DNA of 64,000 bases from NCBI RefSeq assembly GCF_004353825.1, contig NZ_SMNA01000004.1:310001-374000 (forward strand), written 5' to 3'. The notes beneath the pieces are model-generated. The model searched no databases, had not been told where the DNA came from, and was given only the letters and a program-made list of their open reading frames with translations. Both the position numbers and the translations under genes were made by a program. Within the stretch, counting starts at the first letter, position 1; each line of letters begins with the position of its first letter. This document shows positions 1 through 64,000 of this stretch, one piece after another. Origin of the DNA: Occultella glacieicola. GTDB lineage: Bacteria; Actinomycetota; Actinomycetes; Actinomycetales; Beutenbergiaceae.

Positions 1-560
1 GGCTGCATGAGGCTGGCCGCGACCCGGGCCGCCTGGGCGCCCTCGTGCCACCAGACCGGCCGCCCGATCCGGAGCAGCCGCAGCGACAGCTCGTGCAGGG
101 CGATCGAGTCGCCCCACTCACCGTAGAGGTGGATCCGGGACGCGTTCGCGAGCCAGCCCGCCGCCCGGTCCGCGGCCGCCAGGTCGATCGAGCCCAGCGC
201 CTGCCGGGATGCGCGGTGCTGGGCCGCGACGAGCACGCCGAGGACCTGGTCGGGGGAGTCGTCGGGTTGGATCTCGGTGCCGATGTCCCGCTGCCACCCG
301 CCCTGGACCTCGCGGCCGTGCTCGGTGGCGATCGCCGCGCGCAGCGCCGGGAACCCGTCGAAGCCGAGCAGGTTCGCGAGCCGGGTCAGCGTCGCCGCGG
401 ACACCCCGGCCGCCTGCGCGAGCCGGGTGATCGACTCCCGGCCGGCCGCGGCCGGGTCCGCGACGATGTGCGCGGCCGCGCGCGCGGTGGCGCCGGTCAG
501 ACCGGGCAGGGAGTCGCGCAGGGCCTGCAGGGGGCTCGTCGAGTCGGCGTGGCTGCTCAT
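1..560 (-). CDS. RpiR-family (HTH-SIS) transcriptional regulator, 3' part cut off by the window edge
   Basis: About 186 N-terminal residues are visible and the frame stays open to base 1, so the protein is partial. An N-terminal RpiR-type helix-turn-helix is recognisable around residues 43-75 (SITRLAQAAGVSAATLTRL), and the start of a SIS sugar-phosphate-binding domain follows from about residue 120 (RIHLYGEWGDS). Known family members sense phosphosugars and usually repress sugar catabolic operons. The ATG overlaps the stop of the preceding gene in an ATGA, so it is the last visible gene of an ABC sugar-import operon and probably controls it. The inducer cannot be told from sequence. Confidence 0.85.
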   Translation of the reverse strand, partial: MSSHADSTSPLQALRDSLPGLTGATARAAAHIVADPAAAGRESITRLAQAAGVSAATLTRLANLLGFDGFPALRAAIATEHGREVQGGWQRDIGTEIQPDDSPDQVLGVLVAAQHRASRQALGSIDLAAADRAAGWLANASRIHLYGEWGDSIALHELSLRLLRIGRPVWWHEGAQAARVAASLMQ

Positions 561-1954
561 GTGTAGAAGAATTGCGCACTTGCCCGCCCGGCGTGGTCGC
601 TGACCAGTCGGGCCCAGTGCGCGCTGAACCCGGGCGGGAAGGTGTGGGTGACCAGGGCGCCGGGCGCCACCTCGAGGGTGGTCACCCGCCCGAACGTGCC
701 GTCGCCGCGGGCGTCGATCTCCAGGTGCACCGTCATCGCGGTGTCGCCGTGGTTCTGCAGGTGCACGCACTTGTTGTCGAAGCCGGTCATCAGGTACGGG
801 TCCGAGGCCTCGCCCGCATCCACGTCGGTGTCCCACCAGGGACCGCCCCACCCGGACGGTTTCCCGAACGACCACAGGTCGTCGGTCTTGCCGAAGAACA
901 TGCCGGACTGGGGTTCCGCCGTCGTCGGGTTGAGCCCGTGGCTGGGTGAGGCGTTGTCCGCGCCGGCGACGAACATCCCGCGCCAGCTGCAGAAGTCGCC
1001 GAGCACCCACAGGTGCGTCGAGACCGGCCGCACGCCCCAGATCCGGTTCCCGTAGGCCCACGGCGAGAGCTCGTAGAACATGCCGTGATGGTCCAGGAGC
1101 AGACGCTCGTGCTCGACCTCCCGGATCCGCGGCCACTCGGTCTGCCACTTGTGGTCGAACGTGTGCGAGGCCTTCGGCAGCCGGTACCGGCGCCAGGTGC
1201 CGTCCGCCTCGGTGAACACCTCGAGGATGGCCGAGGCGGCGTCCCACCCGGACGCGAAGATGGTGCCGCCGAACTCGTGCCGCCCACCGATCGCCGTGAA
1301 CGGCTTGCGCTCCAGGATCCGCCAGGACTCGCCGTCGAACTCCGCGAGGCGCCCGCGGGCGCGCTCGCCGCGCCACTCCGGCTCGGCGTACTCGTTCGAG
1401 CACACCACGAGCCGGCCGAAGCTGGAGTAGCAGTCCTTGTAGTGGACCTTCCACTCGCCCTCGGTGTCGAGCTCGTCGTTCAGGTCCCAGGCGAGCTCGC
1501 AGGCCAGCGTGGTCAGGTCGAGGGAGAACACCTCGCCCTCCATGGTCAGCACGTACACGTGCGTGTCCGGCTCGGTCAGGTGGCGGGTGGTACCGCACAG
1601 CCGGTGCCCGGTCAGCTCCGGCACCGTGCGGATCGTGTGGTCCGGGGAGATCACGTGCGGCCCGATCACCAGGTGCCCGGTGGGGTAGTGCACGAACCGG
1701 TTCGTGTAGGTGCCGTCCACCCCGAGGGTCTCGGCCACGACCTCCATCCGCAGGTCCGCGTCGATGCGGCGCAGGCTCACCCCGGCCCCGCTCGCGGCCT
1801 TGTGCGAGTTGTAGTTCTGCACGTACAGCACGCCGTTGTAGGGCATCAGGGCGCCGACGCCGAGCTCGCTGCGCGGCGGTCCGAAGTCGCCGACCTGGGC
1901 GAGGGAGGGGAAGACGCCGGACACCTGGAGCGGCGCGTCGGTGGAGGAGGTCAT
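557..1954 (-). CDS. unrecognised soluble protein of an ABC sugar operon, possibly a beta-propeller
   Basis: 465 residues with no signal peptide or membrane segment. I do not recognise a named family. The sequence is rich in Trp, Gly and His and has repeating strand-like blocks (for example FVHYPTGHLVIGPHVISPDH and GTIFASGWDAASAILEVF), which suggests a beta-propeller. The C-terminal ~100 residues look like a separate beta-sandwich. The start is fixed by an ATGA overlap with the upstream permease gene, and the stop overlaps the RpiR gene the same way. Its place inside a sugar importer operon suggests it handles or senses the imported carbohydrate. This is inference; it could also be a divergent glycosidase. 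Confidence 0.7.
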   Translation of the reverse strand: MTSSTDAPLQVSGVFPSLAQVGDFGPPRSELGVGALMPYNGVLYVQNYNSHKAASGAGVSLRRIDADLRMEVVAETLGVDGTYTNRFVHYPTGHLVIGPHVISPDHTIRTVPELTGHRLCGTTRHLTEPDTHVYVLTMEGEVFSLDLTTLACELAWDLNDELDTEGEWKVHYKDCYSSFGRLVVCSNEYAEPEWRGERARGRLAEFDGESWRILERKPFTAIGGRHEFGGTIFASGWDAASAILEVFTEADGTWRRYRLPKASHTFDHKWQTEWPRIREVEHERLLLDHHGMFYELSPWAYGNRIWGVRPVSTHLWVLGDFCSWRGMFVAGADNASPSHGLNPTTAEPQSGMFFGKTDDLWSFGKPSGWGGPWWDTDVDAGEASDPYLMTGFDNKCVHLQNHGDTAMTVHLEIDARGDGTFGRVTTLEVAPGALVTHTFPPGFSAHWARLVSDHAGRASAQFFYT

Positions 1955-2841
1955 TTGATCCCGGTGTGGGTGAGGGCCTGCACGAACCGCTTCTGCAGGA
2001 GCAGGAAGACGATCAGCACGGGGATGATGGAGACCACCGAGGCGGCCATGGACAGGTTCGGGGACAGGGCGCCCTGCTCGTCGGCGAACCCGGTCAGGCT
2101 CAGCGGCAGGGTGTACACCTCGGGGCTGGAGATCAGCACGAGTGGGGTCTCGTAGTCGTTCCAGGACCAGACGAACGCGAGGATTCCCAGCGCGCTGATC
2201 ACCGGGGTGGCCATCGGCAGGTACAGCCGCCAGAAGATCTGCCACTCGTTCGCGCCGTCGATCCGGGCCGCCTCGGCGAACGCGGCCGGCTGCGCCACGA
2301 AGAACTGGCGCATCAGGAAGGTGCCGAGCACCGTGAACATCCCGGGCAGGATGAGGGCCCACAGGGTGTCGTAGAGGCTCAGTTGCTGGAAGTAGATGAA
2401 CCGCGGTACCAGGAGCAGCTGGGCCGGGATGATCGACGTCGCGAGGTAGGCCAGGAAGACCTTGTCCCGTCCGCGGAAGTGGAGCCGGGCGAACGCGTAC
2501 CCTGCCATGGTCGCGGTGAGGACCTCACCCAGGACGCGGGCGACGGCGACGATCACCGAGTTCGCGAACGCCGGCAGGATCGAGTTCTCGCCGGTGAGGA
2601 CCTCCACGTAGGAGTCCCACTGGGCCGGGTCCGGGATCCACTGCATCGGGATCGAGAACGCGTCCAGGTTCGACTTCAGCGACGTGGAGACCATCCACGC
2701 GAACGGCGCCAGGAACGCCAGCGCGAGCAACCACAGCGGGATCCCCCAGAGCCAGCGGTTGCGTCGGGACCGCCGCTGCCGCGGGGTCAGGTTCGAGCGC
2801 CGGGTGCCATCGGAGACTCGGGTCAGGGTCGCGTCAGTCAT
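1951..2841 (-). CDS. carbohydrate ABC transporter permease, MalG type
   Basis: 296 residues with about six membrane helices and the inner-membrane EAA loop (EAARIDGANEWQIFWRLYLP) that docks on the ATPase. The C-terminus ends in the short tail typical of MalG-like subunits (FVQALTHTGIK). The ATG at 2841 overlaps the end of the MalF-type gene by 8 bp; a start 15 bp further upstream in the same frame is less likely. It forms the membrane channel with the next permease. No ATPase gene is visible, so a shared MsiK-like ATPase encoded elsewhere is probable, as is common in actinobacteria. Confidence 0.93.
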   Translation of the reverse strand: MTDATLTRVSDGTRRSNLTPRQRRSRRNRWLWGIPLWLLALAFLAPFAWMVSTSLKSNLDAFSIPMQWIPDPAQWDSYVEVLTGENSILPAFANSVIVAVARVLGEVLTATMAGYAFARLHFRGRDKVFLAYLATSIIPAQLLLVPRFIYFQQLSLYDTLWALILPGMFTVLGTFLMRQFFVAQPAAFAEAARIDGANEWQIFWRLYLPMATPVISALGILAFVWSWNDYETPLVLISSPEVYTLPLSLTGFADEQGALSPNLSMAASVVSIIPVLIVFLLLQKRFVQALTHTGIK

Positions 2842-3775
2842 TGAGGGCCTTTCCACGCTGGGCCCGCCACATCGCGAGCGTCAGGGCCAGGACACCGACG
2901 AACGTCACCATGCCGATCGCCGCGGCGTAGCCGAACCGGTAGAACTGGAACCCGGTCTGGTACATGTAGAACGACAGGACCGTGGTCGCGTCGCCCGGGC
3001 CGCCGGCCGTCAGCAGCGCGACGAGGCCGAAGCCCTGGGACGTGCCGATGAACAGGGTGACCATCAGGAACACCGTGGTCGGCAACAGCGAGGGCCAGGT
3101 GATCGTGCGGAACCGGCGCCACGGCCCGGCGCCGTCCATCTCGGCGGCCTCGTACAGGTCGGTGGGTGCGTCCTGCAGCGCGGAGAGGTAGATGACCGCG
3201 GCGTAGCCGACGCCGCTCCAGATCGCGATCACGATCAGCGCGGGCAGGGCCCAGTAGGAGGACGCGAACCAGGCGGGCAGGTCGGTGAGGCCGAACGCGC
3301 CGAGGACCTGGTTGACCAGGCCGGCGGAGGGGTTCATCAGCATCAGCCAGGTCATCCCGATGGCCACCGTGCTCACGATGTAGGGCATGAAGAACACCGC
3401 CCGGAGCGCCCCGCGACCGGGGACGTCCCGGTCCAGGGCGAGCGCCAGCGCCATGCCGAACAGCACCGTCAACGGCACGCTGACCCCGGCGTAGACCACC
3501 GTGCGGCCCACGCTGCCCCAGAACAACGGGTCGGCGAGCACGTTCGTGAAGTTGTCCGCGCCGATGAACTCGATGCCGCCGAGGCCGGAGACCAGGTTCC
3601 AGTCCGTGAACGCCAGGACCACGACCGAGACGAGCGGCACGAACGTGAACAGGGCCACGCCCACGAGGTTCGGCAGGATGAACAGCCAGCCCACGCGGTC
3701 GGGTGGACCCAGGCGGCGGCGGTTGCCCGGGGCCGGCACTGACCTGGTGGGCGCTGGCGCGGTGACGGTGGCCAT
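2834..3775 (-). CDS. carbohydrate ABC transporter permease, MalF type
   Basis: 313 residues. A basic N-terminal stretch (NRRRLGPPDRVGW) is followed by six predicted membrane helices and the EAA loop (YEAAEMDGAGPWRRFRTITWP). The ATG at 3775 shares one base with the stop of the upstream binding-protein gene (TGATG), so translation is probably coupled. It pairs with the MalG-type permease to import the sugar delivered by the lipoprotein encoded upstream. Substrate not assignable from sequence. Confidence 0.93.
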   Translation of the reverse strand: MATVTAPAPTRSVPAPGNRRRLGPPDRVGWLFILPNLVGVALFTFVPLVSVVVLAFTDWNLVSGLGGIEFIGADNFTNVLADPLFWGSVGRTVVYAGVSVPLTVLFGMALALALDRDVPGRGALRAVFFMPYIVSTVAIGMTWLMLMNPSAGLVNQVLGAFGLTDLPAWFASSYWALPALIVIAIWSGVGYAAVIYLSALQDAPTDLYEAAEMDGAGPWRRFRTITWPSLLPTTVFLMVTLFIGTSQGFGLVALLTAGGPGDATTVLSFYMYQTGFQFYRFGYAAAIGMVTFVGVLALTLAMWRAQRGKALND

Positions 3776-5082
3776 CAGCTGTCCCGTCCGTAGCGGTCGA
3801 TCGCGGCCGTGGCCTGGGCGTCCATCGAGGCGACCGCGTCCTGCGGGGAGCGCTCGCCGATCCAGCACACGTCCCGCTGCTGCTCGACGGCGAGCGTGAT
3901 CTCGGGGAACGCCGTCAGGTTGGTGTCCACGAACAGTTCGGGGTCGTCGTCGAAGAGCACCCGGCGGAAGGAGTCGGTGTCGAACCAGTCGTCGGCGTCG
4001 GGACCGAGGAGGCTGTCGAGCATCTGGTCGGTGTCCACGTTCTGCAACGTGGGGATCTTGCCGCCGGGGGCCATGAACTGTGAGCCCTCCGTGATCCAGA
4101 ACCGGACGAACTCCCAGGCGAGGTCATGCTTGGTCGACCTCGGATTGATCATCACGAAGTTGCCGAACACGCCGGTGTTCCAACTCCCGGTGTCGCTGGT
4201 CGGGATCGGCGCGGCGGCGGCCCGGAACTCGTGCGGGTAGTTGGTGGGGTCGTAGAGGTAGCGCAGGCTGAACGGCGCGGTGACCCAGAGGGCGAACTCC
4301 TCGGCGATGAACGCGTTCTGCTGGTAGGCCTCGAGTTGGCGCGCGAGCACCTCCGTCCACGGGAACAGCACCCCGTCGGAGATGAGGTCGCGGCCGCGGG
4401 TGTAGTGCTCCAGGAAGCGGGGGTCGGTGAAGTTGGAGGTGCCGTCGGACGTGAACCAGTAGTTCGGGCCGAGGCCGACCCGTGGGACGTCCGGCAGCTG
4501 ATAGCTGCCGTAGGTGGTCGCCGTGGTCAGTGCGCGCGCCGTGTCGACGAACTCCTCGACGGTCCACTCGGTCGGCAGGTCGAGACCCGCCGCCTCCAAC
4601 CGGTCGAGGTTGGCCACCACCATGTTCGGCTCCCGGGTGGTGGCCAGGGCGCTGACCCGCCCGTCCTGCCAGTACGCCTTCGGGGCCTCGGTGTCGAGGA
4701 ACGGTTCGAGCTCCGGGTCGGACTCGACCCGGTCGGTGACGTCCAGGGCGAGCCCGGAACCGGCCCGCAGTGCCATCGACTCCATCGAGTAGGTGAAGTA
4801 GACGTCGATGTCCACGCCGCCCTGCAACGCGGTGTCCAGCTTGAGGTTGCCCCGGTCGTCGTTGATGAACCGCGTGTAGACCACGCTGTACTCCGGATGC
4901 GCGGCCTCGAACGCCTCCACCAGGGCGCCGGGCCCCGACTCGGGCGGCACTCCGCCCCAGACGTTCAGCGTCGTCGCCGGCGACGTCGACGTGCCCTGAC
5001 CGCACGCGGTCAGGGCGCCGAGTGCGCCGAGCCCGAGCGCCCCGCCCATGACCTGGCGGCGGGTGGGACCGGTCGTACTCAC
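3775..5082 (-). CDS. extracellular solute-binding lipoprotein of a sugar ABC transporter
   Basis: 435 residues from a GTG start. The N-terminus carries a twin-arginine motif (TRRQVM), a short hydrophobic stretch and a lipobox (LTAC), which indicates a Tat-exported lipoprotein. The mature part is a family 1-type binding protein (LNVWGGVPPESGPGALVEAF near the start; a typical domain-closing region with FVMINPRSTKHDLAWEFV). It captures an oligosaccharide or related ligand for the two permeases that follow. Starts further upstream in the same frame lack the signal architecture and were not chosen. Confidence 0.92.
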   Translation of the reverse strand: MSTTGPTRRQVMGGALGLGALGALTACGQGTSTSPATTLNVWGGVPPESGPGALVEAFEAAHPEYSVVYTRFINDDRGNLKLDTALQGGVDIDVYFTYSMESMALRAGSGLALDVTDRVESDPELEPFLDTEAPKAYWQDGRVSALATTREPNMVVANLDRLEAAGLDLPTEWTVEEFVDTARALTTATTYGSYQLPDVPRVGLGPNYWFTSDGTSNFTDPRFLEHYTRGRDLISDGVLFPWTEVLARQLEAYQQNAFIAEEFALWVTAPFSLRYLYDPTNYPHEFRAAAAPIPTSDTGSWNTGVFGNFVMINPRSTKHDLAWEFVRFWITEGSQFMAPGGKIPTLQNVDTDQMLDSLLGPDADDWFDTDSFRRVLFDDDPELFVDTNLTAFPEITLAVEQQRDVCWIGERSPQDAVASMDAQATAAIDRYGRDS

Positions 5083-5176
5083 CGGGTGTGCCTGACGCCG
5101 GTCGGGAGATCGACCGCCGGCGCGGTGCTGGTCATGACTACGAACACGCGATCTCCCTCGATCGGATCCTCCGGAC

Positions 5177-5234
5177 GTGCAAGAAGTTACCGAGAGAATC
5201 GATCGCACGCAAGGGTCACGAAAATATCTTGCAC
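5177..5234. promoter_or_regulatory. inverted repeat GTGCAAGA / TCTTGCAC upstream of the binding-protein gene
   Basis: GTGCAAGA at 5177-5184 and its exact reverse complement TCTTGCAC at 5227-5234 lie 42 bp apart in the 177-bp gap between the dioxygenase-like gene and the ABC operon. A partial third copy (GCACGCAAGG) lies near 5205. The region is less GC-rich than its surroundings, as expected for a promoter. Candidate binding sites for the nearby AraC or RpiR regulator; no experimental support. Confidence 0.35.
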
Positions 5235-5259
5235 ACCTCGAACGGGTCGCGCAGGTTCG

Positions 5260-6111
5260 TCACAGACCGTCGTGGTCGTCCCAGTGCTCCTGCCAGCGCC
5301 AGTCGATGGGGTCGCTGACGCGTTGGTAGCGGATGTCCGTGGACAACCGCATCCGCCCGCCCGGATCCACGTTGTCCAGCGCCGCGTGGATGATGTGCGC
5401 GGAATGGACCATCACGTCGCCGGCGCGGTAGTCGGCCACCAGCCACCGTGCGTCGTGGGAGTGGGCCAGGCCGGGCAGGTCGGCCGTGATGGACGCCGCC
5501 GGCCGCTGCAGCCGGCCCTCCGCCTCCTCCCGGAGCACGGCCCGGTGCGAGCCCTCGAGGTAGGTGAGGCCGCCGAGCGTGGTCGGGCAGTCGCCGAGCG
5601 GGATCCACATCGACAGGACCCGGTCGGTGCCCTCGCGCAGGTAGACCAGGTCGTAGTGGGCCTGGGTCGCGGTGCCGACCCCGTTCTGGCCGGGCCTCGT
5701 GTGGCGCAGGATCTTGCGCCGGTGCAGGTGCACGTCGTCGCCGAGGAACCAGCGGAACCAGTCGGCCACGGTGGACGTGCGGCACAGGCGTTCGTAGTCC
5801 TCGGACGGCACGATGTGGCCGAAGAGGGCCCGACGGTAGCCCGCCTGGTCGATCGGGCCGGTCCCGGCGATGCCGTCCTCGGCGGGGGTACCGGGTCGCA
5901 GGACACCGGCGGGGGCGAGTGCGCCGAAGTAGAACCGGCGGAACGCCGCGATCTGCTCCGGCGGGATCTGGCCCCGAAGCAGCAGGTATCCCTGGCGGCG
6001 CAGGCGCAGCCACAGCGCCTCCCGGTCGTCGCGCTCGCGGTCGGGCGTCTCGGTGAGCGGTCCGAGCCGATCCGGACTTTCCTTCAGCACGTAGCCGTTC
6101 GACGTCAGCAT
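5260..6111 (-). CDS. phytanoyl-CoA dioxygenase (PhyH)-like Fe(II)/2-oxoglutarate oxygenase
   Basis: 283 residues. The 2-His-1-carboxylate iron site is visible as H152-x-D154 (QAHYDLVYL) and a distal His, probably H242 (HIIHAALDN). An Arg-containing segment near residue 255 (RMRLSTDIRY) would bind 2-oxoglutarate. The family hydroxylates small molecules in the cytoplasm. It precedes the ABC sugar operon on the same strand and is divergent from an AraC regulator, a frequent arrangement for PhyH genes in actinobacterial sugar clusters, so a role in modifying the imported compound is possible. The ATG at 6111 was preferred; an in-frame GTG lies 9 bp upstream. Confidence 0.85.
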   Translation of the reverse strand: MLTSNGYVLKESPDRLGPLTETPDRERDDREALWLRLRRQGYLLLRGQIPPEQIAAFRRFYFGALAPAGVLRPGTPAEDGIAGTGPIDQAGYRRALFGHIVPSEDYERLCRTSTVADWFRWFLGDDVHLHRRKILRHTRPGQNGVGTATQAHYDLVYLREGTDRVLSMWIPLGDCPTTLGGLTYLEGSHRAVLREEAEGRLQRPAASITADLPGLAHSHDARWLVADYRAGDVMVHSAHIIHAALDNVDPGGRMRLSTDIRYQRVSDPIDWRWQEHWDDHDGL

Positions 6112-6160
6112 CCAACGCACGCTAATCTGCGGCAAGCCCTGAGCCAATGGACGATCGGTC

Positions 6161-7036
6161 GTGCGACGCTTGGACTTTCGTGAGAAGCATCCCACGGGCG
6201 GCTGGCGTGTCTATCCGGCGGCTGAGCCGGTCCTGCGGGACAACGGGCTGAGCTGCCGTGGCGCCGGCGAGCAGCATGGCGCGCTGCGGCACACGAGCGA
6301 GCGGCGGCTGGCCACGCACGGCCTCGTGCTCGTCACCGAGGGGCGTGGCCGCTACGTCGACGATGCCCATCCGGCCGGTATCGAGGTGGTGGCCCCGGCC
6401 GTGATCTGGTTGTTCCCGGGGGTACGCCACGGTTACGGGCCCGACGGCGGTGGCTGGCGGGAGCACTGGGTGCTGTTCGAAGGGGTCGCCACCCGCGCCC
6501 TCGAGAGCTTCGGCGCGTGGGAGCGCACCGAGCCGGTGTGCGCTGCCGCGCCCGAGCTCGCCGAACGGGTCGCGCCGGTGTTCGCGCACCTGCGCCGCGT
6601 GCTCGCCGTTCCCGGCGGTCGCGGCGCGATGCTCGCCGCGGGCCTGAGCCAGCACCTGATCGCCGTCGTGGCGGAGTGCGCACCCGCTGCGCCCACGTGG
6701 CAACCGCCGGGCGTGCTCGAGTCCCTGACCGCGACCGCCCTGGTGCAGATGCCCGTCGAGCATCGCGCCCGCGCGCTGGGCCTGACCGAGGCGCAGTTGC
6801 GAGCGGCGGTACTGGGTGCCACCGGGCTCACCCCGCACGCGTTCGTGCTGGCCACCCGGCTCGAGCGGGCCCAGTCGCTGCTCGCCCGGACCGCGGCGGG
6901 CGTCGCGGAGGTCGCCCGCCAGGTGGGTTACGACGACCCCGCCTACTTCAGCCGGCTGTTCCACCGTCGGGTCGGCATGTCGCCGTCGGCGTTCCGGGAG
7001 CAGGAGTCCCGCCGCGCGCACCCGCCACGGCCCTGA
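6161..7036 (+). CDS. AraC-family transcriptional regulator
   Basis: 291 residues from a GTG start. The N-terminal half is an AraC-type cupin sensor domain (LVLVTEGRGRYVDD, WLFPGVRHGYGPDGGGW). The C-terminal ~100 residues hold a double helix-turn-helix ending in the conserved signature (VARQVGYDDPAYFSRLFHRR, then GMSPSAFR). It is divergent from the PhyH-like gene with only 49 bp between the starts, so it probably activates that gene and the ABC operon beyond. The inducer is probably a sugar, but this is inference. Confidence 0.9.
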   Translation: MRRLDFREKHPTGGWRVYPAAEPVLRDNGLSCRGAGEQHGALRHTSERRLATHGLVLVTEGRGRYVDDAHPAGIEVVAPAVIWLFPGVRHGYGPDGGGWREHWVLFEGVATRALESFGAWERTEPVCAAAPELAERVAPVFAHLRRVLAVPGGRGAMLAAGLSQHLIAVVAECAPAAPTWQPPGVLESLTATALVQMPVEHRARALGLTEAQLRAAVLGATGLTPHAFVLATRLERAQSLLARTAAGVAEVARQVGYDDPAYFSRLFHRRVGMSPSAFREQESRRAHPPRP

Positions 7037-7175
7037 GCGCCGTCGCCCCGGTGCGGAGGGGCCTCGCGGCGAAGTCGTGCGCGAATAGTCCTCGCGCCCT
7101 GCCGTGCGTGCCCTAACGTTCGCTCACCGGGCGCACGTACCGGCGCCACGAGTGGCCTCCTCAGAGAGCACGAGC

Positions 7176-7904
7176 ATGAGCAACACTGCGCCCGACCGCG
7201 GGTTCGCGCCGCCCTACCCCACGATCACCGCGCCGACCGCACCGGCCCCCCACTGGACGTACGCGCAGCACCCGTATCCGCCGTCGGGCTTTCCCCCGCC
7301 GGCGCCGCCGGCACGTCACCGGGCCCTGAGCTGGCTCGTCCCGTGCCTGGTCGGGGTCGTCGCGCTCGTGATCGGCTTCACCGCCGGCGCCCTCGTCGGC
7401 CCGTTCGCGGGCCCGATGTCCGGGGCGTACGGCTCCGGGAACGACACCAGCCGCGAGCAGCCGGCGGCGCTCGGCACGTCGGTGACCCTGGTCAACGACC
7501 CGGGGGAGTGGGAGGTGAGCCTGGGCGAGCCCGACTACGGTGCCGACGCACGCGTGCTCGAGCATGACGACCTGAACGAGCCGGCGCCCGACGGGCTGTC
7601 CTACGTCGTCGTCCCGGTCACGGTGACCTACCACGGGCCGGACCGCGCGAACGCCGGGGCCGACCTGTGGGTCTCCTTCGTGGGGGCGGACGGGCGCTCC
7701 TACGACGAGGCCTCCCTCTACGCCTCGGACGCGTACGTCGAGGGCCCGGACTCGCTGTTCTACTACGGCGACCTGTACGACGGCGGATCGCTCACCGGGA
7801 ACGTGACGCTCGCCATCCCCGAGGGTGCCGAGGCGGACGCGGCGTCGGTATGGCGGGTGGAGTCGATCTGGACCGCCGACGCCGCCTACTTCGCGGCCGG
7901 GTGA
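7176..7904 (+). CDS. membrane-anchored protein with a proline-rich N-terminus and DUF4352-like domain
   Basis: 242 residues. The first ~48 are Pro-rich and disordered (PPSGFPPPAPPARH). One membrane helix spans about residues 52-75. The extracellular part (from about residue 100) resembles the DUF4352/telokin-like immunoglobulin fold (SYVVVPVTVTYHGPD, GNVTLAIPEGAEA). This layout is common in actinobacterial cell-surface proteins of unknown function. The ATG at 7176 precedes the Pro-rich tail; longer in-frame starts add no recognisable sequence. Neighbours give no functional clue. Confidence 0.75.
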   Translation: MSNTAPDRGFAPPYPTITAPTAPAPHWTYAQHPYPPSGFPPPAPPARHRALSWLVPCLVGVVALVIGFTAGALVGPFAGPMSGAYGSGNDTSREQPAALGTSVTLVNDPGEWEVSLGEPDYGADARVLEHDDLNEPAPDGLSYVVVPVTVTYHGPDRANAGADLWVSFVGADGRSYDEASLYASDAYVEGPDSLFYYGDLYDGGSLTGNVTLAIPEGAEADAASVWRVESIWTADAAYFAAG

Positions 7905-7916
7905 CGGTGTGCGAGG

Positions 7917-9608
7917 CTACTCGTGGCGCCGCGCGCCCAGTTCGGCCAGGATCGCCGCGTCCACCGCGCGCCGGGAGTCCAGGTAGTGCTCGCGGTCGTA
8001 GCTGAACGTGGCGTACCCGAGGGTGCCCGCCTGGTCCACGAGCGCTCGCGCCGTGGCCTCGTCGGTCAGGTCGCGCAGCAGTTGGAGGGCGCGGTGGTCG
8101 TCCATGGCCTGGGCGAACACCCGGTACCGGATGCTCGGCCACGGCCGCCCGTCCGGCCCGGGGTAGACGACGAACGGGTCGCCGGCCGGGAACGCGCCGC
8201 CGGCGCACGTGTCGGTGAACGGGTCGATGGCGCGGGTCGAGTACTGCGCCGCCCAGAAGTTGAAGCCCCAGTGCAGGAAGCCCGGGGCGCCGGCCACGAA
8301 CAGCTGCCGGCCGAGCACCCGGTTGCGTAGCGACGGCAGCCCGATGAACCGGTTCGCGACGTCACGGTGCTGGGACACGCAGTAGTACACCCACGGGCTC
8401 TGTCCGTGATCGAGGAACTCCTGCACGTGGTTCGTGGCCACGATCGGGGTGTCCACGGCGCCGGAGCTGGCGAACTCGTAGTCGCTCAACGCGTCCACGA
8501 CCGTCGCGCCGGTGAGCAGGTCCTCGACCACGGCCCGGGCCGCCCGGTAGTCGGCCAGCATGTGTGCGCGCGGCTCGTCGCTGATGTGGAAGAGCACCCC
8601 GCCGTCCCAGTGCTCGGCCAGGTAGCCACGCAGTGCGGGCAGCAGCTGCGCCATCAGGTCGCGGTAGCGCGGGTCGGTGGCCGGCACGTCCCACCCGAAC
8701 CGGCGCTCGGTGCCGGTCGGCGTGTCGACGTGGATCGCGGGCGTCGCCGTGGCGCCCCACTGCGTGAACAGGTGGGCGATCTCCAGGGTGGCGATCCCGT
8801 GCTTGCGGCACAGACCCAACCACCGACCCAGGAGGCCGAAGTCGAAGACGTGACCTCCGCCGTCGTCCACGATCCTGATCAGTTGCACGGGCGTGCGCTC
8901 GCCGCCCACCGCGGTGTCCAGCGGCGGCGTCCACGTCGGCGTGAGCACGGAGTTCACGCGCATCCGCGCGGCGGCGCCGAGGTAGGCGTCGAGCAGGTCC
9001 CAGTGCTCCTCGCTGAACACCGGGACGCGGTAGTACTCGGCCAGGCTGTCCGCGTGCAACCAGTGCGTGTTGACGATGTCCAGCGCGGGTAGCTCGACCG
9101 GGTGGATCACCACCTCGACCGAGGCCTCGAACAGGGTGGCACCGTCACCGTCGGTGACGCTCAGGTGCAGGTCGTGGCGCCCGGCGCGGGCCGGGTCGCT
9201 CACCTCGACGTCGAACCACAGGGACTGCCAGTGCCCGACGGCGGGGCTCACCGCGGTCCCGGGCGGCACCGGTCGTAGCAGGTCCGGGTAGAGGCCCGGG
9301 GCGTCGCGGAGGTACCCCTCGTCATGTCCGTCGAACGCCACCAGGTGGCACGGTACGAGCTCGACCGTGGCGACCTGGACGAGGTCGGCGAGCGGGCCGT
9401 GGACCCGTGGGTGCAGGCTGCCGAGCGCGGCCAGGCTCTCCGTGGCCGGCGGCAGGTACGCGAGCTGGACGGACAGCGTCTCGCCGAGGAACCCGGACAG
9501 CGGCACATCGGTCCTCATCGGCGCCGGGCGCTCGTCGCCGAACACCTTCTCCAACGTGTCGACGAGCTGGAACGTCCAGTCCGGGCGGGGGTGGGGACGG
9601 TCGGTCAC
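7917..9608 (-). CDS. GH123-like glycoside hydrolase (DUF4091 catalytic domain)
   Basis: 563 residues from a GTG start. An N-terminal beta-sandwich (about residues 1-175) precedes a TIM-barrel-like domain of the DUF4091/GH123 type. The Asp-Glu pair used for substrate-assisted catalysis in this clan is present as D344-E345 (FHISDEPRAHM), and the conserved HWGFNFW segment lies near residue 458. Known members cleave beta-N-acetylgalactosaminides. No export signal is visible, so it probably acts inside the cell. It stands alone with no transporter beside it. The family assignment rests on motifs; the exact substrate is unknown. Confidence 0.75.
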   Translation of the reverse strand: MTDRPHPRPDWTFQLVDTLEKVFGDERPAPMRTDVPLSGFLGETLSVQLAYLPPATESLAALGSLHPRVHGPLADLVQVATVELVPCHLVAFDGHDEGYLRDAPGLYPDLLRPVPPGTAVSPAVGHWQSLWFDVEVSDPARAGRHDLHLSVTDGDGATLFEASVEVVIHPVELPALDIVNTHWLHADSLAEYYRVPVFSEEHWDLLDAYLGAAARMRVNSVLTPTWTPPLDTAVGGERTPVQLIRIVDDGGGHVFDFGLLGRWLGLCRKHGIATLEIAHLFTQWGATATPAIHVDTPTGTERRFGWDVPATDPRYRDLMAQLLPALRGYLAEHWDGGVLFHISDEPRAHMLADYRAARAVVEDLLTGATVVDALSDYEFASSGAVDTPIVATNHVQEFLDHGQSPWVYYCVSQHRDVANRFIGLPSLRNRVLGRQLFVAGAPGFLHWGFNFWAAQYSTRAIDPFTDTCAGGAFPAGDPFVVYPGPDGRPWPSIRYRVFAQAMDDHRALQLLRDLTDEATARALVDQAGTLGYATFSYDREHYLDSRRAVDAAILAELGARRHE

Positions 9609-9689
9609 GTGAGCTTCCTAGGGTCGCGGTGTTGCGTGGAGACTAACGGGCCCGCGAGCCCTGTGACCGCACGCGCGCGGGTGCCGTCC

Positions 9690-10175
9690 TCAACCGGGCG
9701 AGCCGGCAGGCACAGCTGGGGCGTCCCGGCGATCGCCGAGGATGGCGCCGATGGTCGCCAGCATGCCGCCGGCCACGGCCACGAATCCCGCGGGTCCACG
9801 CTGGATCAGGACGTAGCCTCCGGTCGCGCGACCCTGCTCGTCGACGCCGTCCCAGATGACCTCCGCGGTGGGCACGAGGACCAGAGCCAGCACCAGGATG
9901 AGGAGGCCGAGGCCCGCGAGCACCACCGGCCACGTGCGGGTGCGGCGCCAGACCAGCGCAGCCACGCCGCCGAGCGCGAGGAGGCCGGTGATGTACAGGC
10001 TGATGGTCGCGACGGGGTCCTCGCTGAAGTCCGGGTCCCCAAGGGTGGCGTTGCTGACCGTCCAGGGCAGGATCGCCGCGACCAGTGCGATCGCGAGCCC
10101 GCCGACGGCGAATACCAGCGCGGTCGTCGGTGCGCGCGACGGACGTCCGACCTGGTGATCCGGGTACGCCCGCAT
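9690..10175 (-). CDS. small integral membrane protein of unknown function
   Basis: 161 residues with four hydrophobic segments at about residues 18-42, 58-76, 84-101 and 128-145. The loop between the first two (NATLGDPDFSEDP) is polar. No domain is recognised. It sits downstream of the GlcD-type oxidase on the same strand, but a 156-bp gap suggests its own transcript. Codon use looks like that of its neighbours. Confidence 0.65.
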   Translation of the reverse strand: MRAYPDHQVGRPSRAPTTALVFAVGGLAIALVAAILPWTVSNATLGDPDFSEDPVATISLYITGLLALGGVAALVWRRTRTWPVVLAGLGLLILVLALVLVPTAEVIWDGVDEQGRATGGYVLIQRGPAGFVAVAGGMLATIGAILGDRRDAPAVPAGSPG

Positions 10176-10331
10176 GCCGGGAGTCTAGGCAGGCAGCTGG
10201 GATGCGGCCCGCTCCCCGCGTGGGTGCCGCTGCCCATTGACGATCGCACCTGCCTTGCTGAGATCGCACCCTCGCGATGTGCGAGGTCGACGGCGCAGGT
10301 ACTAGGTCGGCGGGGCGGCGGTCGGGTCTGC

Positions 10332-11711
10332 TCAGAGGATGGCGCCGGGGTTGAGCAGCCCCTTCGGGTCGAGCGCGTCCTTGATGGTCCGGTTCAGCCG
10401 GACCACGTCCTCGCCCACGTAGTCGCCGAGCCAGGCCTTCTTGGTCCGACCCACGCCGTGCTCGCCGGTGATGGTGCCGCCCAGCCGGATCGCCAGGTCC
10501 ATCACCTCGCCGTAGGCGACCTCGGCCCGGGCGGCCTGGTCGGGGTCGTCCGGGTCGAACACCACGAGCGGGTGGGTGTTCCCGTCCCCGGCGTGGGCGA
10601 TCACCGAGATGACCACGTCATGGCGGGTGGAGATGCCGGCGATCCCGGTGACCAGGGCGCCCAGCTCGGGCAACGGCACACCGACGTCGCCCAACAGCAG
10701 CCGGCCCTTGCTCTCGACGGCTGGGATCGCGCCGCGGCGGGCCGCGGTGTAGGTCTCACCCACCGCGGTGTCCGCGGTCACCAAAACCTCGTCCGCGCCG
10801 AGTTCCCGGCAGACGGCGGCGATCGCCTCGATCTCGCGGGTGGCCGTCTCGCCGGGTTGGTCCGACTGGGCGATCAGCATCGCCTGGGCGGTCCGGTCGA
10901 GGCCGTAGCCGTGCACGTCCTCGACGGCGTTGATCGCGACGTTGTCCATGAACTCGAGCATCGACGCGCGGGTGGTGCTGGCGATGGCGAGCACCGACCG
11001 GCAGGACGCGTCCAGGTCGGTGAACGTGGCGACCATCGTGGCCGACGGCGGCGGCTGCGGCACCAGGCGCAGCACGATCCGGGTGATGATCCCGAGCGTG
11101 CCCTCGCTCCCGACGAACAGTTTGGTCAGCGACAGCCCGGCGGCCTCCTTCAGGCGTGGGCCGCCGAGGTCGAGAGCGGTGCCGTCGGCGAGCACGACCG
11201 TCAGGCCGAGCACGTAGTCGGTCGTGACGCCGTACTTCACGCAGCACAGCCCGCCGGCGTTCGTGGCGACGTTACCGCCGATCGAGGAGAAGCCGATGCT
11301 CGCCGGGTCCGGCGGGTACCAGAGCCCGACGGCGGCCGCGGCCTCCTTGAGGTCGGCGTTGATCACGCCCGGCTCGACGAACGCCATCCGGGTCACCGGG
11401 TCGATCTCGACGTGCGTCATCTCCGCCATCGACACCACGAGCCCGCCCTCGACGGCGGACGCACCCCCGGACAGGCCCGAGCCCGCGCCGCGCGGCACGA
11501 TCGGGATCCCGTTGGCCCCGGCGTACCGGACGACCTGTTGCACCTGTTCGGTGGTGTGCGGCAGCACCACGGCCATCGGCAGCCCGGCGCCGGGGTCGAG
11601 CGCTCGGTCCCAGCGGTGCGCCTCGCGCTCGTCGAGGGCGTGCAGCACCTTCACGCCGGGCAGTGCCCGGATCAGGTCGTCCACGCCGGGGACTCCTGGA
11701 CTGTCAGTCAC
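10332..11711 (-). CDS. FAD-linked 2-hydroxyacid oxidase/dehydrogenase, GlcD type
   Basis: 459 residues from a GTG start, the normal length for the GlcD/D-lactate dehydrogenase family. The FAD-binding PCMH domain is seen in IVPRGAGSGLSGGASAVEGG (about residues 72-91) and SIGGNVATNAGGLCCVKYG. The C-terminal FAD-oxidase domain has HAGDGNTHPLVVFD and the family signature TGEHGVGRTKKAW. It oxidises glycolate, D-lactate or a similar 2-hydroxyacid at the cytoplasmic membrane. GlcE and GlcF partners are absent here, so it may be a single-subunit D-lactate-dehydrogenase-like enzyme. Confidence 0.9.
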   Translation of the reverse strand: MTDSPGVPGVDDLIRALPGVKVLHALDEREAHRWDRALDPGAGLPMAVVLPHTTEQVQQVVRYAGANGIPIVPRGAGSGLSGGASAVEGGLVVSMAEMTHVEIDPVTRMAFVEPGVINADLKEAAAAVGLWYPPDPASIGFSSIGGNVATNAGGLCCVKYGVTTDYVLGLTVVLADGTALDLGGPRLKEAAGLSLTKLFVGSEGTLGIITRIVLRLVPQPPPSATMVATFTDLDASCRSVLAIASTTRASMLEFMDNVAINAVEDVHGYGLDRTAQAMLIAQSDQPGETATREIEAIAAVCRELGADEVLVTADTAVGETYTAARRGAIPAVESKGRLLLGDVGVPLPELGALVTGIAGISTRHDVVISVIAHAGDGNTHPLVVFDPDDPDQAARAEVAYGEVMDLAIRLGGTITGEHGVGRTKKAWLGDYVGEDVVRLNRTIKDALDPKGLLNPGAIL

Positions 11712-12026
11712 TGAGGTCTCTCCACTCCATCGTTCCCGGAAGCCGCCCAGCGTGTGAGGTCGTGGTCACGTGTGGAGCGTCGTCCCCACGCTAGCCGACC
11801 TCGGTGCGGGCACTTGCTCAGCACCAGGGACTCGGCAGAACCGGCATCAGAGACTCGGCAGGACCAGCGATGCCGATCGTCGCACCCCGGCGCGAGCGGT
11901 CGTCCTGAGACAAGGGGTGCCGACTCCGGAAGGCACGCGATCCGCCGTCCTGCCTACGAGGCGGACTCGCCGGTGGCAACGCCGATCCCGGTTAGGCTGG
12001 AGGCCGATCACGCCAGGAGGAAATTC
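11712..12026. other. divergent intergenic region between the GlcD-type gene and the RpiB-family gene
   Basis: 315 bases with no convincing gene. Both flanking genes are read outward, so two promoters should lie here. The only element I can support is the Shine-Dalgarno AGGAGG at 12015-12020, 6 bases before the isomerase ATG. No repeat or operator palindrome was recognised. Confidence 0.5.
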
Positions 12027-12482
12027 ATGAAGATCGCCATCGGGTCCGACAGTTCCGGAACCGCACTGAAGGATGAGGTCGTCGCACACCTGCAGGAGTC
12101 CGGCCACGAGGTGGTCGACGTCGGCTGGGACGGCTCGGGCGAGGCGGAGTACTCCGCCCACTACGCCAAGAAGGTCGCGCACCTGATCCGGGACTCCGAG
12201 GCCGACCGCGGCGTCCTGATCTGCGGCACCGGCATCGGGATCTCGATCTCGGCGAACAAGATCCGCGGGATCCGGGCGGCGGTGTGCTCCGAGCCGTTCA
12301 CGGCGAAGCACACCCGCGAGCACAACGGCTCGCAGATCATCGCGTTCGGCGCGTTCGTGGTGGCCCCGGAGATGGCGTTCGCCATCACCGACGCGTTCCT
12401 CGGCGCCGAGTTCAAGGGTGGGATCTACCAGGACCGCTTCAACATCATCGCGGGTATCGAGGACGAGGAAGCCCGGGTCTGA
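12027..12482 (+). CDS. RpiB/LacAB-family sugar-phosphate isomerase
   Basis: 151 residues, the usual length for the family. The catalytic Cys lies in LICGTGIGISI (C66) and the ring-opening His in REHNGSQIIAFG (H99), as in RpiB. The family interconverts aldose and ketose phosphates such as ribose-5-phosphate and ribulose-5-phosphate. The N-terminal motif reads GSDSSG where RpiB has Asp-His; here the His is Ser9. Relatives acting on other phosphosugars (LacA/LacB, tetrulose-phosphate isomerases) also vary at this point, so the substrate may not be ribose-5-phosphate. A perfect AGGAGG supports the start. Confidence 0.85.
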   Translation: MKIAIGSDSSGTALKDEVVAHLQESGHEVVDVGWDGSGEAEYSAHYAKKVAHLIRDSEADRGVLICGTGIGISISANKIRGIRAAVCSEPFTAKHTREHNGSQIIAFGAFVVAPEMAFAITDAFLGAEFKGGIYQDRFNIIAGIEDEEARV

Positions 12483-12509
12483 CGCCCCCTCGGTGCCGTC
12501 AACAGCCGG

Positions 12510-12953
12510 TCAGGCGCCGTCCGGGGCGGCGCTCGTGAGCCTCGCCCGCAGCTGGTCGGCGCTGGGATTGCGCAGCACCTGGTCGCCGACCAGCACCGTC
12601 GGCGTCAGTTCGTCGCCGTTGTTGAGCCGGCGGACCTCGGCGTTCGCGTCCTTGTCCGCCCACACGTTCACCCAGGTGATCCGGTCGTCGCCGCGCAGGT
12701 CATGGAGCAGCCGCTCGCAGTAGACGCAGCCGGGCTTCCAGAGCACGACGGCCTTGCCGCTGCCGAGTGTGTGCGCGGCGGCGCGCCATGGGGTGTGCCG
12801 GCCGCGCCGGGCGAGCAGCGCGACCAGGAACAGGCCGGCCACCGCGACGGCTCCGACGACCCACGGGTTCGCGTCGCCCTGGACCAACAGGACCAGGGCG
12901 ACGACCACGGGCAGCAGCCCGAAGATGATCTGCTTGCGTCGTTCCGGGGCCAC
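12510..12953 (-). CDS. membrane-anchored glutaredoxin-like (mycoredoxin-type) protein
   Basis: 147 residues from a GTG start. Two hydrophobic helices occupy about residues 8-25 and 30-48. A glutaredoxin fold follows from about residue 66, with a CxxC redox motif (WKPGCVYCERLL), a cis-Pro segment (ELTPTVLVGDQVLRNP) and the usual C-terminal helix. Actinobacteria use such proteins with mycothiol to reduce mixed disulfides. Anchoring suggests work at the inner face of the membrane. It is convergent with the isomerase gene. Confidence 0.8.
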   Translation of the reverse strand: MAPERRKQIIFGLLPVVVALVLLVQGDANPWVVGAVAVAGLFLVALLARRGRHTPWRAAAHTLGSGKAVVLWKPGCVYCERLLHDLRGDDRITWVNVWADKDANAEVRRLNNGDELTPTVLVGDQVLRNPSADQLRARLTSAAPDGA

Positions 12954-13027
12954 GGAACGAGATTAACCCGCCCACCCGCCGTCGGGTGCTACGGACCGAG
13001 CCGGGCGACCCGCGACACAATGGGTCC

Positions 13028-14041
13028 ATGACCGACGCCGATGCCACAGGCCCCGCGACAGTCCGGTCCGTGGCCAGGGCCGCGGGCGTCTCGGTCGCCA
13101 CTGTCAGCCGGGTGATGGCGGGCACCGGCGTGGTCAGCCCGGAGCGGACCGAGCGGGTCCTCGCGGCCGCCCGGCGGCTCGGCTACACGCCGTCCCCGAT
13201 CGCCCGGAGCCTGGCCACCGGGACCTCGCGCCGCGTGGCCGTCGTGGTGCCGAACCTGTCCAACCCGTACTTCTACGACATCATCCGTGGGATCGGCCGG
13301 GCCAGCGCCGCCGACGGGTACACCATGACCGTCGCGGACTCCATGGAGGACGCCACCGCGGAGGCGGCGCTCGCCACCGACATGCTCGCCCAGGCCGACG
13401 CGCTCGTGCTCGTCGCCCCACGCGCGGACCGGGCCGTGCTCCGGGAGCTGCAGCGGTCCCGCCGGCCGGTGCTGATGCTGCTCGGCCCCAGGGCGGAGGC
13501 CGGGCTCCCGGACCTCGGTGTCGACAACCTCGGCGGGATGACCATGCTCTACCGGCACCTCGCCGAGATCGGCCACCGCCGCGTGGTCTACCTGTCCGGC
13601 CCGCCGGGGGCGTGGCAGAACCGGCGCCGGCTCGAGGCCGCCCGCCGCGCCGAGCGGTTCGGGGTGGAGGTCACCGTCCTGGAGGCGGGTGGCACCATCG
13701 CCGCCGGGCACGACGCGGCCGATGCCGCCCTGACCCACGGCCCGACGGCGATCGCATGCTTCAACGATCTCGTCGCCTTCGGGGTCCTGAACCGGCTCAC
13801 CGAGCGCGGGATCGGCGTGCCGACGGATGTCTCGCTCACCGGTTTCGACGACATCGACTTCAGCGCCTACTCCTCACCGGCGCTCACCACGGTCCGCACG
13901 CCCCGGGAACGGTTGGGCAGCGAGGGCTGGCACACGCTGCGCAGGATGATCGACGGCGAGGCGGTCGACCCGGCACCGGAGGAACTGGCGGCCGAGCTCG
14001 TCGTCCGGGACTCGACCGGCTCGGTTCAGGCCAGCGCGTAG
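13028..14041 (+). CDS. LacI-family transcriptional regulator
   Basis: 337 residues. The N-terminal LacI helix-turn-helix and hinge are clear (TVRSVARAAGVSVATVSRVM, about residues 11-30), followed by a periplasmic-binding-protein-like effector domain (VAVVVPNLSNPYFYDIIRGI; SLTGFDDIDFSAYSSPALTT). The 3' end overlaps the convergent SDR gene by 16 bp. The perfect 28-bp palindrome at 17145-17172 fits the LacI operator consensus, so this protein probably represses the CoA-transferase/hydratase/SDR operon read toward it. Confidence 0.93.
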   Translation: MTDADATGPATVRSVARAAGVSVATVSRVMAGTGVVSPERTERVLAAARRLGYTPSPIARSLATGTSRRVAVVVPNLSNPYFYDIIRGIGRASAADGYTMTVADSMEDATAEAALATDMLAQADALVLVAPRADRAVLRELQRSRRPVLMLLGPRAEAGLPDLGVDNLGGMTMLYRHLAEIGHRRVVYLSGPPGAWQNRRRLEAARRAERFGVEVTVLEAGGTIAAGHDAADAALTHGPTAIACFNDLVAFGVLNRLTERGIGVPTDVSLTGFDDIDFSAYSSPALTTVRTPRERLGSEGWHTLRRMIDGEAVDPAPEELAAELVVRDSTGSVQASA

Positions 14042-14760
14042 CCGCCGTCGACGGGAAGCGTGTGCCCGGTGACGAACCCGGCCGCCGGCGAGAGCAGGAA
14101 CAGCGCCGGGCCGGTGACGTCCGCCGGTGCACCGAGGCGCTTCATCGGGGTGCGGCCGACGATGCGCTCGTGGTTCGCGGGCACCGCGAGCATCTGCGCG
14201 GTCATCTCGGTGCGGATGTAGCCGGGCGCGATCGCGTTGAGCCGGATGCCCTCCTCGCCCAGTTCCACCGCGAGCCCGGCGATCAGCTGGGACAGGCCGG
14301 CCTTGACCGAACCGTAGGGCACGATCCCGGCCAGCACCCGGTCCGCGGACATCGAGGACATGGCCAGCACCGAGCCCGGGCGGGTGCCGTCGCCGGTGCG
14401 GAGCGCCCCATGCAGGCCGCGCACCGTGCGGTAGAACGAGGAGAGGTTCACGTCGAGCAGCCGGGCCCAGTCCTCCTCTGCGATCTCGATGCCCGGGGTC
14501 CGCACCTGGATCCCGGCGGCCGTCACCAGGTGGGACAGTCCGTGCCCGTTCAGCCAGGCCGCGACCCGGTCGGGGAAGTCGGCGGCCGCGACGTCCGCGA
14601 CGAGGCCCTCCGCGCCGGCCACCTCGGCGATCTCGGTCACCGCGGGCGAGCGGTCCACGAACAGCACCCGGGCGCCCTCCCGGTGCAGCGCGAGCGCGAT
14701 GTCCTTGCCGATGCCGCTCGCGGCCCCGGTGACCACGGCCCGCTGGTCGGTGAAGTTCAT
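14026..14760 (-). CDS. short-chain dehydrogenase/reductase
   Basis: 244 residues of the classical SDR type. The NAD(P) motif is TGAASGIG (about residues 11-18), the catalytic Ser lies in AMSSMS, and the Tyr-Lys pair in YGSVK. The C-terminal LPVDGGYA is typical. The ATG overlaps the enoyl-CoA hydratase stop (ATGA), making it the last gene of the CoA-transferase/hydratase/SDR operon. It probably oxidises or reduces a hydroxy or keto intermediate of that pathway. Coenzyme and substrate unresolved. Confidence 0.88.
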   Translation of the reverse strand: MNFTDQRAVVTGAASGIGKDIALALHREGARVLFVDRSPAVTEIAEVAGAEGLVADVAAADFPDRVAAWLNGHGLSHLVTAAGIQVRTPGIEIAEEDWARLLDVNLSSFYRTVRGLHGALRTGDGTRPGSVLAMSSMSADRVLAGIVPYGSVKAGLSQLIAGLAVELGEEGIRLNAIAPGYIRTEMTAQMLAVPANHERIVGRTPMKRLGAPADVTGPALFLLSPAAGFVTGHTLPVDGGYALA

Positions 14761-15539
14761 TCGGCTGCCACGCGGGCCGCGGAGCGCGCCGCCTTCGCCG
14801 CGTAGAAGGCGTCCATCCGCTCGGCGAACTCGCCGCCCTGGAGCGTCTCCTCGGCCAGCTCGACCAGGGCCGCCTCGCTGGCGGCCAGCCCGTCGGCGAG
14901 CAGCTCGCGGTTGAGCCAGCGCTTGGACCGGGCCAGCGCGTCCGGCGCGGCCGCACGGACGCCGTCGAGCACCTGCGCCAGGGTGGCGTCGAGTTCGTCC
15001 TGCCCGACGGCGTAGGTCGCCAGACCGAGGTCCCTCGCCTCGGCGTGGCCGAGGGTGTCGCCGGCGAGCGCCATCCGGGCGCCGAGGCGGCGACTCGAGG
15101 TGGCCGGCATGGCGCCGAGATAGACGGTGGCCCAGACGCCGATCCTCGCCTCCGGCAGCGCGAAGGTGGCGTGCTCACCGGCGATCACGACATCGCTCCA
15201 GGTGACCAGTTCGACGCCGCCGCCCAGGGCGGCGCCCTCCACCACCGCGATCACGGGCAGCGGTGAGGCGGCGATCGCGTGGAACGTGGGCAGCATCCCG
15301 GTGACGAAATAGTCCTTGGCTCCGGTGACGCCGTCGAGGGAACTCATCGCGTCGATGTCGTTGCCGGCGCAGAAGGACCGCTCGTCGCCGCGCAGGACGA
15401 TCGCGCGCTGGGTCGGGTCCTGCGATGCCGCGGTCACGGCCGCGCCGAGCGACTGCCACGCGGCGAGGTCCATCGAGTTGCGCTTGTGCGGGCGGTCGAA
15501 CGTGATGACGGTGTGGTCGGCGTGGGCGGTGGCGGGCAC
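14757..15539 (-). CDS. enoyl-CoA hydratase/isomerase family protein
   Basis: 260 residues from a GTG start with GAGGAG a few bases upstream. The two oxyanion-hole regions are visible: ERSFCAGNDIDAM near residue 58 and EGAALGGGVEL near residue 102. The crotonase fold hydrates or isomerises acyl-CoA thioesters. It lies between an SDR (overlapping stop/start) and a CoA-transferase (38-bp gap), so it probably works on the CoA ester made by the transferase. The active-site Glu pair of true enoyl-CoA hydratases is not obvious, so the reaction may differ. Confidence 0.85.
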   Translation of the reverse strand: MPATAHADHTVITFDRPHKRNSMDLAAWQSLGAAVTAASQDPTQRAIVLRGDERSFCAGNDIDAMSSLDGVTGAKDYFVTGMLPTFHAIAASPLPVIAVVEGAALGGGVELVTWSDVVIAGEHATFALPEARIGVWATVYLGAMPATSSRRLGARMALAGDTLGHAEARDLGLATYAVGQDELDATLAQVLDGVRAAAPDALARSKRWLNRELLADGLAASEAALVELAEETLQGGEFAERMDAFYAAKAARSAARVAAE

Positions 15540-15577
15540 GGTGCTCCTCGGGGACGGGTCGGGCTGGCGACGCTGGG

Positions 15578-17119
15578 TCAGGCGGGCAGGGCCACCGCGA
15601 CCGGCGCGAACACCTCGGCGGGCATCGGCCTGATCTCGCCGATGACGGGCCGGAAGTCGAGGTGCGCGAGGATGTCGCGCTCGACGTCGATGCCGGGCGC
15701 CACCTCCGTCAGGGCGAGCCCACCCGGCGTGAGTTCGAAGACGCACCGCTCGGTGACATAGAGCGCGCGGCGGCCCTCGTCGGCCGCGAACGGCCCGGCG
15801 TAGGTGACCTGCTCGACCTCGGGGACGAACTTGGCGACCTCGCCCTCGGAGTCGATGACGAGTCGGCCGTCCTCGAGGTGGACGCGCAGGCCCTTGGCGC
15901 GGAAGGCCCCGCAGAACACGGCCGTGCGGGCGTTCTGGCTGATGTCGACGAACCCGCCCGGGCCCATCACCTTGCCGCCGAACGCGGACACGTTGACGTT
16001 GCCGCGGGCGTCCACCTGGGCCATGCCCAGGCAGGTGACGTCGATGATGCCGCCGGCGAAGATGTCGAACTGGGTCGCCGAACTCACTCGCGCCGAGGGG
16101 CCGCGGGACATGCCGAAGAGGTCGCCGAGCTCGGGCTCGCCGTCGTAGAGTCCCTGCTCGACGGCGAGCTGGACCGTGCCCAGGCGGCCCTGCTCGCGCA
16201 GCACCTTGGCCACGTCGGCGCTCATCCCGAAGCCGAGGTTGAGGACGTCGCCCGCGGCCACCTCCAGGGCGGCCCGGCGGGCGACCACGGCGCGGATCGG
16301 GTCCGTGATCGGCTCGGCGGCGACCCGGTCGGCGGGCACCGGGCTGAACAGCTCGGGGTCCTCCTCGGTGAGATAGGTCTGGGTCTGCGTCGGCTCGACG
16401 ACCACGTAGTCCACCAGCGCCGCCGGCAGCAGCACCCGGCGCGGGTCGAGGCGGCCGGCGATGCGCCGCTTCACCTGCACGATCACGGTCCCCCCGCACC
16501 CCCGTGCCGCCTGGGCCGCCTCGAGGGCGTCGAGGATCGCGGGCTCGGCGTCCGCACCGATGTTGCCCAGCTCGTCCACCTCGGTGCCTCGCACCAGGGC
16601 GACGTCCACGTGCAGCGGCTTGTACCGCAGGTACTCCCGGCCGTCGAGCTCGAGGACCTCCACGAGCTCCTCGCGGGCGCTGGCGTTCGCCCGGCCGCCC
16701 TGGTGGCGGGGGTCGGCGAACGTGTGCAGCCCGGTCCGGGTCAGGTAGCCGGGCCGCCGGGCACCGGACTCGCGGAACAGATGCGTGATGACACCCGCCG
16801 GCAGCACGTAGGCCTCGATCTTGTTCTCGGCCGCGAGTCCCATCATCGCCGGGGACCAGGTCCAGTGGCCGCCGATCACCCGGGTGGTCATGCCCTCGTG
16901 GGCGAACCCGTTGATCCCGCGGGTGCCACGGTCGCCGACGCCGAGGGCGTGCACCAGGCGCAGGCCGTGCGGGGTTCCCTCGGCCAGGAAACGGCGCTCC
17001 ACGGCGGCGATGAGCGCGTTCGGCTCGAGCTGACCGCCACCGTTCGCGGCGAGCGCGACGGTGTGGCCGTCCCGGACGTGCCGGGCGGCCTCGTCGGCGG
17101 TGACGAACTGGACTGGCAT
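15578..17119 (-). CDS. acetate/propionate-type family I CoA-transferase (fused alpha and beta halves)
   Basis: 513 residues, the normal length for single-chain CoA-transferases of the YdiF/propionate CoA-transferase group. The catalytic Glu that forms the acyl-glutamyl anhydride is E321 (QLAVEQGLYDG). The second-half glycine-rich loop GGKVMGPGGFVDI is present near residue 418. It moves CoA from acetyl-CoA or similar to a carboxylic acid, activating it for the downstream hydratase. It is the first gene of the operon and has a LacI-type palindrome just upstream. The ATG at 17119 was chosen because longer forms run into that operator. Confidence 0.88.
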   Translation of the reverse strand: MPVQFVTADEAARHVRDGHTVALAANGGGQLEPNALIAAVERRFLAEGTPHGLRLVHALGVGDRGTRGINGFAHEGMTTRVIGGHWTWSPAMMGLAAENKIEAYVLPAGVITHLFRESGARRPGYLTRTGLHTFADPRHQGGRANASAREELVEVLELDGREYLRYKPLHVDVALVRGTEVDELGNIGADAEPAILDALEAAQAARGCGGTVIVQVKRRIAGRLDPRRVLLPAALVDYVVVEPTQTQTYLTEEDPELFSPVPADRVAAEPITDPIRAVVARRAALEVAAGDVLNLGFGMSADVAKVLREQGRLGTVQLAVEQGLYDGEPELGDLFGMSRGPSARVSSATQFDIFAGGIIDVTCLGMAQVDARGNVNVSAFGGKVMGPGGFVDISQNARTAVFCGAFRAKGLRVHLEDGRLVIDSEGEVAKFVPEVEQVTYAGPFAADEGRRALYVTERCVFELTPGGLALTEVAPGIDVERDILAHLDFRPVIGEIRPMPAEVFAPVAVALPA

Positions 17120-17144
17120 CGGGCGTGCCTCTCTCGCGTGACTA

Positions 17145-17172
17145 CACCATTTGTAACCGGTTACAAATGGTG
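17145..17172. promoter_or_regulatory. perfect 28-bp palindrome matching the LacI-family operator consensus
   Basis: Two 14-bp arms, CACCATTTGTAACC and GGTTACAAATGGTG, meet without a spacer. The central TGTAACCGGTTACA matches TGnAAnCGnTTnCA, the general LacI/GalR consensus. The palindrome lies 26-53 bp upstream of the CoA-transferase start, which suits repression of that operon, probably by the LacI regulator encoded at 13028-14041. Confidence 0.85.
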
Positions 17173-17193
17173 GTGTCAAGTAGGCCAGGCGCC

Positions 17194-17294
17194 GAGAGTG
17201 CTGTGGTGGCCACCCATTCCGCACTCTCGCGCGCGGGGACGGTCGCGTGAGAGTGCCGTGGTGGCCGCCATTTCAGCACTCTCGCGCGCGGGGG
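17194..17294. repeat. two tandem copies of a ~44-bp palindromic intergenic repeat
   Basis: Copy 1 (17194-17238) and copy 2 (17249-17294) both have outer arms GAGAGTGC and GCACTCTC, an inner GGTGGCC core and a trailing CGCGCGCGGGG. The loops differ at several bases while the arms are identical, which points to selection for hairpin structure. They lie between the CoA-transferase promoter and the aldehyde dehydrogenase stop. They may act as a terminator for the aldehyde dehydrogenase transcript or belong to a dispersed REP-like family. No other copy was seen in the window. Confidence 0.7.
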
Positions 17295-17320
17295 GCAGCC
17301 GGGGCGGCGCCGTGCGCGCC

Positions 17321-18748
17321 TCAGACCGGCGACCCGATGTACTTCTCCTCGAGGAACTCCTCGATGCCCTCGGCGCTGCCCTCGCGCCCGAGTCCCGACT
17401 GCTTCATGCCACCGAAGGGTGCGGCGGGATCGCTGAGGACGGCGCGGTTCACGCCGACCATGCCGGCGTCGATGGCGAGCGCGACCGTCATGGCCTCACC
17501 CGGTGGACCGTAGACGTAGGCGATGAGCCCGTAGATGGTGTCGTTGGCCATCCGGATCGCGTCCGCCACGTCGTCGAACGCGATCAGCGCGACCACCGGG
17601 CCGAAGATCTCGGTGCGGGTGATCTCGCTGCCGTGGGTGACGTCGGCGAGGACCGTGGGTGGATAGAACGCGCCCCCATCGCTTGCCCCGCCGCCGAGCA
17701 CGACCCGCGCTCCGCCGTCGACCGCGGTATCGACGAGCGCGGCGACCTTGTCCCGCTCGGCCACCGAGACCAGAGCACCGAGGTCGTTCTCCGGGTCGTG
17801 GCCCGGCCCGGTCCGGACGTCGGCCATGGCGGCCGTGAGCTCGCTCGAGAACTCCTCGAGCACGCTGGTGTGGACGTAGAACCGGTTCGCCGCCGTGCAC
17901 GCGGAGCCGCCGTTGCGCATCTTCGCGACCATCGCCCCGGCCACGGAGTCCTTGACGTCGGCTCCCTCGAGCACGACGAACGGCGCGTTCCCGCCGAGTT
18001 CCATGGAGGAGCTGATCACGTTGTCGGCCGCCTCGTGCAGAAGCAACCGGCCCACCTCGGTCGAGCCGGTGAAGGACAGTTTGCGCACGGCCGGATGGTG
18101 CAGCATCGCCCGCACGGCCGGCGCCGTGGGGGCGGGGGTCACGAGGTTGACCACGCCCGACGGCACGCCGGCGCGCTCGAGGACGCCGATCACGTAGGCC
18201 GCCGTCAGCGGCGTCTCGGACGCGGGCTTCAGCACCACGGTGCAGCCGGCGGCCAGCGCCGGTGCGATCTTGCGGGTGGCCATCGCGGCCGGGAAGTTCC
18301 ACGGCGTGATCAGCACGCTCACGCCGATCGGCTGGCGGGTGACGGTGATGCGCTTGTCCCCGGCCGGTGACAGCCGGAAGTCACCACCGATGCGGACCGC
18401 CTCCTCGGCGAACCAGCGGAAGAACTCGCGGGCGTAGCGCGCCTCTGCCAGCGCATCGGCGTGGGCCTTGCCGTTCTCGCTGACGATGAGGTCGGTCATC
18501 GTCTGCTCCTCCGCCGCCAGGATCTCGTAGCAGCGTCGCAGCAGTTCCGACCGCTCGCGTGGCGGAGTGGCCGACCATGGCGGCAGAGCGCGCTCCGCCG
18601 CGGTGACGGCGTCGAGGCAGTCGCCGGAGGTGGCAACGGCGAACGTGGTCAGTTCGGAGCCGTCGGACGGGTCGATGACGGGGAAGCGGTGGTCCTGCGC
18701 CCCGGGCCGCCAGGTGCCGTCGATGAAGAGATCGTTCAGGTAGGTCAT
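17321..18748 (-). CDS. NAD(P)-dependent aldehyde dehydrogenase, succinate-semialdehyde dehydrogenase-like
   Basis: 475 residues, normal for the ALDH superfamily. Key residues are visible: N151 (TPWNFPAAM), K174 (VLKPASETP), E250 (MELGGNAP) and the catalytic Cys C284 (GGSACTAANRF). The overall pattern is closest to the GabD-like succinate-semialdehyde/glutarate-semialdehyde group. It oxidises an aldehyde to an acid, probably the product of the iron alcohol dehydrogenase encoded just upstream (14-bp gap). Confidence 0.9.
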   Translation of the reverse strand: MTYLNDLFIDGTWRPGAQDHRFPVIDPSDGSELTTFAVATSGDCLDAVTAAERALPPWSATPPRERSELLRRCYEILAAEEQTMTDLIVSENGKAHADALAEARYAREFFRWFAEEAVRIGGDFRLSPAGDKRITVTRQPIGVSVLITPWNFPAAMATRKIAPALAAGCTVVLKPASETPLTAAYVIGVLERAGVPSGVVNLVTPAPTAPAVRAMLHHPAVRKLSFTGSTEVGRLLLHEAADNVISSSMELGGNAPFVVLEGADVKDSVAGAMVAKMRNGGSACTAANRFYVHTSVLEEFSSELTAAMADVRTGPGHDPENDLGALVSVAERDKVAALVDTAVDGGARVVLGGGASDGGAFYPPTVLADVTHGSEITRTEIFGPVVALIAFDDVADAIRMANDTIYGLIAYVYGPPGEAMTVALAIDAGMVGVNRAVLSDPAAPFGGMKQSGLGREGSAEGIEEFLEEKYIGSPV

Positions 18749-18762
18749 GGGGGTGCTCCCGC

Positions 18763-19986
18763 TCAGGTGTGGTCGCCGTGCCAGGCGGCGGTGACGATTC
18801 CGGGGATCCGGTCGATCGGGCCGGCGGCCGCGACGTTCCCGGCGAGCCGGCTGATGCTCGCCGCTCGTGCCGCGATGTCGGGCAGGTCCTCGGCACGGAC
18901 GCCGAGTTCGGCGAGGCTCCCCGGGATCCCGATGTCGGCGACGATCTGCTCGATCCGGTCGATGGCGCCGAGCGCCGGGTCGTTGGCGGTCTCGGCGACG
19001 CCCAGCAGGGTGGCGATCCGGCGCAGTGCCGGGTCGATGTCCGGGCGGCACCCGCGCAGCACGTGGGGAAGCAGCAGACCGGTGCCGAGTCCGTGCGGGG
19101 TCTTCGTGAGGGCGCCGATCGGGTACTGGATCGCGTGTGACAGGTGAGTTCCGGCACTGCCGAAGGCCATCCCGGCCAGCAGGCTGCCGTAGGCCATCTC
19201 GGTCCGCGCGGCGTCATCATCGGGATCCGTGACCGCGCGGACCAGGTTCGCGGCGATGACGGAGATCGCCTCCTCGGCGAGGAGGCCCGCCAGCCGGTTC
19301 TGACCCACGAACACCGGCAGTTGTTCGGCCCATTCCGGAGTCCTGACCGCCGCCGTGTAGGACTCGATCGCGTGCACGAACGCATCGACGCCGGCGTGCG
19401 CGGTGACCGTCGCCGGTGCTCCGCGGGTCAGGGTCGGATCGACGACGGCGAACCGCGGGATCAGGTGGGGGCTCGAGATGCCGACCTTGAGATCCCGGCC
19501 CGGATCGGAGACGACGGCCACCGGCGTGACCTCCGATCCGGTACCGGCGGTGGTCGGCACGGCTATCACCGGCGTGAGGGGTCCGGGGACGGCGTTCTCG
19601 CCGTAGTAGTCACTGAGCGGGCCACCGTGACTGCGCACCAGCGCCACGAGCTTCGCCAGGTCGAGCGCGCTGCCGCCCCCGAACCCGATGATCACCTCGG
19701 GACCCCAGGCCGAGGCCGCGTCGGCCGCACGGTGTACCGAGTCGACCGGGAGTTCGGGCTCGACCTCGGTCCAGACCTGCAGGACCGCTCCGGTCCTCCG
19801 TAGCTCCTCGCAGGTGCGTTCGAACTGCGGGGTATCGGCCAGGAACGGGTCGCAGCACACGAACACACGCCGACCGAGCTCTAGAGCAAGTGGCGCGATC
19901 GCCGCCACGGCGCCGTTCCCGAAGTGGATCCGGTTCGGCAGTCGGAGCAGGCCGAAGCCGTCAGCGGGCGTCCGGGTGTGCGTCAT
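18763..19986 (-). CDS. iron-containing (group III) alcohol dehydrogenase
   Basis: 407 residues. The NAD-binding GFGGGSALDLAK motif is near residue 100 and PTTAGTGSEVTPVAV near residue 145. The metal-binding residues lie in HAGVDAFVHAIES and in the HLSHAIQYPIGA...TKTPHG region. The family includes 1,3-propanediol, lactaldehyde and 4-hydroxybutyrate dehydrogenases. Its ATG overlaps the Ldh2 gene stop (ATGA), and the aldehyde dehydrogenase follows closely, so a chain alcohol to aldehyde to acid is likely. The actual substrate is unknown. Confidence 0.9.
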   Translation of the reverse strand: MTHTRTPADGFGLLRLPNRIHFGNGAVAAIAPLALELGRRVFVCCDPFLADTPQFERTCEELRRTGAVLQVWTEVEPELPVDSVHRAADAASAWGPEVIIGFGGGSALDLAKLVALVRSHGGPLSDYYGENAVPGPLTPVIAVPTTAGTGSEVTPVAVVSDPGRDLKVGISSPHLIPRFAVVDPTLTRGAPATVTAHAGVDAFVHAIESYTAAVRTPEWAEQLPVFVGQNRLAGLLAEEAISVIAANLVRAVTDPDDDAARTEMAYGSLLAGMAFGSAGTHLSHAIQYPIGALTKTPHGLGTGLLLPHVLRGCRPDIDPALRRIATLLGVAETANDPALGAIDRIEQIVADIGIPGSLAELGVRAEDLPDIAARAASISRLAGNVAAAGPIDRIPGIVTAAWHGDHT

Positions 19987-21023
19987 GCGCTGTGCTCCTC
20001 GAGGAGTTCTTCGACGTCTCGCCAGACCTGCGGGTTGATCGGGATGCCATGCGTCAGCCGCTCGGCCCGGGTCGCCCGCGCCCGGTCGCCCGGCACCGTG
20101 ACCGGCTCCGGACCGGTCCCGCTCGCGCGAACGTCGTCGAGGTAGGCCTCCACGAGGCGCAGGTGCGGGAGGCGCCCGATCCGGTCGAGGGAGATCGCGA
20201 CGAAGATGTCGCCCTTCGTGGCGACATGCTCGACGTCAAGGGTGCCCTGCTTCCGAGGGCCGAACGCCGTCCCGGTGACGGTGCCGACGAGCACCTCCAG
20301 GGCGATCCCGAGGGCGTAGCCCTTGGCGCCGCCGAACGGCGAGAGGGCCCCGTCGGACGCCTCGACGGGATCCGTGACCGGTCTGCCCTCGCGATCGACG
20401 GCCCAGCCGAGCGGGATCGGCTGCGAGGTGGCGGCGTGGTCGAGGACCTTGCCCATCGAGACCGCCGCCGTCGACATGTCGAGCACGAGCGGCTCGCTCC
20501 CGGTCGGCACCGCGATGCCCACGGGGTTCGTGCCGAGCATCGGTCGGGCGCTGCCCCAGGGATGCACGAGCGCTTCACTGGTCGTCAGGGCGATGCCGAT
20601 CTGGCCGGCCGCGGCGATGCGCTCCACGTACGGCGCGAGCATGCCCATGTGGTTCGCGTTGTGCACCGCGGCCAGAGCGATGCCACTCTCGCTAGCCCGT
20701 CGGGTGATCGCGTCGATCGCCACCGCCGCCACCGCGGGCCCGAAGCCCCGACCGCCGTCGACGCTCAGGAACGCGTCGCTGATCCACGTCGTACGCGGTG
20801 TGCCCCCGGACCGGATCAGCCCGTTGCGCAGGCGGCCGACCAGCACGGCGAGGCGCCGCACGCCGTGGGAGGGGTGGCCGCGGAGATCGCCCTCGACGAG
20901 GATGTCCGCCTGGTGGACAGCGTCGGCACGGGTGGCACCCTCACCGATCAGGATCTGGACCACGGCGTCGTGCAGACGATCTGCGCTCACGGCCACGTCG
21001 GTGCCGACGCTGTTCGTCGTCAT
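19983..21023 (-). CDS. Ldh2-family (malate/L-lactate/ureidoglycolate/sulfolactate) dehydrogenase
   Basis: 346 residues of the Ldh_2 fold. Family features include GDLRGHPSHGVRRL near residue 46 with the catalytic His, the nucleotide loop NHMGMLAPYVERIA, the TNPVGIAVP segment and GGAKGYALGIALEVL. Members reduce 2-keto acids with NAD(P)H and are easily misannotated. It is the first gene of a three-gene minus-strand operon divergent from an IclR regulator. Substrate not assignable. Confidence 0.9.
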   Translation of the reverse strand: MTTNSVGTDVAVSADRLHDAVVQILIGEGATRADAVHQADILVEGDLRGHPSHGVRRLAVLVGRLRNGLIRSGGTPRTTWISDAFLSVDGGRGFGPAVAAVAIDAITRRASESGIALAAVHNANHMGMLAPYVERIAAAGQIGIALTTSEALVHPWGSARPMLGTNPVGIAVPTGSEPLVLDMSTAAVSMGKVLDHAATSQPIPLGWAVDREGRPVTDPVEASDGALSPFGGAKGYALGIALEVLVGTVTGTAFGPRKQGTLDVEHVATKGDIFVAISLDRIGRLPHLRLVEAYLDDVRASGTGPEPVTVPGDRARATRAERLTHGIPINPQVWRDVEELLEEHSA

Positions 21024-21080
21024 AGGTATCCTCCTCGGTCACGTCTGGACCGATGATGACCATCACGGAAGGAAGCGGCT

Positions 21081-21851
21081 ATGACCCGTCCCGAACAGCA
21101 GGACGCCAGCTCCTCGCTCGCCAAGGGCTTGTCCCTGCTCGACCTCTTCTCGGTGACCGACTTCGAGATCAGCATCAGCGAGATGGCCCGGACGTCGGGG
21201 ATACCGAAGTCCACGACCCATCGGCTGGTGACGGATCTCGTGGCGTGGGGTGCCCTCGAGCGCGGCAGGAAGGGATACCGGCTCGGGGTGCGCATGTTCG
21301 AGCTGGGACACCTGGTGCCCGCGCAGCGGACCCTGCGGGAGGTGGCCCTCCCGTATGCGCACAACCTCAACGAGGTGACCGGCCTGACCTCGAACCTGGC
21401 CGTCCGGGACAAGCGCGAGATCATCTACCTAGAGAAGATCTCGCGCCGCGACCTGCTGGTCCCGCACTCGCGCCTCGGGGGCCGGCTGCCGTTGCACTGC
21501 ACCGGTCTCGGCAAGGCGATCCTCGGCTTCAGCGACCACGACTTCGTGGAGTCGGTGTTGGGCGCACCCTTGACGAGGCTCTCGCCGAAGACCATCACCG
21601 ATCCCACCTCCCTTCGCCGCGAGCTCGCGAGGGTGCGGGAGACCAAGGTCGCCTACGACGTCGAGGAGTCGCAGCCCGGCCTGTTCTGTGTGGCGGCACC
21701 GATCTTCGGGATGGGCAATCACCTGGTCGGAGCGATCTCCGTCACCGGTGCGACCGCGTTGTCCCAGGCCCAGCGTTACGCCTCCGCGGTGCGGATGACG
21801 GCGATGGCGATCTCCCGGGTACTGGGATCGAGACCCGGTCGTCCGGCATAG
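21081..21851 (+). CDS. IclR-family transcriptional regulator
   Basis: 256 residues. The N-terminal winged helix is evident (ISEMARTSGIPKSTTHRLVTDL, about residues 31-52). The C-terminal effector domain contains RLPLHCTGLGKAIL and ESQPGLFCVAAPIFG, as in IclR. GGAAGG precedes the ATG. It is divergent from the Ldh2/alcohol/aldehyde dehydrogenase operon with a 57-bp gap, so it probably controls it. It may also influence the ABC operon that begins 124 bp downstream on the same strand. Confidence 0.92.
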   Translation: MTRPEQQDASSSLAKGLSLLDLFSVTDFEISISEMARTSGIPKSTTHRLVTDLVAWGALERGRKGYRLGVRMFELGHLVPAQRTLREVALPYAHNLNEVTGLTSNLAVRDKREIIYLEKISRRDLLVPHSRLGGRLPLHCTGLGKAILGFSDHDFVESVLGAPLTRLSPKTITDPTSLRRELARVRETKVAYDVEESQPGLFCVAAPIFGMGNHLVGAISVTGATALSQAQRYASAVRMTAMAISRVLGSRPGRPA

Positions 21852-21975
21852 CGGGACGACCGCTTGATGCCTCTCGCCTTCCGCGCGATCGTCGGAGCCC
21901 ATCGGGACGAGGACGTGGCCCGATGCCCGACGGCCTACCCCCCGGCCGCGGGCCTCGCGAGGGAGATGAGAGCGA

Positions 21976-22914
21976 GTGGCGAACACCCAGGTCTCGGCAT
22001 CCGCGACGGATGCCCCGCCGAACCGGAGTCGCCGGGAGAAGCCGCGGCGTCAGAACCTCGCGGGCTGGCTGTTCGTCGGTCCGGTGATCCTGGGAGTGCT
22101 CGCCTTCCAGATCGGTCCGGTGATCGCGTCGCTCGGCGTTTCGATGACGAACTGGACCGGTCTGAACGAGCCGGACTTCCTCGGGCTGGGGAACTTCGTC
22201 GCCCTGTTCACCACCGACACCCGCTTCTACACGACCCTGCTGAACACGGCGATCTTCACCGTGGCGATGGTGGCCCTCTCGATCGCGATCGGACTCGCAC
22301 TGGCCGTCCTGTGCAACCAGCGGATCCGTGGCGTCGGCGTGTTCCGGACCCTGTACTACTCCCCGGCGATCACGAACGTCGTGGCCATCGGGTTCGTCTG
22401 GTTCTGGCTGTATGAGCCGAACAACGGCCTGATCAACTCGGTCCTACGCGGAGTCGGGATCTCTGGCCCGGCGTGGCTCTCCGACCCGAGCACAGCGCTG
22501 ATCGCGGTGATCATCGTGGCGTTGTGGCAGGGCGTCGGCTACCCGATGGTGATCCTGCTCGCCGGGTTGCAGTCGATCGACAAGTCGCTCCTGGAGGCGG
22601 CAACGGTCGACGGCGCCTCCAACTGGCTCCGGTTCTGGCGCGTCACATTTCCGCTGCTCACCCCGAGCATCTTCTTCCTGACGATCATGCAGTTCATTTC
22701 GTCATTCCAGGTCTTCGGCATCATCTACGTGATGACGTCCGGCGGACCGAACAATGCGACGTCCGTCCTGATCTTCGAGATCTATCAGGTCGCTTTCGCC
22801 CAGGGGCGCCTCGGTTATGCCTCGGCGATGGGGTGGGTCCTGTTCCTGATCGTCGGCCTGGTGACCGTCTTCCAATGGAAGATGGAGAAGCGGTGGGTGC
22901 ACTATGACAGCTGA
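21976..22914 (+). CDS. sugar ABC transporter permease, MalF type
   Basis: 312 residues from a GTG start. A basic N-terminus (RSRREKPRRQN) is followed by six membrane helices and an EAA loop (LEAATVDGASNWLRFWRVTFP). First gene of the second ABC operon; the next permease overlaps by 11 bp. Unusually, the binding-protein gene lies third downstream, separated from the permeases by an enolase-superfamily gene. No ATPase is encoded nearby. Confidence 0.92.
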   Translation: MANTQVSASATDAPPNRSRREKPRRQNLAGWLFVGPVILGVLAFQIGPVIASLGVSMTNWTGLNEPDFLGLGNFVALFTTDTRFYTTLLNTAIFTVAMVALSIAIGLALAVLCNQRIRGVGVFRTLYYSPAITNVVAIGFVWFWLYEPNNGLINSVLRGVGISGPAWLSDPSTALIAVIIVALWQGVGYPMVILLAGLQSIDKSLLEAATVDGASNWLRFWRVTFPLLTPSIFFLTIMQFISSFQVFGIIYVMTSGGPNNATSVLIFEIYQVAFAQGRLGYASAMGWVLFLIVGLVTVFQWKMEKRWVHYDS

Positions 22915-23824
22915 ACGCGTCGTGGCTCGAGCGCCACGTGCCCTTGACCCAGGTACCGCAGGCGGGCCCGAGGAGCGCCGGGCCGCGCCGGCCACGCGGC
23001 GCCGGCCGCGCGGCATCGGTAGGCGGGCCGCGGTCCTGATCACCCTGATCGTCCTGGCCGGTGTGTTCGCGATGCCGTTGCTGTGGATGGTGAGCGCCTC
23101 GCTGAAGCCCGAGAACGAGGTGCTCGCCTCGCCGCCCACGTTCATCCCCTCCGCCTTCCAGTGGGAGAACTACGCGGCCGCGGCGGACGGTCTCCTGCCG
23201 TTCTTCCTGAACAGCGTGAAACTTGCGGCGCTCAACGTGACTGGCCTGCTCTTCTTCGCGTCGCTGGCCGGGTACGGGTTCGCTCGCCTGAACTTCGTGG
23301 GCAAGAACGTCGCGTTCGCCCTGCTGTTGGCGACGGCGATGATCCCGAGCATGGTCTACCTGATTCCGCAGTACATGCTCTTCCGCGAGATCGGCTGGAT
23401 CGACACACATCTGCCGCTCTGGGTCCCCAATGTGCTGACGCCGGTGTTCGGGACCTTCCTGCTCCGTCAGTCGTTCCGTGGCGTACCGAGGGAACTGGAG
23501 GAGGCGGCGAAGCTGGACGGGGCGTCCATCTTCGGGACGTTCTGGCGGATCATGCTGCCTCAGGTCAAGCCGGCCCTGGCCGCCGTCGGCGCCCTGACCT
23601 TCATGGCGTCCTGGAACGACCTGTTCGGTCCGTTGATCTTCCTGAACTCCACCCGGCTGCAGACCATGCCCATCGCGCTCGTGCTCTTCCAGGGCGAGTT
23701 CTTCACGCAGACGAATCTCATGATGGCGGCGGCCACGCTGACGATCATTCCGCCGCTCATCCTCTTCTTCCTCGCCCAACGGTATTTCGTCCAGGGCATC
23801 ACCATGTCAGGTCTGAAAGGTTAG
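22904..23824 (+). CDS. sugar ABC transporter permease, MalG type
   Basis: 306 residues. An N-terminal basic/Ala-Pro-rich stretch of ~40 residues precedes six helices and the EAA loop (LEEAAKLDGASIFGTFWRIMLP). The C-terminal FVQGITMSGLKG is typical of MalG-like subunits. It overlaps the MalF-type gene and should form the channel with it. The longer than usual N-terminal tail has no obvious function. Confidence 0.92.
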   Translation: MTAERVVARAPRALDPGTAGGPEERRAAPATRRRPRGIGRRAAVLITLIVLAGVFAMPLLWMVSASLKPENEVLASPPTFIPSAFQWENYAAAADGLLPFFLNSVKLAALNVTGLLFFASLAGYGFARLNFVGKNVAFALLLATAMIPSMVYLIPQYMLFREIGWIDTHLPLWVPNVLTPVFGTFLLRQSFRGVPRELEEAAKLDGASIFGTFWRIMLPQVKPALAAVGALTFMASWNDLFGPLIFLNSTRLQTMPIALVLFQGEFFTQTNLMMAAATLTIIPPLILFFLAQRYFVQGITMSGLKG

Positions 23825-23835
23825 GTCGCCGATAC

Positions 23836-24918
23836 ATGCGCATCACACAGGTCGAGTCCATCATTCTGCTCGAGCAGTTCCACATCGTGAAGGTCCACAC
23901 CGACGAAGGACTCGTCGGGATCGGTGAGGTCAGCCCCATGAAGGCCGCCGTGACGCACGCCATCGTCGAGCATGCGCTGGCGCCGCTGCTGGTGGGCGAG
24001 GACCCGGGAGACATCGAACGGCTCTGGCGTCGGATGTACACCAAGCCCTACAAGCTCGGACCGATGGGCGCCCAGCTCGAGGCGATCGCCGGCATCGACA
24101 TCGCGCTCTGGGATCTGCTGGGGAAGGCCGCGAACCTGCCCGTGTACGCGCTCACCGGCGGCACCTACCGCAACGGCACGAAGGTCTACGCGAGCTCGAT
24201 GTCGCGCAGCATGAGCCCGCAGGAGGAGGCCGAGCGGGCGGTGTCGTTCCAGGAGCAGGGCTATCACGGCTACAAGATCCACTCCTCGACCCCGTGGATG
24301 CATGACGACGGCTTCGATCAGACGATCGCGACGGTCGCGGCGGTCCGCACCGCGGTCGGCGACGACTTCCCGATCCTCGTCGACGTCAACAACGCCTACT
24401 ACGAGCACACCGCGATCCGGATCGCGCGCGAACTGGAGGCCTACGGGGTCTGGCACTTCGAGGAGCCGCTCGCCGCGCACGACTACGCCGCCTATGCCCG
24501 GCTCGCGGACGCCGTCGACATCCCCATCGCGGCGGGCGAGCAGGAGTACACGAGCTGGCAGTTCCGCGACCTGATCACGCAGGGCCGGGTCGACATCCTG
24601 CAGCCCGACGTCATCAAGTGCGGTGGCATCACCGAGTTCCGCAAGATCGCGGTACTCGCGGACGTCCACACGAAGCCGATCACGGTGCACAACACCCAGC
24701 AGACCATCGGCACCTCGGCACACGCGCACCTGTGGGTGAGTACGCCCTCGTGCGTGTACCCGCAGGAGTACAACATCGAGCACAACCCGGTGCTCGACGA
24801 CGTCCCGATCTGGACCAACCCTCTCGTCCCGGTCGACGGCGTCATCACCCCGTGGGACCTGCCCGGTCTCGGGGTCGAACTCGACGAGGACGCCGTGGCG
24901 CGGTTGCGAAGCAACTGA
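23836..24918 (+). CDS. mandelate racemase/muconate lactonizing enzyme family protein, acid-sugar dehydratase-like
   Basis: 360 residues of the enolase superfamily. Metal ligands are D183 (LVDVNNAY), E209 (HFEEPLA) and E235 (AAGEQEYT). The general-base position on strand 2 reads K147-x-H149 (GYKIHSS) rather than the common K-x-K, and H285 (VHNTQQT) supplies the opposite face with D258. The family removes a proton alpha to a carboxylate, usually to dehydrate aldonates or uronate-derived acids. Within the ABC operon it should act on the imported acid sugar. The exact substrate is open. Confidence 0.87.
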   Translation: MRITQVESIILLEQFHIVKVHTDEGLVGIGEVSPMKAAVTHAIVEHALAPLLVGEDPGDIERLWRRMYTKPYKLGPMGAQLEAIAGIDIALWDLLGKAANLPVYALTGGTYRNGTKVYASSMSRSMSPQEEAERAVSFQEQGYHGYKIHSSTPWMHDDGFDQTIATVAAVRTAVGDDFPILVDVNNAYYEHTAIRIARELEAYGVWHFEEPLAAHDYAAYARLADAVDIPIAAGEQEYTSWQFRDLITQGRVDILQPDVIKCGGITEFRKIAVLADVHTKPITVHNTQQTIGTSAHAHLWVSTPSCVYPQEYNIEHNPVLDDVPIWTNPLVPVDGVITPWDLPGLGVELDEDAVARLRSN

Positions 24919-25024
24919 CGGCGAATCCTCCAATCGGAGCACCGCGTCGCGGCGACTCCGGCACACCGGCCCGCTCCTCGGCCGGCCCATCAACACGGCT
25001 CAGCACACAGGACAGGACGAACCA

Positions 25025-26350
25025 ATGGCGGTAGATCAGGTCTCACGACGATCGTTGCTCAAGACCCTGGGAGTGGCCTCCGGCGCTGCTCTCATCGGTG
25101 CCCCACTCGCCGGCTGTGGGGGCGGTGGTGGCGGCTCCGGCTCGGGGTCGGGCGGGACCTTCGCCTTCATGAGCTGGGACGCGACGTCCGACACGACCCT
25201 GTACCAGGTCGCCCAGAACTGGGCGGAACAGGCCTCCCGGGAGATCGACGTGCAGTCGGTCCCGGGCGGCGGCGACTACGAGACGAAGCTTCGTACCGTG
25301 CTCTCGTCCGGGGCCCACCCGGACGTCATCCGCATCAACGACGACTTCGTGCAGGCGTACTACAGCGAGGGCTCCCTGCTCGATCTCACGCCCTATCTCG
25401 AGCAGGACTCGATCGACGCGGACGACTTCTACCCGGTGGCCTTCAACTTCGCCAAGCAGGCCGACGGCGCCCATGCGGCCTGGCCGATCCTGACGAACCC
25501 CGGCGTCATCTACTGCAACGTCGACGCGTTCGAGGAGGCGGGGGTGCCGCTCCCACCGACTGACTGGGACGCCGACGGGTGGACCTGGGACGACTTCCTG
25601 GACGCCGCCACGAAGCTCACCAAGCCGGGCGGCGAACGCTGGGGCGCGCTGCTCTTCCACGACACCGCCCTGGAGACCGTCTGGCCGGTCAACAACGGCA
25701 CCACCGGCATCTACTCCGAGGACGCCCAGTCGTTCACGCTCGCCGACGAGGGCAGCACGGATGCCCTCCAGTGGGTCGCCGACCTGGCGCTCGTGCACGG
25801 CGTCCACCCGGACTTCGGCACGGTCAGCACCGGAAAGTCCACCCCGAACTGGGCCCAGTCCCTGTTCGGGACCGGGCAGGTCGCGATGCTCCTCGGGCTC
25901 ACCAGCTCGATCCCCTACCTCCGCGAGAACGCGGAGGTGAACTGGGACATCTTCCCGCCGCCGCAGCAGGCGACCCGGCAGACCGTGAACACCATGACGG
26001 TCCTGGCCGTGCCGTCCGAGTCGCCGGATCCCGACGCTGCCTGGGACTTCCTGAAGTACTGCGTCGGCCCCGAGGCCGCCGAGCTCTTCGCCGAGTCGCG
26101 CGGGTTCGTCCCGGTGGCCACCAGCTCCGCCGAGCTGTTCGTCGCCGACGATCAGGCGCCCCAGAACCTCGGCATGGTCAGCCAGGCACTGGCGAACGCC
26201 GTCAACGAGAACTTCGGGCTCTACATCGAGCGGGCGCGGACGGTCTACCGACCCGTGCTTGACGAGATCTGGAGCGGACGTCAGACCGCGGCGGACGCGC
26301 TCGGTGGCATCCGCGCCGAGGTCGAGGCGATCCTCGCCGGGCAGGGGTGA
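25025..26350 (+). CDS. extracellular solute-binding lipoprotein of the second sugar ABC transporter
   Basis: 441 residues. The N-terminus has a twin-arginine motif (VSRRSLLKTLG) and a lipobox (LAGC), followed by a Gly/Ser-rich linker (about residues 36-45), so it is a Tat lipoprotein. The rest is a family 1 binding protein (FAFMSWDATSD; ENAEVNWDIFPPPQQ). It serves the permeases encoded at 21976-23824. A 106-bp gap before the gene holds a weak GC hairpin (CCGGCC at 24966, GGCCGG at 24980), and its own promoter is possible. Confidence 0.92.
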   Translation: MAVDQVSRRSLLKTLGVASGAALIGAPLAGCGGGGGGSGSGSGGTFAFMSWDATSDTTLYQVAQNWAEQASREIDVQSVPGGGDYETKLRTVLSSGAHPDVIRINDDFVQAYYSEGSLLDLTPYLEQDSIDADDFYPVAFNFAKQADGAHAAWPILTNPGVIYCNVDAFEEAGVPLPPTDWDADGWTWDDFLDAATKLTKPGGERWGALLFHDTALETVWPVNNGTTGIYSEDAQSFTLADEGSTDALQWVADLALVHGVHPDFGTVSTGKSTPNWAQSLFGTGQVAMLLGLTSSIPYLRENAEVNWDIFPPPQQATRQTVNTMTVLAVPSESPDPDAAWDFLKYCVGPEAAELFAESRGFVPVATSSAELFVADDQAPQNLGMVSQALANAVNENFGLYIERARTVYRPVLDEIWSGRQTAADALGGIRAEVEAILAGQG

Positions 26351-27402
26351 CCTTGAAGATCACCAGAGTGACGGTCGACGTCACCTCCGAACCCAAGGCA
26401 CACGCGATCCGGGATGCCATCCAGGTGCTCGATCGGAACGGGCGCTGCGACGTGACGATCGAGACGGACGCGGGCGTCAGCGGCACCAGCAGCACCTATT
26501 TCGGTCGCGTCGCCAGCTCACCCGCTCTGCTCGGCGCCCTCGTCACCGAACAGCTCGGTCCCGCGATCGTCGGCCAGGACGCCACGATGATCCGGCACAT
26601 CCGCGACCTGCTGCGGACGCTGACCGACTATCAGGGCACGGCGGGCCTGTCGACCTTCGGGATCTCCGCGATCGATCAGGCCCTCTGGGATCTGCTCGGC
26701 AAGTCGCTCGGGGTGCCGGTCTGGAGACTGTTGGGTGCCCAGCGGGCCGCGATCCCCACCTACGCGATGGTGGGGTGGCTCGAGCTGGACGTTCCGCAAC
26801 TGCAGGACGTCTGCGCCAGGGCGATGGAACAGGGCTTCCAGGGTGTGAAGATGAAGGTGGGCGGTGGCCCGCTCGCCGAGGACCTCGAACGGATCGGCGC
26901 GGTCCGTGCGGTGATCGGCGACGGGGTCCCCCTGATGGTCGACGCGAACCAGGCCTTCGACCTCGCCGAGGCGATCCGGCGCGGTCGCGCCTACACCGAT
27001 CTCGGTTGCCGGTGGTTCGAGGAGCCCCTCCGGGCCGCGGACACGGCGGCACACATCACGCTCGCCGAGAAACTCGACATCCCGATCGCGACCGGGGAGA
27101 ACCGGTACGGGCAGGAGCAGTTCCGGGACCTGTTCGTCGGTGGCGGCGTCGGCGTGGTCCAACCGGACCTGCGCCGGGCCGGCGGGCTCACCGACTGCTA
27201 CGAGATCGGCCTGATGGCGGCCGGCTTCGGCATCCCGTACGCCTCCCACGGCGGCGGCGCGCACATCCACGTCCTCGCGGCCCTGCCGAACACGATCTAC
27301 GTCGAGAGCGGGCTGCTGCCGGCGGACGGGTCGGTCACCCTGACCGACGGCTGCTACCCGCTGCCCACCGAACCCGGCCTGTCCTCCTGGAGCGCGCACT
27401 GA
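26347..27402 (+). CDS. mandelate racemase/muconate lactonizing enzyme family protein (second paralogue)
   Basis: 351 residues from a GTG that overlaps the binding-protein stop (GTGA). It has a mandelate-racemase-type active site: K168-x-K170 (GVKMKVGG), metal ligands D199 (VDANQAF), E225 (FEEPL) and E251 (ATGEN), and a His-Asp dyad formed by H301 (ASHGGGAH) and D274. This set fits galactarate/talarate or galactonate dehydratase-like enzymes. It differs clearly from the paralogue at 23836-24918, so the two probably do different steps or handle epimers. Confidence 0.88.
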   Translation: MTLKITRVTVDVTSEPKAHAIRDAIQVLDRNGRCDVTIETDAGVSGTSSTYFGRVASSPALLGALVTEQLGPAIVGQDATMIRHIRDLLRTLTDYQGTAGLSTFGISAIDQALWDLLGKSLGVPVWRLLGAQRAAIPTYAMVGWLELDVPQLQDVCARAMEQGFQGVKMKVGGGPLAEDLERIGAVRAVIGDGVPLMVDANQAFDLAEAIRRGRAYTDLGCRWFEEPLRAADTAAHITLAEKLDIPIATGENRYGQEQFRDLFVGGGVGVVQPDLRRAGGLTDCYEIGLMAAGFGIPYASHGGGAHIHVLAALPNTIYVESGLLPADGSVTLTDGCYPLPTEPGLSSWSAH

Positions 27403-27412
27403 GCGATACCGG

Positions 27413-27889
27413 TCAACCGACCACCAGAGCCACGACCAGGGCGGCGAGTGCCGCCGTCGACGTGGCAGTGCGGGCGTGGTTCCACCGGACCCACCCCGCC
27501 TCGAAGGCGGTCCGCACCCCGGCCGCGTCGGCCGGGGTGGGACCGGCCCGGTCGATGGCGTTGTTCAGCGGGATGTTCGCCCGGCCGGTGATGATCAGGC
27601 AGACCAGGTAGGCCGCCACGGCCGCGGCGATCCACGGCACGGCGGGGGACGAGGCGTCCCTGACCAGGTGCGCGACCAGCGCCAGGACCGACAGGACGAT
27701 CGCCCCGCCGAACGCGAGCGCGAACCACACGTTCAGGATCGCGGTGTTGATGTGGTGCATGACCTCGACGAACGCGGCGTCCCCGGCCCGCCGCAGGCCG
27801 GGCATCACGGCCACCGAGAAGGAGAAGAACAGCCCGGCCGCGAGTCCCATCGCGATGGTCGCCGCGGCCAGGCTGACGGTGGCGAGCAT
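27413..27889 (-). CDS. DUF1772/anthrone-oxygenase-like membrane protein
   Basis: 158 residues with four hydrophobic helices. The family-type NIPLN motif (about residue 105) and the later WVRWNHART segment are present, as in DUF1772 proteins related to anthrone oxygenase-like membrane proteins. Function in bacteria is unknown. It is one base downstream of an NmrA-like gene and probably co-transcribed, under a divergent AraC regulator. Confidence 0.8.
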   Translation of the reverse strand: MLATVSLAAATIAMGLAAGLFFSFSVAVMPGLRRAGDAAFVEVMHHINTAILNVWFALAFGGAIVLSVLALVAHLVRDASSPAVPWIAAAVAAYLVCLIITGRANIPLNNAIDRAGPTPADAAGVRTAFEAGWVRWNHARTATSTAALAALVVALVVG

Positions 27890-27890
27890 C

Positions 27891-28739
27891 TCAGTGCACC
27901 GGCAGGGTCGCCGCGGACCAGGCGCCCGCCGTGGCCGCCTCACGTGCCCAGTCCGAGAAGCCGCGGGCGGGGCGCCCGAGGACCTGCTGGACGTCGTCGG
28001 TGGGAACGGAGTTGCGCCCGTCGAGGACCTCGGTGAACAGGTAGACGAACAGGTCGACGAGTTCCGGGGGCGTGCCCTCGGACTCGAGTCCGGCCCGGAA
28101 CTCGTCGGCGGTGATCTCCTGGTAGCGCACCTCGAGCCCGCTCGCGGCCGAGATCTCGGCCATCGCCTCGGCGAACGTCAGCGAGCGCGGCCCGGTGAGT
28201 TCGTAGACCTTGCCGGCGTGGCCGTCCTGGGTGAGCACGGCTGCGGCCACCTCGGCGATGTCCTCGACGTCGGTGAACGGTTCCGGCCGGCCGGCCGGAG
28301 CCGCGAACACGCCGCTGAGCACCGCCGGCAGCAGGAAGCTCTCGCTGAAGTTCTGGTTGAACCAGCTCGCGCGCAGCACGGTCACGTCGGCATCCACGCC
28401 CTGCACGCGCCGCTCGGCGATCCCGGCCTCGGTCTCACCTCGGCCGGAGAGCAGCGCCAGTCGGCGGACGCCGGCCGCGACCGCCTGGTCGGCGAAGGCG
28501 CCGATCACCTCGGCGGCGCCCGGCAGGGCCAGGTCCGGCACGTAGGCGATGTAGACGGCGCTCACGCCGTCGAGCGCGCCGGACCAGGTGGTGGGGTCCT
28601 CCCAGTCGAACGACGGCTGGGCCGATCGGGAGCCGAGACGAACGGGATGCCCGACGGCGGTGAGCCGCCTGGCGACGCGGCTGCCGGTCTTGCCGGTGGC
28701 GCCGAGGACGAGGGTCAGGTCTTCTGAGTTGGTGGTCAT
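27891..28739 (-). CDS. NmrA-like NAD(P)-binding (atypical SDR) protein
   Basis: 282 residues. The Rossmann motif LVLGATGKTGSRVARRL occupies about residues 9-25. The TVLRASWFNQNFSES segment near residue 120 is typical of NmrA/azoreductase-like atypical SDRs. Such proteins act as redox sensors or quinone/NAD(P)H oxidoreductases. The ATG at 28739 was preferred over a GTG 9 bp upstream. With the DUF1772 gene it forms a two-gene unit divergent from an AraC regulator, a common actinobacterial arrangement. Confidence 0.85.
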   Translation of the reverse strand: MTTNSEDLTLVLGATGKTGSRVARRLTAVGHPVRLGSRSAQPSFDWEDPTTWSGALDGVSAVYIAYVPDLALPGAAEVIGAFADQAVAAGVRRLALLSGRGETEAGIAERRVQGVDADVTVLRASWFNQNFSESFLLPAVLSGVFAAPAGRPEPFTDVEDIAEVAAAVLTQDGHAGKVYELTGPRSLTFAEAMAEISAASGLEVRYQEITADEFRAGLESEGTPPELVDLFVYLFTEVLDGRNSVPTDDVQQVLGRPARGFSDWAREAATAGAWSAATLPVH

Positions 28740-28822
28740 GGGGATCACTCAACCGGTGTGAGCTGAGACGATCCATAGTTCAGGCTCTTGATTCCATGTG
28801 TGTACGTCTAGAGACTGGTGGC

Positions 28823-29785
28823 ATGGATGCGCTGACCGGACTGCTCGACGGACCTCGCGCGCGTGGCGCGTTCCTGATGCGCTCGCTGATGGAACCGCCG
28901 TGGGCGATCCGGATCCGGGACGAGGCTCCGCTGACGGTCGTGGTGATGACCAAGGGCACCGCCTGGATCCTGCCCGATGCCGGTGAGCCGGTGCGGCTGG
29001 ACGCGGGTGACCTGGCGCTCGTGCGCGGCCCGGAGTCTTACACCGTCGCCGAGCCGCCGGAGGCACCGATCGGCGTCTACATCAATCCGGGCCAGCACTG
29101 TCAGGCACCCGACGGCCGGTCCCTCGAGGAGGAGATGCTGCTCGGCGTGCGCACCTGGGGCAACGACCCGGCCGCGGCCACCGAGGTCATCACGGGTGCG
29201 TACGGGGTCGACGGTGAGGTCAGCCAGCGGCTCCTGGACGTGTTGCCGACCATCATCGTCATCCGGGCCGGCGACCCCGCGTCACCAGCCACCCTGACCG
29301 GACTGATCCGCGAGGAGATCATCAAGGACGATCCCGGCCAGGACGTGGTTCTGGACCGGATGCTGGACCTGCTCCTGATCGCGGTGCTGCGGAACTGGCT
29401 GGGGCGGCCCGAGGCGAACCCGCCGGCCTGGTACACGGCCAGTTCCGACCCGATGGTCGGGCACGCTCTTCGGCTGCTGCACAACAACCCCGACCACCCC
29501 TGGACGGTCGCCGGGCTCGCCGCCGAGTGTGGGGTGTCCAGGGCCGCGTTCGCGCGCCGGTTCACCGAACTGGTCGGCCAGGCCCCGATGGCCTACCTCA
29601 CGGACTGGCGGCTCACCATGGCGGCGGACCTGCTTCGGGAGCCGGACGCGACAGTGGCCGCCGTCGCCCGGCGGGTCGGTTACGCGAGTCCGTTCGCGTT
29701 CAGTTCCGCGTTCAAGCGCGTGCGCGGCATCAGCCCGCAGCGGCACCGCACCGGCGCCGCGCTCGCGGGCGTCGGGACCGACTGA
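28823..29785 (+). CDS. AraC-family regulator with N-terminal cupin domain
   Basis: 320 residues. The N-terminal cupin-like sensor (about residues 1-170) includes RLDAGDLALVRGPESYTVAE. The C-terminal AraC domain has LAAECGVSRAAFARRFTEL and VAAVARRVGYASPFAFSSAF. The family often controls divergent NmrA or SDR genes, which fits the neighbour read away from it 83 bp to the left. A perfect 12-bp stem-loop begins one base after its stop codon. Confidence 0.9.
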   Translation: MDALTGLLDGPRARGAFLMRSLMEPPWAIRIRDEAPLTVVVMTKGTAWILPDAGEPVRLDAGDLALVRGPESYTVAEPPEAPIGVYINPGQHCQAPDGRSLEEEMLLGVRTWGNDPAAATEVITGAYGVDGEVSQRLLDVLPTIIVIRAGDPASPATLTGLIREEIIKDDPGQDVVLDRMLDLLLIAVLRNWLGRPEANPPAWYTASSDPMVGHALRLLHNNPDHPWTVAGLAAECGVSRAAFARRFTELVGQAPMAYLTDWRLTMAADLLREPDATVAAVARRVGYASPFAFSSAFKRVRGISPQRHRTGAALAGVGTD

Positions 29786-29819
29786 GCCCGACGGCGGAAC
29801 CCGCCTGCCGCCGTCGGGC
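29786..29819 (+). terminator. strong stem-loop after the AraC gene
   Basis: A perfect 12-bp stem (GCCCGACGGCGG at 29786-29797 with CCGCCGTCGGGC at 29808-29819) and a 10-base loop begin right after the TGA. No T-run follows, as is usual in high-GC actinobacteria. It probably terminates the AraC transcript. Confidence 0.75.
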
Positions 29820-29930
29820 GGTAGTCAGTGGGCCCGAGGGGCGACCAACGCGACCCCGGGTCTGCGCGAAGCCAGCGGACCGTTCCTCGTTGCGCGGCGG
29901 CGGGGTGCCGTCGATCGGTCGCAAGCGTGC

Positions 29931-30341
29931 TCACGGCGTCCGGACTGCACCCGGGGCGATGACGTCGAGCCCTGCGGACCTGGCGGCCTCGCCGAGCCTG
30001 TGATCGTAGGTGAGGACACCCGAGGCATCGAGCCGGATGGCCGCCTCGAGGTGCAATGCGTCGAGGGTGCGCAGGTATGGCATGGGAAGGAAACCGGCGC
30101 TGCGATAGACAGCGCGGTCGAGGGCCGCGAGCGCGACGCCGTCGAGCAGGCGAGTCACATCGGACTGGTCGAGGCCTTCCCGCACCGCAACGCGTCGCAA
30201 CTCGGTCTCGAGCAGATCGCTGGAGACCAACGTGTCCTGGGTCTGGTCGAGCCAATGCAGCAGCGCCGTGCTCTCGGGCTGATCGATCAGCAGCGCGCCG
30301 AGCGCCGACGTGTCGACATAGACGATCGAACCCGACGTCAC
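29931..30341 (-). CDS. VapC-like PIN-domain ribonuclease toxin
   Basis: 136 residues from a GTG start. The four acidic PIN-domain residues are D10 (VYVDTSAL), E45 (LLETELRR), D94 (TLDALHLEAA) and D113 (LTYDHRLGEAA). Known VapC toxins cleave tRNA or rRNA and are held in check by the partner antitoxin. The start overlaps the antitoxin stop (GTGA), as expected for a translationally coupled toxin-antitoxin pair. Confidence 0.9.
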   Translation of the reverse strand: MTSGSIVYVDTSALGALLIDQPESTALLHWLDQTQDTLVSSDLLETELRRVAVREGLDQSDVTRLLDGVALAALDRAVYRSAGFLPMPYLRTLDALHLEAAIRLDASGVLTYDHRLGEAARSAGLDVIAPGAVRTP

Positions 30342-30619
30342 AGCCGATCTCCGCGCAGGTCGTCAAGAGTCGCGGCAAGACCCTCCCTGGTGGACTTGCG
30401 CTCGATTGCCAACGCGGCCCATCCGCCCTCACGCCGCGCCGGACGAGTGATCGGCAGCGCGGGAGCGGGGGCATCGACAGGCACGATTCGAGCGACGGGC
30501 ACGCCACTGTTGGTCAGGACGAAGGAGTGACCTTCGCTCACCGCACGGAGCACTCGCCCGGACTCATTGCGCAACTCGCGCTGCGACAGGCTCTCGATCT
30601 TGGGGTCGCTGGAACTCAT
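30338..30619 (-). CDS. Phd/YefM-type antitoxin partner of the PIN toxin
   Basis: 93 residues. The N-terminal half is the DNA-binding Phd/YefM fold (SQRELRNESGRVLRAVSEGH, then VLTNSGVPVARIVPV). The C-terminal half is basic and Ala-rich and should wrap around the toxin. It precedes the toxin gene and overlaps it by 4 bp. It presumably autoregulates the pair. The 129-bp gap upstream has no recognised element. Confidence 0.88.
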   Translation of the reverse strand: MSSSDPKIESLSQRELRNESGRVLRAVSEGHSFVLTNSGVPVARIVPVDAPAPALPITRPARREGGWAALAIERKSTREGLAATLDDLRGDRL

Positions 30620-30748
30620 GGAACCGAGCGTAGCACTCGTGCTACGGGCCTTCGCTCTTGAGGTCGGGGTCGATCGTGGCGGCCGCCAGCAACGCTGGAC
30701 TCGAGGAGGTGACAGTCCAGGTTGCTGATGTCTGGGTCGAGAGCGCGA

Positions 30749-31519
30749 TCAGCGAGGGCCGCGGGCGCGGTCGCCATGCTGGTGATGGAACCGTACGCGC
30801 TGCCCGATCCAGACCGTGCGCGAGGCTTCGATGAGTGCGCCCTCGCTGTCGATACTGACGGCATTGACGACCATCAGGGGAGCCTCCTGCGGGCAGCGCA
30901 GGATCTCCGCGAACTCAGGGGATGCGGTCTCCGGATGGAGGTAGCTGTGTACTTCGGTCGCGACGATGCCGTACCGGCTCTCCAGGGTGGTGGACAGGGA
31001 CCCCTCGATGAGCGGCATGGACTCGATCCCTGGCGCGACGGCCGGTGCGAGCCAGGAATCGGACATGCCGATCGGGTTTCCGTCGACGAGTTGCAGGCGG
31101 CGGAACCAGCGTGGCCCGATGTCGCCGTGGGCGAGGTCCAGGTCGAACAACAGCGCGACGGGCGGCGCTCGAATGTGTTCGGTCGGGACCTCGACGGACG
31201 TCGCCTGCATCCCGGAAGTCGCGAGCCGGTCGCGCCAGGGCTGAGCGATCGCGAGATCGTGCTGGACCACCTGCACGGTCTCCGAGACGAACGTGCCCGA
31301 CCCCTGTCGACGATGGATGTAGCCCTCGTCGGCGAGCGAGCTCAGGGCCTGCCGGACCGTGATCCGGCTGACGCCGTAGTTCTCCGCCAACTCGTTCTCG
31401 CTCGGCAACTGCGCCCCGGACGCGAGTTCGCGTTGCTCGATCCGCCGCCTGATGTCACGGGCGATCTGCCCCCACCGTGCAACGGGAGACCGTCGATCCG
31501 TTGTCGCCGCCATAGTCAT
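30749..31519 (-). CDS. GntR-family regulator with UTRA effector domain (HutC type)
   Basis: 256 residues. The N-terminal winged helix is clear (LPSENELAENYGVSRITVRQALSSL, about residues 39-63), followed by RRQGSGTFV. The C-terminal UTRA domain includes WFRRLQLVDGNPIGMSDSWL and GIVATEVHSYLHP. UTRA regulators sense small molecules such as phosphosugars. It is divergent from the 13-gene ribosyl/purine-type operon starting at 31656, with an operator-like palindrome in the shared promoter, so it probably controls that operon. The ATG at 31519 was chosen; longer forms extend into the promoter. Confidence 0.9.
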   Translation of the reverse strand: MTMAATTDRRSPVARWGQIARDIRRRIEQRELASGAQLPSENELAENYGVSRITVRQALSSLADEGYIHRRQGSGTFVSETVQVVQHDLAIAQPWRDRLATSGMQATSVEVPTEHIRAPPVALLFDLDLAHGDIGPRWFRRLQLVDGNPIGMSDSWLAPAVAPGIESMPLIEGSLSTTLESRYGIVATEVHSYLHPETASPEFAEILRCPQEAPLMVVNAVSIDSEGALIEASRTVWIGQRVRFHHQHGDRARGPR

Positions 31520-31590
31520 CCCCACCCGCTCCCGACCCGTGGGCAACTGTGCCATGCCCCGTGCCGCAAGAGTCCCGTACCGAAGTTGTC

Positions 31591-31619
31591 TTGACAAGGA
31601 TACCCTTAAAGGTACTAAG
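31591..31619 (+). promoter_or_regulatory. candidate promoter and GntR operator of the 31656-45235 operon
   Basis: TTGACA at 31591-31596 is a perfect -35 box. A -10-like TACTAA lies at 31613-31618 after a 16-bp spacer. Within the spacer and overlapping the -10 is TACCCTTAAAGGTA (31601-31614), a palindrome with one mismatch per arm. Binding of a repressor there would block RNA polymerase. The region is AT-rich compared with its surroundings and lies between the divergent GntR gene and the kinase gene. Confidence 0.55.
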
Positions 31620-31655
31620 GTCCCTACAACCAGATGGGCGACCAGGAGGTGAACG

Positions 31656-32615
31656 ATGGACGACATCCGCCAGGTGGCACTCGGTCACGTCGTCATCGAC
31701 GACATCGTGCTCACGGACGGACGAGAACTGACGGGGATGCTCGGTGGCGCCGGTGCCTACGCCGCCCTCGGACAGGCGCTAAGCAGCGGCCGCAGGGTGG
31801 CCCTGCTCTCCGGGATCGGGGCGGACTTCCCGCCGGAGGCGGCCATGCACCTACGGGCTGCAGGCGTCGACCCCGACGCGTTGACCGTCCTGAACGAGCA
31901 CACCCCGCGGACCAGGATCCGCTACTTCGCGGATGGCGAGCGCGAGGAGTCGCCGGCGTACGGCATGACGCACTTCGTCGCCCTCGACCCGACCGCGGCG
32001 ATGCTGCCGCACGGACTCGGCGACCTGTCCGGGGTCTATGCGTTCGCTTCGGTCGAGGACCCGCTCTGGCAGGACGTGCCCGATCTCGCCCGGACGAGCG
32101 GCGCCACTCTGCTGTGGGAGATCCACGCCGACTCGTGCGCGCCGGGCCGGTTCGACGAGGTGGCGGCCCGGTTGGCCGAGGTCGACATCCTTTCCCTCAA
32201 CCGTGCCGAGGCGCGGAACTTGTGTGGCAGCGCGGACCTGACCGTGTGCCTCCGTCGGCTCCTGGAGCACGTCGGCGTGCTCGCGCTGCGGCTCGGGTCG
32301 GACGGCGCGCTTGTCGCCACCCGCACGCGCGTCGCCCGCGCGCGACCCGCGGCGCGAGCCGTGATCGACCCGACCGGGGCCGGCAACGCGTTCAGCGGTG
32401 CGCTCGTCGGCGCGTGGCCCGCCGCCACCACCGGCGAGGAGACAGACCTGAGGTCCCCGCTGGCAGCAGCGATGGCAGCCGCGGCCCTGACCATCGACCA
32501 GTACGGCCCGCCACCGGTGACCGAGTCGGTGCGCGCCAGTTTTCGCGCGCTGGCCCGCTCGGTCGAGGTCACCCTCGCACCCCTCGACTCCCTACAGAAC
32601 GGAACACAGCTGTGA
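31656..32615 (+). CDS. PfkB-family sugar kinase-like protein with Asn in place of the catalytic Asp
   Basis: 319 residues of the ribokinase fold. The N-terminal glycine motif reads GMLGGAGAYAA (about residues 27-37). The C-terminal PfkB signature reads DPTGAGNAFSG (residues 238-248); the usual catalytic Asp of GAGD is N244, and the codon is AAC. The frame around it is intact, so this is not a frameshift. It may have weak kinase activity, use another base, or bind ligand only. First gene of the operon; its stop overlaps the SIS gene start (GTGA). A second kinase in the operon (35117-36040) keeps the Asp. Confidence 0.85.
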   Translation: MDDIRQVALGHVVIDDIVLTDGRELTGMLGGAGAYAALGQALSSGRRVALLSGIGADFPPEAAMHLRAAGVDPDALTVLNEHTPRTRIRYFADGEREESPAYGMTHFVALDPTAAMLPHGLGDLSGVYAFASVEDPLWQDVPDLARTSGATLLWEIHADSCAPGRFDEVAARLAEVDILSLNRAEARNLCGSADLTVCLRRLLEHVGVLALRLGSDGALVATRTRVARARPAARAVIDPTGAGNAFSGALVGAWPAATTGEETDLRSPLAAAMAAAALTIDQYGPPPVTESVRASFRALARSVEVTLAPLDSLQNGTQL

Positions 32616-33724
32616 TCAACCCGAACGCCCTGCACGATCAGGTGACCAGCCTGCCTGCCCTGATCAAGGAGCAGACCTGGCGCCTCGAGGAGGACCTGCG
32701 CAAGTCCGTCCCCACGCCGGTCCAGCACGCGATCCGACACGTCGTGCTCACCGGTTCCGGTGACTCGGCGATCGCTGGCCTGGCTGCCGAGCAGACGTTC
32801 CGGCGGTTCGTCGGCGTGCCCGTGTACGCCGGTGAGTCGCTCGCCGTAAGCAGGTTCCTGCTCGACTCCTATGGCAACGAGTACCCGCACACGCCGATGC
32901 TGCTCGCCACGTCGAACTCGGGCGAGGTCGCCCGGGTCGTCGAGGCAGCTCAGCGGGCCGCCGCGGCCGGCGGCTACGTCGTCGGCCTCACCGGGAACGC
33001 GCAGTCGCGGCTGGCCCGGACATCGCAGAGCATCGTCGACGTAGGGGCGCCCGCGTTCCCGGCCGCACCCGGGATGCGCAGCTACGTCATGGCCGTCCTC
33101 GCGCTCAACCTGTTCGCGATCCGGTTCGCCGAGGTGCGGGGGCGTATCACCATGGATGAGGCGCAGGCGCTGCGCGGCGAACTCGCCGGACTCTCCGACG
33201 TGGTTGAGCAGGCGATCGTGACGGCCGATGCTCCGCTGCGTTCCTTGGTGCAGGACTGGCGCGACCTCCAGGGGGTGGAATTCCTCGGCTCGGGGCCGTC
33301 GCGCGCTTCTGCGGCGTTCGGGGTGGCCAAGATCCTCGAGGCCGTCGGCAAGCAGTCTGCCCACGTCGATCTCGAGGAGTTCATCCACCTGAACTACTTC
33401 GAGCGGGCGGCCACCGGCATCGGCACCGTCGTACTGGCGCCGGCCGGCTCCCCGGTCCGCAGCCGCGCGGACGAGCTCGCGCCACTGCTGAACAACCTCG
33501 GCCGGCCGTGGGCCGCCATCGGCTCGGTCACCGACGCGCCCGTCAGCATCGAGATCCCGCAGGTGCGGGAGGAGTTCGCCCCGGTGGTCCAGGCCGCCGT
33601 GCTCGGTCTCCTCGCCGCTCACCTCATGGACGCAACGGGGGAGGAGCCGGGCCGCGGCGCCGTCGGCCCATGGGCGGATTGCGCGGACGGCGCCACCACC
33701 CGCGACAGCCAGATCGTCCTCTGA
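32612..33724 (+). CDS. SIS-domain protein, double-SIS glucosamine-phosphate deaminase/isomerase type
   Basis: 370 residues from a GTG start. Two SIS domains are visible: the first with HVVLTGSGDSAIAGLAAE (about residues 44-61) and SNSGEVARVVEA, the second with GVEFLGSGPSRASAAFGVAK (about residues 220-240) and the family-type EEFIHLNYFE. This pattern resembles the isomerase part of GlmS and AgaS/FrlB-like phosphosugar deaminases. It probably isomerises or deglycates a phosphosugar made by the adjacent kinase. Translation is coupled to that kinase by overlap. Confidence 0.85.
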   Translation: MINPNALHDQVTSLPALIKEQTWRLEEDLRKSVPTPVQHAIRHVVLTGSGDSAIAGLAAEQTFRRFVGVPVYAGESLAVSRFLLDSYGNEYPHTPMLLATSNSGEVARVVEAAQRAAAAGGYVVGLTGNAQSRLARTSQSIVDVGAPAFPAAPGMRSYVMAVLALNLFAIRFAEVRGRITMDEAQALRGELAGLSDVVEQAIVTADAPLRSLVQDWRDLQGVEFLGSGPSRASAAFGVAKILEAVGKQSAHVDLEEFIHLNYFERAATGIGTVVLAPAGSPVRSRADELAPLLNNLGRPWAAIGSVTDAPVSIEIPQVREEFAPVVQAAVLGLLAAHLMDATGEEPGRGAVGPWADCADGATTRDSQIVL

Positions 33725-33752
33725 GACGACGAGCAGACAAGGACCCCAGACC

Positions 33753-34172
33753 ATGACCAGCCGCCACCCACTACAGACCAATGGCAACGAGGCCTACGAC
33801 ATCCAGCCCGAGATCAACGACGCGGTCACCGAGAGCGGCGTCCAGGAGGGCCTGGTGACGATCGTCGCACCACACACCACCGCGGCGCTCGGAATCATCT
33901 CCTACCACGACCCGCTCGGGCTCGAGGACGTGATGGACGAGTTCCAGCGCCTGGTTCCTGCGCGGATCACCTTCAAGCACGAGCACGACACTCCGCAGGA
34001 CGCAGCCGGACACGTGCTGTCGACGATGGTGGGACCGACGCTCACGCTGATCGTCACCGGCGGCGAGGTGCTCCTCGGGCACTCCCAGAAGGTGTTCTTC
34101 CTCGAGTTCGATGGTCCCCGCAGGCGCCAGTTCTTCGTCAAGGTCACCGCCGACCCGACCCCCGGGGCCTGA
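33753..34172 (+). CDS. YjbQ/UPF0047-family protein
   Basis: 139 residues, the full family length. Conserved features include PHTTAALGIISY (about residues 40-51), DAAGHVLSTMVGP and the terminal LLGHSQKVFFLEFDGPR. The His residues form a putative metal site. E. coli YjbQ shows weak thiamine-phosphate synthase activity, but the true function is unresolved. Its place between sugar kinase/isomerase and nucleoside phosphorylase genes suggests a role in metabolism of a ribosyl compound. It follows the SIS gene by 28 bp. Confidence 0.88.
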   Translation: MTSRHPLQTNGNEAYDIQPEINDAVTESGVQEGLVTIVAPHTTAALGIISYHDPLGLEDVMDEFQRLVPARITFKHEHDTPQDAAGHVLSTMVGPTLTLIVTGGEVLLGHSQKVFFLEFDGPRRRQFFVKVTADPTPGA

Positions 34173-34175
34173 CCC

Positions 34176-35120
34176 ATGGACGCCGTCGACGCGATCGAGC
34201 CGCACCCGAGAACGACCGGCCCGGACGACGTGCTCGGTCGTTACCGGTACGCAGCGAACATCCCCGCCAACGGGCTCATGATCGATGGCCGGCCGGCCCT
34301 CACCCAACTCGACCCATCCCGGATCGGGCGGTACGTGCTGCTCGTCGTTCGCGACCCCTTGTGCGCCTACGACGAGGACCCGGCCGCCCAGTTCGCCGCC
34401 GAGCTCGACGACGCGGAGCTCGTGGGTCGCTCCGGGATGTTCACCACGTATTCGGGGACTTACGGCGATGCCCCGGTGACCGTGCTCAGCGGGGGATCGG
34501 GCGGCCCCGAGGTGGAGCTCGCGCTCATGGAACTGTTCGAGCACACGAACGCGGACACTTTCATCCGGGTCGGTGGTTCCGGAGGCATGCACGCCCGCGT
34601 GCAACCGGGCGACCTCGTCATCGCCACCGGTGTGGTTCGCGACGAGGGCGTCAGCCAGGCGTACATCCCGCAGGCCTATCCGGGCGTCTGCTCGCCGGAG
34701 GTCGTGCTCGCGCTGACGCAGGCCGCGGCCGGTCACGGCGCACCGTTCCACCTCGGACTCACCCGGTCCACAGACTCGGACTTCGTGGCCGGCGGCCGGC
34801 CCGCTGCGCGCGGCTACTTCCAGCCCGCCCATCTGGACCTCGTGGAGACCTGGACCAGGGCCGGCGTCCTCAACGGAGATCGCGAGTCCGCGGCGATCGT
34901 CACCCTCGCGAGCCTGTTCGGGCTCCGTGGCGGCTCGATCTGCTCGGTCGCCGACAACATCGTCACCGGCGCGAGGTTCATGCCGGGGGCCGGTCACACC
35001 GACGCGATGAGGGTCGCGCTCGACGGTGTCGCCGTGCTTCACGCCATGGATCGCGCGCGCGAGGCCGCCGGGCTTGCCATGTGGATACCAGCGCTCTCCG
35101 AAGCGGGTGGGTCCGCATGA
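34176..35120 (+). CDS. nucleoside phosphorylase (PNP/UDP family)
   Basis: 314 residues. The phosphorylase superfamily core is visible in TVLSGGSGGPEVELALMELF (about residues 102-121) and TFIRVGGSGGMHARVQPGDLVIATG (phosphate/ribose-binding strand), with the acidic catalytic region around TDSDFV. The family splits nucleosides with phosphate to a base and ribose-1-phosphate. It is a few dozen residues longer than typical uridine phosphorylases, mainly at the N-terminus. It fits a nucleoside-degrading role for the operon. Its stop overlaps the next kinase start (ATGA). Confidence 0.87.
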   Translation: MDAVDAIEPHPRTTGPDDVLGRYRYAANIPANGLMIDGRPALTQLDPSRIGRYVLLVVRDPLCAYDEDPAAQFAAELDDAELVGRSGMFTTYSGTYGDAPVTVLSGGSGGPEVELALMELFEHTNADTFIRVGGSGGMHARVQPGDLVIATGVVRDEGVSQAYIPQAYPGVCSPEVVLALTQAAAGHGAPFHLGLTRSTDSDFVAGGRPAARGYFQPAHLDLVETWTRAGVLNGDRESAAIVTLASLFGLRGGSICSVADNIVTGARFMPGAGHTDAMRVALDGVAVLHAMDRAREAAGLAMWIPALSEAGGSA

Positions 35121-36040
35121 GAACGGTCCTTGTCGACGGCGGACTGAGCCGCGACCATCTGGTCACCGTCGGTCAGCCGCCCCGCTTCGACGAGCCGGGC
35201 GGGCCGGGCGTCTACGCGAGCCTGGCTGCGGTCCTCGCGGTCTCGCTGCTGCGGCATCGGAGTGCGGAATCGATGCAGGTGGCGCTGAGCACGACCCTGC
35301 CGAGAGCCGATGAGGACATTCGGGCGGTGCTCGCCGGGGCGGGCGTCGACCTCAGCCTGTGCGTGGACGGCCCGGCGATCCCGAAGCTCTGGATCCTCAA
35401 CTCCCCGCAGGGGCGGCGGATCGTGCGGACTGCTGCGTCGGCGACGGCACACGAACTCGACGAGACGGACGACCTGGGGACTGCGCCACCCGCCCAGCTG
35501 GGCGCCACCGCGCCCGATGTCCTACTCCGGTGTGCGCCCACCCGGGCGCTCGAAGGTCGACGCCCGGCGGTCACGCTCGTCGACCCGGACCAGCAGTCCC
35601 TGGCGGTCGGCGGCTGGGACTACGTTGCCGAACTCACCCCACGGACCGACGTCTATCTGCCAAGTCGTGTGCAACTGACCCAGCTCGGTGCCGACCCGGT
35701 GGAAGCGGCGTGGGAACTGCGGCGCAGGACGGGCAGGTCGGTGGTCGCCAGGCTCGACGCCGAGGGATCCCTCGTCCTGCCCCCCGGCGGGGGAGCCTGG
35801 CGGGTCGCCGCCGGGACGGTCGACGTCGAGGAGACCACAGGTGCCGGCGACAGTCACGCCGGCGCGTTGGCGGCCGCACTGGCGCAGCCGGGCACGACGC
35901 TCGTCGACGCAACCCTGATCGCCACCGCAGCCGTCGCCCACAACCTTGCGGCGCCCGGAATCGCCGGCCTGATCGGCGGCGACGAGATCACCGAGAACGA
36001 GCTGCGCGGCATTCGCGTGGAGGAACAGGAGCAGCCGTGA
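35117..36040 (+). CDS. PfkB-family carbohydrate kinase (second copy)
   Basis: 307 residues. The C-terminal signature is EETTGAGDSHAG with the catalytic Asp intact (D245). The N-terminal region (GGPGVYASLAAVL) aligns in type with the first kinase of the operon, suggesting the two share an ancestor. It overlaps both neighbours by 4 bp and is followed directly by a second SIS gene, repeating the kinase-SIS order seen at 31656-33724. It probably phosphorylates the sugar released or imported. Substrate unknown. Confidence 0.87.
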   Translation: MRTVLVDGGLSRDHLVTVGQPPRFDEPGGPGVYASLAAVLAVSLLRHRSAESMQVALSTTLPRADEDIRAVLAGAGVDLSLCVDGPAIPKLWILNSPQGRRIVRTAASATAHELDETDDLGTAPPAQLGATAPDVLLRCAPTRALEGRRPAVTLVDPDQQSLAVGGWDYVAELTPRTDVYLPSRVQLTQLGADPVEAAWELRRRTGRSVVARLDAEGSLVLPPGGGAWRVAAGTVDVEETTGAGDSHAGALAAALAQPGTTLVDATLIATAAVAHNLAAPGIAGLIGGDEITENELRGIRVEEQEQP

Positions 36041-36960
36041 CCGACCAGCACACCGCAGCCGCAGCACTCGGCGGCCTCGCAGTTCCCGACATCACGCCAC
36101 TCGGCGGGCGCCGGGCTGCCTTCCTCGGCTGCGGAGACTCACTCGCGGCCGCGAGAGGGGCCGAGGCCGACGGGCATCGGGTCCTGTCCGCCGGTGACGT
36201 CGCCTGGAGCGGCAGCGCCCCTCGCGGGGTCGACCTGGTGGTCCCGCTGTCCTGGTCCGGGCGGACCGGGGCGACGATCCGCGCAGCCCAGGTGGCCAAG
36301 GACGCCGGCCTACCGGTCCTGTCGATCACCTCCAACCCTGCCTCCCCACTGGCCGAGCTCTCGGACGAGCACATCGCCCTGCCTCCCAACGACATCGCCG
36401 AGGACATCCCGGCGATCGGCTACGCGCTGCACTCGTCCGCGATCGCACGGCTGGTCGGCCTCGCCAGTCCGGACCCCGCCACCCTCGCCCGGGACTGGGC
36501 CGATGCCGGACAGGGCGTAGCCCGTGTCGTCACGGCCGCGGGCGGTGAACCGGCCGGGATCACGATCGCGAGCATGCCGGACGCACACGGCGCCGCCGAG
36601 TTCTGGATGCTCAAGATCATCGAGGCCACCGGCATCACGGTCCGGACCGCGTCGATCGAGGAGATCGGTCACGTGGACTACTTCCTCGGCCCGCAGGCCC
36701 ATCTGACCCTGATCGTCTCTGGCGCTGCCGACGCGCCCCGGGCGGACGGGCTCGGTGCCGCGCTGGGCCGCAACGGCCAGCGCGTGGTCCAGATCCGGCT
36801 CAGCGACTTCACCGCCGCGGCTGGGACCGAACGCGAGATCCTCGGCGGTCTCATCGGCGCCGATGTGGCCGCCGGTCTCGCGGTCGCGTGGGGCAGGCCC
36901 CACTTCAGAGGCGGCGTCGTCGACATGTCGGCGCAGCACATCCAGGTGCCGGTCGCCTGA
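36037..36960 (+). CDS. SIS-domain protein (second copy, phosphosugar isomerase-like)
   Basis: 307 residues from a GTG start. First SIS motif: AAFLGCGDSLAAARGAEADG (about residues 27-46), then VPLSWSGRTGATIRAAQ. The second half keeps IEEIGHVDYFLGPQ near the position of the conserved EEF segment of AgaS-like proteins. It is shorter and more diverged than the SIS protein at 32612. Its start overlaps the kinase gene, which implies joint action on the same phosphosugar. Whether it isomerises, deaminates or only senses is not known. Confidence 0.82.
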   Translation: MTDQHTAAAALGGLAVPDITPLGGRRAAFLGCGDSLAAARGAEADGHRVLSAGDVAWSGSAPRGVDLVVPLSWSGRTGATIRAAQVAKDAGLPVLSITSNPASPLAELSDEHIALPPNDIAEDIPAIGYALHSSAIARLVGLASPDPATLARDWADAGQGVARVVTAAGGEPAGITIASMPDAHGAAEFWMLKIIEATGITVRTASIEEIGHVDYFLGPQAHLTLIVSGAADAPRADGLGAALGRNGQRVVQIRLSDFTAAAGTEREILGGLIGADVAAGLAVAWGRPHFRGGVVDMSAQHIQVPVA

Positions 36961-37008
36961 CCGGACCCACCCCCCGGAGAACCCACATCTCAACGAGGAG
37001 CGTCACCC

Positions 37009-38361
37009 ATGAAGAACATCAGAAGGACCCTTCGGGTCACCGCGGCCGCCGCAGCGATCACGCTATTGGCGGCCTGCGGCGCGGGCGGTGAAGGATCGTC
37101 CGACGGGCGTGAGGAACTCGAACTCTGGTTCTGGGGTGCCACGCCGGCGCAGCGGGCGGCCCTCGAGGAGAACCTCGTCGACGCCTACAACGCCTCGCAG
37201 GACGAGTACACCCTGACGGTCACGTTCAACGAGCGCGTCGACAGCAACATCCAGACCGCGCTCGCGGCCAACGAGGGACCGGACATCGTCTATGGCTCGG
37301 GCCCGTCGTTCGTCTCGCCGTTCGCGCAGAGCGGCAAACTCCTGAACCTCGACGAATACTCCGAGCAGTACGGCTGGCAGGACCGGCTCCTGGCACCGAT
37401 CTACGAGTCCGGCACCGTGGACGGCAGCCTCTACGCCGTCGCCAACTCCATCAACACGGTCGGGATCTTCTACAACCAGGCGGTCCTCGACGACCTCGGA
37501 GTCGGCGTTCCGACCACCATCGAGGAACTTGAGACGGCGTTGGCCGCCGCCCAGGACGCGGGACTCTACCCGTCGGTCACCGGGAACAAGGGCTGGCAGC
37601 CCGTCAACGAGAACTACTCCTCGATGTTCCTGACGGCGGTCGCCGGCCCGGACGCGATGCATGACGTGCTCACCGGCGCGGCCTCGTGGACGGACCAGCC
37701 CTACGTCGATGCCGTCCAGATGAGTGCCGACTGGTACGAGAACGGGTATCTCGGCGGCGGCCAGTACACCAACCTCAACTTCCTCGAGTCCATGCAGCTC
37801 CTCTCGGACGGGCAATCCCCGTTCTTCTTCGGACCGACGCTCGCGTTCCAGTTCGCGGCCGAGTTCTTCAACACCGAGAACGGCAACGTCGACGATCTCG
37901 GCTTCATCCCGTTCCCCACGGTCGGTGCGGAGCTCGAGTCGCCCCTGTACACGCTGGCCACCACCGCGTCCTTCTCGATCAACGCCCAGTCCGAGCATCC
38001 GGATGCCGCCGCCGAGGTCATCGACCACATGCTGACCGAGGACTTCATGAGCACGATGACCGCGCAGTGGCCCGGGTACTGGGGTGTCCCGCTCGCAGGG
38101 GTGGAACTCGACCCGGCGCAGTTCGACGGGCTGTCGGCAGCGTATGTAACCGCGCTCGTCGACATCCTCACCGCCACTGAGGAGGGTCGCTTCGGGTACT
38201 TCACCGGCACGTTCTTCCCACCCCAGACCCAGCAGGCCCTGGTTGACATCGACACGGTGTGGACCGGTCAGGCCGACGCCGAGACCTTCCTGACCGGCAT
38301 CGAGACCACCTTCGCCGCCGAACTCGCCGACGGTGCGGTCCCACCGATCCCGGCGCCCTAG
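37009..38361 (+). CDS. extracellular solute-binding lipoprotein of the ribosyl/purine-type operon
   Basis: 450 residues. A Sec-type signal peptide (KNIRRTLRVTAAAAAITLL) ends in a lipobox (LAAC). The mature part is a family 1 binding protein (ELWFWGATPAQRAALEENLV near the start). It should deliver the substrate to the two permeases encoded next. Family 1 proteins usually bind oligosaccharides or glycosides, so the ligand may be a glycosylated or ribosylated compound rather than a free nucleoside. A strong stem-loop follows the stop codon. Confidence 0.92.
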   Translation: MKNIRRTLRVTAAAAAITLLAACGAGGEGSSDGREELELWFWGATPAQRAALEENLVDAYNASQDEYTLTVTFNERVDSNIQTALAANEGPDIVYGSGPSFVSPFAQSGKLLNLDEYSEQYGWQDRLLAPIYESGTVDGSLYAVANSINTVGIFYNQAVLDDLGVGVPTTIEELETALAAAQDAGLYPSVTGNKGWQPVNENYSSMFLTAVAGPDAMHDVLTGAASWTDQPYVDAVQMSADWYENGYLGGGQYTNLNFLESMQLLSDGQSPFFFGPTLAFQFAAEFFNTENGNVDDLGFIPFPTVGAELESPLYTLATTASFSINAQSEHPDAAAEVIDHMLTEDFMSTMTAQWPGYWGVPLAGVELDPAQFDGLSAAYVTALVDILTATEEGRFGYFTGTFFPPQTQQALVDIDTVWTGQADAETFLTGIETTFAAELADGAVPPIPAP

Positions 38362-38370
38362 CAGTGGTGA

Positions 38371-38407
38371 CGGGTGGGTCGCCCACGCAGTGCGGCCGAC
38401 CCACCCG
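38371..38407 (+). terminator. intercistronic stem-loop between binding-protein and permease genes
   Basis: An 11-bp perfect stem (CGGGTGGGTCG at 38371-38381 with CGACCCACCCG at 38397-38407) and a 15-base loop lie in the 69-bp gap between the binding-protein stop and the permease ATG. Such hairpins are known to stabilise upstream mRNA or partly stop transcription, giving more binding protein than permease. No T-run follows, so read-through is expected. Confidence 0.7.
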
Positions 38408-38430
38408 AACCCGCAGGAACGGAACGACTC

Positions 38431-39357
38431 ATGACAGTTCTGAACTCTGTGCAGCCTGACGCCGACACCGCGACCGTCAAGGATGCCCGTCGTGGACGGG
38501 GACATGGTGTCCATTACCTACTCCTGGCGCCGGCGATCCTGCTCTCGATGGCGATCGTGCTCGTTCCCGGCGTGTTCACGTTGGTCACCTCGTTCACCGA
38601 CTGGAACGGTGTCGCGGCCGACCCGGAGTTCGTGGGCGTCGAGAACTACGCGGCGATCCTCGCGGATCCGATCTTCCGGACCGCCGTCGGGAACAACATC
38701 ATCTGGACCCTGTTGTTCCTGACCATCCCCGTTGTCCTCGGGTTGGGCGTGGCGTTACTGCTGCTTCGCCGGCCGCGCACGCGCGGGCTCTACCAGGTCA
38801 TCTTCCTGCTGCCCTACGTGATGGCCGCGGTCACGAACGCGATGGTCTGGCTGAACATGATCTACAGCCCCATCTCCGGAGTGATCGGGTTCCTGAACAA
38901 GCAGGGCTGGGACATCGACTCGCCGATCTCCAGCCTCGACGGCGCGATCTACGCGGTGGCCGCCGTCGACATCTGGCACTACTGGGGCTTCCTCCTCGTC
39001 GTCTACCTCGCGGCGCTGCGACAGACGCCGGTGGAGCAGATCGAGGCGGCCCAGCTCGAGGGAGCCAACTCGTGGCAGGTGTTCCGCTACGTCTACCTGC
39101 CGAACATCCGCCCCACGATGCAACTCATGTTCGTGATGATCATGATCTTCTCCTTCCTCACGTTCGACTACATCTTCCTGATGACCCAGGGCGGACCCGC
39201 CAACTCCACGGAGATGCTCAGCACGTTCGCCTACAGCCTCGCGTTCGCGACGTTCCAGTTCGGAAAGGCCGCGGCCGTCGGCATCGTCATGGGTGTGTTC
39301 GGGCTCGTCGCCTCCGTCATCTACACCCGCATGAGCCGGAGAGGCATGGACGTATGA
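38431..39357 (+). CDS. sugar ABC transporter permease, MalF type
   Basis: 308 residues with six predicted membrane helices and the EAA loop (IEAAQLEGANSWQVFRYVYLP). The ATG at 38431 follows GGAACGACTC, a modest ribosome site. It forms the channel with the MalG-type protein encoded next, whose start overlaps its stop (ATGA). No ATP-binding subunit is encoded in the operon; a shared ATPase elsewhere is assumed. Confidence 0.92.
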   Translation: MTVLNSVQPDADTATVKDARRGRGHGVHYLLLAPAILLSMAIVLVPGVFTLVTSFTDWNGVAADPEFVGVENYAAILADPIFRTAVGNNIIWTLLFLTIPVVLGLGVALLLLRRPRTRGLYQVIFLLPYVMAAVTNAMVWLNMIYSPISGVIGFLNKQGWDIDSPISSLDGAIYAVAAVDIWHYWGFLLVVYLAALRQTPVEQIEAAQLEGANSWQVFRYVYLPNIRPTMQLMFVMIMIFSFLTFDYIFLMTQGGPANSTEMLSTFAYSLAFATFQFGKAAAVGIVMGVFGLVASVIYTRMSRRGMDV

Positions 39358-40190
39358 GCCGCAGCTCGAACCGGGCGCTGCGGGCGACCCCCGGTCACAT
39401 CATTCTCATCCTGCTCGTGTTCACGGCGCTGTTCCCGATCGTGCTGGTGCTGCTGAACAGCCTGAAGGATGCCCCGGAGGTGGTGCGCAATCCACTCGCG
39501 CTGCCCGAGTCCCCGGACTGGTCGAACTTCGCCGAAGCGTGGCAGTACGCCGGATACACCCGCGGATTCGCCAACAGTGTGCTGCTCACTGCCACGACGG
39601 TCGCGACCGTGCTATTGACCGCGGCGCCGGCGGCCTACGTGCTCGCTGCTCGCAAGATCAAGGCGGCCGGCCCGGTGATGATCTATCTCATGGTGGCCAT
39701 GACGGTGCCGATCCAACTCTTCCTGTTCCCGCTCTACGCGGTGTTCGCCCGGCTCGGCCTGCTCAGCAACGTCGTCGCCGTCGGCGTGATCGTCGCCGCG
39801 ATCAACATGCCCCTCGCCGTCATGCTGCTGCGCACGTTCTTCCTGCGGATCCCGAGCGAACTGCCGGAGGCCGCCACCATGGACGGCGCGAACACCTTCC
39901 AGGTGCTCCGGCACGTGCTGGTCCCTGCCGTCTCGCCCGGCATGATCACCGTCGGCATCATCGTAGGGCTGAACGCCTGGAACGAGTACCTCATCTCGGT
40001 GACGTTCCTCCAGCGGGAGGAGAGCTACACCGCCACCCTCGGGTTCCTGTCCCTGACCGGAACGTTCGCGGTCGACCAGGGGGTCCTGATGGCCGGCGCG
40101 GCCATCCTGATCCTCCCGATCGTCTTCCTCTTCCTAGCCGCCCAGCGCAAGTTCGTCGACGGTCTCGTCAGCGGTTCGGTCAAGGGGTGA
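39354..40190 (+). CDS. sugar ABC transporter permease, MalG type
   Basis: 278 residues, six helices, with the EAA loop (LPEAATMDGANTFQVLRHVLVP). The C-terminal FVDGLVSGSVKG is typical of MalG subunits. It overlaps the MalF-type gene by 4 bp. The end is followed by the ADP-ribosylglycohydrolase-like gene within 11 bp, so import and cleavage of the substrate are probably co-expressed. Confidence 0.92.
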   Translation: MSRSSNRALRATPGHIILILLVFTALFPIVLVLLNSLKDAPEVVRNPLALPESPDWSNFAEAWQYAGYTRGFANSVLLTATTVATVLLTAAPAAYVLAARKIKAAGPVMIYLMVAMTVPIQLFLFPLYAVFARLGLLSNVVAVGVIVAAINMPLAVMLLRTFFLRIPSELPEAATMDGANTFQVLRHVLVPAVSPGMITVGIIVGLNAWNEYLISVTFLQREESYTATLGFLSLTGTFAVDQGVLMAGAAILILPIVFLFLAAQRKFVDGLVSGSVKG

Positions 40191-40201
40191 TCCCGGTGGT
40201 C

Positions 40202-42343
40202 ATGAAAGAGCAGGACTACACGGAACGCACGTATGCGGGGGTACTCGGGAAGATCATCGGCGTCTACCTGGGGCGCCCTGTCGAGGGCTGGCCCTACGCC
40301 GACATCGCCGAGCGGTTCGGGACGTTGACGCACTACGTCAACGACCAACTCGGGATCCCGGTCGTGACCGCGGATGACGACATCTCGGGCACGTTCGCGT
40401 TCTCCCGCGCGGTGCTCGACCACGCCGGCACCGGGCCGCTCAACGCCCGGCAGGTCGGCGAGACCTGGCTCAACTACATCGTCGAGGACCGCACGATCCT
40501 GTGGTGGGGCGGACGTGGGCGATCCACCGAACACACCGCCTATCTGAACCTCAAGAACGGCGTGCCCGCGCCCGGATCGGGCTCCGCGCGACGCAACGGG
40601 CGGACCCTACCCGTGCAGGTGGGCGCCCAGATCTTCGTCGACGGCTTCGCCATGATGAGTCCCGGTGACCCGGACCGGGCCGCTGCCCACGCCCGGGCGG
40701 CGGCCTCCGTGAGCCACGACGGCGTGGCCGTGGATGCGGCCGCGTTCATCGCCGCGATGGAGGCACTCGCCTACATCGAACCCGACCTGCACGTCCTGAT
40801 CGAGACGGGACGGACCCAGGTCAAGGATCCGGTCCTGCAGCAGATCATCGACGACGTGCTGACCTGGTGCGCGCCAGGCGCCGACTGGCGTGGGGTCCGG
40901 GACCGGATCGAGCAGACGTACGGCTACTCCGTGTTCCACGGCCCGTGCCCGGCCACGACCAACAACGCCGCGGTGCTCTCGGCCCTTCTGCTCGGTGGCG
41001 ACAGCTTCCACCGGGCCGTCTCGATCGCGTCCTCGGCCGGCTGGGACACCGACTCCAACGCCGGCGTGGTCGGCGCACTGAACGGGATCAGACTCGGGCT
41101 CAGCGCCCTGGACGCGGAGGCGGACCTGCGCTCGCCGGTGGCCGACCAGTTGCTGGTGGTGACCGCGGACGGTGGGGAGTGCATCTCCGACGCGGTGCAG
41201 CAGACGCGGGCCATCACGGCCGGCAGACGCCTCCTCGACGGTCTCCCACCTGCGCCTCGGCCGGCACGATTCGCATTCGAACTGCCCGGCTCCGTGCAGG
41301 GCTTCGCCCCGTGCCCGGACGTCGCTTCGCCCTACACCCGGGTAGCGGTCGCCAACGTCCACCCGCGCCCCGGCGGACGGGTCGGCCCGGATGCGGGCGG
41401 CCTGGTGATCACGTGCGCGGGCATCGCCGAAACGGTGCCCGCGGCCGTCTCCACCCCGGTGTTCCTACCGAGGGCCGCGGACGGGGACAACTTCTCGACC
41501 ATCGCCAGCCCGACCCTCTACCCCGGGCAGCGCGTCCGGTTGACTGCCCGCCTCGCGGCGCCCACGTCGCAGGCAGGCCCGACGCTGCGCCCGTACGTGC
41601 TCACCGAGGCTGACGCACGGATGGTGGCGACGTTCGGTCCCGACCTCCTCCTGGCGGAGGAGCCACGCGAGGTGGTCTGGGAGGTGCCCGAGGTCGGTGC
41701 GAACCCGATCCTGCGACTCGGTGTGGCGGTGACCTCCACGAGCCGGTTCGACGGCGACGTGGTGCTGGAGCGGGTGGACTGGTCCGGCGCACCGGTTCGC
41801 CACGCCCGGTCCGGCGTCCTGATGACCTCGATCTGGGACCTCACCCCGGAGCCGCTGCGGGCGTGGGTGAGCTCGGCGAAGGACTTCGAGGCCGACTTCA
41901 GGTACTCCTACTCCGTGTCCCACCCCGAGGGGACCGGATTGGCGACCATCGGCACCCGGGACTGGGACGACTACACGTTCTCCTCGACCCTCGTGTTCAA
42001 TCCCCACGAACGCGGCGGCCTGGTGGTCCGGGCCCGCGGACACCGCCGCTACTACGCCGCGGTGTTCGAGTCGTGGCAGCGGATCTCGTTGGTGCGCCGC
42101 GACCACGACCGTGAGGAGATCCTCGCGAGCGCACCCTTCACGTACGCCGAGGACGTGCCCTATCGGGTCACGGTGAGCTGCCATCGGGACCGGCTCACGG
42201 TCAGGATCGACGACGCCGAGGTCCTGACCGCCTCGGACGACGCCGCGAACGCGCACTCGAGCGGAGGCGCGGGCTTCCTCGTCACGACCGGCACCGTGCT
42301 CGCCGACGGCTTCGAGGTCGGTTCGCTCGGGCCGGACCGATGA
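40202..42343 (+). CDS. ADP-ribosylglycohydrolase-family protein with C-terminal beta-sandwich domain
   Basis: 713 residues. The N-terminal ~350 residues are an ADP-ribosylglycohydrolase (DraG/ARH) domain: the metal-binding acidic cluster ADDDISGTF (D58-D60) and GWDTDSNAG (D282, D284) are in place. The middle holds a beta-rich linker, and the last ~200 residues (from about 505) resemble a LamG/concanavalin-like jelly roll (DWDDYTFSSTLVF, YRVTVSCHRDRLTVRIDD). No export signal. It probably hydrolyses an N- or O-ribosyl bond of an imported compound. ATG 40202 was chosen; a GTG at 40187 overlapping the permease stop is an alternative. Confidence 0.85.
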   Translation: MKEQDYTERTYAGVLGKIIGVYLGRPVEGWPYADIAERFGTLTHYVNDQLGIPVVTADDDISGTFAFSRAVLDHAGTGPLNARQVGETWLNYIVEDRTILWWGGRGRSTEHTAYLNLKNGVPAPGSGSARRNGRTLPVQVGAQIFVDGFAMMSPGDPDRAAAHARAAASVSHDGVAVDAAAFIAAMEALAYIEPDLHVLIETGRTQVKDPVLQQIIDDVLTWCAPGADWRGVRDRIEQTYGYSVFHGPCPATTNNAAVLSALLLGGDSFHRAVSIASSAGWDTDSNAGVVGALNGIRLGLSALDAEADLRSPVADQLLVVTADGGECISDAVQQTRAITAGRRLLDGLPPAPRPARFAFELPGSVQGFAPCPDVASPYTRVAVANVHPRPGGRVGPDAGGLVITCAGIAETVPAAVSTPVFLPRAADGDNFSTIASPTLYPGQRVRLTARLAAPTSQAGPTLRPYVLTEADARMVATFGPDLLLAEEPREVVWEVPEVGANPILRLGVAVTSTSRFDGDVVLERVDWSGAPVRHARSGVLMTSIWDLTPEPLRAWVSSAKDFEADFRYSYSVSHPEGTGLATIGTRDWDDYTFSSTLVFNPHERGGLVVRARGHRRYYAAVFESWQRISLVRRDHDREEILASAPFTYAEDVPYRVTVSCHRDRLTVRIDDAEVLTASDDAANAHSSGGAGFLVTTGTVLADGFEVGSLGPDR

Positions 42344-43245
42344 CGGGTATCGCCGTGGTGGGCAGCCTCAACGAGGACCTCGTGGTGGAGGTCGTCGTGG
42401 CACCCGCGGCCGGTGAGACCGTATTGGCCCGTGGTCACCAGCGCGGACTCGGGGGCAAGGGCGCCAACCAGGCCGTCGCGGCGGCCAGGCTCGGCGGCCG
42501 AGTACATCTGACGGGGTGCGTCGGTGACGATGCCGGCGGCAACGAGTTCCGGCGTCGGCTGGCCGCCGAGCGGATCGATACGACCGGCATCCGGGTGCGT
42601 GACGGCGGTGCCACTGGACTCGCCGTCATCGTCGTCGACCGAGCCGGGGAGAACCGGATCCTGGTCAGCGCCGGCAGCAACGCGACCTTGGGCCAGGGGG
42701 ACCTCTCCGAGGGTGCCCTGGCCACGGCGTCCGTCGTGCTTGCGCAGCTGGAGGTGCCGGCGGACGCGGTGCTGGCTGCGTTCCGGATGGCCGCCGGGCG
42801 TCGGATCCTCAACGCTGCACCGGCCGCTCCGGTGTCGGCGGAGCTGCTCGAGCTCGTCGACATTCTGGTTGTCAATGAGACCGAGCTCGCCTCGATCACG
42901 GGCCGGGGGATCCCCGAGAGTCCCCACGAAGCACTCGCACAGGCCGGCGTCGTGACCGGACCGGAGACGGTCGTCGTCACGCTGGGCGGCTCGGGTTGCG
43001 TGGTACTCACCTCCGGTGAGTCATGGCACGAACCCGGTCGCACCGTTCCGGTCGTCGACACGACAGCGGCCGGCGATGCCTTCTGTGGCGCCCTCGCCGT
43101 GCGGCTCAGCGTGGGCGACGACCTGCGGAGCGCGGTGCGGTACGCGACCCGGGTGGGCGCTGCCGTCGTGACCCGTCGTGGAGCCATCGACTCCCTCCCA
43201 ACCCTTACCGAACTCGACGATCCGGACGAAGGATGGAACGCATGA
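42340..43245 (+). CDS. ribokinase-like PfkB-family kinase
   Basis: 301 residues, ribokinase length. The N-terminal signature is GLGGKGANQAVAAARLG (about residues 36-52), and the C-terminal signature DTTAAGDAFCG has the catalytic Asp D245. The substrate-binding pattern (GSLNEDLVV) is close to ribokinase. It would turn ribose released by the hydrolases into ribose-5-phosphate. It overlaps both neighbours by 4 bp (ATGA), so it is translated with the ADP-ribosylglycohydrolase-like and nucleoside hydrolase genes. Confidence 0.9.
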   Translation: MTGIAVVGSLNEDLVVEVVVAPAAGETVLARGHQRGLGGKGANQAVAAARLGGRVHLTGCVGDDAGGNEFRRRLAAERIDTTGIRVRDGGATGLAVIVVDRAGENRILVSAGSNATLGQGDLSEGALATASVVLAQLEVPADAVLAAFRMAAGRRILNAAPAAPVSAELLELVDILVVNETELASITGRGIPESPHEALAQAGVVTGPETVVVTLGGSGCVVLTSGESWHEPGRTVPVVDTTAAGDAFCGALAVRLSVGDDLRSAVRYATRVGAAVVTRRGAIDSLPTLTELDDPDEGWNA

Positions 43246-44192
43246 CCAGCAAACTCATCATCGACTGTGACCCGGGCATCGACGACGCCCTGGCCATCAT
43301 CCTCGCCCTCAAGGACCCCGGCCTCGAGATCCTGGCGCTCACTGCGGTCACCGGGAACCTCCCGTCCGACCGCACCGCGGTGAACGCCCGCAAGGTGCTC
43401 GAACTCATGGGCGAGCGCGGGACGCCCGTCGCCCAGGGGCCGCTGCAGCCGATCTCACGGGAGTACCCCCACGACCCGTTCTCGCACGGGGACGACGGCC
43501 TCGCGAACACCGCCCTACCGGAGCCGACACTGCCCCTGGAGGACCGCAGTGCCGCGCAACTGATCGTCGACGTCATCAACGACAACGCCGGAGACATCGC
43601 GATCGCCGTGCTCGGCCCGATGACGAACATCGCCCTGGCGCTCGAACTCGACCCGGACCTGCCCCGCAAGGTGAGCAGGATGACGGCCATCGCCGGGTCG
43701 TTCGGATTCACCCGCTACGCGTGGACCCAAGCCACCGGCGACAACCCGGTCAGCGAGTGGAACGTCTACGTCGACCCCGGCGCGGCCGCCACGGTGTTCG
43801 CCGCCGGCTTCGCGCTGACCGCCGTCGGACTGGACGTCGCCACACACCCGGACGTGAATCTCAGCCCGGAGCGATTCGACCGACTCGCCGCGAGTGGGCG
43901 ACCCGAGGCACGGTTCGCGGCCGACATCGTCAGGTTCGTCCGCGGCCGCGGGTACCAGAGCTACTGCGCCCTGATCGACTCGCTGGCGATCGCAGCCCTC
44001 GTCCATCCTGAACTCATGACCACCCAGCGGATCCATTGCGCCGTGGAGACCCGCGGCGAGCTGACTCTCGGCATGACGGTCGCGGACGTCCGCAACCACC
44101 ACCGCTGGGAACACCTGCCACTGCTGGAGGCCGTGAGCGACGTCGATTTCGACGGTTTCCTCGACTATCTCGTCGACGGGCTGGTGCGATGA
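43242..44192 (+). CDS. inosine-uridine-type nucleoside N-ribohydrolase
   Basis: 316 residues. The calcium-binding DCDPGIDDALAI motif (D8, D10, D14, D15) is perfect, with HGDDGLAN near residue 82, VLGPMTNIA near residue 122 and EWNVYVDPGAA near residue 172. The C-terminal motif that normally reads His-Asp-Pro-Leu-Ala is IDSLA here: the calcium-ligand Asp (D246) is kept, but the proton-donor His is Ile (I245). The enzyme cleaves N-ribosidic bonds; loss of the His suggests a non-standard leaving group. It overlaps both neighbours. Confidence 0.88.
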   Translation: MTSKLIIDCDPGIDDALAIILALKDPGLEILALTAVTGNLPSDRTAVNARKVLELMGERGTPVAQGPLQPISREYPHDPFSHGDDGLANTALPEPTLPLEDRSAAQLIVDVINDNAGDIAIAVLGPMTNIALALELDPDLPRKVSRMTAIAGSFGFTRYAWTQATGDNPVSEWNVYVDPGAAATVFAAGFALTAVGLDVATHPDVNLSPERFDRLAASGRPEARFAADIVRFVRGRGYQSYCALIDSLAIAALVHPELMTTQRIHCAVETRGELTLGMTVADVRNHHRWEHLPLLEAVSDVDFDGFLDYLVDGLVR

Positions 44193-45235
44193 TTCGGCAG
44201 ATGAGCGACGTCCCGGCGAACCCCGCCACGCCTCCCTGCGCTGAGCTGCACCTGCACATCGAGGGCACGCTGGAGCCGGACCTGGTGTTCGCGCTCGCGG
44301 AGCGCAACGGGATCGAGCTTCCGGATCGGGACATCGCCGGACTGCGGTCCCGGTACGCCTTCACCGACCTGCAGTCCTTCCTCGACCTCTACTACGAGAA
44401 CATGGCGGTGCTGCGCACGCCGGCCGACTTCGCGGAGATGACGCGCGCCTACCTGACCCGGGCCCGGGCGGCCGGGGTTCGGCACGCCGAGATCATGTTC
44501 GACCCGCAGGCCCACCTGGCCCGGGGGGTGCCGCTGGCCACCAGCGTCGAGGGCATCGCGTCCGTGCTCCGCGCGAGCGAGGCCGAGTTCGGGATCTCGA
44601 CGGGGCTGATCGCGGCGTTCCTTCGGGACCGACCGGCCACCGAAGCGCTCGAGGTCCTCGAGGATCTGTTGGCGATGGACGCGCCGATCATCGGCATCGG
44701 CCTCGACTCCGCCGAGGTGGGGAACCCGCCGTCGGGCTTCACCGCGGTCTACGACCGCGCCCGCCGGGCCGGACTGCACCTGGTGGCGCACGCGGGGGAG
44801 GAGGGACCGCCGTCGTACATCGCAGACGCGCTCGACGACCTCGGCGTCGAGCGGATCGACCACGGGATCCGGTGCCTCGACGACCCGGCACTCGTGGCGA
44901 GGCTGGCCGCCGAGCAGATCCCGCTGACCGTCTGCCCGCTGTCCAACGTGCGGCTGCGGGCGGTGCCCTCACTCGTCGAGCACCCGCTGCGGCGGCTGCT
45001 CGAGGCCGGGGTGGTCGTGACGATCAACTCCGACGACCCGGCCTACTTCGGCGGCTACGTCGATGACAACCTGCACGCCGTGCGGGAGGTCCACAAGCTG
45101 ACCGACGACGAGCTGGCGGCGCTCGCGGCGAACTCGTTCCGCGCCTCCTTCCTCGACGGCGACCGGCGGGATGCGTTGCTCGCCGAGGTCGAGGCGTGGC
45201 GAACCTCGGCGCCCCCGGCCCTCGGTGCGAACTGA
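44189..45235 (+). CDS. adenine/adenosine deaminase family protein
   Basis: 348 residues. Zinc ligands are visible in HLHIEG (H21, H23), LVAHAGEEG and the NSDDPAYFGGY motif, with RIDHGIRC holding the conserved His. The HLHIEGTLEP and SDDPAYFGGY forms are closer to adenine aminohydrolases than to classical adenosine deaminases. It would convert adenine released by the hydrolase or phosphorylase to hypoxanthine. Start at the ATGA overlap; an ATG 12 bp downstream is possible. Last gene of the operon. Confidence 0.88.
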   Translation: MIRQMSDVPANPATPPCAELHLHIEGTLEPDLVFALAERNGIELPDRDIAGLRSRYAFTDLQSFLDLYYENMAVLRTPADFAEMTRAYLTRARAAGVRHAEIMFDPQAHLARGVPLATSVEGIASVLRASEAEFGISTGLIAAFLRDRPATEALEVLEDLLAMDAPIIGIGLDSAEVGNPPSGFTAVYDRARRAGLHLVAHAGEEGPPSYIADALDDLGVERIDHGIRCLDDPALVARLAAEQIPLTVCPLSNVRLRAVPSLVEHPLRRLLEAGVVVTINSDDPAYFGGYVDDNLHAVREVHKLTDDELAALAANSFRASFLDGDRRDALLAEVEAWRTSAPPALGAN

Positions 45236-45248
45236 GGGACCGGAGCGG

Positions 45249-46196
45249 TCAACCGGACGGGTGCCGATCCGGCCTGGGACTCGGCAGCCCGAGGACCACG
45301 GCCAGCCAGGTCAGATTGATCGAGGCGAGGTCGATGAACACCTGACGGAGCCAGTCCGGTTGCGTGCTCACGCAGGCGCGCTGCAGCGACGGCCCGGCAA
45401 GCCTGGCGATGAGCGGTGCGGGTTCGGTGCACACCTGCCACGGCGGCGGACCACCCTCCAGCTGGAGCGTGGGGAGGAGTTGCACGAGGTCGTGCCACTC
45501 GTGGCCGGCGCCGGCGTGCGACCAGTCGACGAGGCGAGCTTCGCGCTCGTCGGCTTCGCCGACGATGCAGAGGTTGTCGCTGCGGAGGTCGCCATGCACC
45601 AGGTGGGCGTCGAGTTCGAGAGCCTCGTCCGCCTCCGCATCGACAGTGGTGAGGGTCTCGGCATTCGCCTCGAGCCAGCCGGGGGTGACCACACCGAGAT
45701 CGGCGAGTCGGCCGGCCAGCTCGATGACACGTTGCCACTGTGGGCCCGGCCAACTGGTGGTACGCGGTAGCTCGGCGGCGATCGGCACCCGGCGCAAACG
45801 GTCGAGCGTGCGGCGGAGGACGTCGATGTCACCGGGGCGCCACAGCGTCGATGTGCCCTCGCCCGGATCCTCGATGCCGGCCGCGGGCCAGTAAGCGGCG
45901 GACAGGTCCTCGGTGACCAGCAGCGGCGCTCCCGTGCCGTCGTCCTGCCAGCCCTGGACCTCGGGGGCGAGGCCGGTGCCACGCAGGTGATCGAGGAACC
46001 GGTGCTCATTGCGCAGCCAGCCCGCGGTCTCGGCGGTCCGCGCCGCCTTGACGAACGCGGCGCCGCCATCGCTGAACGTGACGATCAACCGGTCCGCCGC
46101 TGACAGCCCGAACTCGGGTGCACGCCAGATCACCGCAGTCTTGCCGAGCAGCGACTCCACCGCCCCGGCGATCGCGGGCCTTTCGGCAGATCTCAC
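45249..46196 (-). CDS. aminoglycoside phosphotransferase (APH)-fold kinase
   Basis: 315 residues from a GTG start. Kinase-fold motifs are HLVHGDLRSDNLCIVG (catalytic loop, about residue 198) and LVDWSHAGAGHEW (metal-binding Asp). APH-fold proteins phosphorylate antibiotics, sugars or other metabolites, and most chromosomal members have unknown substrates. It is convergent with the deaminase operon. GGTATACC at 46203-46210 lies just upstream of the start and resembles a GntR-type core site. Confidence 0.82.
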   Translation of the reverse strand: MRSAERPAIAGAVESLLGKTAVIWRAPEFGLSAADRLIVTFSDGGAAFVKAARTAETAGWLRNEHRFLDHLRGTGLAPEVQGWQDDGTGAPLLVTEDLSAAYWPAAGIEDPGEGTSTLWRPGDIDVLRRTLDRLRRVPIAAELPRTTSWPGPQWQRVIELAGRLADLGVVTPGWLEANAETLTTVDAEADEALELDAHLVHGDLRSDNLCIVGEADEREARLVDWSHAGAGHEWHDLVQLLPTLQLEGGPPPWQVCTEPAPLIARLAGPSLQRACVSTQPDWLRQVFIDLASINLTWLAVVLGLPSPRPDRHPSG

Positions 46197-46236
46197 CCGC
46201 CAGGTATACCAGCCGGCGCCGGTCGGAGCGCAGGGG

Positions 46237-47067
46237 TCAGCGGAGCTCGGTGACCTGCACGTGGTCCATGTCGTCGAAGGACTGGTTCTCCCCGGCCATG
46301 GCCCACACGAACGAGTAGGCGCTGGTGCCGACGCCGGAGTGGACCGACCAGCTCGGAGAGATGACGGCCTGCTCGTTCGCGATCACGACGTGCCGGGTCT
46401 GCGTCGGTTCCCCCATCAGGTGCAGCACCCGGGCCTCGTCCGGCAGGTCGAAGTAGAGGTAGGCCTCCATCCGGCGGTCGTGAGTGTGCGCGGGCATCGT
46501 GTTCCACATGCTGCCCTCGTGCAGGGTGGTCACGCCCATCACCACCTGGCAGGACCGCACGCCGTCCGCGTGGATGTACTGGTTGAGGGTGCGCCGGTTC
46601 GAGGTGCTCTGCTCACCGAGCTCGCGCACGTTGCCCTCGCCCGGCCGGACCAGCGTGGTCGGGTACGCGGTGTGCGCAGGTGCGGAGAAGCCGTAGAACC
46701 GCGCCGGTTCAGCGGTGTCGGAGGAGGCGAAGGTGACGTGCTCGGCGCCCCGGCCGACGTACAGGCAGGCGCCGTGGATGAGTTCGTACGCCGCGCCGTC
46801 GACCGTGACGGTGCCGGCGGCGCCGACATTCACGATCCCGATCTCGCGCCGGGAGAGGAAGTGCTCGGCGCGCAGCTCCGCCGGTGCGACCAGGCCGAGC
46901 GGCCGGTCCGTCGGCACAGCGCCGACCAGGACCACGCGGTCCTGGTGGGAGTACGTCACGCTCACCTCCCCCGGGGTGAAGAGGTCCTCGACGAGGAACC
47001 GGTCGCGCAGCGCGTCGGTGTCCATCGAACCGATCTCGGTGGGGGAGGTGGCGTAGCGGATGTCCAC
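46237..47067 (-). CDS. kduI: 5-dehydro-4-deoxy-D-glucuronate isomerase
   Basis: 276 residues from a GTG start, the normal length for KduI. The zinc-binding cupin region is seen in PAHTHDRRMEAYLYF (about residues 192-206), and the N-terminal segment RDRFLVEDLF is typical. It converts 5-keto-4-deoxyuronate, a product of pectin or glycosaminoglycan breakdown, to 3-deoxy-D-glycero-2,5-hexodiulosonate in the cytoplasm. It is the last gene of the TRAP operon and supports uronates or unsaturated uronates as substrates of the region. Confidence 0.93.
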   Translation of the reverse strand: MDIRYATSPTEIGSMDTDALRDRFLVEDLFTPGEVSVTYSHQDRVVLVGAVPTDRPLGLVAPAELRAEHFLSRREIGIVNVGAAGTVTVDGAAYELIHGACLYVGRGAEHVTFASSDTAEPARFYGFSAPAHTAYPTTLVRPGEGNVRELGEQSTSNRRTLNQYIHADGVRSCQVVMGVTTLHEGSMWNTMPAHTHDRRMEAYLYFDLPDEARVLHLMGEPTQTRHVVIANEQAVISPSWSVHSGVGTSAYSFVWAMAGENQSFDDMDHVQVTELR

Positions 47068-47091
47068 GTCAGGAGCCTGCTTTCGTCTGGG

Positions 47092-47113
47092 CCCGGCGGT
47101 GGGCGCCGCCGGG
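47092..47113 (-). terminator. stem-loop between the 2-hydroxyacid dehydrogenase and kduI genes
   Basis: An 8-bp perfect stem (CCCGGCGG at 47092-47099 with CCGCCGGG at 47106-47113) and a 6-base loop fill the 60-bp gap. It may lower read-through into kduI or mark an mRNA-processing site. No T-run on either side. Confidence 0.45.
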
Positions 47114-47127
47114 ATCGTGATGAGGAG

Positions 47128-48108
47128 TCAGTGGGCGGCGCGGCCGGTCTCGAGGACCTCGGGGTTGAGGATGTTGCGGGGGCGCTTTCCCGCCACGACG
47201 TCCACGGCGTTCTCGGCCGTGCGCCGCTTCAGCTCGGAGTAGGACTCCTCGGTGTAGAAGGCCGCGTGCGGGGTGAGGATCACGTTGTCGAACCTGGTCA
47301 GCGGGTGCTCCGCCCCGATCGGTTCCTCCTCCAGCACGTCGATCCCGGCGGCGTGCAGGCGGCCGGACTCGAGCGCCGCCACGAGCGCGGCGGAGTCCAC
47401 GACGCCCCCACGCGCGGTGTTGACCAGGATCGCGCCCGGCTTCATCGCGGCGAAGGCGGCGGCGTCGATCAGATGCAGGCTCGCCGCGTCGAGCGGGGTG
47501 TGCACGCTGATGACGTCCGACTCGGCGAGCAACTGCTCCCGGGAGACGGCGAGCCACCCCTCCGGCCGGACCTCACCGGGGGTGAAGAGCACGTCGTGGA
47601 CGAGCACCGTGAACCCCAGGGCGGCAGCCTTGCGGGCCGTTGCCGACCCGATCCGGCCGCACCCGAGAACGCCGACGGTCTGGTTCGAGAACTGCCGGAT
47701 CGGCAGCGCCGGCTCGAGTTCGTGCCGGCCCGCACGGATACCCCGGTCGAGGTTCACGAGGCCCCGGATGGTGCCGAGCACCAGGGCGATCGCGTGGTCC
47801 GAGACCGCCTCCGTACCGTAGTCGGGCACGTTGCAGACGGCCACGCCCAGCTCGGTCGCCGCCTCGACGTCGACCGTGTCCACGCCGACGCCGTAACGGC
47901 TGATCACCTTCACGTCCGGCAGGGCCTCGAGCACCTCGCGGGTGATCTTGGCGTACTGGACGATCAGGCCGTCCGCCCCGGCCGCACCGGCGATGACGTC
48001 CGCCGGTGCGTTGGTCTGGTTGAGCGTGAACTCACCCCCGGCGGCCGTGACCACTTCGCGTTCGAGGTCCAGGGTGGCGTGGTCGCAGTCGGTGACGACG
48101 ATGCGCAT
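47128..48108 (-). CDS. D-isomer-specific 2-hydroxyacid dehydrogenase (CtBP-like)
   Basis: 326 residues. The NAD motif is GVLGCGRIGSA (about residues 147-157). The catalytic Arg lies in VNTARGGVVDS, the Glu in HAAGIDVLEEEP, and the His in LTPHAAFYTEES. The pattern matches the CtBP/phosphoglycerate dehydrogenase-like group. It sits between the TRAP permease gene (16-bp gap) and kduI, so it probably oxidises or reduces a 2-hydroxy/2-keto acid formed during sugar-acid breakdown. Confidence 0.9.
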   Translation of the reverse strand: MRIVVTDCDHATLDLEREVVTAAGGEFTLNQTNAPADVIAGAAGADGLIVQYAKITREVLEALPDVKVISRYGVGVDTVDVEAATELGVAVCNVPDYGTEAVSDHAIALVLGTIRGLVNLDRGIRAGRHELEPALPIRQFSNQTVGVLGCGRIGSATARKAAALGFTVLVHDVLFTPGEVRPEGWLAVSREQLLAESDVISVHTPLDAASLHLIDAAAFAAMKPGAILVNTARGGVVDSAALVAALESGRLHAAGIDVLEEEPIGAEHPLTRFDNVILTPHAAFYTEESYSELKRRTAENAVDVVAGKRPRNILNPEVLETGRAAH

Positions 48109-48124
48109 CGGTGCTTCCTTTCAG

Positions 48125-49432
48125 CTAGATGAGGCCGAGTAGTCCGGGTAGCCACAGGGACAGTGCCGGCACGAACTGGATGATCAGCAGCATCACGATC
48201 AGCGACACGTAGAACCAGAGCAGGGGCTTGAAGACCCGCTCCACCTTCACCTCGGCCACCTTGGCACCGACGAACAGGACCGGTGCCGATGGTGGTGATA
48301 TGACCGCGATACACATGTTGAAGACCAGCATGATGCCGAAGTGGATCGGGCTGATCCCGTACGCCTCCACCGCGATCGGCAGGAAGATCGGCGTGAAGAT
48401 CAGCACGGCAGGGGTGGCGTCGAGCGGGATCCCGATGATCAGCAGGATGACCATCATGATCAGCAGGAAGACGATCTTGGAGTCGGTGATCTCCGTCATC
48501 CACTGGCCGATCAGCTGCGGCACCCGGGAGTAGGTCATCGCGAAGGACATGATCGAGGACAGCCCGATCAGGAAGATGACCACAGAGGAGGTCCGGGTGG
48601 ACTGCAGCAGGATCTTCGGGAAGTCCTTGACCTTCACGGCCCGGTAGATCATCGCCAGGGCCGCCGAGACGACCACGGAGACCGCGGCGCCCTCGGTGGG
48701 GGTGAAGAACCCGAAGATGATCCCACCGATGACGATCAGCACCATGGACAGGGACGGCAGTGCCCGCCACAGGATCGTCAGGAACGTGCGGAAGTCCGGG
48801 AAGCCCTTCCCGCGCAGTTCCGGCTTCTTGCGGGCGTAGAGCCAGATGATCACGGCGCAGGACAGGCCCCAGAGGATGCCGGGAATGTATCCGGCGACGA
48901 ACAGCGCGCCGACGGATGCCTGGGAGACCAGGGCATACACGATCAGAGTGTTGGACGGGGGGATCAGCATGCCCGATGGGGCCGAGGCCACGTTCGCGGC
49001 GGCCGCCCAGCGCATGTCGTGGCCCTCCTTGCGCTGCTGCGGTGCCATCGAGGATCCGACGGCGGCCGCACCCGCGAGGGCGGAGCCGGAGATCGAACCG
49101 AAGAGCATGTTCGCGATGGCGTTGGTCTGCATGAGAGAGCCGGGCATCCGCCCGGTCATCGCTCTGGCCAGATCGATGAGTCTTGTGGCTATGCCCCCGT
49201 TGTTCATGATGGCGCCGGCCAGCACGAAGAGGGGGATCGCGAGCAGGGCGAAGGAGTCGATGCCGTTGTAGATCTTCTGGGCGCTCGTGTAGATGCCCTG
49301 TTCGTTGCCCTGGAGCAGAACCAGGCAGATCGAGGCGGGAAGTCCGATGGCGACCGAGACCGAGACGCCGAGGGCCATCAGGCCGAACATGCCGATCACC
49401 ATGATGAGGGTGACCATGAGTGCGTCGTTCAT
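48125..49432 (-). CDS. dctM: TRAP transporter large permease, DctM type
   Basis: 435 residues with about 12 membrane helices, the standard DctM length. The conserved segments LFGSISGSALAGAAAVGS and IPPSNTLIVYALVSQ are present. It moves a carboxylate substrate together with Na+ or H+, taking it from the DctP binding protein. It follows the small-permease gene with a 1-bp gap and heads on into the catabolic genes. Substrate probably a sugar acid, judged from neighbours. Confidence 0.93.
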   Translation of the reverse strand: MNDALMVTLIMVIGMFGLMALGVSVSVAIGLPASICLVLLQGNEQGIYTSAQKIYNGIDSFALLAIPLFVLAGAIMNNGGIATRLIDLARAMTGRMPGSLMQTNAIANMLFGSISGSALAGAAAVGSSMAPQQRKEGHDMRWAAAANVASAPSGMLIPPSNTLIVYALVSQASVGALFVAGYIPGILWGLSCAVIIWLYARKKPELRGKGFPDFRTFLTILWRALPSLSMVLIVIGGIIFGFFTPTEGAAVSVVVSAALAMIYRAVKVKDFPKILLQSTRTSSVVIFLIGLSSIMSFAMTYSRVPQLIGQWMTEITDSKIVFLLIMMVILLIIGIPLDATPAVLIFTPIFLPIAVEAYGISPIHFGIMLVFNMCIAVISPPSAPVLFVGAKVAEVKVERVFKPLLWFYVSLIVMLLIIQFVPALSLWLPGLLGLI

Positions 49433-49433
49433 G

Positions 49434-49976
49434 TCAGATCCCCTCTTCCGCGATCTTGCTGATGTCCACGTCGTCGGGCTCCTCGTGGTGCGTGATCTCC
49501 TCGTCGGAGGCCCGCACGATGTCGATCGTGTGCAGGATGCTGTAGATGACGATCAGGGCACCGGCGATCGGGAGCACCAGGAACGTCTGGCCCTGGGTGA
49601 CCGGCATCAGTTGCACGTGGTCCTCCCAGCCGGCGAGGACGTTGCGCATGCCGCCCCAGATCATGATCCAGACCGCGAAGAAGGCGACGATCGCGTGGGC
49701 CAGGATGGAGACACCCTTCACGGCCTTGACCGGCAGCTTGTTGACGAGCCAGTCGATGGCGACGTCTTCCTTCTCACCGATCACGTAGGCCGCGCCGATG
49801 ATGCCCTGCCAGATGAACACGATCCGTGCGCTCACCTCGGTCCAGGGGAGCGATACCCCCAGGAACCGGACGATCACCTGGGCAATCACCAGGGCGACCA
49901 TGGCCACGAAGAGGATGATGCAGAACCAGCGTAGGAACGCGTTCAACCCCTTGTGGAACCCGTCGATGACCTTCAT
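49434..49976 (-). CDS. dctQ: TRAP transporter small permease, DctQ type
   Basis: 180 residues with four predicted helices (the first about residues 15-35). The family-type WTEVSARIVFIWQGIIGAAY segment lies near residue 44. The C-terminal ~25 residues form an acidic cytoplasmic tail (ASDEEITHHEEPDD). DctQ binds DctM in the membrane. Its gene is separated from dctP by a gap with a 16-bp stem-loop. Confidence 0.9.
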   Translation of the reverse strand: MKVIDGFHKGLNAFLRWFCIILFVAMVALVIAQVIVRFLGVSLPWTEVSARIVFIWQGIIGAAYVIGEKEDVAIDWLVNKLPVKAVKGVSILAHAIVAFFAVWIMIWGGMRNVLAGWEDHVQLMPVTQGQTFLVLPIAGALIVIYSILHTIDIVRASDEEITHHEEPDDVDISKIAEEGI

Positions 49977-50015
49977 CGCTGCTCCGATTTCTTGTGGTTC
50001 AGGTGTCTTGAACAG

Positions 50016-50057
50016 CCGAGTGGGGGTGCGGCCGAAGTCGCCCGCACCCCCACTCGG
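50016..50057 (-). terminator. very strong stem-loop between dctP and dctQ
   Basis: A perfect 16-bp stem (CCGAGTGGGGGTGCGG at 50016-50031 with CCGCACCCCCACTCGG at 50042-50057) and a 10-base loop lie 12 bp after the dctP stop, read on the minus strand. It should act as a partial terminator or 3' mRNA shield, so that binding protein is made in excess over the membrane subunits. Confidence 0.8.
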
Positions 50058-50069
50058 GTCACTGCCTGG

Positions 50070-51146
50070 TCAGCTCCCGGCGGGGAACTGCTCGTTGTAT
50101 TCCTGCACCGCGTCGTAGAGGTCCTGACGCACGGGGTTGTTGATGGACTCCTCCACGAGCGGGGCGACCCGCTCACGGAAGGCCTCGACGTTGACGTCGT
50201 CGTTGAACTGGGCGCCAGCCTCCTCGGAGGCTGCGATCGACTCGTCGATGAACTCCATGAAGCCGGAGTTGGCGCTCTCCACCAGGTCCGGGATGAGGCC
50301 GAGGAAGGCCTCGCGGTCCTCGTCGCTCATCTCGCCGAGGATGTCGGTGTTCATGAGCAGGTAGTCCGGGATCATCAGGTGCCGGGTGTAGGAGTAGTAC
50401 TCCGCAACCTCGTCGTGGTTGAGGGCGTTGTAGACGGTCTCGTTGTTCTCGGCACCGTCGAGCACGCCGGACTGGAGCGCGGTGTAGACCTCGCCCTGGC
50501 CCATCGGGGACGCGACGCCGCCCATCATCTCGATCATCCGAACCTGCGAGTCGGACTGCTGCACGCGCAGCTTCAGACCGGACAGGTCCTCGGGCTCCAC
50601 GATGGGACGCTCGGCGTTGTAGACGTTGCGGACGCCGGCGAACAGGGCCGCGAGGACGGTGATGCCCTTGGACTCCTCGATCGAGGAGAACAGGTCGCCG
50701 GTGACCTCGGTGTCAGCGAACACGCCGGCTTGGGCCTCGATCGAGTCGAACATGTACGGCAGGTTGAACACGATGAAGTCCTCGTTGAAGGACTCCATCA
50801 CGGGCCCGCCGATGTACATCATCTCGACGCTGCCCTCGGAGACGTTGTTCACCACGTCCGCCTGGGTGCCGAGGAGCTCGTTGGCGTACACCTCGATGCC
50901 GTAGCGGCCGTCGGTGGCCTCGTACAGGGCCTCACCGAGCTCGACCGCGGCGATGTACTGCGGGTGCTCCTCGGTCTGGTTGAACGCGAGCCGCCAGACC
51001 GTGTCCGCGCTCGAGACGTCCACGTCACCGCCTCCGTCGCCGCCTCCGTCGCCGCCTTCGATGCCACCGCCGGAACCGCACGCGGCGAGGCCGAGCGTGA
51101 TGGTCAGGGCGGCTGCTGCGGTCGCGAGGACCTTCTTGCGTGTCAT
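50070..51146 (-). CDS. dctP: TRAP transporter substrate-binding lipoprotein, DctP type
   Basis: 358 residues. A Sec signal (RKKVLATAAAALTITLGL) ends in a lipobox (LAAC), then a Gly/Asp-rich linker (about residues 27-42). The mature domain is DctP-like (FNQTEEHPQYIAAVELGEAL; the ligand-gripping Arg region in GLKLRVQQSDSQVRMIEMMG). It is an unusual lipoprotein version of DctP, as expected in a Gram-positive cell. First gene of the operon, with repeated operator-like elements upstream. Confidence 0.92.
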   Translation of the reverse strand: MTRKKVLATAAAALTITLGLAACGSGGGIEGGDGGGDGGGDVDVSSADTVWRLAFNQTEEHPQYIAAVELGEALYEATDGRYGIEVYANELLGTQADVVNNVSEGSVEMMYIGGPVMESFNEDFIVFNLPYMFDSIEAQAGVFADTEVTGDLFSSIEESKGITVLAALFAGVRNVYNAERPIVEPEDLSGLKLRVQQSDSQVRMIEMMGGVASPMGQGEVYTALQSGVLDGAENNETVYNALNHDEVAEYYSYTRHLMIPDYLLMNTDILGEMSDEDREAFLGLIPDLVESANSGFMEFIDESIAASEEAGAQFNDDVNVEAFRERVAPLVEESINNPVRQDLYDAVQEYNEQFPAGS

Positions 51147-51251
51147 TACAGACCTCTTCGTCCCGGGGGATCTCACCGAATGTAGTGCGGACGACCGGCG
51201 GCCGCCCCTCGGCTCCGCGATCATCGTGGAACCGTCCCGCCATCGTAGAGC

Positions 51252-51290
51252 AATAGTCATACCAAAGCGGGTGGAATAGTGATATCAAAG
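51252..51290. promoter_or_regulatory. two 16-bp direct repeats upstream of the TRAP operon
   Basis: AATAGTCATACCAAAG (51252-51267) and AATAGTGATATCAAAG (51275-51290) match at 14 of 16 positions and are 23 bp apart, about two helical turns. Read on the other strand they give CTTTGGTATGAC and CTTTGATATCAC, similar to the TTGGTATACCAA-type sites of ExuR/UxuR-like GntR regulators. They lie in the divergent promoter between dctP and the beta-hydroxyacid dehydrogenase gene. Probable sites for one of the two FCD regulators encoded nearby. Confidence 0.6.
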
Positions 51291-51390
51291 TGCCACGGGT
51301 TCCGCAAGTCGTTCCGCAAGGCATGGTGTGATGGCACCCGACGGGTCGGTCGAGGATGTCGATCCGGACGACGAGAGGACCGGGACCACG

Positions 51391-52395
51391 ATGGCGGACA
51401 TGACGAGCGGGACCAGCACGGGCGGCACAGGCGGCACGAACGGCACAGCCGGCACCGGCGGGACGAGCACGGGCGGCACGGCCGGATCGGTCGGCGGCGA
51501 GCGGCGGGCCGCCGGCACCAGGGTCGGTGTCATCGGGCTGGGCGTGATGGGTGCACCGATGGCCCGGCACATGGTGACGGCGGGCATCCCCACCACGGTA
51601 TGGGCCCGGCGCCCCGCGACCACACAGGCGCTCGCCGAGCACGGCGCCTCGGTCGCGGCATCGGCTGTCGAACTCGCCGCCGCGAGTGACGTGGTGGTAC
51701 TGGTGCTGCCGGGGATGCCGGAGATCGACGCGGTGCTCGAGGGTCCGGACGGACTGCTCGCCGGCGGACGGGACCGGGTCCTGGTGATCTGCTCGACGGT
51801 GTCACCGCGGGCCGTGCGGGAACTCGCGGAGCGCCCGGGCCTGCGCGACGCCGGCTGGCGCGTCGTGGACGCCCCGATCTCCGGCGGCGAGCAGGGCGCG
51901 GAGGCCGGCACCCTGGCCATCTTCGTCGGCGGTGAGGCCGAGGACGTCGCGGTCGTCGCGCCGGTCCTGGGTGCGACCGGGACGCCGGTGCACCTCGGAC
52001 CGCTCGGCTCCGGCCAGGTGGGCAAGGCGTGCAACCAGGTGATCGTGGCCGCCACCGTGACCGCGCTCGGCGAGGCCGCGGTCCTCGCGGAACGCTCCGG
52101 ACTGGATGTCGCAGCGCTGTTCGACCTGCTCGGCGGCGGGTATGCCGGATCGCGCCTGCTCGAGGTGAAGAAGGACCGGTTCGTCGCGCACGACCACTCG
52201 CCCTCCGGCGCCGCCAAGTACATGGTCAAGGACCTCACCGGAGCGCTCGACCAGGCCGAGGACGCGCGCACGGTGCTGCCGCTGACCACCCAGCTCCTGA
52301 CCACGTTCACCGACCTGACCGCAGCCGGACTCGGGGACAACGACACGGCCGTCGTGCAGGCCTGGATCGAACGGCAGGGCGAGCCGGCCTCGTAG
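51391..52395 (+). CDS. beta-hydroxyacid dehydrogenase (tartronate-semialdehyde reductase/3-hydroxyisobutyrate dehydrogenase family)
   Basis: 334 residues. The NAD(P) motif GVIGLGVMGAPMARHM lies at about residues 45-61, the substrate motif DAPISGGEQGAEAGTLAI near residue 160 and the catalytic Lys region GQVGKACNQ near residue 206. A strange Gly/Thr-rich tail of about 32 residues precedes the Rossmann fold, built from GTGGTST-like units; family members normally begin at the Rossmann strand. It fits sugar-acid breakdown (for example tartronate semialdehyde reduction). Starts at 51331 and 51400 are also possible. Confidence 0.85.
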   Translation: MADMTSGTSTGGTGGTNGTAGTGGTSTGGTAGSVGGERRAAGTRVGVIGLGVMGAPMARHMVTAGIPTTVWARRPATTQALAEHGASVAASAVELAAASDVVVLVLPGMPEIDAVLEGPDGLLAGGRDRVLVICSTVSPRAVRELAERPGLRDAGWRVVDAPISGGEQGAEAGTLAIFVGGEAEDVAVVAPVLGATGTPVHLGPLGSGQVGKACNQVIVAATVTALGEAAVLAERSGLDVAALFDLLGGGYAGSRLLEVKKDRFVAHDHSPSGAAKYMVKDLTGALDQAEDARTVLPLTTQLLTTFTDLTAAGLGDNDTAVVQAWIERQGEPAS

Positions 52396-52419
52396 GAGGC
52401 GTTGCCGAGGCCGGGCGGC

Positions 52420-52434
52420 ATTGGTAGTATCAAT
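52420..52434. promoter_or_regulatory. imperfect palindrome resembling the repeats at 51252-51290
   Basis: ATTGGTAGTATCAAT has arms ATTGGTA and TATCAAT that pair at 6 of 7 positions around a central G. Its TTGGTA and TATCAA cores are shared with the direct repeats upstream of dctP. It lies 75 bp before the gluconate 5-dehydrogenase-like start, so the dehydrogenase pair may have its own promoter under the same regulator. Confidence 0.45.
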
Positions 52435-52508
52435 TCCTGTTCGGGCTCAGCCCGCAATGATGCGCACCGCGACTTCGCGGTTCCACCCCCGTTCTACGAA
52501 GGTGACCG

Positions 52509-53279
52509 ATGACGACTTCCCTCTTCGACCTCAGCGGCCGACTCGCGTTCGTGACCGGCTCCGCCCGGGGCATCGGTAATGCGCTGGCGCTCGGGCTGGC
52601 CCAGGCCGGCGCGGACGTCGTCGTGCACGGTCGGGACGCCGCGGCGACGGCCGAGGCCGCCGAGAGGATCGCCGCCGAGACCGGCGTGCGGACCCACACG
52701 GTCAGCTTCGACGTCACCGACCCCGACGTGGTCCGCACCCAGGTGGCCGGTCTGATCGAGGAGGTCGGCGTGCCGGACATCCTCGTGAACAACGCCGGGA
52801 TGCAGCACCGGGCGCCGTTCAACTCCTTCCCCGTCGACAAGTGGGACCAGGTGCTCGCCACCAACCTGTCCTCGGTCTTCTACGTCTCGCAGCCGATCAC
52901 GACCGCGATGGCCGAGCGTGGCTCCGGGAAGGTCATCAACATCGGCTCGGCGATGTCCGCGTTGGCCCGCCAGACCATCGCCCCCTACACCGCCTCCAAG
53001 GGCGGTGTGGTGATGCTGACCAAGGGCATGGCGGCGGATCTGGCCCGCTTCGACATCCAGGTGAACGCGATCTCACCCGGCTACTTCGCCTCCGAGATGA
53101 ACCGCGACCTGTGGAGCGACCCGGAGTTCGACGGCTGGCTCAAGAACCGCACCCCCGCCAACCGCTGGGGCCGGCTGGAGGAACTCGTCGGCGCCGCGGT
53201 GTTCCTGTCCTCCGACGCTTCGAGCTTCGTCTCCGGCCAGAACATCCACGTCGATGGCGGCCTGACCTCCGTCGTCTGA
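52509..53279 (+). CDS. SDR oxidoreductase, gluconate 5-dehydrogenase-like
   Basis: 256 residues. The coenzyme motif is TGSARGIG (about residues 16-23), NNAGMQHRAPF near residue 93, and the Tyr-Lys pair in YTASKGG. The NAGMQHRAP form and the C-terminal HVDGGLTSVV are close to gluconate 5-dehydrogenase (IdnO) and KduD-type enzymes. It would interconvert 5-ketogluconate and gluconate, or act on 2,5-diketo-3-deoxygluconate made by KduI. The idonate 5-dehydrogenase-like gene next to it favours the idonate route. Confidence 0.87.
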   Translation: MTTSLFDLSGRLAFVTGSARGIGNALALGLAQAGADVVVHGRDAAATAEAAERIAAETGVRTHTVSFDVTDPDVVRTQVAGLIEEVGVPDILVNNAGMQHRAPFNSFPVDKWDQVLATNLSSVFYVSQPITTAMAERGSGKVINIGSAMSALARQTIAPYTASKGGVVMLTKGMAADLARFDIQVNAISPGYFASEMNRDLWSDPEFDGWLKNRTPANRWGRLEELVGAAVFLSSDASSFVSGQNIHVDGGLTSVV

Positions 53280-53285
53280 CCCGGT

Positions 53286-53307
53286 CGTGCCGCGGCGCCG
53301 CGGCACG
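53286..53307. repeat. 22-bp perfect GC-rich palindrome between the SDR and idonate dehydrogenase genes
   Basis: Arms CGTGCCGCGGC and GCCGCGGCACG abut with no spacer, in the 66-bp gap. As RNA it would form a stem-loop. It may be an mRNA-processing or attenuating element between the two dehydrogenase genes. No T-run follows. Confidence 0.55.
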
Positions 53308-53345
53308 CATCCCATCCCGATCCTTCTTTCAGCAAAGGAACCCGC

Positions 53346-54350
53346 GTGCGCGCACTCAGCATCCACGGCAAGGAAGACCTCAGGCCCCTCGACGTCGAGC
53401 TCCCCGAGCCCGGCCCGGACCAGGTCCGGATCAAGGTCGCCTACGTGGGCATCTGCGGCTCCGACCTGCACTACTACTTCCACGGCGCGAACGGCGCGTT
53501 CGTGGTCCGCGAGCCGCTCGTGCCCGGCCACGAGCTCTCCGGCACGGTCGACTCCGACCCGAGCGGCCGCCTGGCCCCGGGCACCCCGGTCACCGTGCAT
53601 CCGGCCACGTTCGGGCCGGTCGTGGACGGGCTCGACGACGCCCGGCACCTGTGGCCCGGCGGTTCCTACCTCGGGTCCGCCTCGACCTGGCCGCACACCC
53701 AGGGCGGCATGACCGAGTACCTCGTGGTCGGCGCGGACATGATCCGCGAACTTCCCGCGGACCTGCCGCTGACCCGGGCCGCCCTGGCCGAACCGCTCGC
53801 CGTCGCCCTGCACGGCGTCGGCCAGGCGGGCGGCGTCGCCGGCGCCCGCGTCCTGGTCAGCGGGGCCGGCCCGATCGGGCTGCTCACCGCGTTCGCCGCG
53901 AAGGCGCTCGGCGCCGCCCACGTGACCGTCTCCGACGTGGTGCCCGAACCGCTCGAGCGAGCCACCGCCGTCGGCGCGGACGCCACGATCCTGCTCGGCA
54001 CCGACGAGGTGCCGGCGAACGCCTATGACGTGGTGCTCGAGTGCGCGGGCGTGCCCGCCTCGATCAGCACCGCGATCGGCGCGGTGCGCCCCCGCGGCGT
54101 GGTCGCCCAGGTCGGCATGCTCCCGAACCAGGAGGTCTCGGTGCTGCTCGCTCCGCTGATCTCCAAGGAGGCCCGCCTGGTCGGCTGCTTCCGCTTCGAC
54201 GACGAGATCGGCGACGCTGTGCGGCTGCTGGCCGCGCACCCGGAGGCCGAAGCCGTGGTGACGCACGTGATCGACGCGAGTGACGCCGTCGGGGCGTTCG
54301 CGACCGCGAAGGACAGCCGCGCCTCGGGCAAGGTGCTCGTCGCGCTCTGA
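53346..54350 (+). CDS. L-idonate 5-dehydrogenase-like zinc alcohol dehydrogenase
   Basis: 334 residues from a GTG start with AAAGGA upstream. The catalytic zinc ligands lie in GICGSDLHYYFHGANGAF (Cys near residue 37) and VPGHELSG (His-Glu near residue 61). The CGSDLHYY form is typical of L-idonate 5-dehydrogenases. The NAD(P) motif is VSGAGPIGLLTA (about residues 173-184). The four-Cys structural zinc loop of many medium-chain dehydrogenases is missing. It oxidises L-idonate to 5-ketogluconate, which the adjacent SDR can reduce to gluconate. Confidence 0.87.
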   Translation: MRALSIHGKEDLRPLDVELPEPGPDQVRIKVAYVGICGSDLHYYFHGANGAFVVREPLVPGHELSGTVDSDPSGRLAPGTPVTVHPATFGPVVDGLDDARHLWPGGSYLGSASTWPHTQGGMTEYLVVGADMIRELPADLPLTRAALAEPLAVALHGVGQAGGVAGARVLVSGAGPIGLLTAFAAKALGAAHVTVSDVVPEPLERATAVGADATILLGTDEVPANAYDVVLECAGVPASISTAIGAVRPRGVVAQVGMLPNQEVSVLLAPLISKEARLVGCFRFDDEIGDAVRLLAAHPEAEAVVTHVIDASDAVGAFATAKDSRASGKVLVAL

Positions 54351-54391
54351 GCCCGGGCCGGATCGGAAGGGGGGCGCGTGCGGAGCCGGAG

Positions 54392-55081
54392 TCAGCCGAT
54401 CTCGTCCCGGACCACCGACAGCATGGTCCGGGAGGCCTCCTCGGCCGCCTGCGCGCTGCCCTCGGCCACGGCGCTCGCCGCGCTGACGTGGCAGGCCATG
54501 GCGAGCGGGTTCGGGTGCGCCGGCGTCAGTCCGAGGTGGGACCGGCCGCTGAGCACCTCGGTGACCGCCGGCTCGAGCGCGAGCAGCATCGGGTTGCCGC
54601 TGGCCCGCAGCAGCGTGACGTGGAACTGCACGTCCACCTCGAGGTACTCCTCGGAGTCGCCTCGTCCGGCGTCCCCGATCGCGGTCAGCTGCTTGACCAG
54701 GTCGAGCAGGAGCGTGCGCTGCTCGGGCGTGGCGTGCTGCGCGGCCAGCCGGGTGGCGGTGGGCTCGATGGCGATCCGCAGGTCCATGAGCGCGAGCAGC
54801 TGGGCGTCGCGGCCCGCGCCGGCGAGGTTCCACCGGATCACCTGCGGGTCCAGCACGTTCCAGTCCTGGGCCGGGGACACGATCAGGCCGACCCGCCTCC
54901 GCGCGGTGATCATCCCGAGCGCCTGCAGCGCGCGCATCGCCTCGCGGGCCACGGTCCGCGAGACCGCGAACTCCTGCTCCAGGCTCGCCAGCGACATCAC
55001 CTCGCGGGGTGCGAGTTCGCCGCCGACGATGCGGCTGCCGAGCACGTCGACCATGTGCTCGTACATGGAGGCCTTTGCCAT
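54392..55081 (-). CDS. FCD-domain GntR-family regulator
   Basis: 229 residues. The winged helix is at the N-terminus (LASLEQEFAVSRTVAREAMRAL, about residues 31-52). The FCD effector domain has LMDLRIAIEPTATRLAA and VQFHVTLLRASGNP (metal-binding His). FCD regulators sense sugar acids and similar metabolites and often repress their own gene clusters. It is convergent with the idonate gene and divergent from the fuconate dehydratase gene. Candidate reader of the TTGGTA-type sites or of the ATCAGATG sites. Confidence 0.9.
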   Translation of the reverse strand: MAKASMYEHMVDVLGSRIVGGELAPREVMSLASLEQEFAVSRTVAREAMRALQALGMITARRRVGLIVSPAQDWNVLDPQVIRWNLAGAGRDAQLLALMDLRIAIEPTATRLAAQHATPEQRTLLLDLVKQLTAIGDAGRGDSEEYLEVDVQFHVTLLRASGNPMLLALEPAVTEVLSGRSHLGLTPAHPNPLAMACHVSAASAVAEGSAQAAEEASRTMLSVVRDEIG

Positions 55082-55132
55082 CGTTGCCAATCTCCGAACC
55101 GGGGGTGAAGCACCCGCGCACTGAACCCGTGA

Positions 55133-55205
55133 CATCTGATCTTTGTGGCTAAATCTAGCCGAAATCGCACCCGATTCCTAGTCAGGGTGGTAATTCATCA
55201 GATGA
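55133..55205. promoter_or_regulatory. inverted repeat CATCTGAT / ATCAGATG in the fuconate dehydratase promoter region
   Basis: CATCTGAT at 55133-55140 and its exact reverse complement ATCAGATG at 55197-55204 flank an AT-richer stretch. The second arm lies inside TCATCAGATGA (55195-55205), itself a palindrome around a central A. The position between the divergent GntR and fuconate dehydratase genes suits FCD-regulator binding. Confidence 0.45.
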
Positions 55206-55293
55206 CTCAATAGGGTTCTCGGCGTGCGCACCCGCGCCCGCATCCGACACCGGATGCCCGGCAGGCAGCAGAAGAACCAGCCAGGAGAATCCC

Positions 55294-56628
55294 ATGACTC
55301 GCATCGTCGGCGTCGACATCGAGGACGTCCGCTTCCCCACCTCCCTCACGGCCGACGGGTCGGACGCGATGAACAAGGACGGGGACTACTCCGCCGCGTA
55401 CGTCGTGCTGCGCACCGACGGACAGGCTCCCGACGGCGCCCCGTTGGCCGGTCATGGCCTCACCTTCACGATCGGTCGGGGCAACGACATCGTCGCCGCG
55501 GCGGCGCGCGAGCAGGCGGCGCACCTTCTCGGGCGCGACGTCGCCGAGGTCGTGGCCGACCTCGGCGGGGTGTACCGGGAGCTGACCGCCGACTCCCAGC
55601 TCCGTTGGCTCGGGCCGGAGAAGGGCGTGGTCCACCTGTCCCTGTCCGCCGTCATGAACGCGGTCTGGGACCTCGCGGCCCGAGCGGCGGGCAAGCCGCT
55701 GTGGCGGCTGCTCGCGGACCTGAGTCCGGAGCAACTGGTCGACGTTGCGGATCTGCGGTACCTGTCCGACGCGCTCACCCGGGACGAGGCGATCGCGATC
55801 CTGCGGGCCCAGGAGGCCGGCAAGGCCGAGCGGATCGCCGAACTCGAGCGGACCGGGTACCCCTGCTACACGACCTCCGCGGGCTGGCTCGGTTACAGCG
55901 ACGACAAGCTCCGGCGGCTCTGCCAGGAGGCGGTCGACTCCGGCTACGACCACATCAAGCTCAAGGTGGGTGCGAACCTGGAGGACGACATCCGCCGCTG
56001 CGGGATCGCCCGCGAGGTGATCGGCCCGGACCGGACCCTGATGATCGACGCGAACCAGGTCTGGGACGTGCCGCAGGCGATCGAGTGGACGAACGCCCTG
56101 GCCCGGTTCGACCTGCTCTGGATCGAGGAGCCGACCTCGCCCGACGACATCCTCGGCCACGCCGCGATCAAGGCGGGCGTGGCGCCGGTCGGGGTCGCCA
56201 CCGGCGAGCACTGCCACAACCGGGTGATGTTCAAGCAGTTCCTGCAGGCCGGGGCGATGGACTACTGCCAGCTCGACACCGGTCGGCTGGCCAGCCTCAA
56301 CGAGATCATCGCGGTGCTCCTGCTGGCCGCCAAGTTCGAGGTGCCGGTGTGCCCGCACGCCGGCGGGGTGGGGCTGTGCGAGATGGTCCAGCACGTCTCG
56401 ATGCTCGATTTCGTCGCGGTCTCCGGCACCCGTGAGGGTCGGATCACCGAGTTCGTCGACCACCTGCACGAGCACTTCACCGACCCGTGCGTCGTCGCGA
56501 ACGCCGCCTACCGGGTGCCGACCCGGCCGGGCTACTCCACGCAACTGCACGAGGAGTCGATCGCCGAGTTCCGGTTCCCCCGTGGCAGCTACTGGGCCGG
56601 GCGCGCGCTCGCCGAGTCGACGGCGTGA
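55294..56628 (+). CDS. L-fuconate dehydratase (enolase superfamily)
   Basis: 444 residues, the length of the L-fuconate dehydratase/ENOSF1 group. The N-terminal [20 protein letters not shown] and [13 protein letters not shown] segments are diagnostic of that group. Active-site residues: K222-x-K224 (HIKLKVG), metal ligands D252 (MIDANQVW), E278 (WIEEP) and E305 (ATGEHC), and H355 (CPHAGGVG). It dehydrates L-fuconate to 2-keto-3-deoxy-L-fuconate. The next gene, a regulator, overlaps its stop by 4 bp. No fucose transporter is visible nearby. Confidence 0.93.
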
Positions 56629-57422
56629 CCAAGGCCGCGGGATCCGTGCCGGCCGTGTCTTCGCTGCCCTCAGGGCCAGGGCCGCGGGAGGCCGCGGGCG
56701 AGGGCGGGCGCGCGTCCCGGACCGATCACGTGGTCGCCGGGATCGCCCGGCTGATCATCGACGGGGATCTCGCCCCTGGGGACCGGCTGCCCGTCGAGAA
56801 GGACCTCGCGGCGCGTTTCGACGTCTCCCGAGGGTCGCTGCGTGAGGCGGTCCGGGCGCTCGCCGCCCTCGGGGTGGTGGAGTCCCGGCAGGGCGACGGA
56901 ACCTACGTCACCAGCCTCGACCCGGCGCTGCTGGTCGGGCCGCTCGGTCTGGCCGTCGACCTCCAGGCGGCCGGGCACGGGTCGCACATCCACTCCGTGC
57001 GCCGGTTGCTCGAGGTGGAGGCCGCCGGACTGGCGGCGAGCCGGAGCCGCGCGCCGGGCGCGGACCTGAGCGACGCCGTCGCCGCCCTCGAGGAGGCCGC
57101 CGCGATGGCGGCGGACGCGGCAATGGTCGCGGACGCGGACTTCGACCACGCCGCGTTCCTCGACCTGGACCTGGCCTTCCACCGTGCCCTCGGGGTTGCG
57201 TCCGGGAACCCCGTGCTCGCCGCGCTCATCGAGGCGCTCGCGGGACGGACCGCACGGCACCGCCTGCTGCGCAGCGCCACCGTGGCCGGGGTGGCGCAGC
57301 GGACCCAGGCCGAGCACGAGGCGATCCTGACGGCCGTGACCGACGGCGACCCGGAGCGGGCCCGGGTCGGGATGGCGGCGCACCTGCTCGCGGTGGAGGA
57401 CTTCCTGCGCGAGAGCGAGTGA
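56625..57422 (+). CDS. FadR/FCD-type GntR regulator
   Basis: 265 residues from a GTG that overlaps the fuconate dehydratase stop (GTGA). A ~30-residue disordered N-terminus ([20 protein letters not shown]) precedes the winged helix ([22 protein letters not shown]). The FCD domain has [14 protein letters not shown] and [16 protein letters not shown]. Co-transcription with the dehydratase suggests it senses a fuconate-pathway intermediate. GTG starts further in would remove part of the disordered tail and cannot be excluded. Confidence 0.88.
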
Positions 57423-57474
57423 ACGTCGGGCGTAGCTCAGCGTCGCCACCGGATGAGACGTGGTGATCTGAAAC

Positions 57475-57488
57475 ACTCCGGCCGGAGT
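57475..57488. promoter_or_regulatory. 14-bp perfect palindrome upstream of trkH
   Basis: ACTCCGGCCGGAGT lies 43 bp before the TrkH start and 52 bp after the regulator stop. It could be a short terminator hairpin for the regulator gene or an operator for the potassium-uptake pair. No T-run follows. Confidence 0.4.
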
Positions 57489-57531
57489 AGGTGAACGTGC
57501 TCGGCCGGGTCTAGGTTTCATCGTGGTGTCC

Positions 57532-58935
57532 ATGCGCCTACGGCCGGTCCGACTCCCTCGCACCCGCCAGCCCGTGCTCAGTCGACCCGGACAGGTGCTG
57601 GTGGCCAGCTTCGCCGGGGCGATCGTCGTCGGCACCCTGCTGCTGATGCTCCCGATCGCGGTGGTGGCGGAACCGCCCGCGGGGACGCTGCCCGCGGACG
57701 TCGGACCGTGGGGCGGGGCGCCGGTGCTGGCCGCGTTGTTCACCGCGACCTCCGCCGTCTGCGTCACCGGGCTCGTCGTGGTGGACACCGCCACCTATTG
57801 GAGTCCGTTCGGTCAGGTGGTCGTCCTCGCCCTGATCCAGCTCGGCGGGCTCGGCATCATGACCTTCGCCTCCCTGATCTCGATCCTGCTCGCCCGCAGA
57901 CTCGGCCTGCGGTCCCGCCTGATCGCCTCCGCGAGCGTCCGCAGTGTCGGTCTCGGCGACGTCCGCACGATCGTGATCGGCGTCGCGAAGGTAGGTTTCG
58001 GCACCGAGGCCGTCGTGGCCGTGGCCCTCGCGGTGCGGTTGGCGACCGGGTACGGCGCCGGCATCGGTGAGTCCGCGTGGTTCGGCCTCTTCCATGCGGT
58101 CTCGGCATTCAACAACGCCGGGTTCGCGTTGTACTCGGACAGCCTGATGGGGTTCGTGACCGATCCCTGGGTGTGCCTGCCGATCGCGGCTGCCGTGATC
58201 CTCGGGGGGCTCGGTTTCCCCGTGCTCTTCGAGTTCCGGCGGCACTTCCGGCTGCCCCGGACGTGGTCGATGCACACCAAGCTGGTGATCGTCGGGACCG
58301 TCGTGCTGCTGCTCGGCGGGTTCGTCACGATCACCGCACTGGAGTGGTTCAACCCGCAGACCCTCGGGCCGCTGGATCCTGCCGGCAAGCTCCTCGCCGG
58401 ATTCTTCGCGTCGGTGGCGGCCCGCACGGCCGGCTTCAACAGCATCGACATCTCGGCCATGCACACCCAGACCTGGTTCGCGCACGACGTGCTGATGTTC
58501 ATCGGCGCCGGGCCGGCGGGGACGGCGGGCGGCCTGAAGATCACCACGTTCGCGGTCCTGTTCTTCATCATCGTGACCGAGATCCGGGGCGGCACCGCCG
58601 TGAACATCTTCGGCCGGCGGCTCGGCCGGTCGGTGCACCGCGAGGCCACGACGGTCGCCCTCCTCGCGGTGGCCGTGGTCATGATCGGGACCTGGTGCCT
58701 GCTGATCATGACCACGTTCAGCCTGGACCGGATCGTGTTCGAGGTGGTCTCGGCGTTCGCGACCGTGGGGCTGTCCACCGGGATCACCCATCTGCTACCC
58801 GCCGGCGGCCAGCTGATCCTGGTCGCCCTGATGTTCGTCGGGCGCCTGGGGCCGCTGACCCTCGCGTCGGCGTTAGCCTTACGTTCACGCAGTTCCCATG
58901 TCGAGCTGCCGAAGGAAAGGCCGATCATTGGCTAG
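57532..58935 (+). CDS. TrkH/KtrB-type potassium transporter membrane subunit
   Basis: 467 residues with about 10 hydrophobic segments arranged in four pore repeats. Selectivity-filter regions are visible as TSAVCVTGL (about residues 74-82), HAVSAFNNAGFALY, ARTAGFNSID and FATVGLSTGIT. The signature IGAGPAGTAGGLKITTF lies near residue 325. It imports K+, gated by the cytoplasmic TrkA-type protein encoded next. The ATG at 57532 was preferred; a GTG at 57523 is in frame. Confidence 0.93.
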   Translation: MRLRPVRLPRTRQPVLSRPGQVLVASFAGAIVVGTLLLMLPIAVVAEPPAGTLPADVGPWGGAPVLAALFTATSAVCVTGLVVVDTATYWSPFGQVVVLALIQLGGLGIMTFASLISILLARRLGLRSRLIASASVRSVGLGDVRTIVIGVAKVGFGTEAVVAVALAVRLATGYGAGIGESAWFGLFHAVSAFNNAGFALYSDSLMGFVTDPWVCLPIAAAVILGGLGFPVLFEFRRHFRLPRTWSMHTKLVIVGTVVLLLGGFVTITALEWFNPQTLGPLDPAGKLLAGFFASVAARTAGFNSIDISAMHTQTWFAHDVLMFIGAGPAGTAGGLKITTFAVLFFIIVTEIRGGTAVNIFGRRLGRSVHREATTVALLAVAVVMIGTWCLLIMTTFSLDRIVFEVVSAFATVGLSTGITHLLPAGGQLILVALMFVGRLGPLTLASALALRSRSSHVELPKERPIIG

Positions 58936-59623
58936 CATCCCGCGGGCCGCGCGTGGCTCGATCGCACTGAACGACTCGGACTCGGTGGTGGTCGCCGGTC
59001 TGGGGCGGTTCGGCAGCGCCCTCGCCGTCGAGCTGTCCGAGGCCGGGGTCGAGGTGCTCGGCATCGACACCGACGAGGAGATCGTCCAAGGGCTCAGCGA
59101 CACCCTGACCCACGTGGTGCGGGCCGACACCACGAAGATGGAGGCGCTCGAACAGCTGGGCGTGCCGAACTTCTCACACGTGGTGGTCGCGATCGGTTCC
59201 GACGTCGAGGCCTCCATCCTGACCACGTCCTGGATGCTCCGGTTCGAGATCGAGAACCTGTGGGCCAAGGCCATCAGCGCGCCGCACGGCCAGATCCTCA
59301 CCCAGCTCGGTGTGCAGCACGTCGTCTACCCGGAGTCGGACATGGGCCGGCGGGTCGCGCATCTGCTCCGCGGGTCGATCGCCGACTACCAGGACGTCGG
59401 CGGTGGCTTCGCGACGGTGACGGCGACCGTGCCGCCCTCGATGGTCGGGCGGACCCTCGATCAGGTGGGTCTGCGCAAGAAGCACAACCTCAACGTGGTC
59501 GCCGTGAAGCGGAAGGACGGCACCTGGGCCCACGCCACGGGTGAGACGATCCTGAACTGGGACGACACCGTCATCGTGATGGGCCCCTCCGAGTTGGCGG
59601 AGCGCTTCATCGACATGGCCTGA
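58928..59623 (+). CDS. TrkA/KtrA-type potassium channel gating subunit
   Basis: 231 residues from a TTG start preceded by GAAAGG at good spacing. The RCK N-lobe has VVVAGLGRFGSALAVEL (about residues 21-37) with the nucleotide-binding Asp in GIDTDEE. A TrkA-C domain follows from about residue 145 (VGRTLDQVGLRKKHNLNVVAV). It binds NAD(H)/ATP and gates the TrkH-like pore. The start overlaps the trkH-like stop by 8 bp. An ATG 30 bp upstream is possible but lacks a ribosome site. Confidence 0.9.
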   Translation: MASIPRAARGSIALNDSDSVVVAGLGRFGSALAVELSEAGVEVLGIDTDEEIVQGLSDTLTHVVRADTTKMEALEQLGVPNFSHVVVAIGSDVEASILTTSWMLRFEIENLWAKAISAPHGQILTQLGVQHVVYPESDMGRRVAHLLRGSIADYQDVGGGFATVTATVPPSMVGRTLDQVGLRKKHNLNVVAVKRKDGTWAHATGETILNWDDTVIVMGPSELAERFIDMA

Positions 59624-59640
59624 GCCGCCGGGCGGCGCTC
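59622..59640. terminator. hairpin between the convergent TrkA-type and LLM oxidoreductase genes
   Basis: GAG-C-CGCCG pairs with CGGCG-CTC around a two-base loop, with one bulged C, beginning at the TGA. It could stop transcription from the TrkA side. The stem is short, so confidence is modest. Confidence 0.4.
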
Positions 59641-59680
59641 ACCGGCGGGCGTGCGCCGGGCTCACCTCGGCGCGCCCGGT

Positions 59681-60541
59681 TCAGTTGCCCAGCTGGGGCA
59701 GTTCCGCGGCGAGCAGGTCGACCTGATCCGGGTCGGCCGACGTGGGGAAGAGGATCAGCTCGTCCGCGCCGGCTGCGGTGAAGCCCTCCACCAAGGCCCG
59801 GACGGTGTCGGCGTCCTTGGCGGCGCCGCCGATGATCATCTCGGCGTAGTCGCCGAGGAACCCGTAGTAGTGGCCGAGATCATGGCGGGCCTGCTCCTGG
59901 GCGTTCGGGCCGAGGGCGTAGTAGGACAGGGCCACGACCCGCGGCCTGCCCTCACGTCCGGCCACCCGCCAGGCCTCGGTCAGGGCGGGCAGCGCCTGGG
60001 CCACGGCGTCCGGTGGGGCTCCGCCGATCGTCAGGCCGTCGGCGTAGCGGGCGGCCCGCTGGATGGCCCGGTCGCCCTGGCCGCCGATCAGCAGATGGGG
60101 CCGGCGTCCCGAGACCGGCGCGGGGCCGACGCCCGTCTCGCCCGCCCAGTGGCTGCCGAGCTCCTCGAGCTGACGGTCGAAGACGCGTCCGCGCTCGCGG
60201 AAGTCGAGACCGGAGACCGTGTAGTCGTCCTCACGGCCACCGACGGCCATGCCGAGCACGAGCCGCCCCTCGGACAGGTGATCGAGGGTCAGCGTCTGCT
60301 TGGCGAGCATCGCGGTGTTCACGTGCAAGGGGGCCAGCAGGATGTCGGTGGTGAGCCGGATCCGCTCGGTGACGGCGGCCGCGGCGGCGAGGGAGATCAG
60401 CTCCTCGTAGTTGCCGTACCTCAGCCGCCCGATCGTGCCGAGCGAGGAGAAGCCGGCGTCCTCCGCGCGGCGGGCCCAGTCGATGATCCCCGCGCGGTTG
60501 ACCTCCGGCACCGTGTTCGGCAGTCCGATTCCGATGTCCAT
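59681..60541 (-). CDS. LLM-class (luciferase-like, F420 or FMN) oxidoreductase
   Basis: 286 residues. Luciferase-like features are MDIGIGLPNTVP at the N-terminus, RIRLTTDILLAPLHVNTAMLAKQ (about residues 61-83), LSEGRLVLGMAVGG and the GRRPHLLIGGQGDRAIQRAARYADG segment. Actinobacterial members often use coenzyme F420. It may reduce or oxidise aldehydes, alcohols or xenobiotics. It stands alone, and its neighbours give no clue. ATG at 60541. Confidence 0.9.
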   Translation of the reverse strand: MDIGIGLPNTVPEVNRAGIIDWARRAEDAGFSSLGTIGRLRYGNYEELISLAAAAAVTERIRLTTDILLAPLHVNTAMLAKQTLTLDHLSEGRLVLGMAVGGREDDYTVSGLDFRERGRVFDRQLEELGSHWAGETGVGPAPVSGRRPHLLIGGQGDRAIQRAARYADGLTIGGAPPDAVAQALPALTEAWRVAGREGRPRVVALSYYALGPNAQEQARHDLGHYYGFLGDYAEMIIGGAAKDADTVRALVEGFTAAGADELILFPTSADPDQVDLLAAELPQLGN

Positions 60542-60616
60542 GCCTCATCCTCACCTCGTCCTCGGGCCGAGTGTCCGGGACCGGTGCAACCGGCACTCGG
60601 CCGACCCTATTCCGTG

Positions 60617-60671
60617 CTCCCGACCGGCTCCCGACCGGCTCCCGACCGGCTCCCGACCGGCTGCCGACCGT
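60617..60671. repeat. 11-bp tandem repeat, four perfect copies and one degenerate
   Basis: The unit CTCCCGACCGG repeats exactly four times (60617-60660), followed by CTGCCGACCGT. It lies between the divergent LLM and membrane-protein genes, 76 bp from the former. An 11-bp period is close to one helical turn, so all copies face the same side of the DNA. It may be a binding array, a curved spacer or a slippage-prone microsatellite. Confidence 0.85.
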
Positions 60672-60755
60672 CCCGGCGGGGTAGGGCCAACCCCCCACCG
60701 AATGGCCAGGTGGCACCCATGTGTGGGGTGCGGGACCGTTCATAGGTTGGCGGAC

Positions 60756-61775
60756 ATGCAGACCGCCGACCCAGCCCTGAGCCCACCCCGACCGCGTCCG
60801 TCCGATGCCCCCGACCCGGTGAGCCGCCGGTGGCATCGCCCACTCGTCGTCACCGCCGTGGGGATGTTCGCCCTCGTCCTCGTCTCCGCGTTCGGGCTCC
60901 TGTTCGACGACCGCACGATCCTCGGCGAATCGGTCTGGCTGAAGACCCTGAAGTTTGGATTCTCGTTCGGCGCCTACCTGCTCACCCTCGCCTGGCTGAT
61001 CGCGCACCTGACCAGGGCGAGGCGCTTCGGCTGGTTGACGGGCACCCTGTTCGCGGCGATCAGCGCCGTGGAGGTGGGCGTGATCGCGCTCGCGGCCGCC
61101 CTGGGCACGTTCAGCCACTTCAACACCTCGACCGACCCCGTCAACGAGGTGGTGCAGGCGGTGTTCAAGTACGGCATCCCGGTCATGTTCGTTGTGAACG
61201 TCGCGATGGCGGTCATGGTGCTGTTCCAGCGGATCGGGGACCGCAGTGTCACGACCACGGTCCGGTGGGGCCTGCTGATGTCGACGCTCGGGATGGTCGC
61301 GGCGGTCTTCATCGTCTCCGTCGGCGGGCAGGGTGACCGCACCCTCGTGGACGCCAACGGGCGTAGCGTGGAACTCAACGCCGGCCACGGAGTCGGCGAT
61401 CTCGACGGCCACGGCATGTTCCTCACCAACTGGAGCCTGACCGGCGGAGACATGCGGGTCTCGCACTTCGTGGGCCTGCACGGCATCCAGGTGTTCATCG
61501 CCGCCGCCATCGTCCTGGTCGCCCTGGCCGGGCGCTACGCGTGGCTACGCGACGAACGGGTGCGGGCCGGGCTGATCCGCTGGTTCGCCATCGGCTACCT
61601 CGGCGTGTTCCTCACGGTGGCCTGGCAGGCCGTGCGCGGCCAGTCCGTCGCAGCGCCCGACGGCGTCACGCTCGCCGCGCTGGCCGCCTCCTTCGCGATC
61701 GCGTTCGTCGGTATCGCGGTGACGACCCGTCGGGCGTGGACGACGCCGGACGGTCGCCGTTCGGCGTCAGTGTGA
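60756..61775 (+). CDS. multi-pass membrane protein of unknown function
   Basis: 339 residues. A Pro-rich N-terminus of about 28 residues is followed by about eight hydrophobic segments. A conserved-looking core is TLKFGFSFGAYLLTLAWLIAHL near residue 66. A polar loop near residue 205 (DANGRSVELNAGHGVGDLDG) and HFVGLHGIQVFIAAAIV near residue 235 contain several His residues that could bind metal or haem. I do not recognise the family. It ends exactly one base before the convergent surface-protein gene ends. Confidence 0.75.
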   Translation: MQTADPALSPPRPRPSDAPDPVSRRWHRPLVVTAVGMFALVLVSAFGLLFDDRTILGESVWLKTLKFGFSFGAYLLTLAWLIAHLTRARRFGWLTGTLFAAISAVEVGVIALAAALGTFSHFNTSTDPVNEVVQAVFKYGIPVMFVVNVAMAVMVLFQRIGDRSVTTTVRWGLLMSTLGMVAAVFIVSVGGQGDRTLVDANGRSVELNAGHGVGDLDGHGMFLTNWSLTGGDMRVSHFVGLHGIQVFIAAAIVLVALAGRYAWLRDERVRAGLIRWFAIGYLGVFLTVAWQAVRGQSVAAPDGVTLAALAASFAIAFVGIAVTTRRAWTTPDGRRSASV

Positions 61776-63812
61776 TCAGCGGGCCGTGGGCACCTGACGG
61801 CTGCGGTGCAGCAGCGCGGCGCCGGCGAGGGTGAGCGCGACGGCCACCGCGGCCAGGGGCCACGGCGCGGCGCCGGTGTGCTCGAGCTCGTCACGGCCAT
61901 CGGCACGACTCGCCACCTCGGCCCCGGAGGCACTGTCGGCCTCGGGCGCCGACGGGGTGCCGGGGTCTTGCGCTGGGGGCGGGCCGGCCGGGGCGTCAGG
62001 GTCGTCGACAGGGGGAGTCGGCGCCGAGGGCGCAACCGACACCGTGAGCTGGGCCGGGGCGGTGATGACGCCGTAGTTGCCGTCGTAGGTGACCGTCAGC
62101 GGGTACAGCCCCGGAGTGAGGTCCGCCGGGATCGTGCAGGAGTCGGCCTCGGTGACGTCGAAGGAGCACAGCACCTCACCGGGGGCCGGGACGCGCTTAC
62201 CGCCGCCGAGTGGGGTGACGGCCACGGTCACGGTGCCGGTGGCGTCGTCGGGCAGTGCCGAGGCAAGCCCGATGCGACCCGACTCGCCGGCACCCAGCTG
62301 CAGGTCGTCACTGGTCAGCACCAGGTGCGGGGTGACCTGCAGCGGCACCAGCGGCGGCAGGTCGGGAACCGACCAGCCCTGCTCGAGCCACGTCGGGACG
62401 GCTGTGACGAGGTACTGCCCAGCGGGGAGCGCGGAGACGTCCACGTCACACGAGGTCTCCGGGTGGACCATCGCGCACGCCGGGGTGACCGGCTCGGGGT
62501 CGGTCTCCTCCACGTAGGACGCGGGCACGATGGTCGCCTGCCAGTCGAACTCCGTGCCGGTCGGCGGGTCGACGGTGACGGTGAGCGTCCCCAAGCCTTC
62601 GCGCATCGTGGTGGCCGAGGTCGAGACCGTGTAGTCCAGGAGACGTTCGCCGACGGCGAGGGTGAACTCGCGGGTGAGGTGCTGCACCCCGTGGTTCCCA
62701 CCCACCACGAGGGTGAAGGTGCCCGTCTCCTGCGGGGTGCCGCCGATCTCTCCGTCCGCCGTGAACGTCATCCCGACCGGCAGGTCCGAACCCTCCAGGA
62801 GGGTGAACGTGGCGTCCTCCTCGGTCGTGGCGAGGGCAACGGAGTACGGCAGGGAGTACGTCGCCGTCGGCAACGCCTCCGGGGTGACCCACTGCATCGG
62901 GTCGACCATGAACGGGCCGGGGATGGAGAACTCGGCCGGTTCGTACAGGGTGTCGCCGGAGTAGGAGCCGCGCACGTGCGGGTAGCCGGCTTCGAGCGCG
63001 GACAGGTCCAGGGTGACGGGTCCGGTCAGGGGCAGGCGGGCCGTGGCCAGCACGTGCTCGCCCGAGGTGAAGGTGATCGTGCCGGTTGCGCCGCCTGGGA
63101 TGTTGGTGACGGTGGCGTCGATCGAGGCGTCCGGGCCGGTGACGACCATGTGGTTGCCCACCAGGCTTCCGGAGATCGCACTCGGCCGCCCGGTCACGAC
63201 CACCGTGTGCTCCACGGTCTCGTGGTTCCAGTTCCCGGTGTCCGTGGTCTCCGCACTGATCACGTGCGTGCCCCGCCACAGGCCGCTGATCGTGCAGGTC
63301 CCGTAGTCGCACCACAGGCGGATCCGTTCCCCGTCCTCGGTGAGCAGGAAGTACTGCAGCGGGCTGGTGTGCTCGGGGTGGTCGGTGCTGGCGGTGAGCG
63401 AGATCGTCTGCCCATACTCCAGTTCTGTGGGCGAGACGGAGAAGTTCAGTCCGGGGTCGCCCTTGTCCACGTCGAAGAAGAACTCGGCGAACCCGCCGTT
63501 GTCGGCTTCGTCCGCAACCATGATCTGCATCATCGGGCCCCGACCGGCCGTGGTCGGAGTGCCGGTGAAGAGCCCGGAGGGGGACATGGTCATCCCGTCG
63601 GGCAGCCCACCCGCGACCGTGACGGTGACCTCGCCGACGCCCCCGGCCAGTTCGAGCTGGAAGGAGTAGGGGGTGCCCACCGTGGCCAAGGGCAACCGGG
63701 TGGTGACGACCCGGGGCGCCTCGGCAGCCTCTGCCGCGGGTGCGACCGTGGCGAGGCTGAGTGGTGTGGCCACCAGCAGGGCGGCCAGGAGCAGGCGGAG
63801 CAGGCGGGGCAC
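61776..63812 (-). CDS. secreted Ig-like surface protein with degenerate sortase signal
   Basis: 678 residues from a GTG start. A Sec signal peptide (RLLRLLLAALLVATPLSLA) is followed by putative Ig (He_PIG-type) repeats at about residues 40-115 (VGTPYSFQLELAGGVG) and 325-395, and Ig-like blocks up to about residue 590. A Pro/Ala-rich stalk follows (DPDAPAGPPPAQDPG). The C-terminus has LEHTG (residues 643-647), a hydrophobic helix and a basic tail (HRSRQVPTAR), the layout of a cell-wall sorting signal, but with Glu-His in place of Pro-x of LPxTG. Probably a wall-anchored adhesion or structural protein. Confidence 0.8.
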   Translation of the reverse strand: MPRLLRLLLAALLVATPLSLATVAPAAEAAEAPRVVTTRLPLATVGTPYSFQLELAGGVGEVTVTVAGGLPDGMTMSPSGLFTGTPTTAGRGPMMQIMVADEADNGGFAEFFFDVDKGDPGLNFSVSPTELEYGQTISLTASTDHPEHTSPLQYFLLTEDGERIRLWCDYGTCTISGLWRGTHVISAETTDTGNWNHETVEHTVVVTGRPSAISGSLVGNHMVVTGPDASIDATVTNIPGGATGTITFTSGEHVLATARLPLTGPVTLDLSALEAGYPHVRGSYSGDTLYEPAEFSIPGPFMVDPMQWVTPEALPTATYSLPYSVALATTEEDATFTLLEGSDLPVGMTFTADGEIGGTPQETGTFTLVVGGNHGVQHLTREFTLAVGERLLDYTVSTSATTMREGLGTLTVTVDPPTGTEFDWQATIVPASYVEETDPEPVTPACAMVHPETSCDVDVSALPAGQYLVTAVPTWLEQGWSVPDLPPLVPLQVTPHLVLTSDDLQLGAGESGRIGLASALPDDATGTVTVAVTPLGGGKRVPAPGEVLCSFDVTEADSCTIPADLTPGLYPLTVTYDGNYGVITAPAQLTVSVAPSAPTPPVDDPDAPAGPPPAQDPGTPSAPEADSASGAEVASRADGRDELEHTGAAPWPLAAVAVALTLAGAALLHRSRQVPTAR

Positions 63813-64000
63813 GGGCGCTCGATTCTTCGGGGTGACGTCCCCGGACGCCAGACGCCCCGGGTCTCCTCGGACACGTTTCCGGCAGAGGAGTGTGCGGACG
63901 CCTCCACGCTCAAGGACGTCCTCACTCGCATTATCGGCAGCGGTGCACCGGATGTAAGGAGATGCACCGCACGACAGCGACGCTGCCCGAAGTCCTCGGC
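63813..64000. other. upstream region of the surface-protein gene, right window edge
   Basis: No convincing gene ends or begins here. The region should hold the promoter of the minus-strand surface-protein gene. An AAGGAG followed directly by ATG at 63962 might begin a plus-strand gene, but only 13 codons are visible, so it is not called. Confidence 0.3.

Follow-up and report, generated by a model that had tools for sequence, protein, structure and literature searches.

A present-or-absent operon of Occultella glacieicola as a possible route for import and breakdown of a glycosylated adenine nucleoside

Introduction

What compound could a bacterium take up and dismantle with 13 clustered genes that bring together an importer, kinase-like and phosphorylase-like proteins, SIS proteins, an ADP-ribosylhydrolase (ARH) domain, a nucleoside hydrolase and a deaminase? 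The question is raised by a locus of Occultella glacieicola located in a 64,000-nucleotide stretch of contig NZ_SMNA01000004.1, hereafter called the window. An earlier note on this DNA had seen here a complete import-and-dismantle pathway for a ribosylated compound. A pathway for a glycosylated nucleoside is supported by our analysis, but several of the straightforward enzyme roles are not. Tentatively, and with a confidence that falls a little short of even, we read the locus as a catabolic operon that moves horizontally and serves to take up and dismantle a glycosylated adenine nucleoside without charge, most simply 2'-/3'-O-ribosyl-adenosine.

Results

Gene content and order could be read directly. 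The divergent GntR/UTRA regulator R (30749..31519, reverse strand; GntR 81.7 bits, UTRA 66.6 bits) and the 13 forward-strand genes g1 to g13 are all where they had been described, and the families proposed for them are borne out by Pfam and NCBIfam matches: PfkB for g1, g5 and the ribokinase-like g11, SIS for g2 and g6, UPF0047/YjbQ for g3, PNP_UDP_1 for g4, SBP_bac_1 for g7, BPD_transp_1 for g8 and g9, ADP_ribosyl_GH for g10, IU_nuc_hydro for g12 and A_deaminase for g13. The genes are as tightly packed as had been claimed, with 4-bp overlaps at eight of the 12 junctions and, from the starts and stops, gaps of 3, 12, 28 and 48 bp at the other four. The open reading frame of the regulator extends to 31666. 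Since this start would make it overlap g1, an internal ATG at 31555, 31519 or 31513 is more plausible. If the start is at 31519, the divergent intergenic region spans 31520..31655. A three-way alignment of this region revealed a TTGACA box that O. aeris and Georgenia also have. The palindrome TACCCTTAAAGGTA, itself imperfect, lies in the region too and is less well formed in these two. Box and palindrome are a possible promoter/operator. An automatic scan of 30600-46300 found no sigma-70 promoter or terminator. The window has no tRNA gene, and its single short tandem repeat sits inside g1.

Comparison of the window by blastn with stretches of the congeners G001 and G003 delimits a unit of about 13.5 kb (30656..44182, R through g12) that is directly observed to be present or absent as a whole. 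The block occurs in two of the four Occultella genomes searched; in the other two it is missing from the same site and g13 is kept. Because these block-free congeners keep g13, the mobile unit ends at g12 and consists of the regulator and g1-g12, and g13 was rejected as an integral part of it. The deaminase gene is found in 4/4 Occultella genomes, operon present or not; it is a genus-wide gene located directly 3' of the mobile block, which in O. glacieicola immediately precedes it. Beyond g13 the congeners differ as well: in G001 the flank matches resume after about 2.9 kb of different DNA, and G003 gave no further match within the stretch compared. An APH gene 3' of g13 was found in one of the four genomes. 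Base composition was considered as a sign of recent arrival and is uninformative (0.696 for the operon, 0.685 and 0.690 for the flanks). The pattern may reflect either insertion into two Occultella or deletion from the other two.

A genome scan seeded with the phosphorylase-like g4 and covering 84,980 genomes returned 34 loci in five phyla. With bit-score limits of our own choice, g1 is present in 33 of these loci, g2 in 25, g3 in 24, g12 in 21, g8 and g9 in 19 each, g10 and g7 in at least 19 each, and g11 in at least six; g5 and g6 (eight loci each), g13 (at least seven) and relatives of the regulator (nine) were found in Actinomycetota only. Because no locus extends further than 10 kb from g4 or past the end of its contig, such counts are lower bounds, as given here for the ARH enzyme, the binding protein, g11 and g13. 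The g1 gene lies on the strand of g4 in 32/33 loci, at a median distance of 157 bp. For eight other genes, pairwise identities correlate with those of g4 (Spearman 0.39-0.78; 0/499 permutations as high, species phylogeny not being corrected for). Named strains with a related block belong to Hungatella, Anaerotruncus, Lactonifactor, Georgenia, Kribbella and Arthrobacter. A g4 row is lacking for locus L044, and the tree was built with seven rows left out (five paralogs, the fragment L066 and the near-duplicate L056).

Conserved synteny in other genomes, on which the earlier note had staked its proposal, is thus found, and since subsets of the same genes cluster at 34 loci from five phyla, a direct observation, the clustering is not due to chance. 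One could still imagine that an operon for ordinary sugar import has picked up nucleoside and sugar genes that share no pathway. The gene sets do vary, down to four of the genes in L043 and g4 alone in L059, and g13 is separable. This explanation is nevertheless improbable in view of the repeated clustering in five phyla, the tight same-strand spacing, the correlated divergence of g4 with eight other genes, and a block that comes and goes as a unit between congeners.

Against our preferred reading, a catabolic operon for a glycosylated adenine nucleoside, stand the above counts for the ARH enzyme, g7, g11 and g13 and much of what surrounds the core (g1-g4) elsewhere. Eight Bacillota loci have the core without ARH and without an importer of the g7-g9 type; an 8-oxoguanine-deaminase-like enzyme lies near it in five of them and ureidoglycolate-lyase-like genes in seven. 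Genes for an AtzD-type ring opener and a Rieske oxygenase are found among the neighbours in R. lusitanum and Kaistia. These differences mean that the base is not constant, and the sugar handled by the core may be a different one. Among six ARH loci without g4, a ribokinase-like gene was seen in three (L027, L033, L034), which favours the reading, and not in the other three (L026, L031, L032), which counts against it. Also in its favour, the nucleoside hydrolase-deaminase pair recurs in six other actinobacterial loci (L038, L039, L042, L045, L046, L050).

The import module comprises the CUT1-type lipoprotein solute-binding protein g7 (37009..38361; Pfam, alignment and AlphaFold model) and the ABC permeases g8 (38374..39357) and g9 (39354..40190), both recognized by Pfam. 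A binding protein and two permeases are the parts of a CUT1 importer encoded here, and Pfam finds no ABC ATPase among the 13 genes. The 48-60% identity of g7 across phyla (15 sequences) suggests that its relatives share one ligand. The g7 model (mean pLDDT 89.3) has chitin- and xylo-oligosaccharide binders as best Foldseek matches, with a dinucleotide binder (7c0v and its kin) lower in the list. Intact ADP-ribose or NAD as the imported ligand finds no support in a protein that folds like oligosaccharide binders, and was rejected because the operon gave no match to a Nudix, phosphatase or nicotinamide family.

The g10 protein (40187..42343; PF03747 157.6 bits) was announced as a fusion, and this holds for its ARH domain (residues 18-310), which is followed by an extension of about 400 residues. 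This extension is a beta-sandwich whose last part is CBM66-like, with no recognisable second enzyme, and a second catalytic domain was rejected on this resemblance. Galactocerebrosidase and a phage fibre, which Foldseek ranked highest, have little meaning at TM-scores of about 0.2. The residues D63-D65, D287 and D289 are invariant in 17 sequences (L039, which has a stop at the coordinates used, was left out of the alignment); we take the Asp residues of both motifs to bind metal. Searches of g10 against the PDB gave no match by phmmer and weak matches only by profile. In the model the ARH domain folds like ARH3, an enzyme that cleaves the ribose-ribose bond of poly-ADP-ribose. Fold and metal-binding Asp residues are thus those of ARH3/DraG ADP-ribosyl hydrolases; unlike these, g10 has a CBM66-like part and is encoded in an operon for sugar import.

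The nucleoside hydrolase g12 (43242..44192; Pfam IU_nuc_hydro) has an intact DxDxxxDD metal motif in 24/24 rows covering it. An Ile-Asp pair occupies, again in 24/24 rows covering it, the place of the His before the last Asp, presumably the leaving-group His of nucleoside hydrolases; the five solved nucleoside hydrolases compared have His where g12 has Ile. A nucleoside hydrolase with a ribokinase-like kinase (g11) recalls salvage by RihA and ribokinase, but besides the Ile replacement g12 scores 202.3 bits against the RihA model, under the cut-off of 433. The deaminase g13 (44189..45235; Pfam, NCBIfam and PDB matches) is above the cut-off of NCBIfam adenosine deaminase models. Its best PDB matches, 3rys (459 bits) and 3ou8 (336 bits), are both deposited as adenosine deaminase, and we take them to be adenine deaminases.

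Active-site features observed in the core also depart from the family norm. The PfkB-fold protein g1 (31656..32615; Pfam PfkB) has the motif G[AG]GN where PfkB kinases have GAGD. The catalytic Asp position is occupied by Asn in 35/37 aligned rows, the exceptions being L066, where the piece is out of frame, and L069, where the row is a second PfkB gene; the alignment, which served for g5 as well, skipped proteins whose best tblastn match had an internal stop. Solved PfkB relatives have Asp opposite this Asn, and g1 is probably not an ordinary kinase. The g4 protein (34176..35120; NCBIfam and PDB matches) matches 59 distinct PDB sequences, which places it in the uridine-phosphorylase fold. Taking G26, R30, R48, R91 and T94 (E. 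coli uridine phosphorylase numbering) as the phosphate site, only R91 has a kept equivalent (R131): G26 is changed to Arg59, R48 to Gly87 and T94 to Gly134, and the R30 position lies beside an insertion. The scan patterns spanned the R59 and G87 stretches, so that the conservation of these two residues is biased. Glu237, presumably the counterpart of the ribose-binding Glu198, is present in 35/35 rows covering the position, with Arg236 replacing Met, and Asp stands in 27/35 rows at what we assume to be the purine-specific site of phosphorylases; these counts omit the five paralog rows likewise left out of the tree, and the L066 fragment, which does not cover the site. From these residues, g4 is a probable purine nucleosidase with a remodelled phosphate site.

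These residue checks of g1, g4 and g12 led us to reject a simple operon made up of classical enzymes, and the standard phosphorylase, kinase and nucleoside hydrolase roles once assigned are not supported, as the catalytic residues of these families are altered here. Pseudouridine catabolism relies on PsuK/PsuG. Here too, in 33/34 loci, a PfkB-fold protein lies beside an enzyme that splits base from sugar. Unlike in that system, the splitting enzyme has the uridine-phosphorylase fold, g1 carries GGGN/GAGN and a SIS enzyme is added; pseudouridine kinase is absent from the ten NCBIfam matches of g1.

The double-SIS protein g2 (32612..33724; NCBIfam and PDB profile matches) is related to GlmS, FrlB-like and NagB-II proteins. 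An isomerase-type pair Glu243...His259, 16 residues apart and assigned on an assumed analogy to GlmS, and an S-x-S-G phosphate motif are kept in 27/27 rows, and Arg81, Arg108, Arg285 and Arg298 are invariant. The second SIS protein, g6 (36037..36960; Pfam), has a Glu196...His212 pair and the S-x-S-G motif in 9/9 rows; its matches in the PDB, at best 36 bits, are weak and fall mainly on the first SIS half. The PfkB-type g5 (35117..36040; Pfam) keeps GAGD in 9/9 rows. The ribokinase-like g11 (42340..43245) reaches 275.2 bits with TIGR02152, under the cut-off of 299.65, and the YjbQ/UPF0047 protein g3 (33753..34172) matches TIGR00149 with 98.4 bits.

Two other pathways may be weighed on these features. 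In the archaeal pentose-bisphosphate route, a nucleoside phosphorylase, a PfkB kinase and an E2b2-type isomerase act together. The core contains the same family trio (phosphorylase fold, PfkB, sugar-phosphate isomerase), and the invariant arginines of g2 could hold a second phosphate. A bacterial version, in which nucleoside cleavage would yield ribose 1-phosphate, PfkB would convert it to ribose 1,5-bisphosphate and a SIS isomerase would replace the E2b2-type enzyme, has little probability: g4 has lost most of the uridine phosphorylase phosphate-binding residues, g1 has lost the kinase base, and no Rubisco is found among the scanned neighbour genes of the loci.

The other pathway, unlikely though less so, is one for a hexosyl or amino-sugar purine nucleoside. 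The second sugar, or sugar moiety, would then not be ribose, and g5 with g2/g6 would phosphorylate and isomerise, deglycate or deaminate it in FrlD/FrlB- or NagB-II-like fashion. It would account for the kinship of g2, the kept Glu/His pair and S-x-S-G, and the GAGD of g5; moreover, the core is constant while the base-processing genes differ, so the sugar may be the constant. The frl operon consists of a GntR/UTRA regulator, a PfkB-type kinase and a SIS deglycase, and the regulator beside PfkB and SIS genes gives our locus a similar look. The frl/fra operons (fructoselysine/fructose-asparagine) indeed share a PfkB-type kinase and a double-SIS deglycase under such a regulator, and the g2 profile matches 3eua ('fructose-aminoacid-6-phosphate deglycase', 54.6 bits) and 3fkj (63.5 bits). 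However, the best PDB relatives of g2 are GlmS domains (up to 92.4 bits), which outscore these FrlB-like structures, and g1, which accompanies g4 in nearly all loci, is without the catalytic Asp. Furthermore, the Occultella operon adds nucleosidases, ARH, a purine deaminase and YjbQ, and Pfam shows no hexose- or amino-sugar-specific downstream gene in it.

Discussion

If the substrate is a glycosylated adenine nucleoside, as we tentatively prefer, seven steps can be proposed. The g7-g9 proteins would bind and import it with an ATPase whose gene lies elsewhere, g10 would hydrolyse the sugar-O-ribose bond through its ARH domain, the nucleosidases g12 and g4 would split the purine N-glycosidic bond, and g13 would convert adenine to hypoxanthine. 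Free ribose would be phosphorylated by g11, and the g1-g2-g3-g4 core would turn the sugar part into a phosphosugar of central metabolism, with g5-g6 as a second or alternative kinase and SIS enzyme. Finally, the GntR/UTRA protein would keep the operon repressed until an intermediate of the pathway is present. Steps 1-4, which include the purine release and deamination already claimed in the earlier note and supported here, are better founded than steps 5-7, which are weak. To call the pathway complete was too strong, as the operon lacks an ATPase gene, g13 belongs to the genus separately from the block, and g11 passes the bit-score limit in six of the 34 loci, a lower bound. It also counts against ribosyl-adenosine that its breakdown would call for no SIS enzyme or extra PfkB protein, although conservation is highest in g1, g2 and g4.

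A candidate origin of the substrate is a leftover of poly-ADP-ribose or of plant TIR signalling. According to PMC6290457, 3'-O-ribosyl-adenosine reaches about 1/2000 of infected-leaf dry weight, and in PMC10242710 2'/3' ribosyl-adenosine forms accompany TIR-dependent responses. Against a role for it, PMC6290457 also states that synthetic 3'-ribosyl-adenosine left growth of P. syringae in leaves unchanged.

The full combination of genes was not known as a described system in the earlier note. This agrees with the titles and abstract openings of the listed literature on YjbQ/UPF0047, ARH, SIS/PfkB/phosphorylase and ribosyl-adenosine, among which there is no description of it. For bacterial ribosyladenosine catabolism, the compound is named in none of the matches listed (the best 15 of 51,356, from a badly aimed query). 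More speculatively, and rather doubtful as a whole, the g1-g4 core could be an undescribed purine-glycoside-splitting route that relies on a PfkB protein lacking the catalytic Asp and on an enzyme of phosphorylase fold lacking the phosphate site, with an adenine branch accompanied by ARH and import and an 8-oxopurine branch in gut Bacillota, the adenine branch feeding soil, root and gut bacteria on ribosyl-adenosine from poly-ADP-ribose and plant TIR immune signals.

The locus would represent a conserved nucleoside-glycoside pathway in five phyla that has no description among the literature matches listed and, if the substrate is ribosyl-adenosine, the first bacterial route for its consumption to our knowledge. 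It also gives a common context to four odd families, namely YjbQ, the GGGN-type PfkB protein, a phosphorylase fold without phosphate site and a SIS enzyme, and their shared operon offers a way to work out the functions of these four families.

Organization and probable mobility of the operon

In this window, whose G+C content is 70%, a divergent GntR/UTRA regulator lies ahead of 13 plus-strand genes (g1 to g13, 31656 to 45235). Its start is probably at 31555, 31519 or 31513 rather than at 31666. The organization described in the earlier note, a divergent regulator and co-directional, mostly overlapping genes, is indeed present, with 4-bp overlaps at 8 of the 12 junctions. Ten ORFs neighbouring the operon were scanned for known families, three of them giving no match. 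The upstream neighbours include a solute-binding protein gene, an enolase-superfamily enzyme and an AraC-type regulator, and the downstream ones an APH-fold protein, a 2-hydroxyacid dehydrogenase and two TRAP transporter genes. None of the neighbouring ORFs looks like a member of the pathway. The dehydrogenase and the TRAP genes DctM and DctP (47128-51260, opposite strand) are also present in the operon-less congener G001.

The regulator through g12 is a single block, present or absent as a whole, since its flanks are joined in two Occultella congeners that retain g13. Window positions 30655 and 44183 are only 83 bp apart in G003, and positions 29820 and 44183 only 133 bp apart in G001; g13, encoding an adenine/adenosine deaminase, is kept in both at 91–92% DNA identity. 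The last gene of the block abuts the g13 start. The congeners differ again past g13, and the presence or absence of the block fits insertion or deletion. The g13 gene is found in 4 of 4 Occultella genomes compared and in 9 of 24 genomes of the family at E below 1e-60. Its association with the pathway is repeated, as six other actinobacterial loci contain a nucleoside hydrolase-deaminase pair, divergent from g1-g4.

Near relatives rarely carry the block. Of 99 genomes searched, the window genome among them, only that genome and one congener have a full-length relative of g10, an ADP-ribosylglycohydrolase-like (ARH) protein with a CBM66-like part; nine others gave partial matches with at most 37% identity. 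Within the class, g10 was detected in 3 of 394 genomes at E below 1e-30, own included, while g6, searched at E below 1e-20, and g4, at E below 1e-40, were each found in 1 of 296, the window genome. Two more ARH-family genes (L002 and L003) lie close together elsewhere in the window genome (G000:C11:607402-609803). Plasmid records were matched by g2 (4), g4 (64) and g10 (26), and none by g6. Through these searches a distant copy was located on a plasmid of Rhizobium leguminosarum, where g4 is 59% identical and YjbQ, SIS and PfkB relatives lie nearby. This Gr 12/7 copy (L030:17380-30705) appears degenerate: its relatives of g12 and g7 are each broken across frames, and ARH is present as a C-terminal piece only, a full ARH with permeases lying some kilobases further. 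Plasmids of Deinococcus aetherius and Agrobacterium tumefaciens (L033, L034) carry a LacI regulator, importer genes, two ARH and a ribokinase, without the g1-g4 core.

A constant core with variable partners

Conservation of the gene order in other genomes, the check proposed with the earlier note, was borne out by g4-linked clusters in 34 loci (17 Bacillota, 10 Actinomycetota including O. aeris, 3 Chloroflexota, 2 Spirochaetota, 2 Alphaproteobacteria). The scan used a three-sequence alignment and two peptide patterns, a design that misses more diverged g4 and biases the conservation of the two pattern stretches. By tblastn at set score limits, g1 is the most frequent gene, in 33 of 34 loci, followed by g2 (25), g3 (24), g12 (21), g7, g8, g9 and g10 (19 each), the regulator (9), g5 and g6 (8 each), g13 (7) and g11 (6). 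These counts are lower bounds, as loci were cut off at a distance of 10 kb from g4 and a number of contigs are short (4.3 kb for L038, 6.1 kb for L056). The median g1-g4 distance is 157 bp, the two genes being co-directional in 32 of 33 loci, and g2 shares the g4 strand in all 25.

The SIS gene g2 occurs without the PfkB-SIS pair g5-g6 in 23 loci, g5-g6 without g2 in six actinobacterial loci (L037, L039, L042, L045, L046, L050), both in the window, O. aeris and Georgenia, and neither in L038, L043 and L059. In Arthrobacter Soil762 (L043:5121-13139), g1-g4 is surrounded by two xylose-isomerase-like TIM barrels, a Gfo/Idh/MocA oxidoreductase and a single-domain ARH, with no SIS gene. As these sets alternate while g1-g4 remains, the sugar-handling step looks exchangeable and g1-g4 constant.

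The core is accompanied by a relative of the importer genes g7-g9, an ARH, or both in 21 loci (9 Actinomycetota, 8 Bacillota, 2 Chloroflexota, 1 Spirochaetota, 1 Alphaproteobacteria). None of g7-g10 was found above the score limits in eight Bacillota loci (L058, L060-L065, L069). There, a neighbour in L060 exceeds the NCBIfam 8-oxoguanine deaminase cut-off (564.6 versus 532 bits) and has relatives in 5 of the 8 loci, a creatininase relative lies near the core in 5, and genes resembling the L069 protein with a ureidoglycolate-lyase domain occur in 7. These neighbours suggest that the core, with its PfkB, SIS and phosphorylase-fold proteins, serves an oxidised-purine nucleoside pathway in these loci. 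The purine-type Asp of g4 is found in 27 rows, and the rows of these eight loci have Asn instead, with Asp one residue earlier. In a midpoint-rooted g4 tree of 34 rows, the eight Bacillota split off (100/99), and the window, O. aeris, Georgenia and the long-branched L043 group with three Alphaproteobacteria, away from seven other Actinobacteria (96/98). That the window group joins Alphaproteobacteria rather than other Actinobacteria suggests a transfer across phyla.

Other genes accompany the core locally. A PF05014 nucleoside 2-deoxyribosyltransferase-family protein is placed after the nucleoside hydrolase in Bacillota (L041:13435-14547 and relatives); genes resembling it occur in nine Bacillota loci and, more distantly, in Treponema L052. 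A DeoD-like phosphorylase is found in L041, L051 and L067. In Rhizobium lusitanum (L047:12573-16506), an AtzD/TrzD-type ring-opening amidohydrolase, an amidase and a FAD-binding protein adjoin the core on the other strand.

Active sites and predicted structures

In g1, Asn replaces the PfkB catalytic Asp, present in solved PfkB proteins, in 35 of 37 rows. The fold of g4 is that of uridine phosphorylase, with only one of the five phosphate-site residues of that enzyme kept; at the ribose site, all 35 rows have Arg236 for Met. The g12 nucleoside hydrolase retains the metal motif and has Ile for the leaving-group His in all 24 rows. Both g2 (27 of 27 rows) and g6 (9 of 9) have a Glu-His pair with a spacing of 16 residues, like that of GlmS, and g6 matches solved SIS proteins weakly. 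The metal-site Asp residues of g10 are invariant. Its model (mean pLDDT 77.4) matches ARH3 (7aqm, with a TM of 0.74 normalized to the target length) and CBM66 (4azz, with a TM of 0.76), the best hits by E-value having a TM near 0.2. The g7 model (pLDDT 89.3) has the fold of an oligosaccharide binder, and its matches include dinucleotide-binding proteins (7c0k and others).

Possible substrate

The earlier note knew of no described system with the full combination, and no description of this gene set was found among the matches listed, by titles and abstract openings, in a literature search that covered mainly papers outside subscription. We regard the operon as one of a known type, ABC-import nucleoside/sugar catabolism, with an unexplained core. 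An importer, an ARH, a ribokinase-like kinase, a nucleoside hydrolase and a deaminase make up its second half, a set that fits an O-glycosidically glycosylated adenosine, the simplest of which is ribosyl-adenosine, a naturally occurring compound. In one report, leaves infected with P. syringae contained 3'-O-ribosyl-adenosine at about 1/2000 of their dry weight at 22 h, and its addition left P. syringae growth in leaves unchanged (PMC6290457). Another describes 2'/3' ribosyl-adenosine forms accompanying TIR-dependent responses (PMC10242710). Against this compound, the most conserved genes, g1, g2 and g4, would be superfluous for plain ribose. The strongest rival is a sugar other than ribose, processed by the kinase and SIS enzymes. 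Since g1, g2 and g4 would not be needed for plain ribose, we consider a pathway for a glycosylated purine nucleoside in general to be probable, and ribosyl-adenosine itself to be a rather doubtful substrate. Our tentative proposal, to which we give slightly less than even weight, is that Occultella glacieicola may have in this block a mobile operon that would import and dismantle a glycosylated adenine nucleoside, with ribosyl-adenosine as the simplest candidate.
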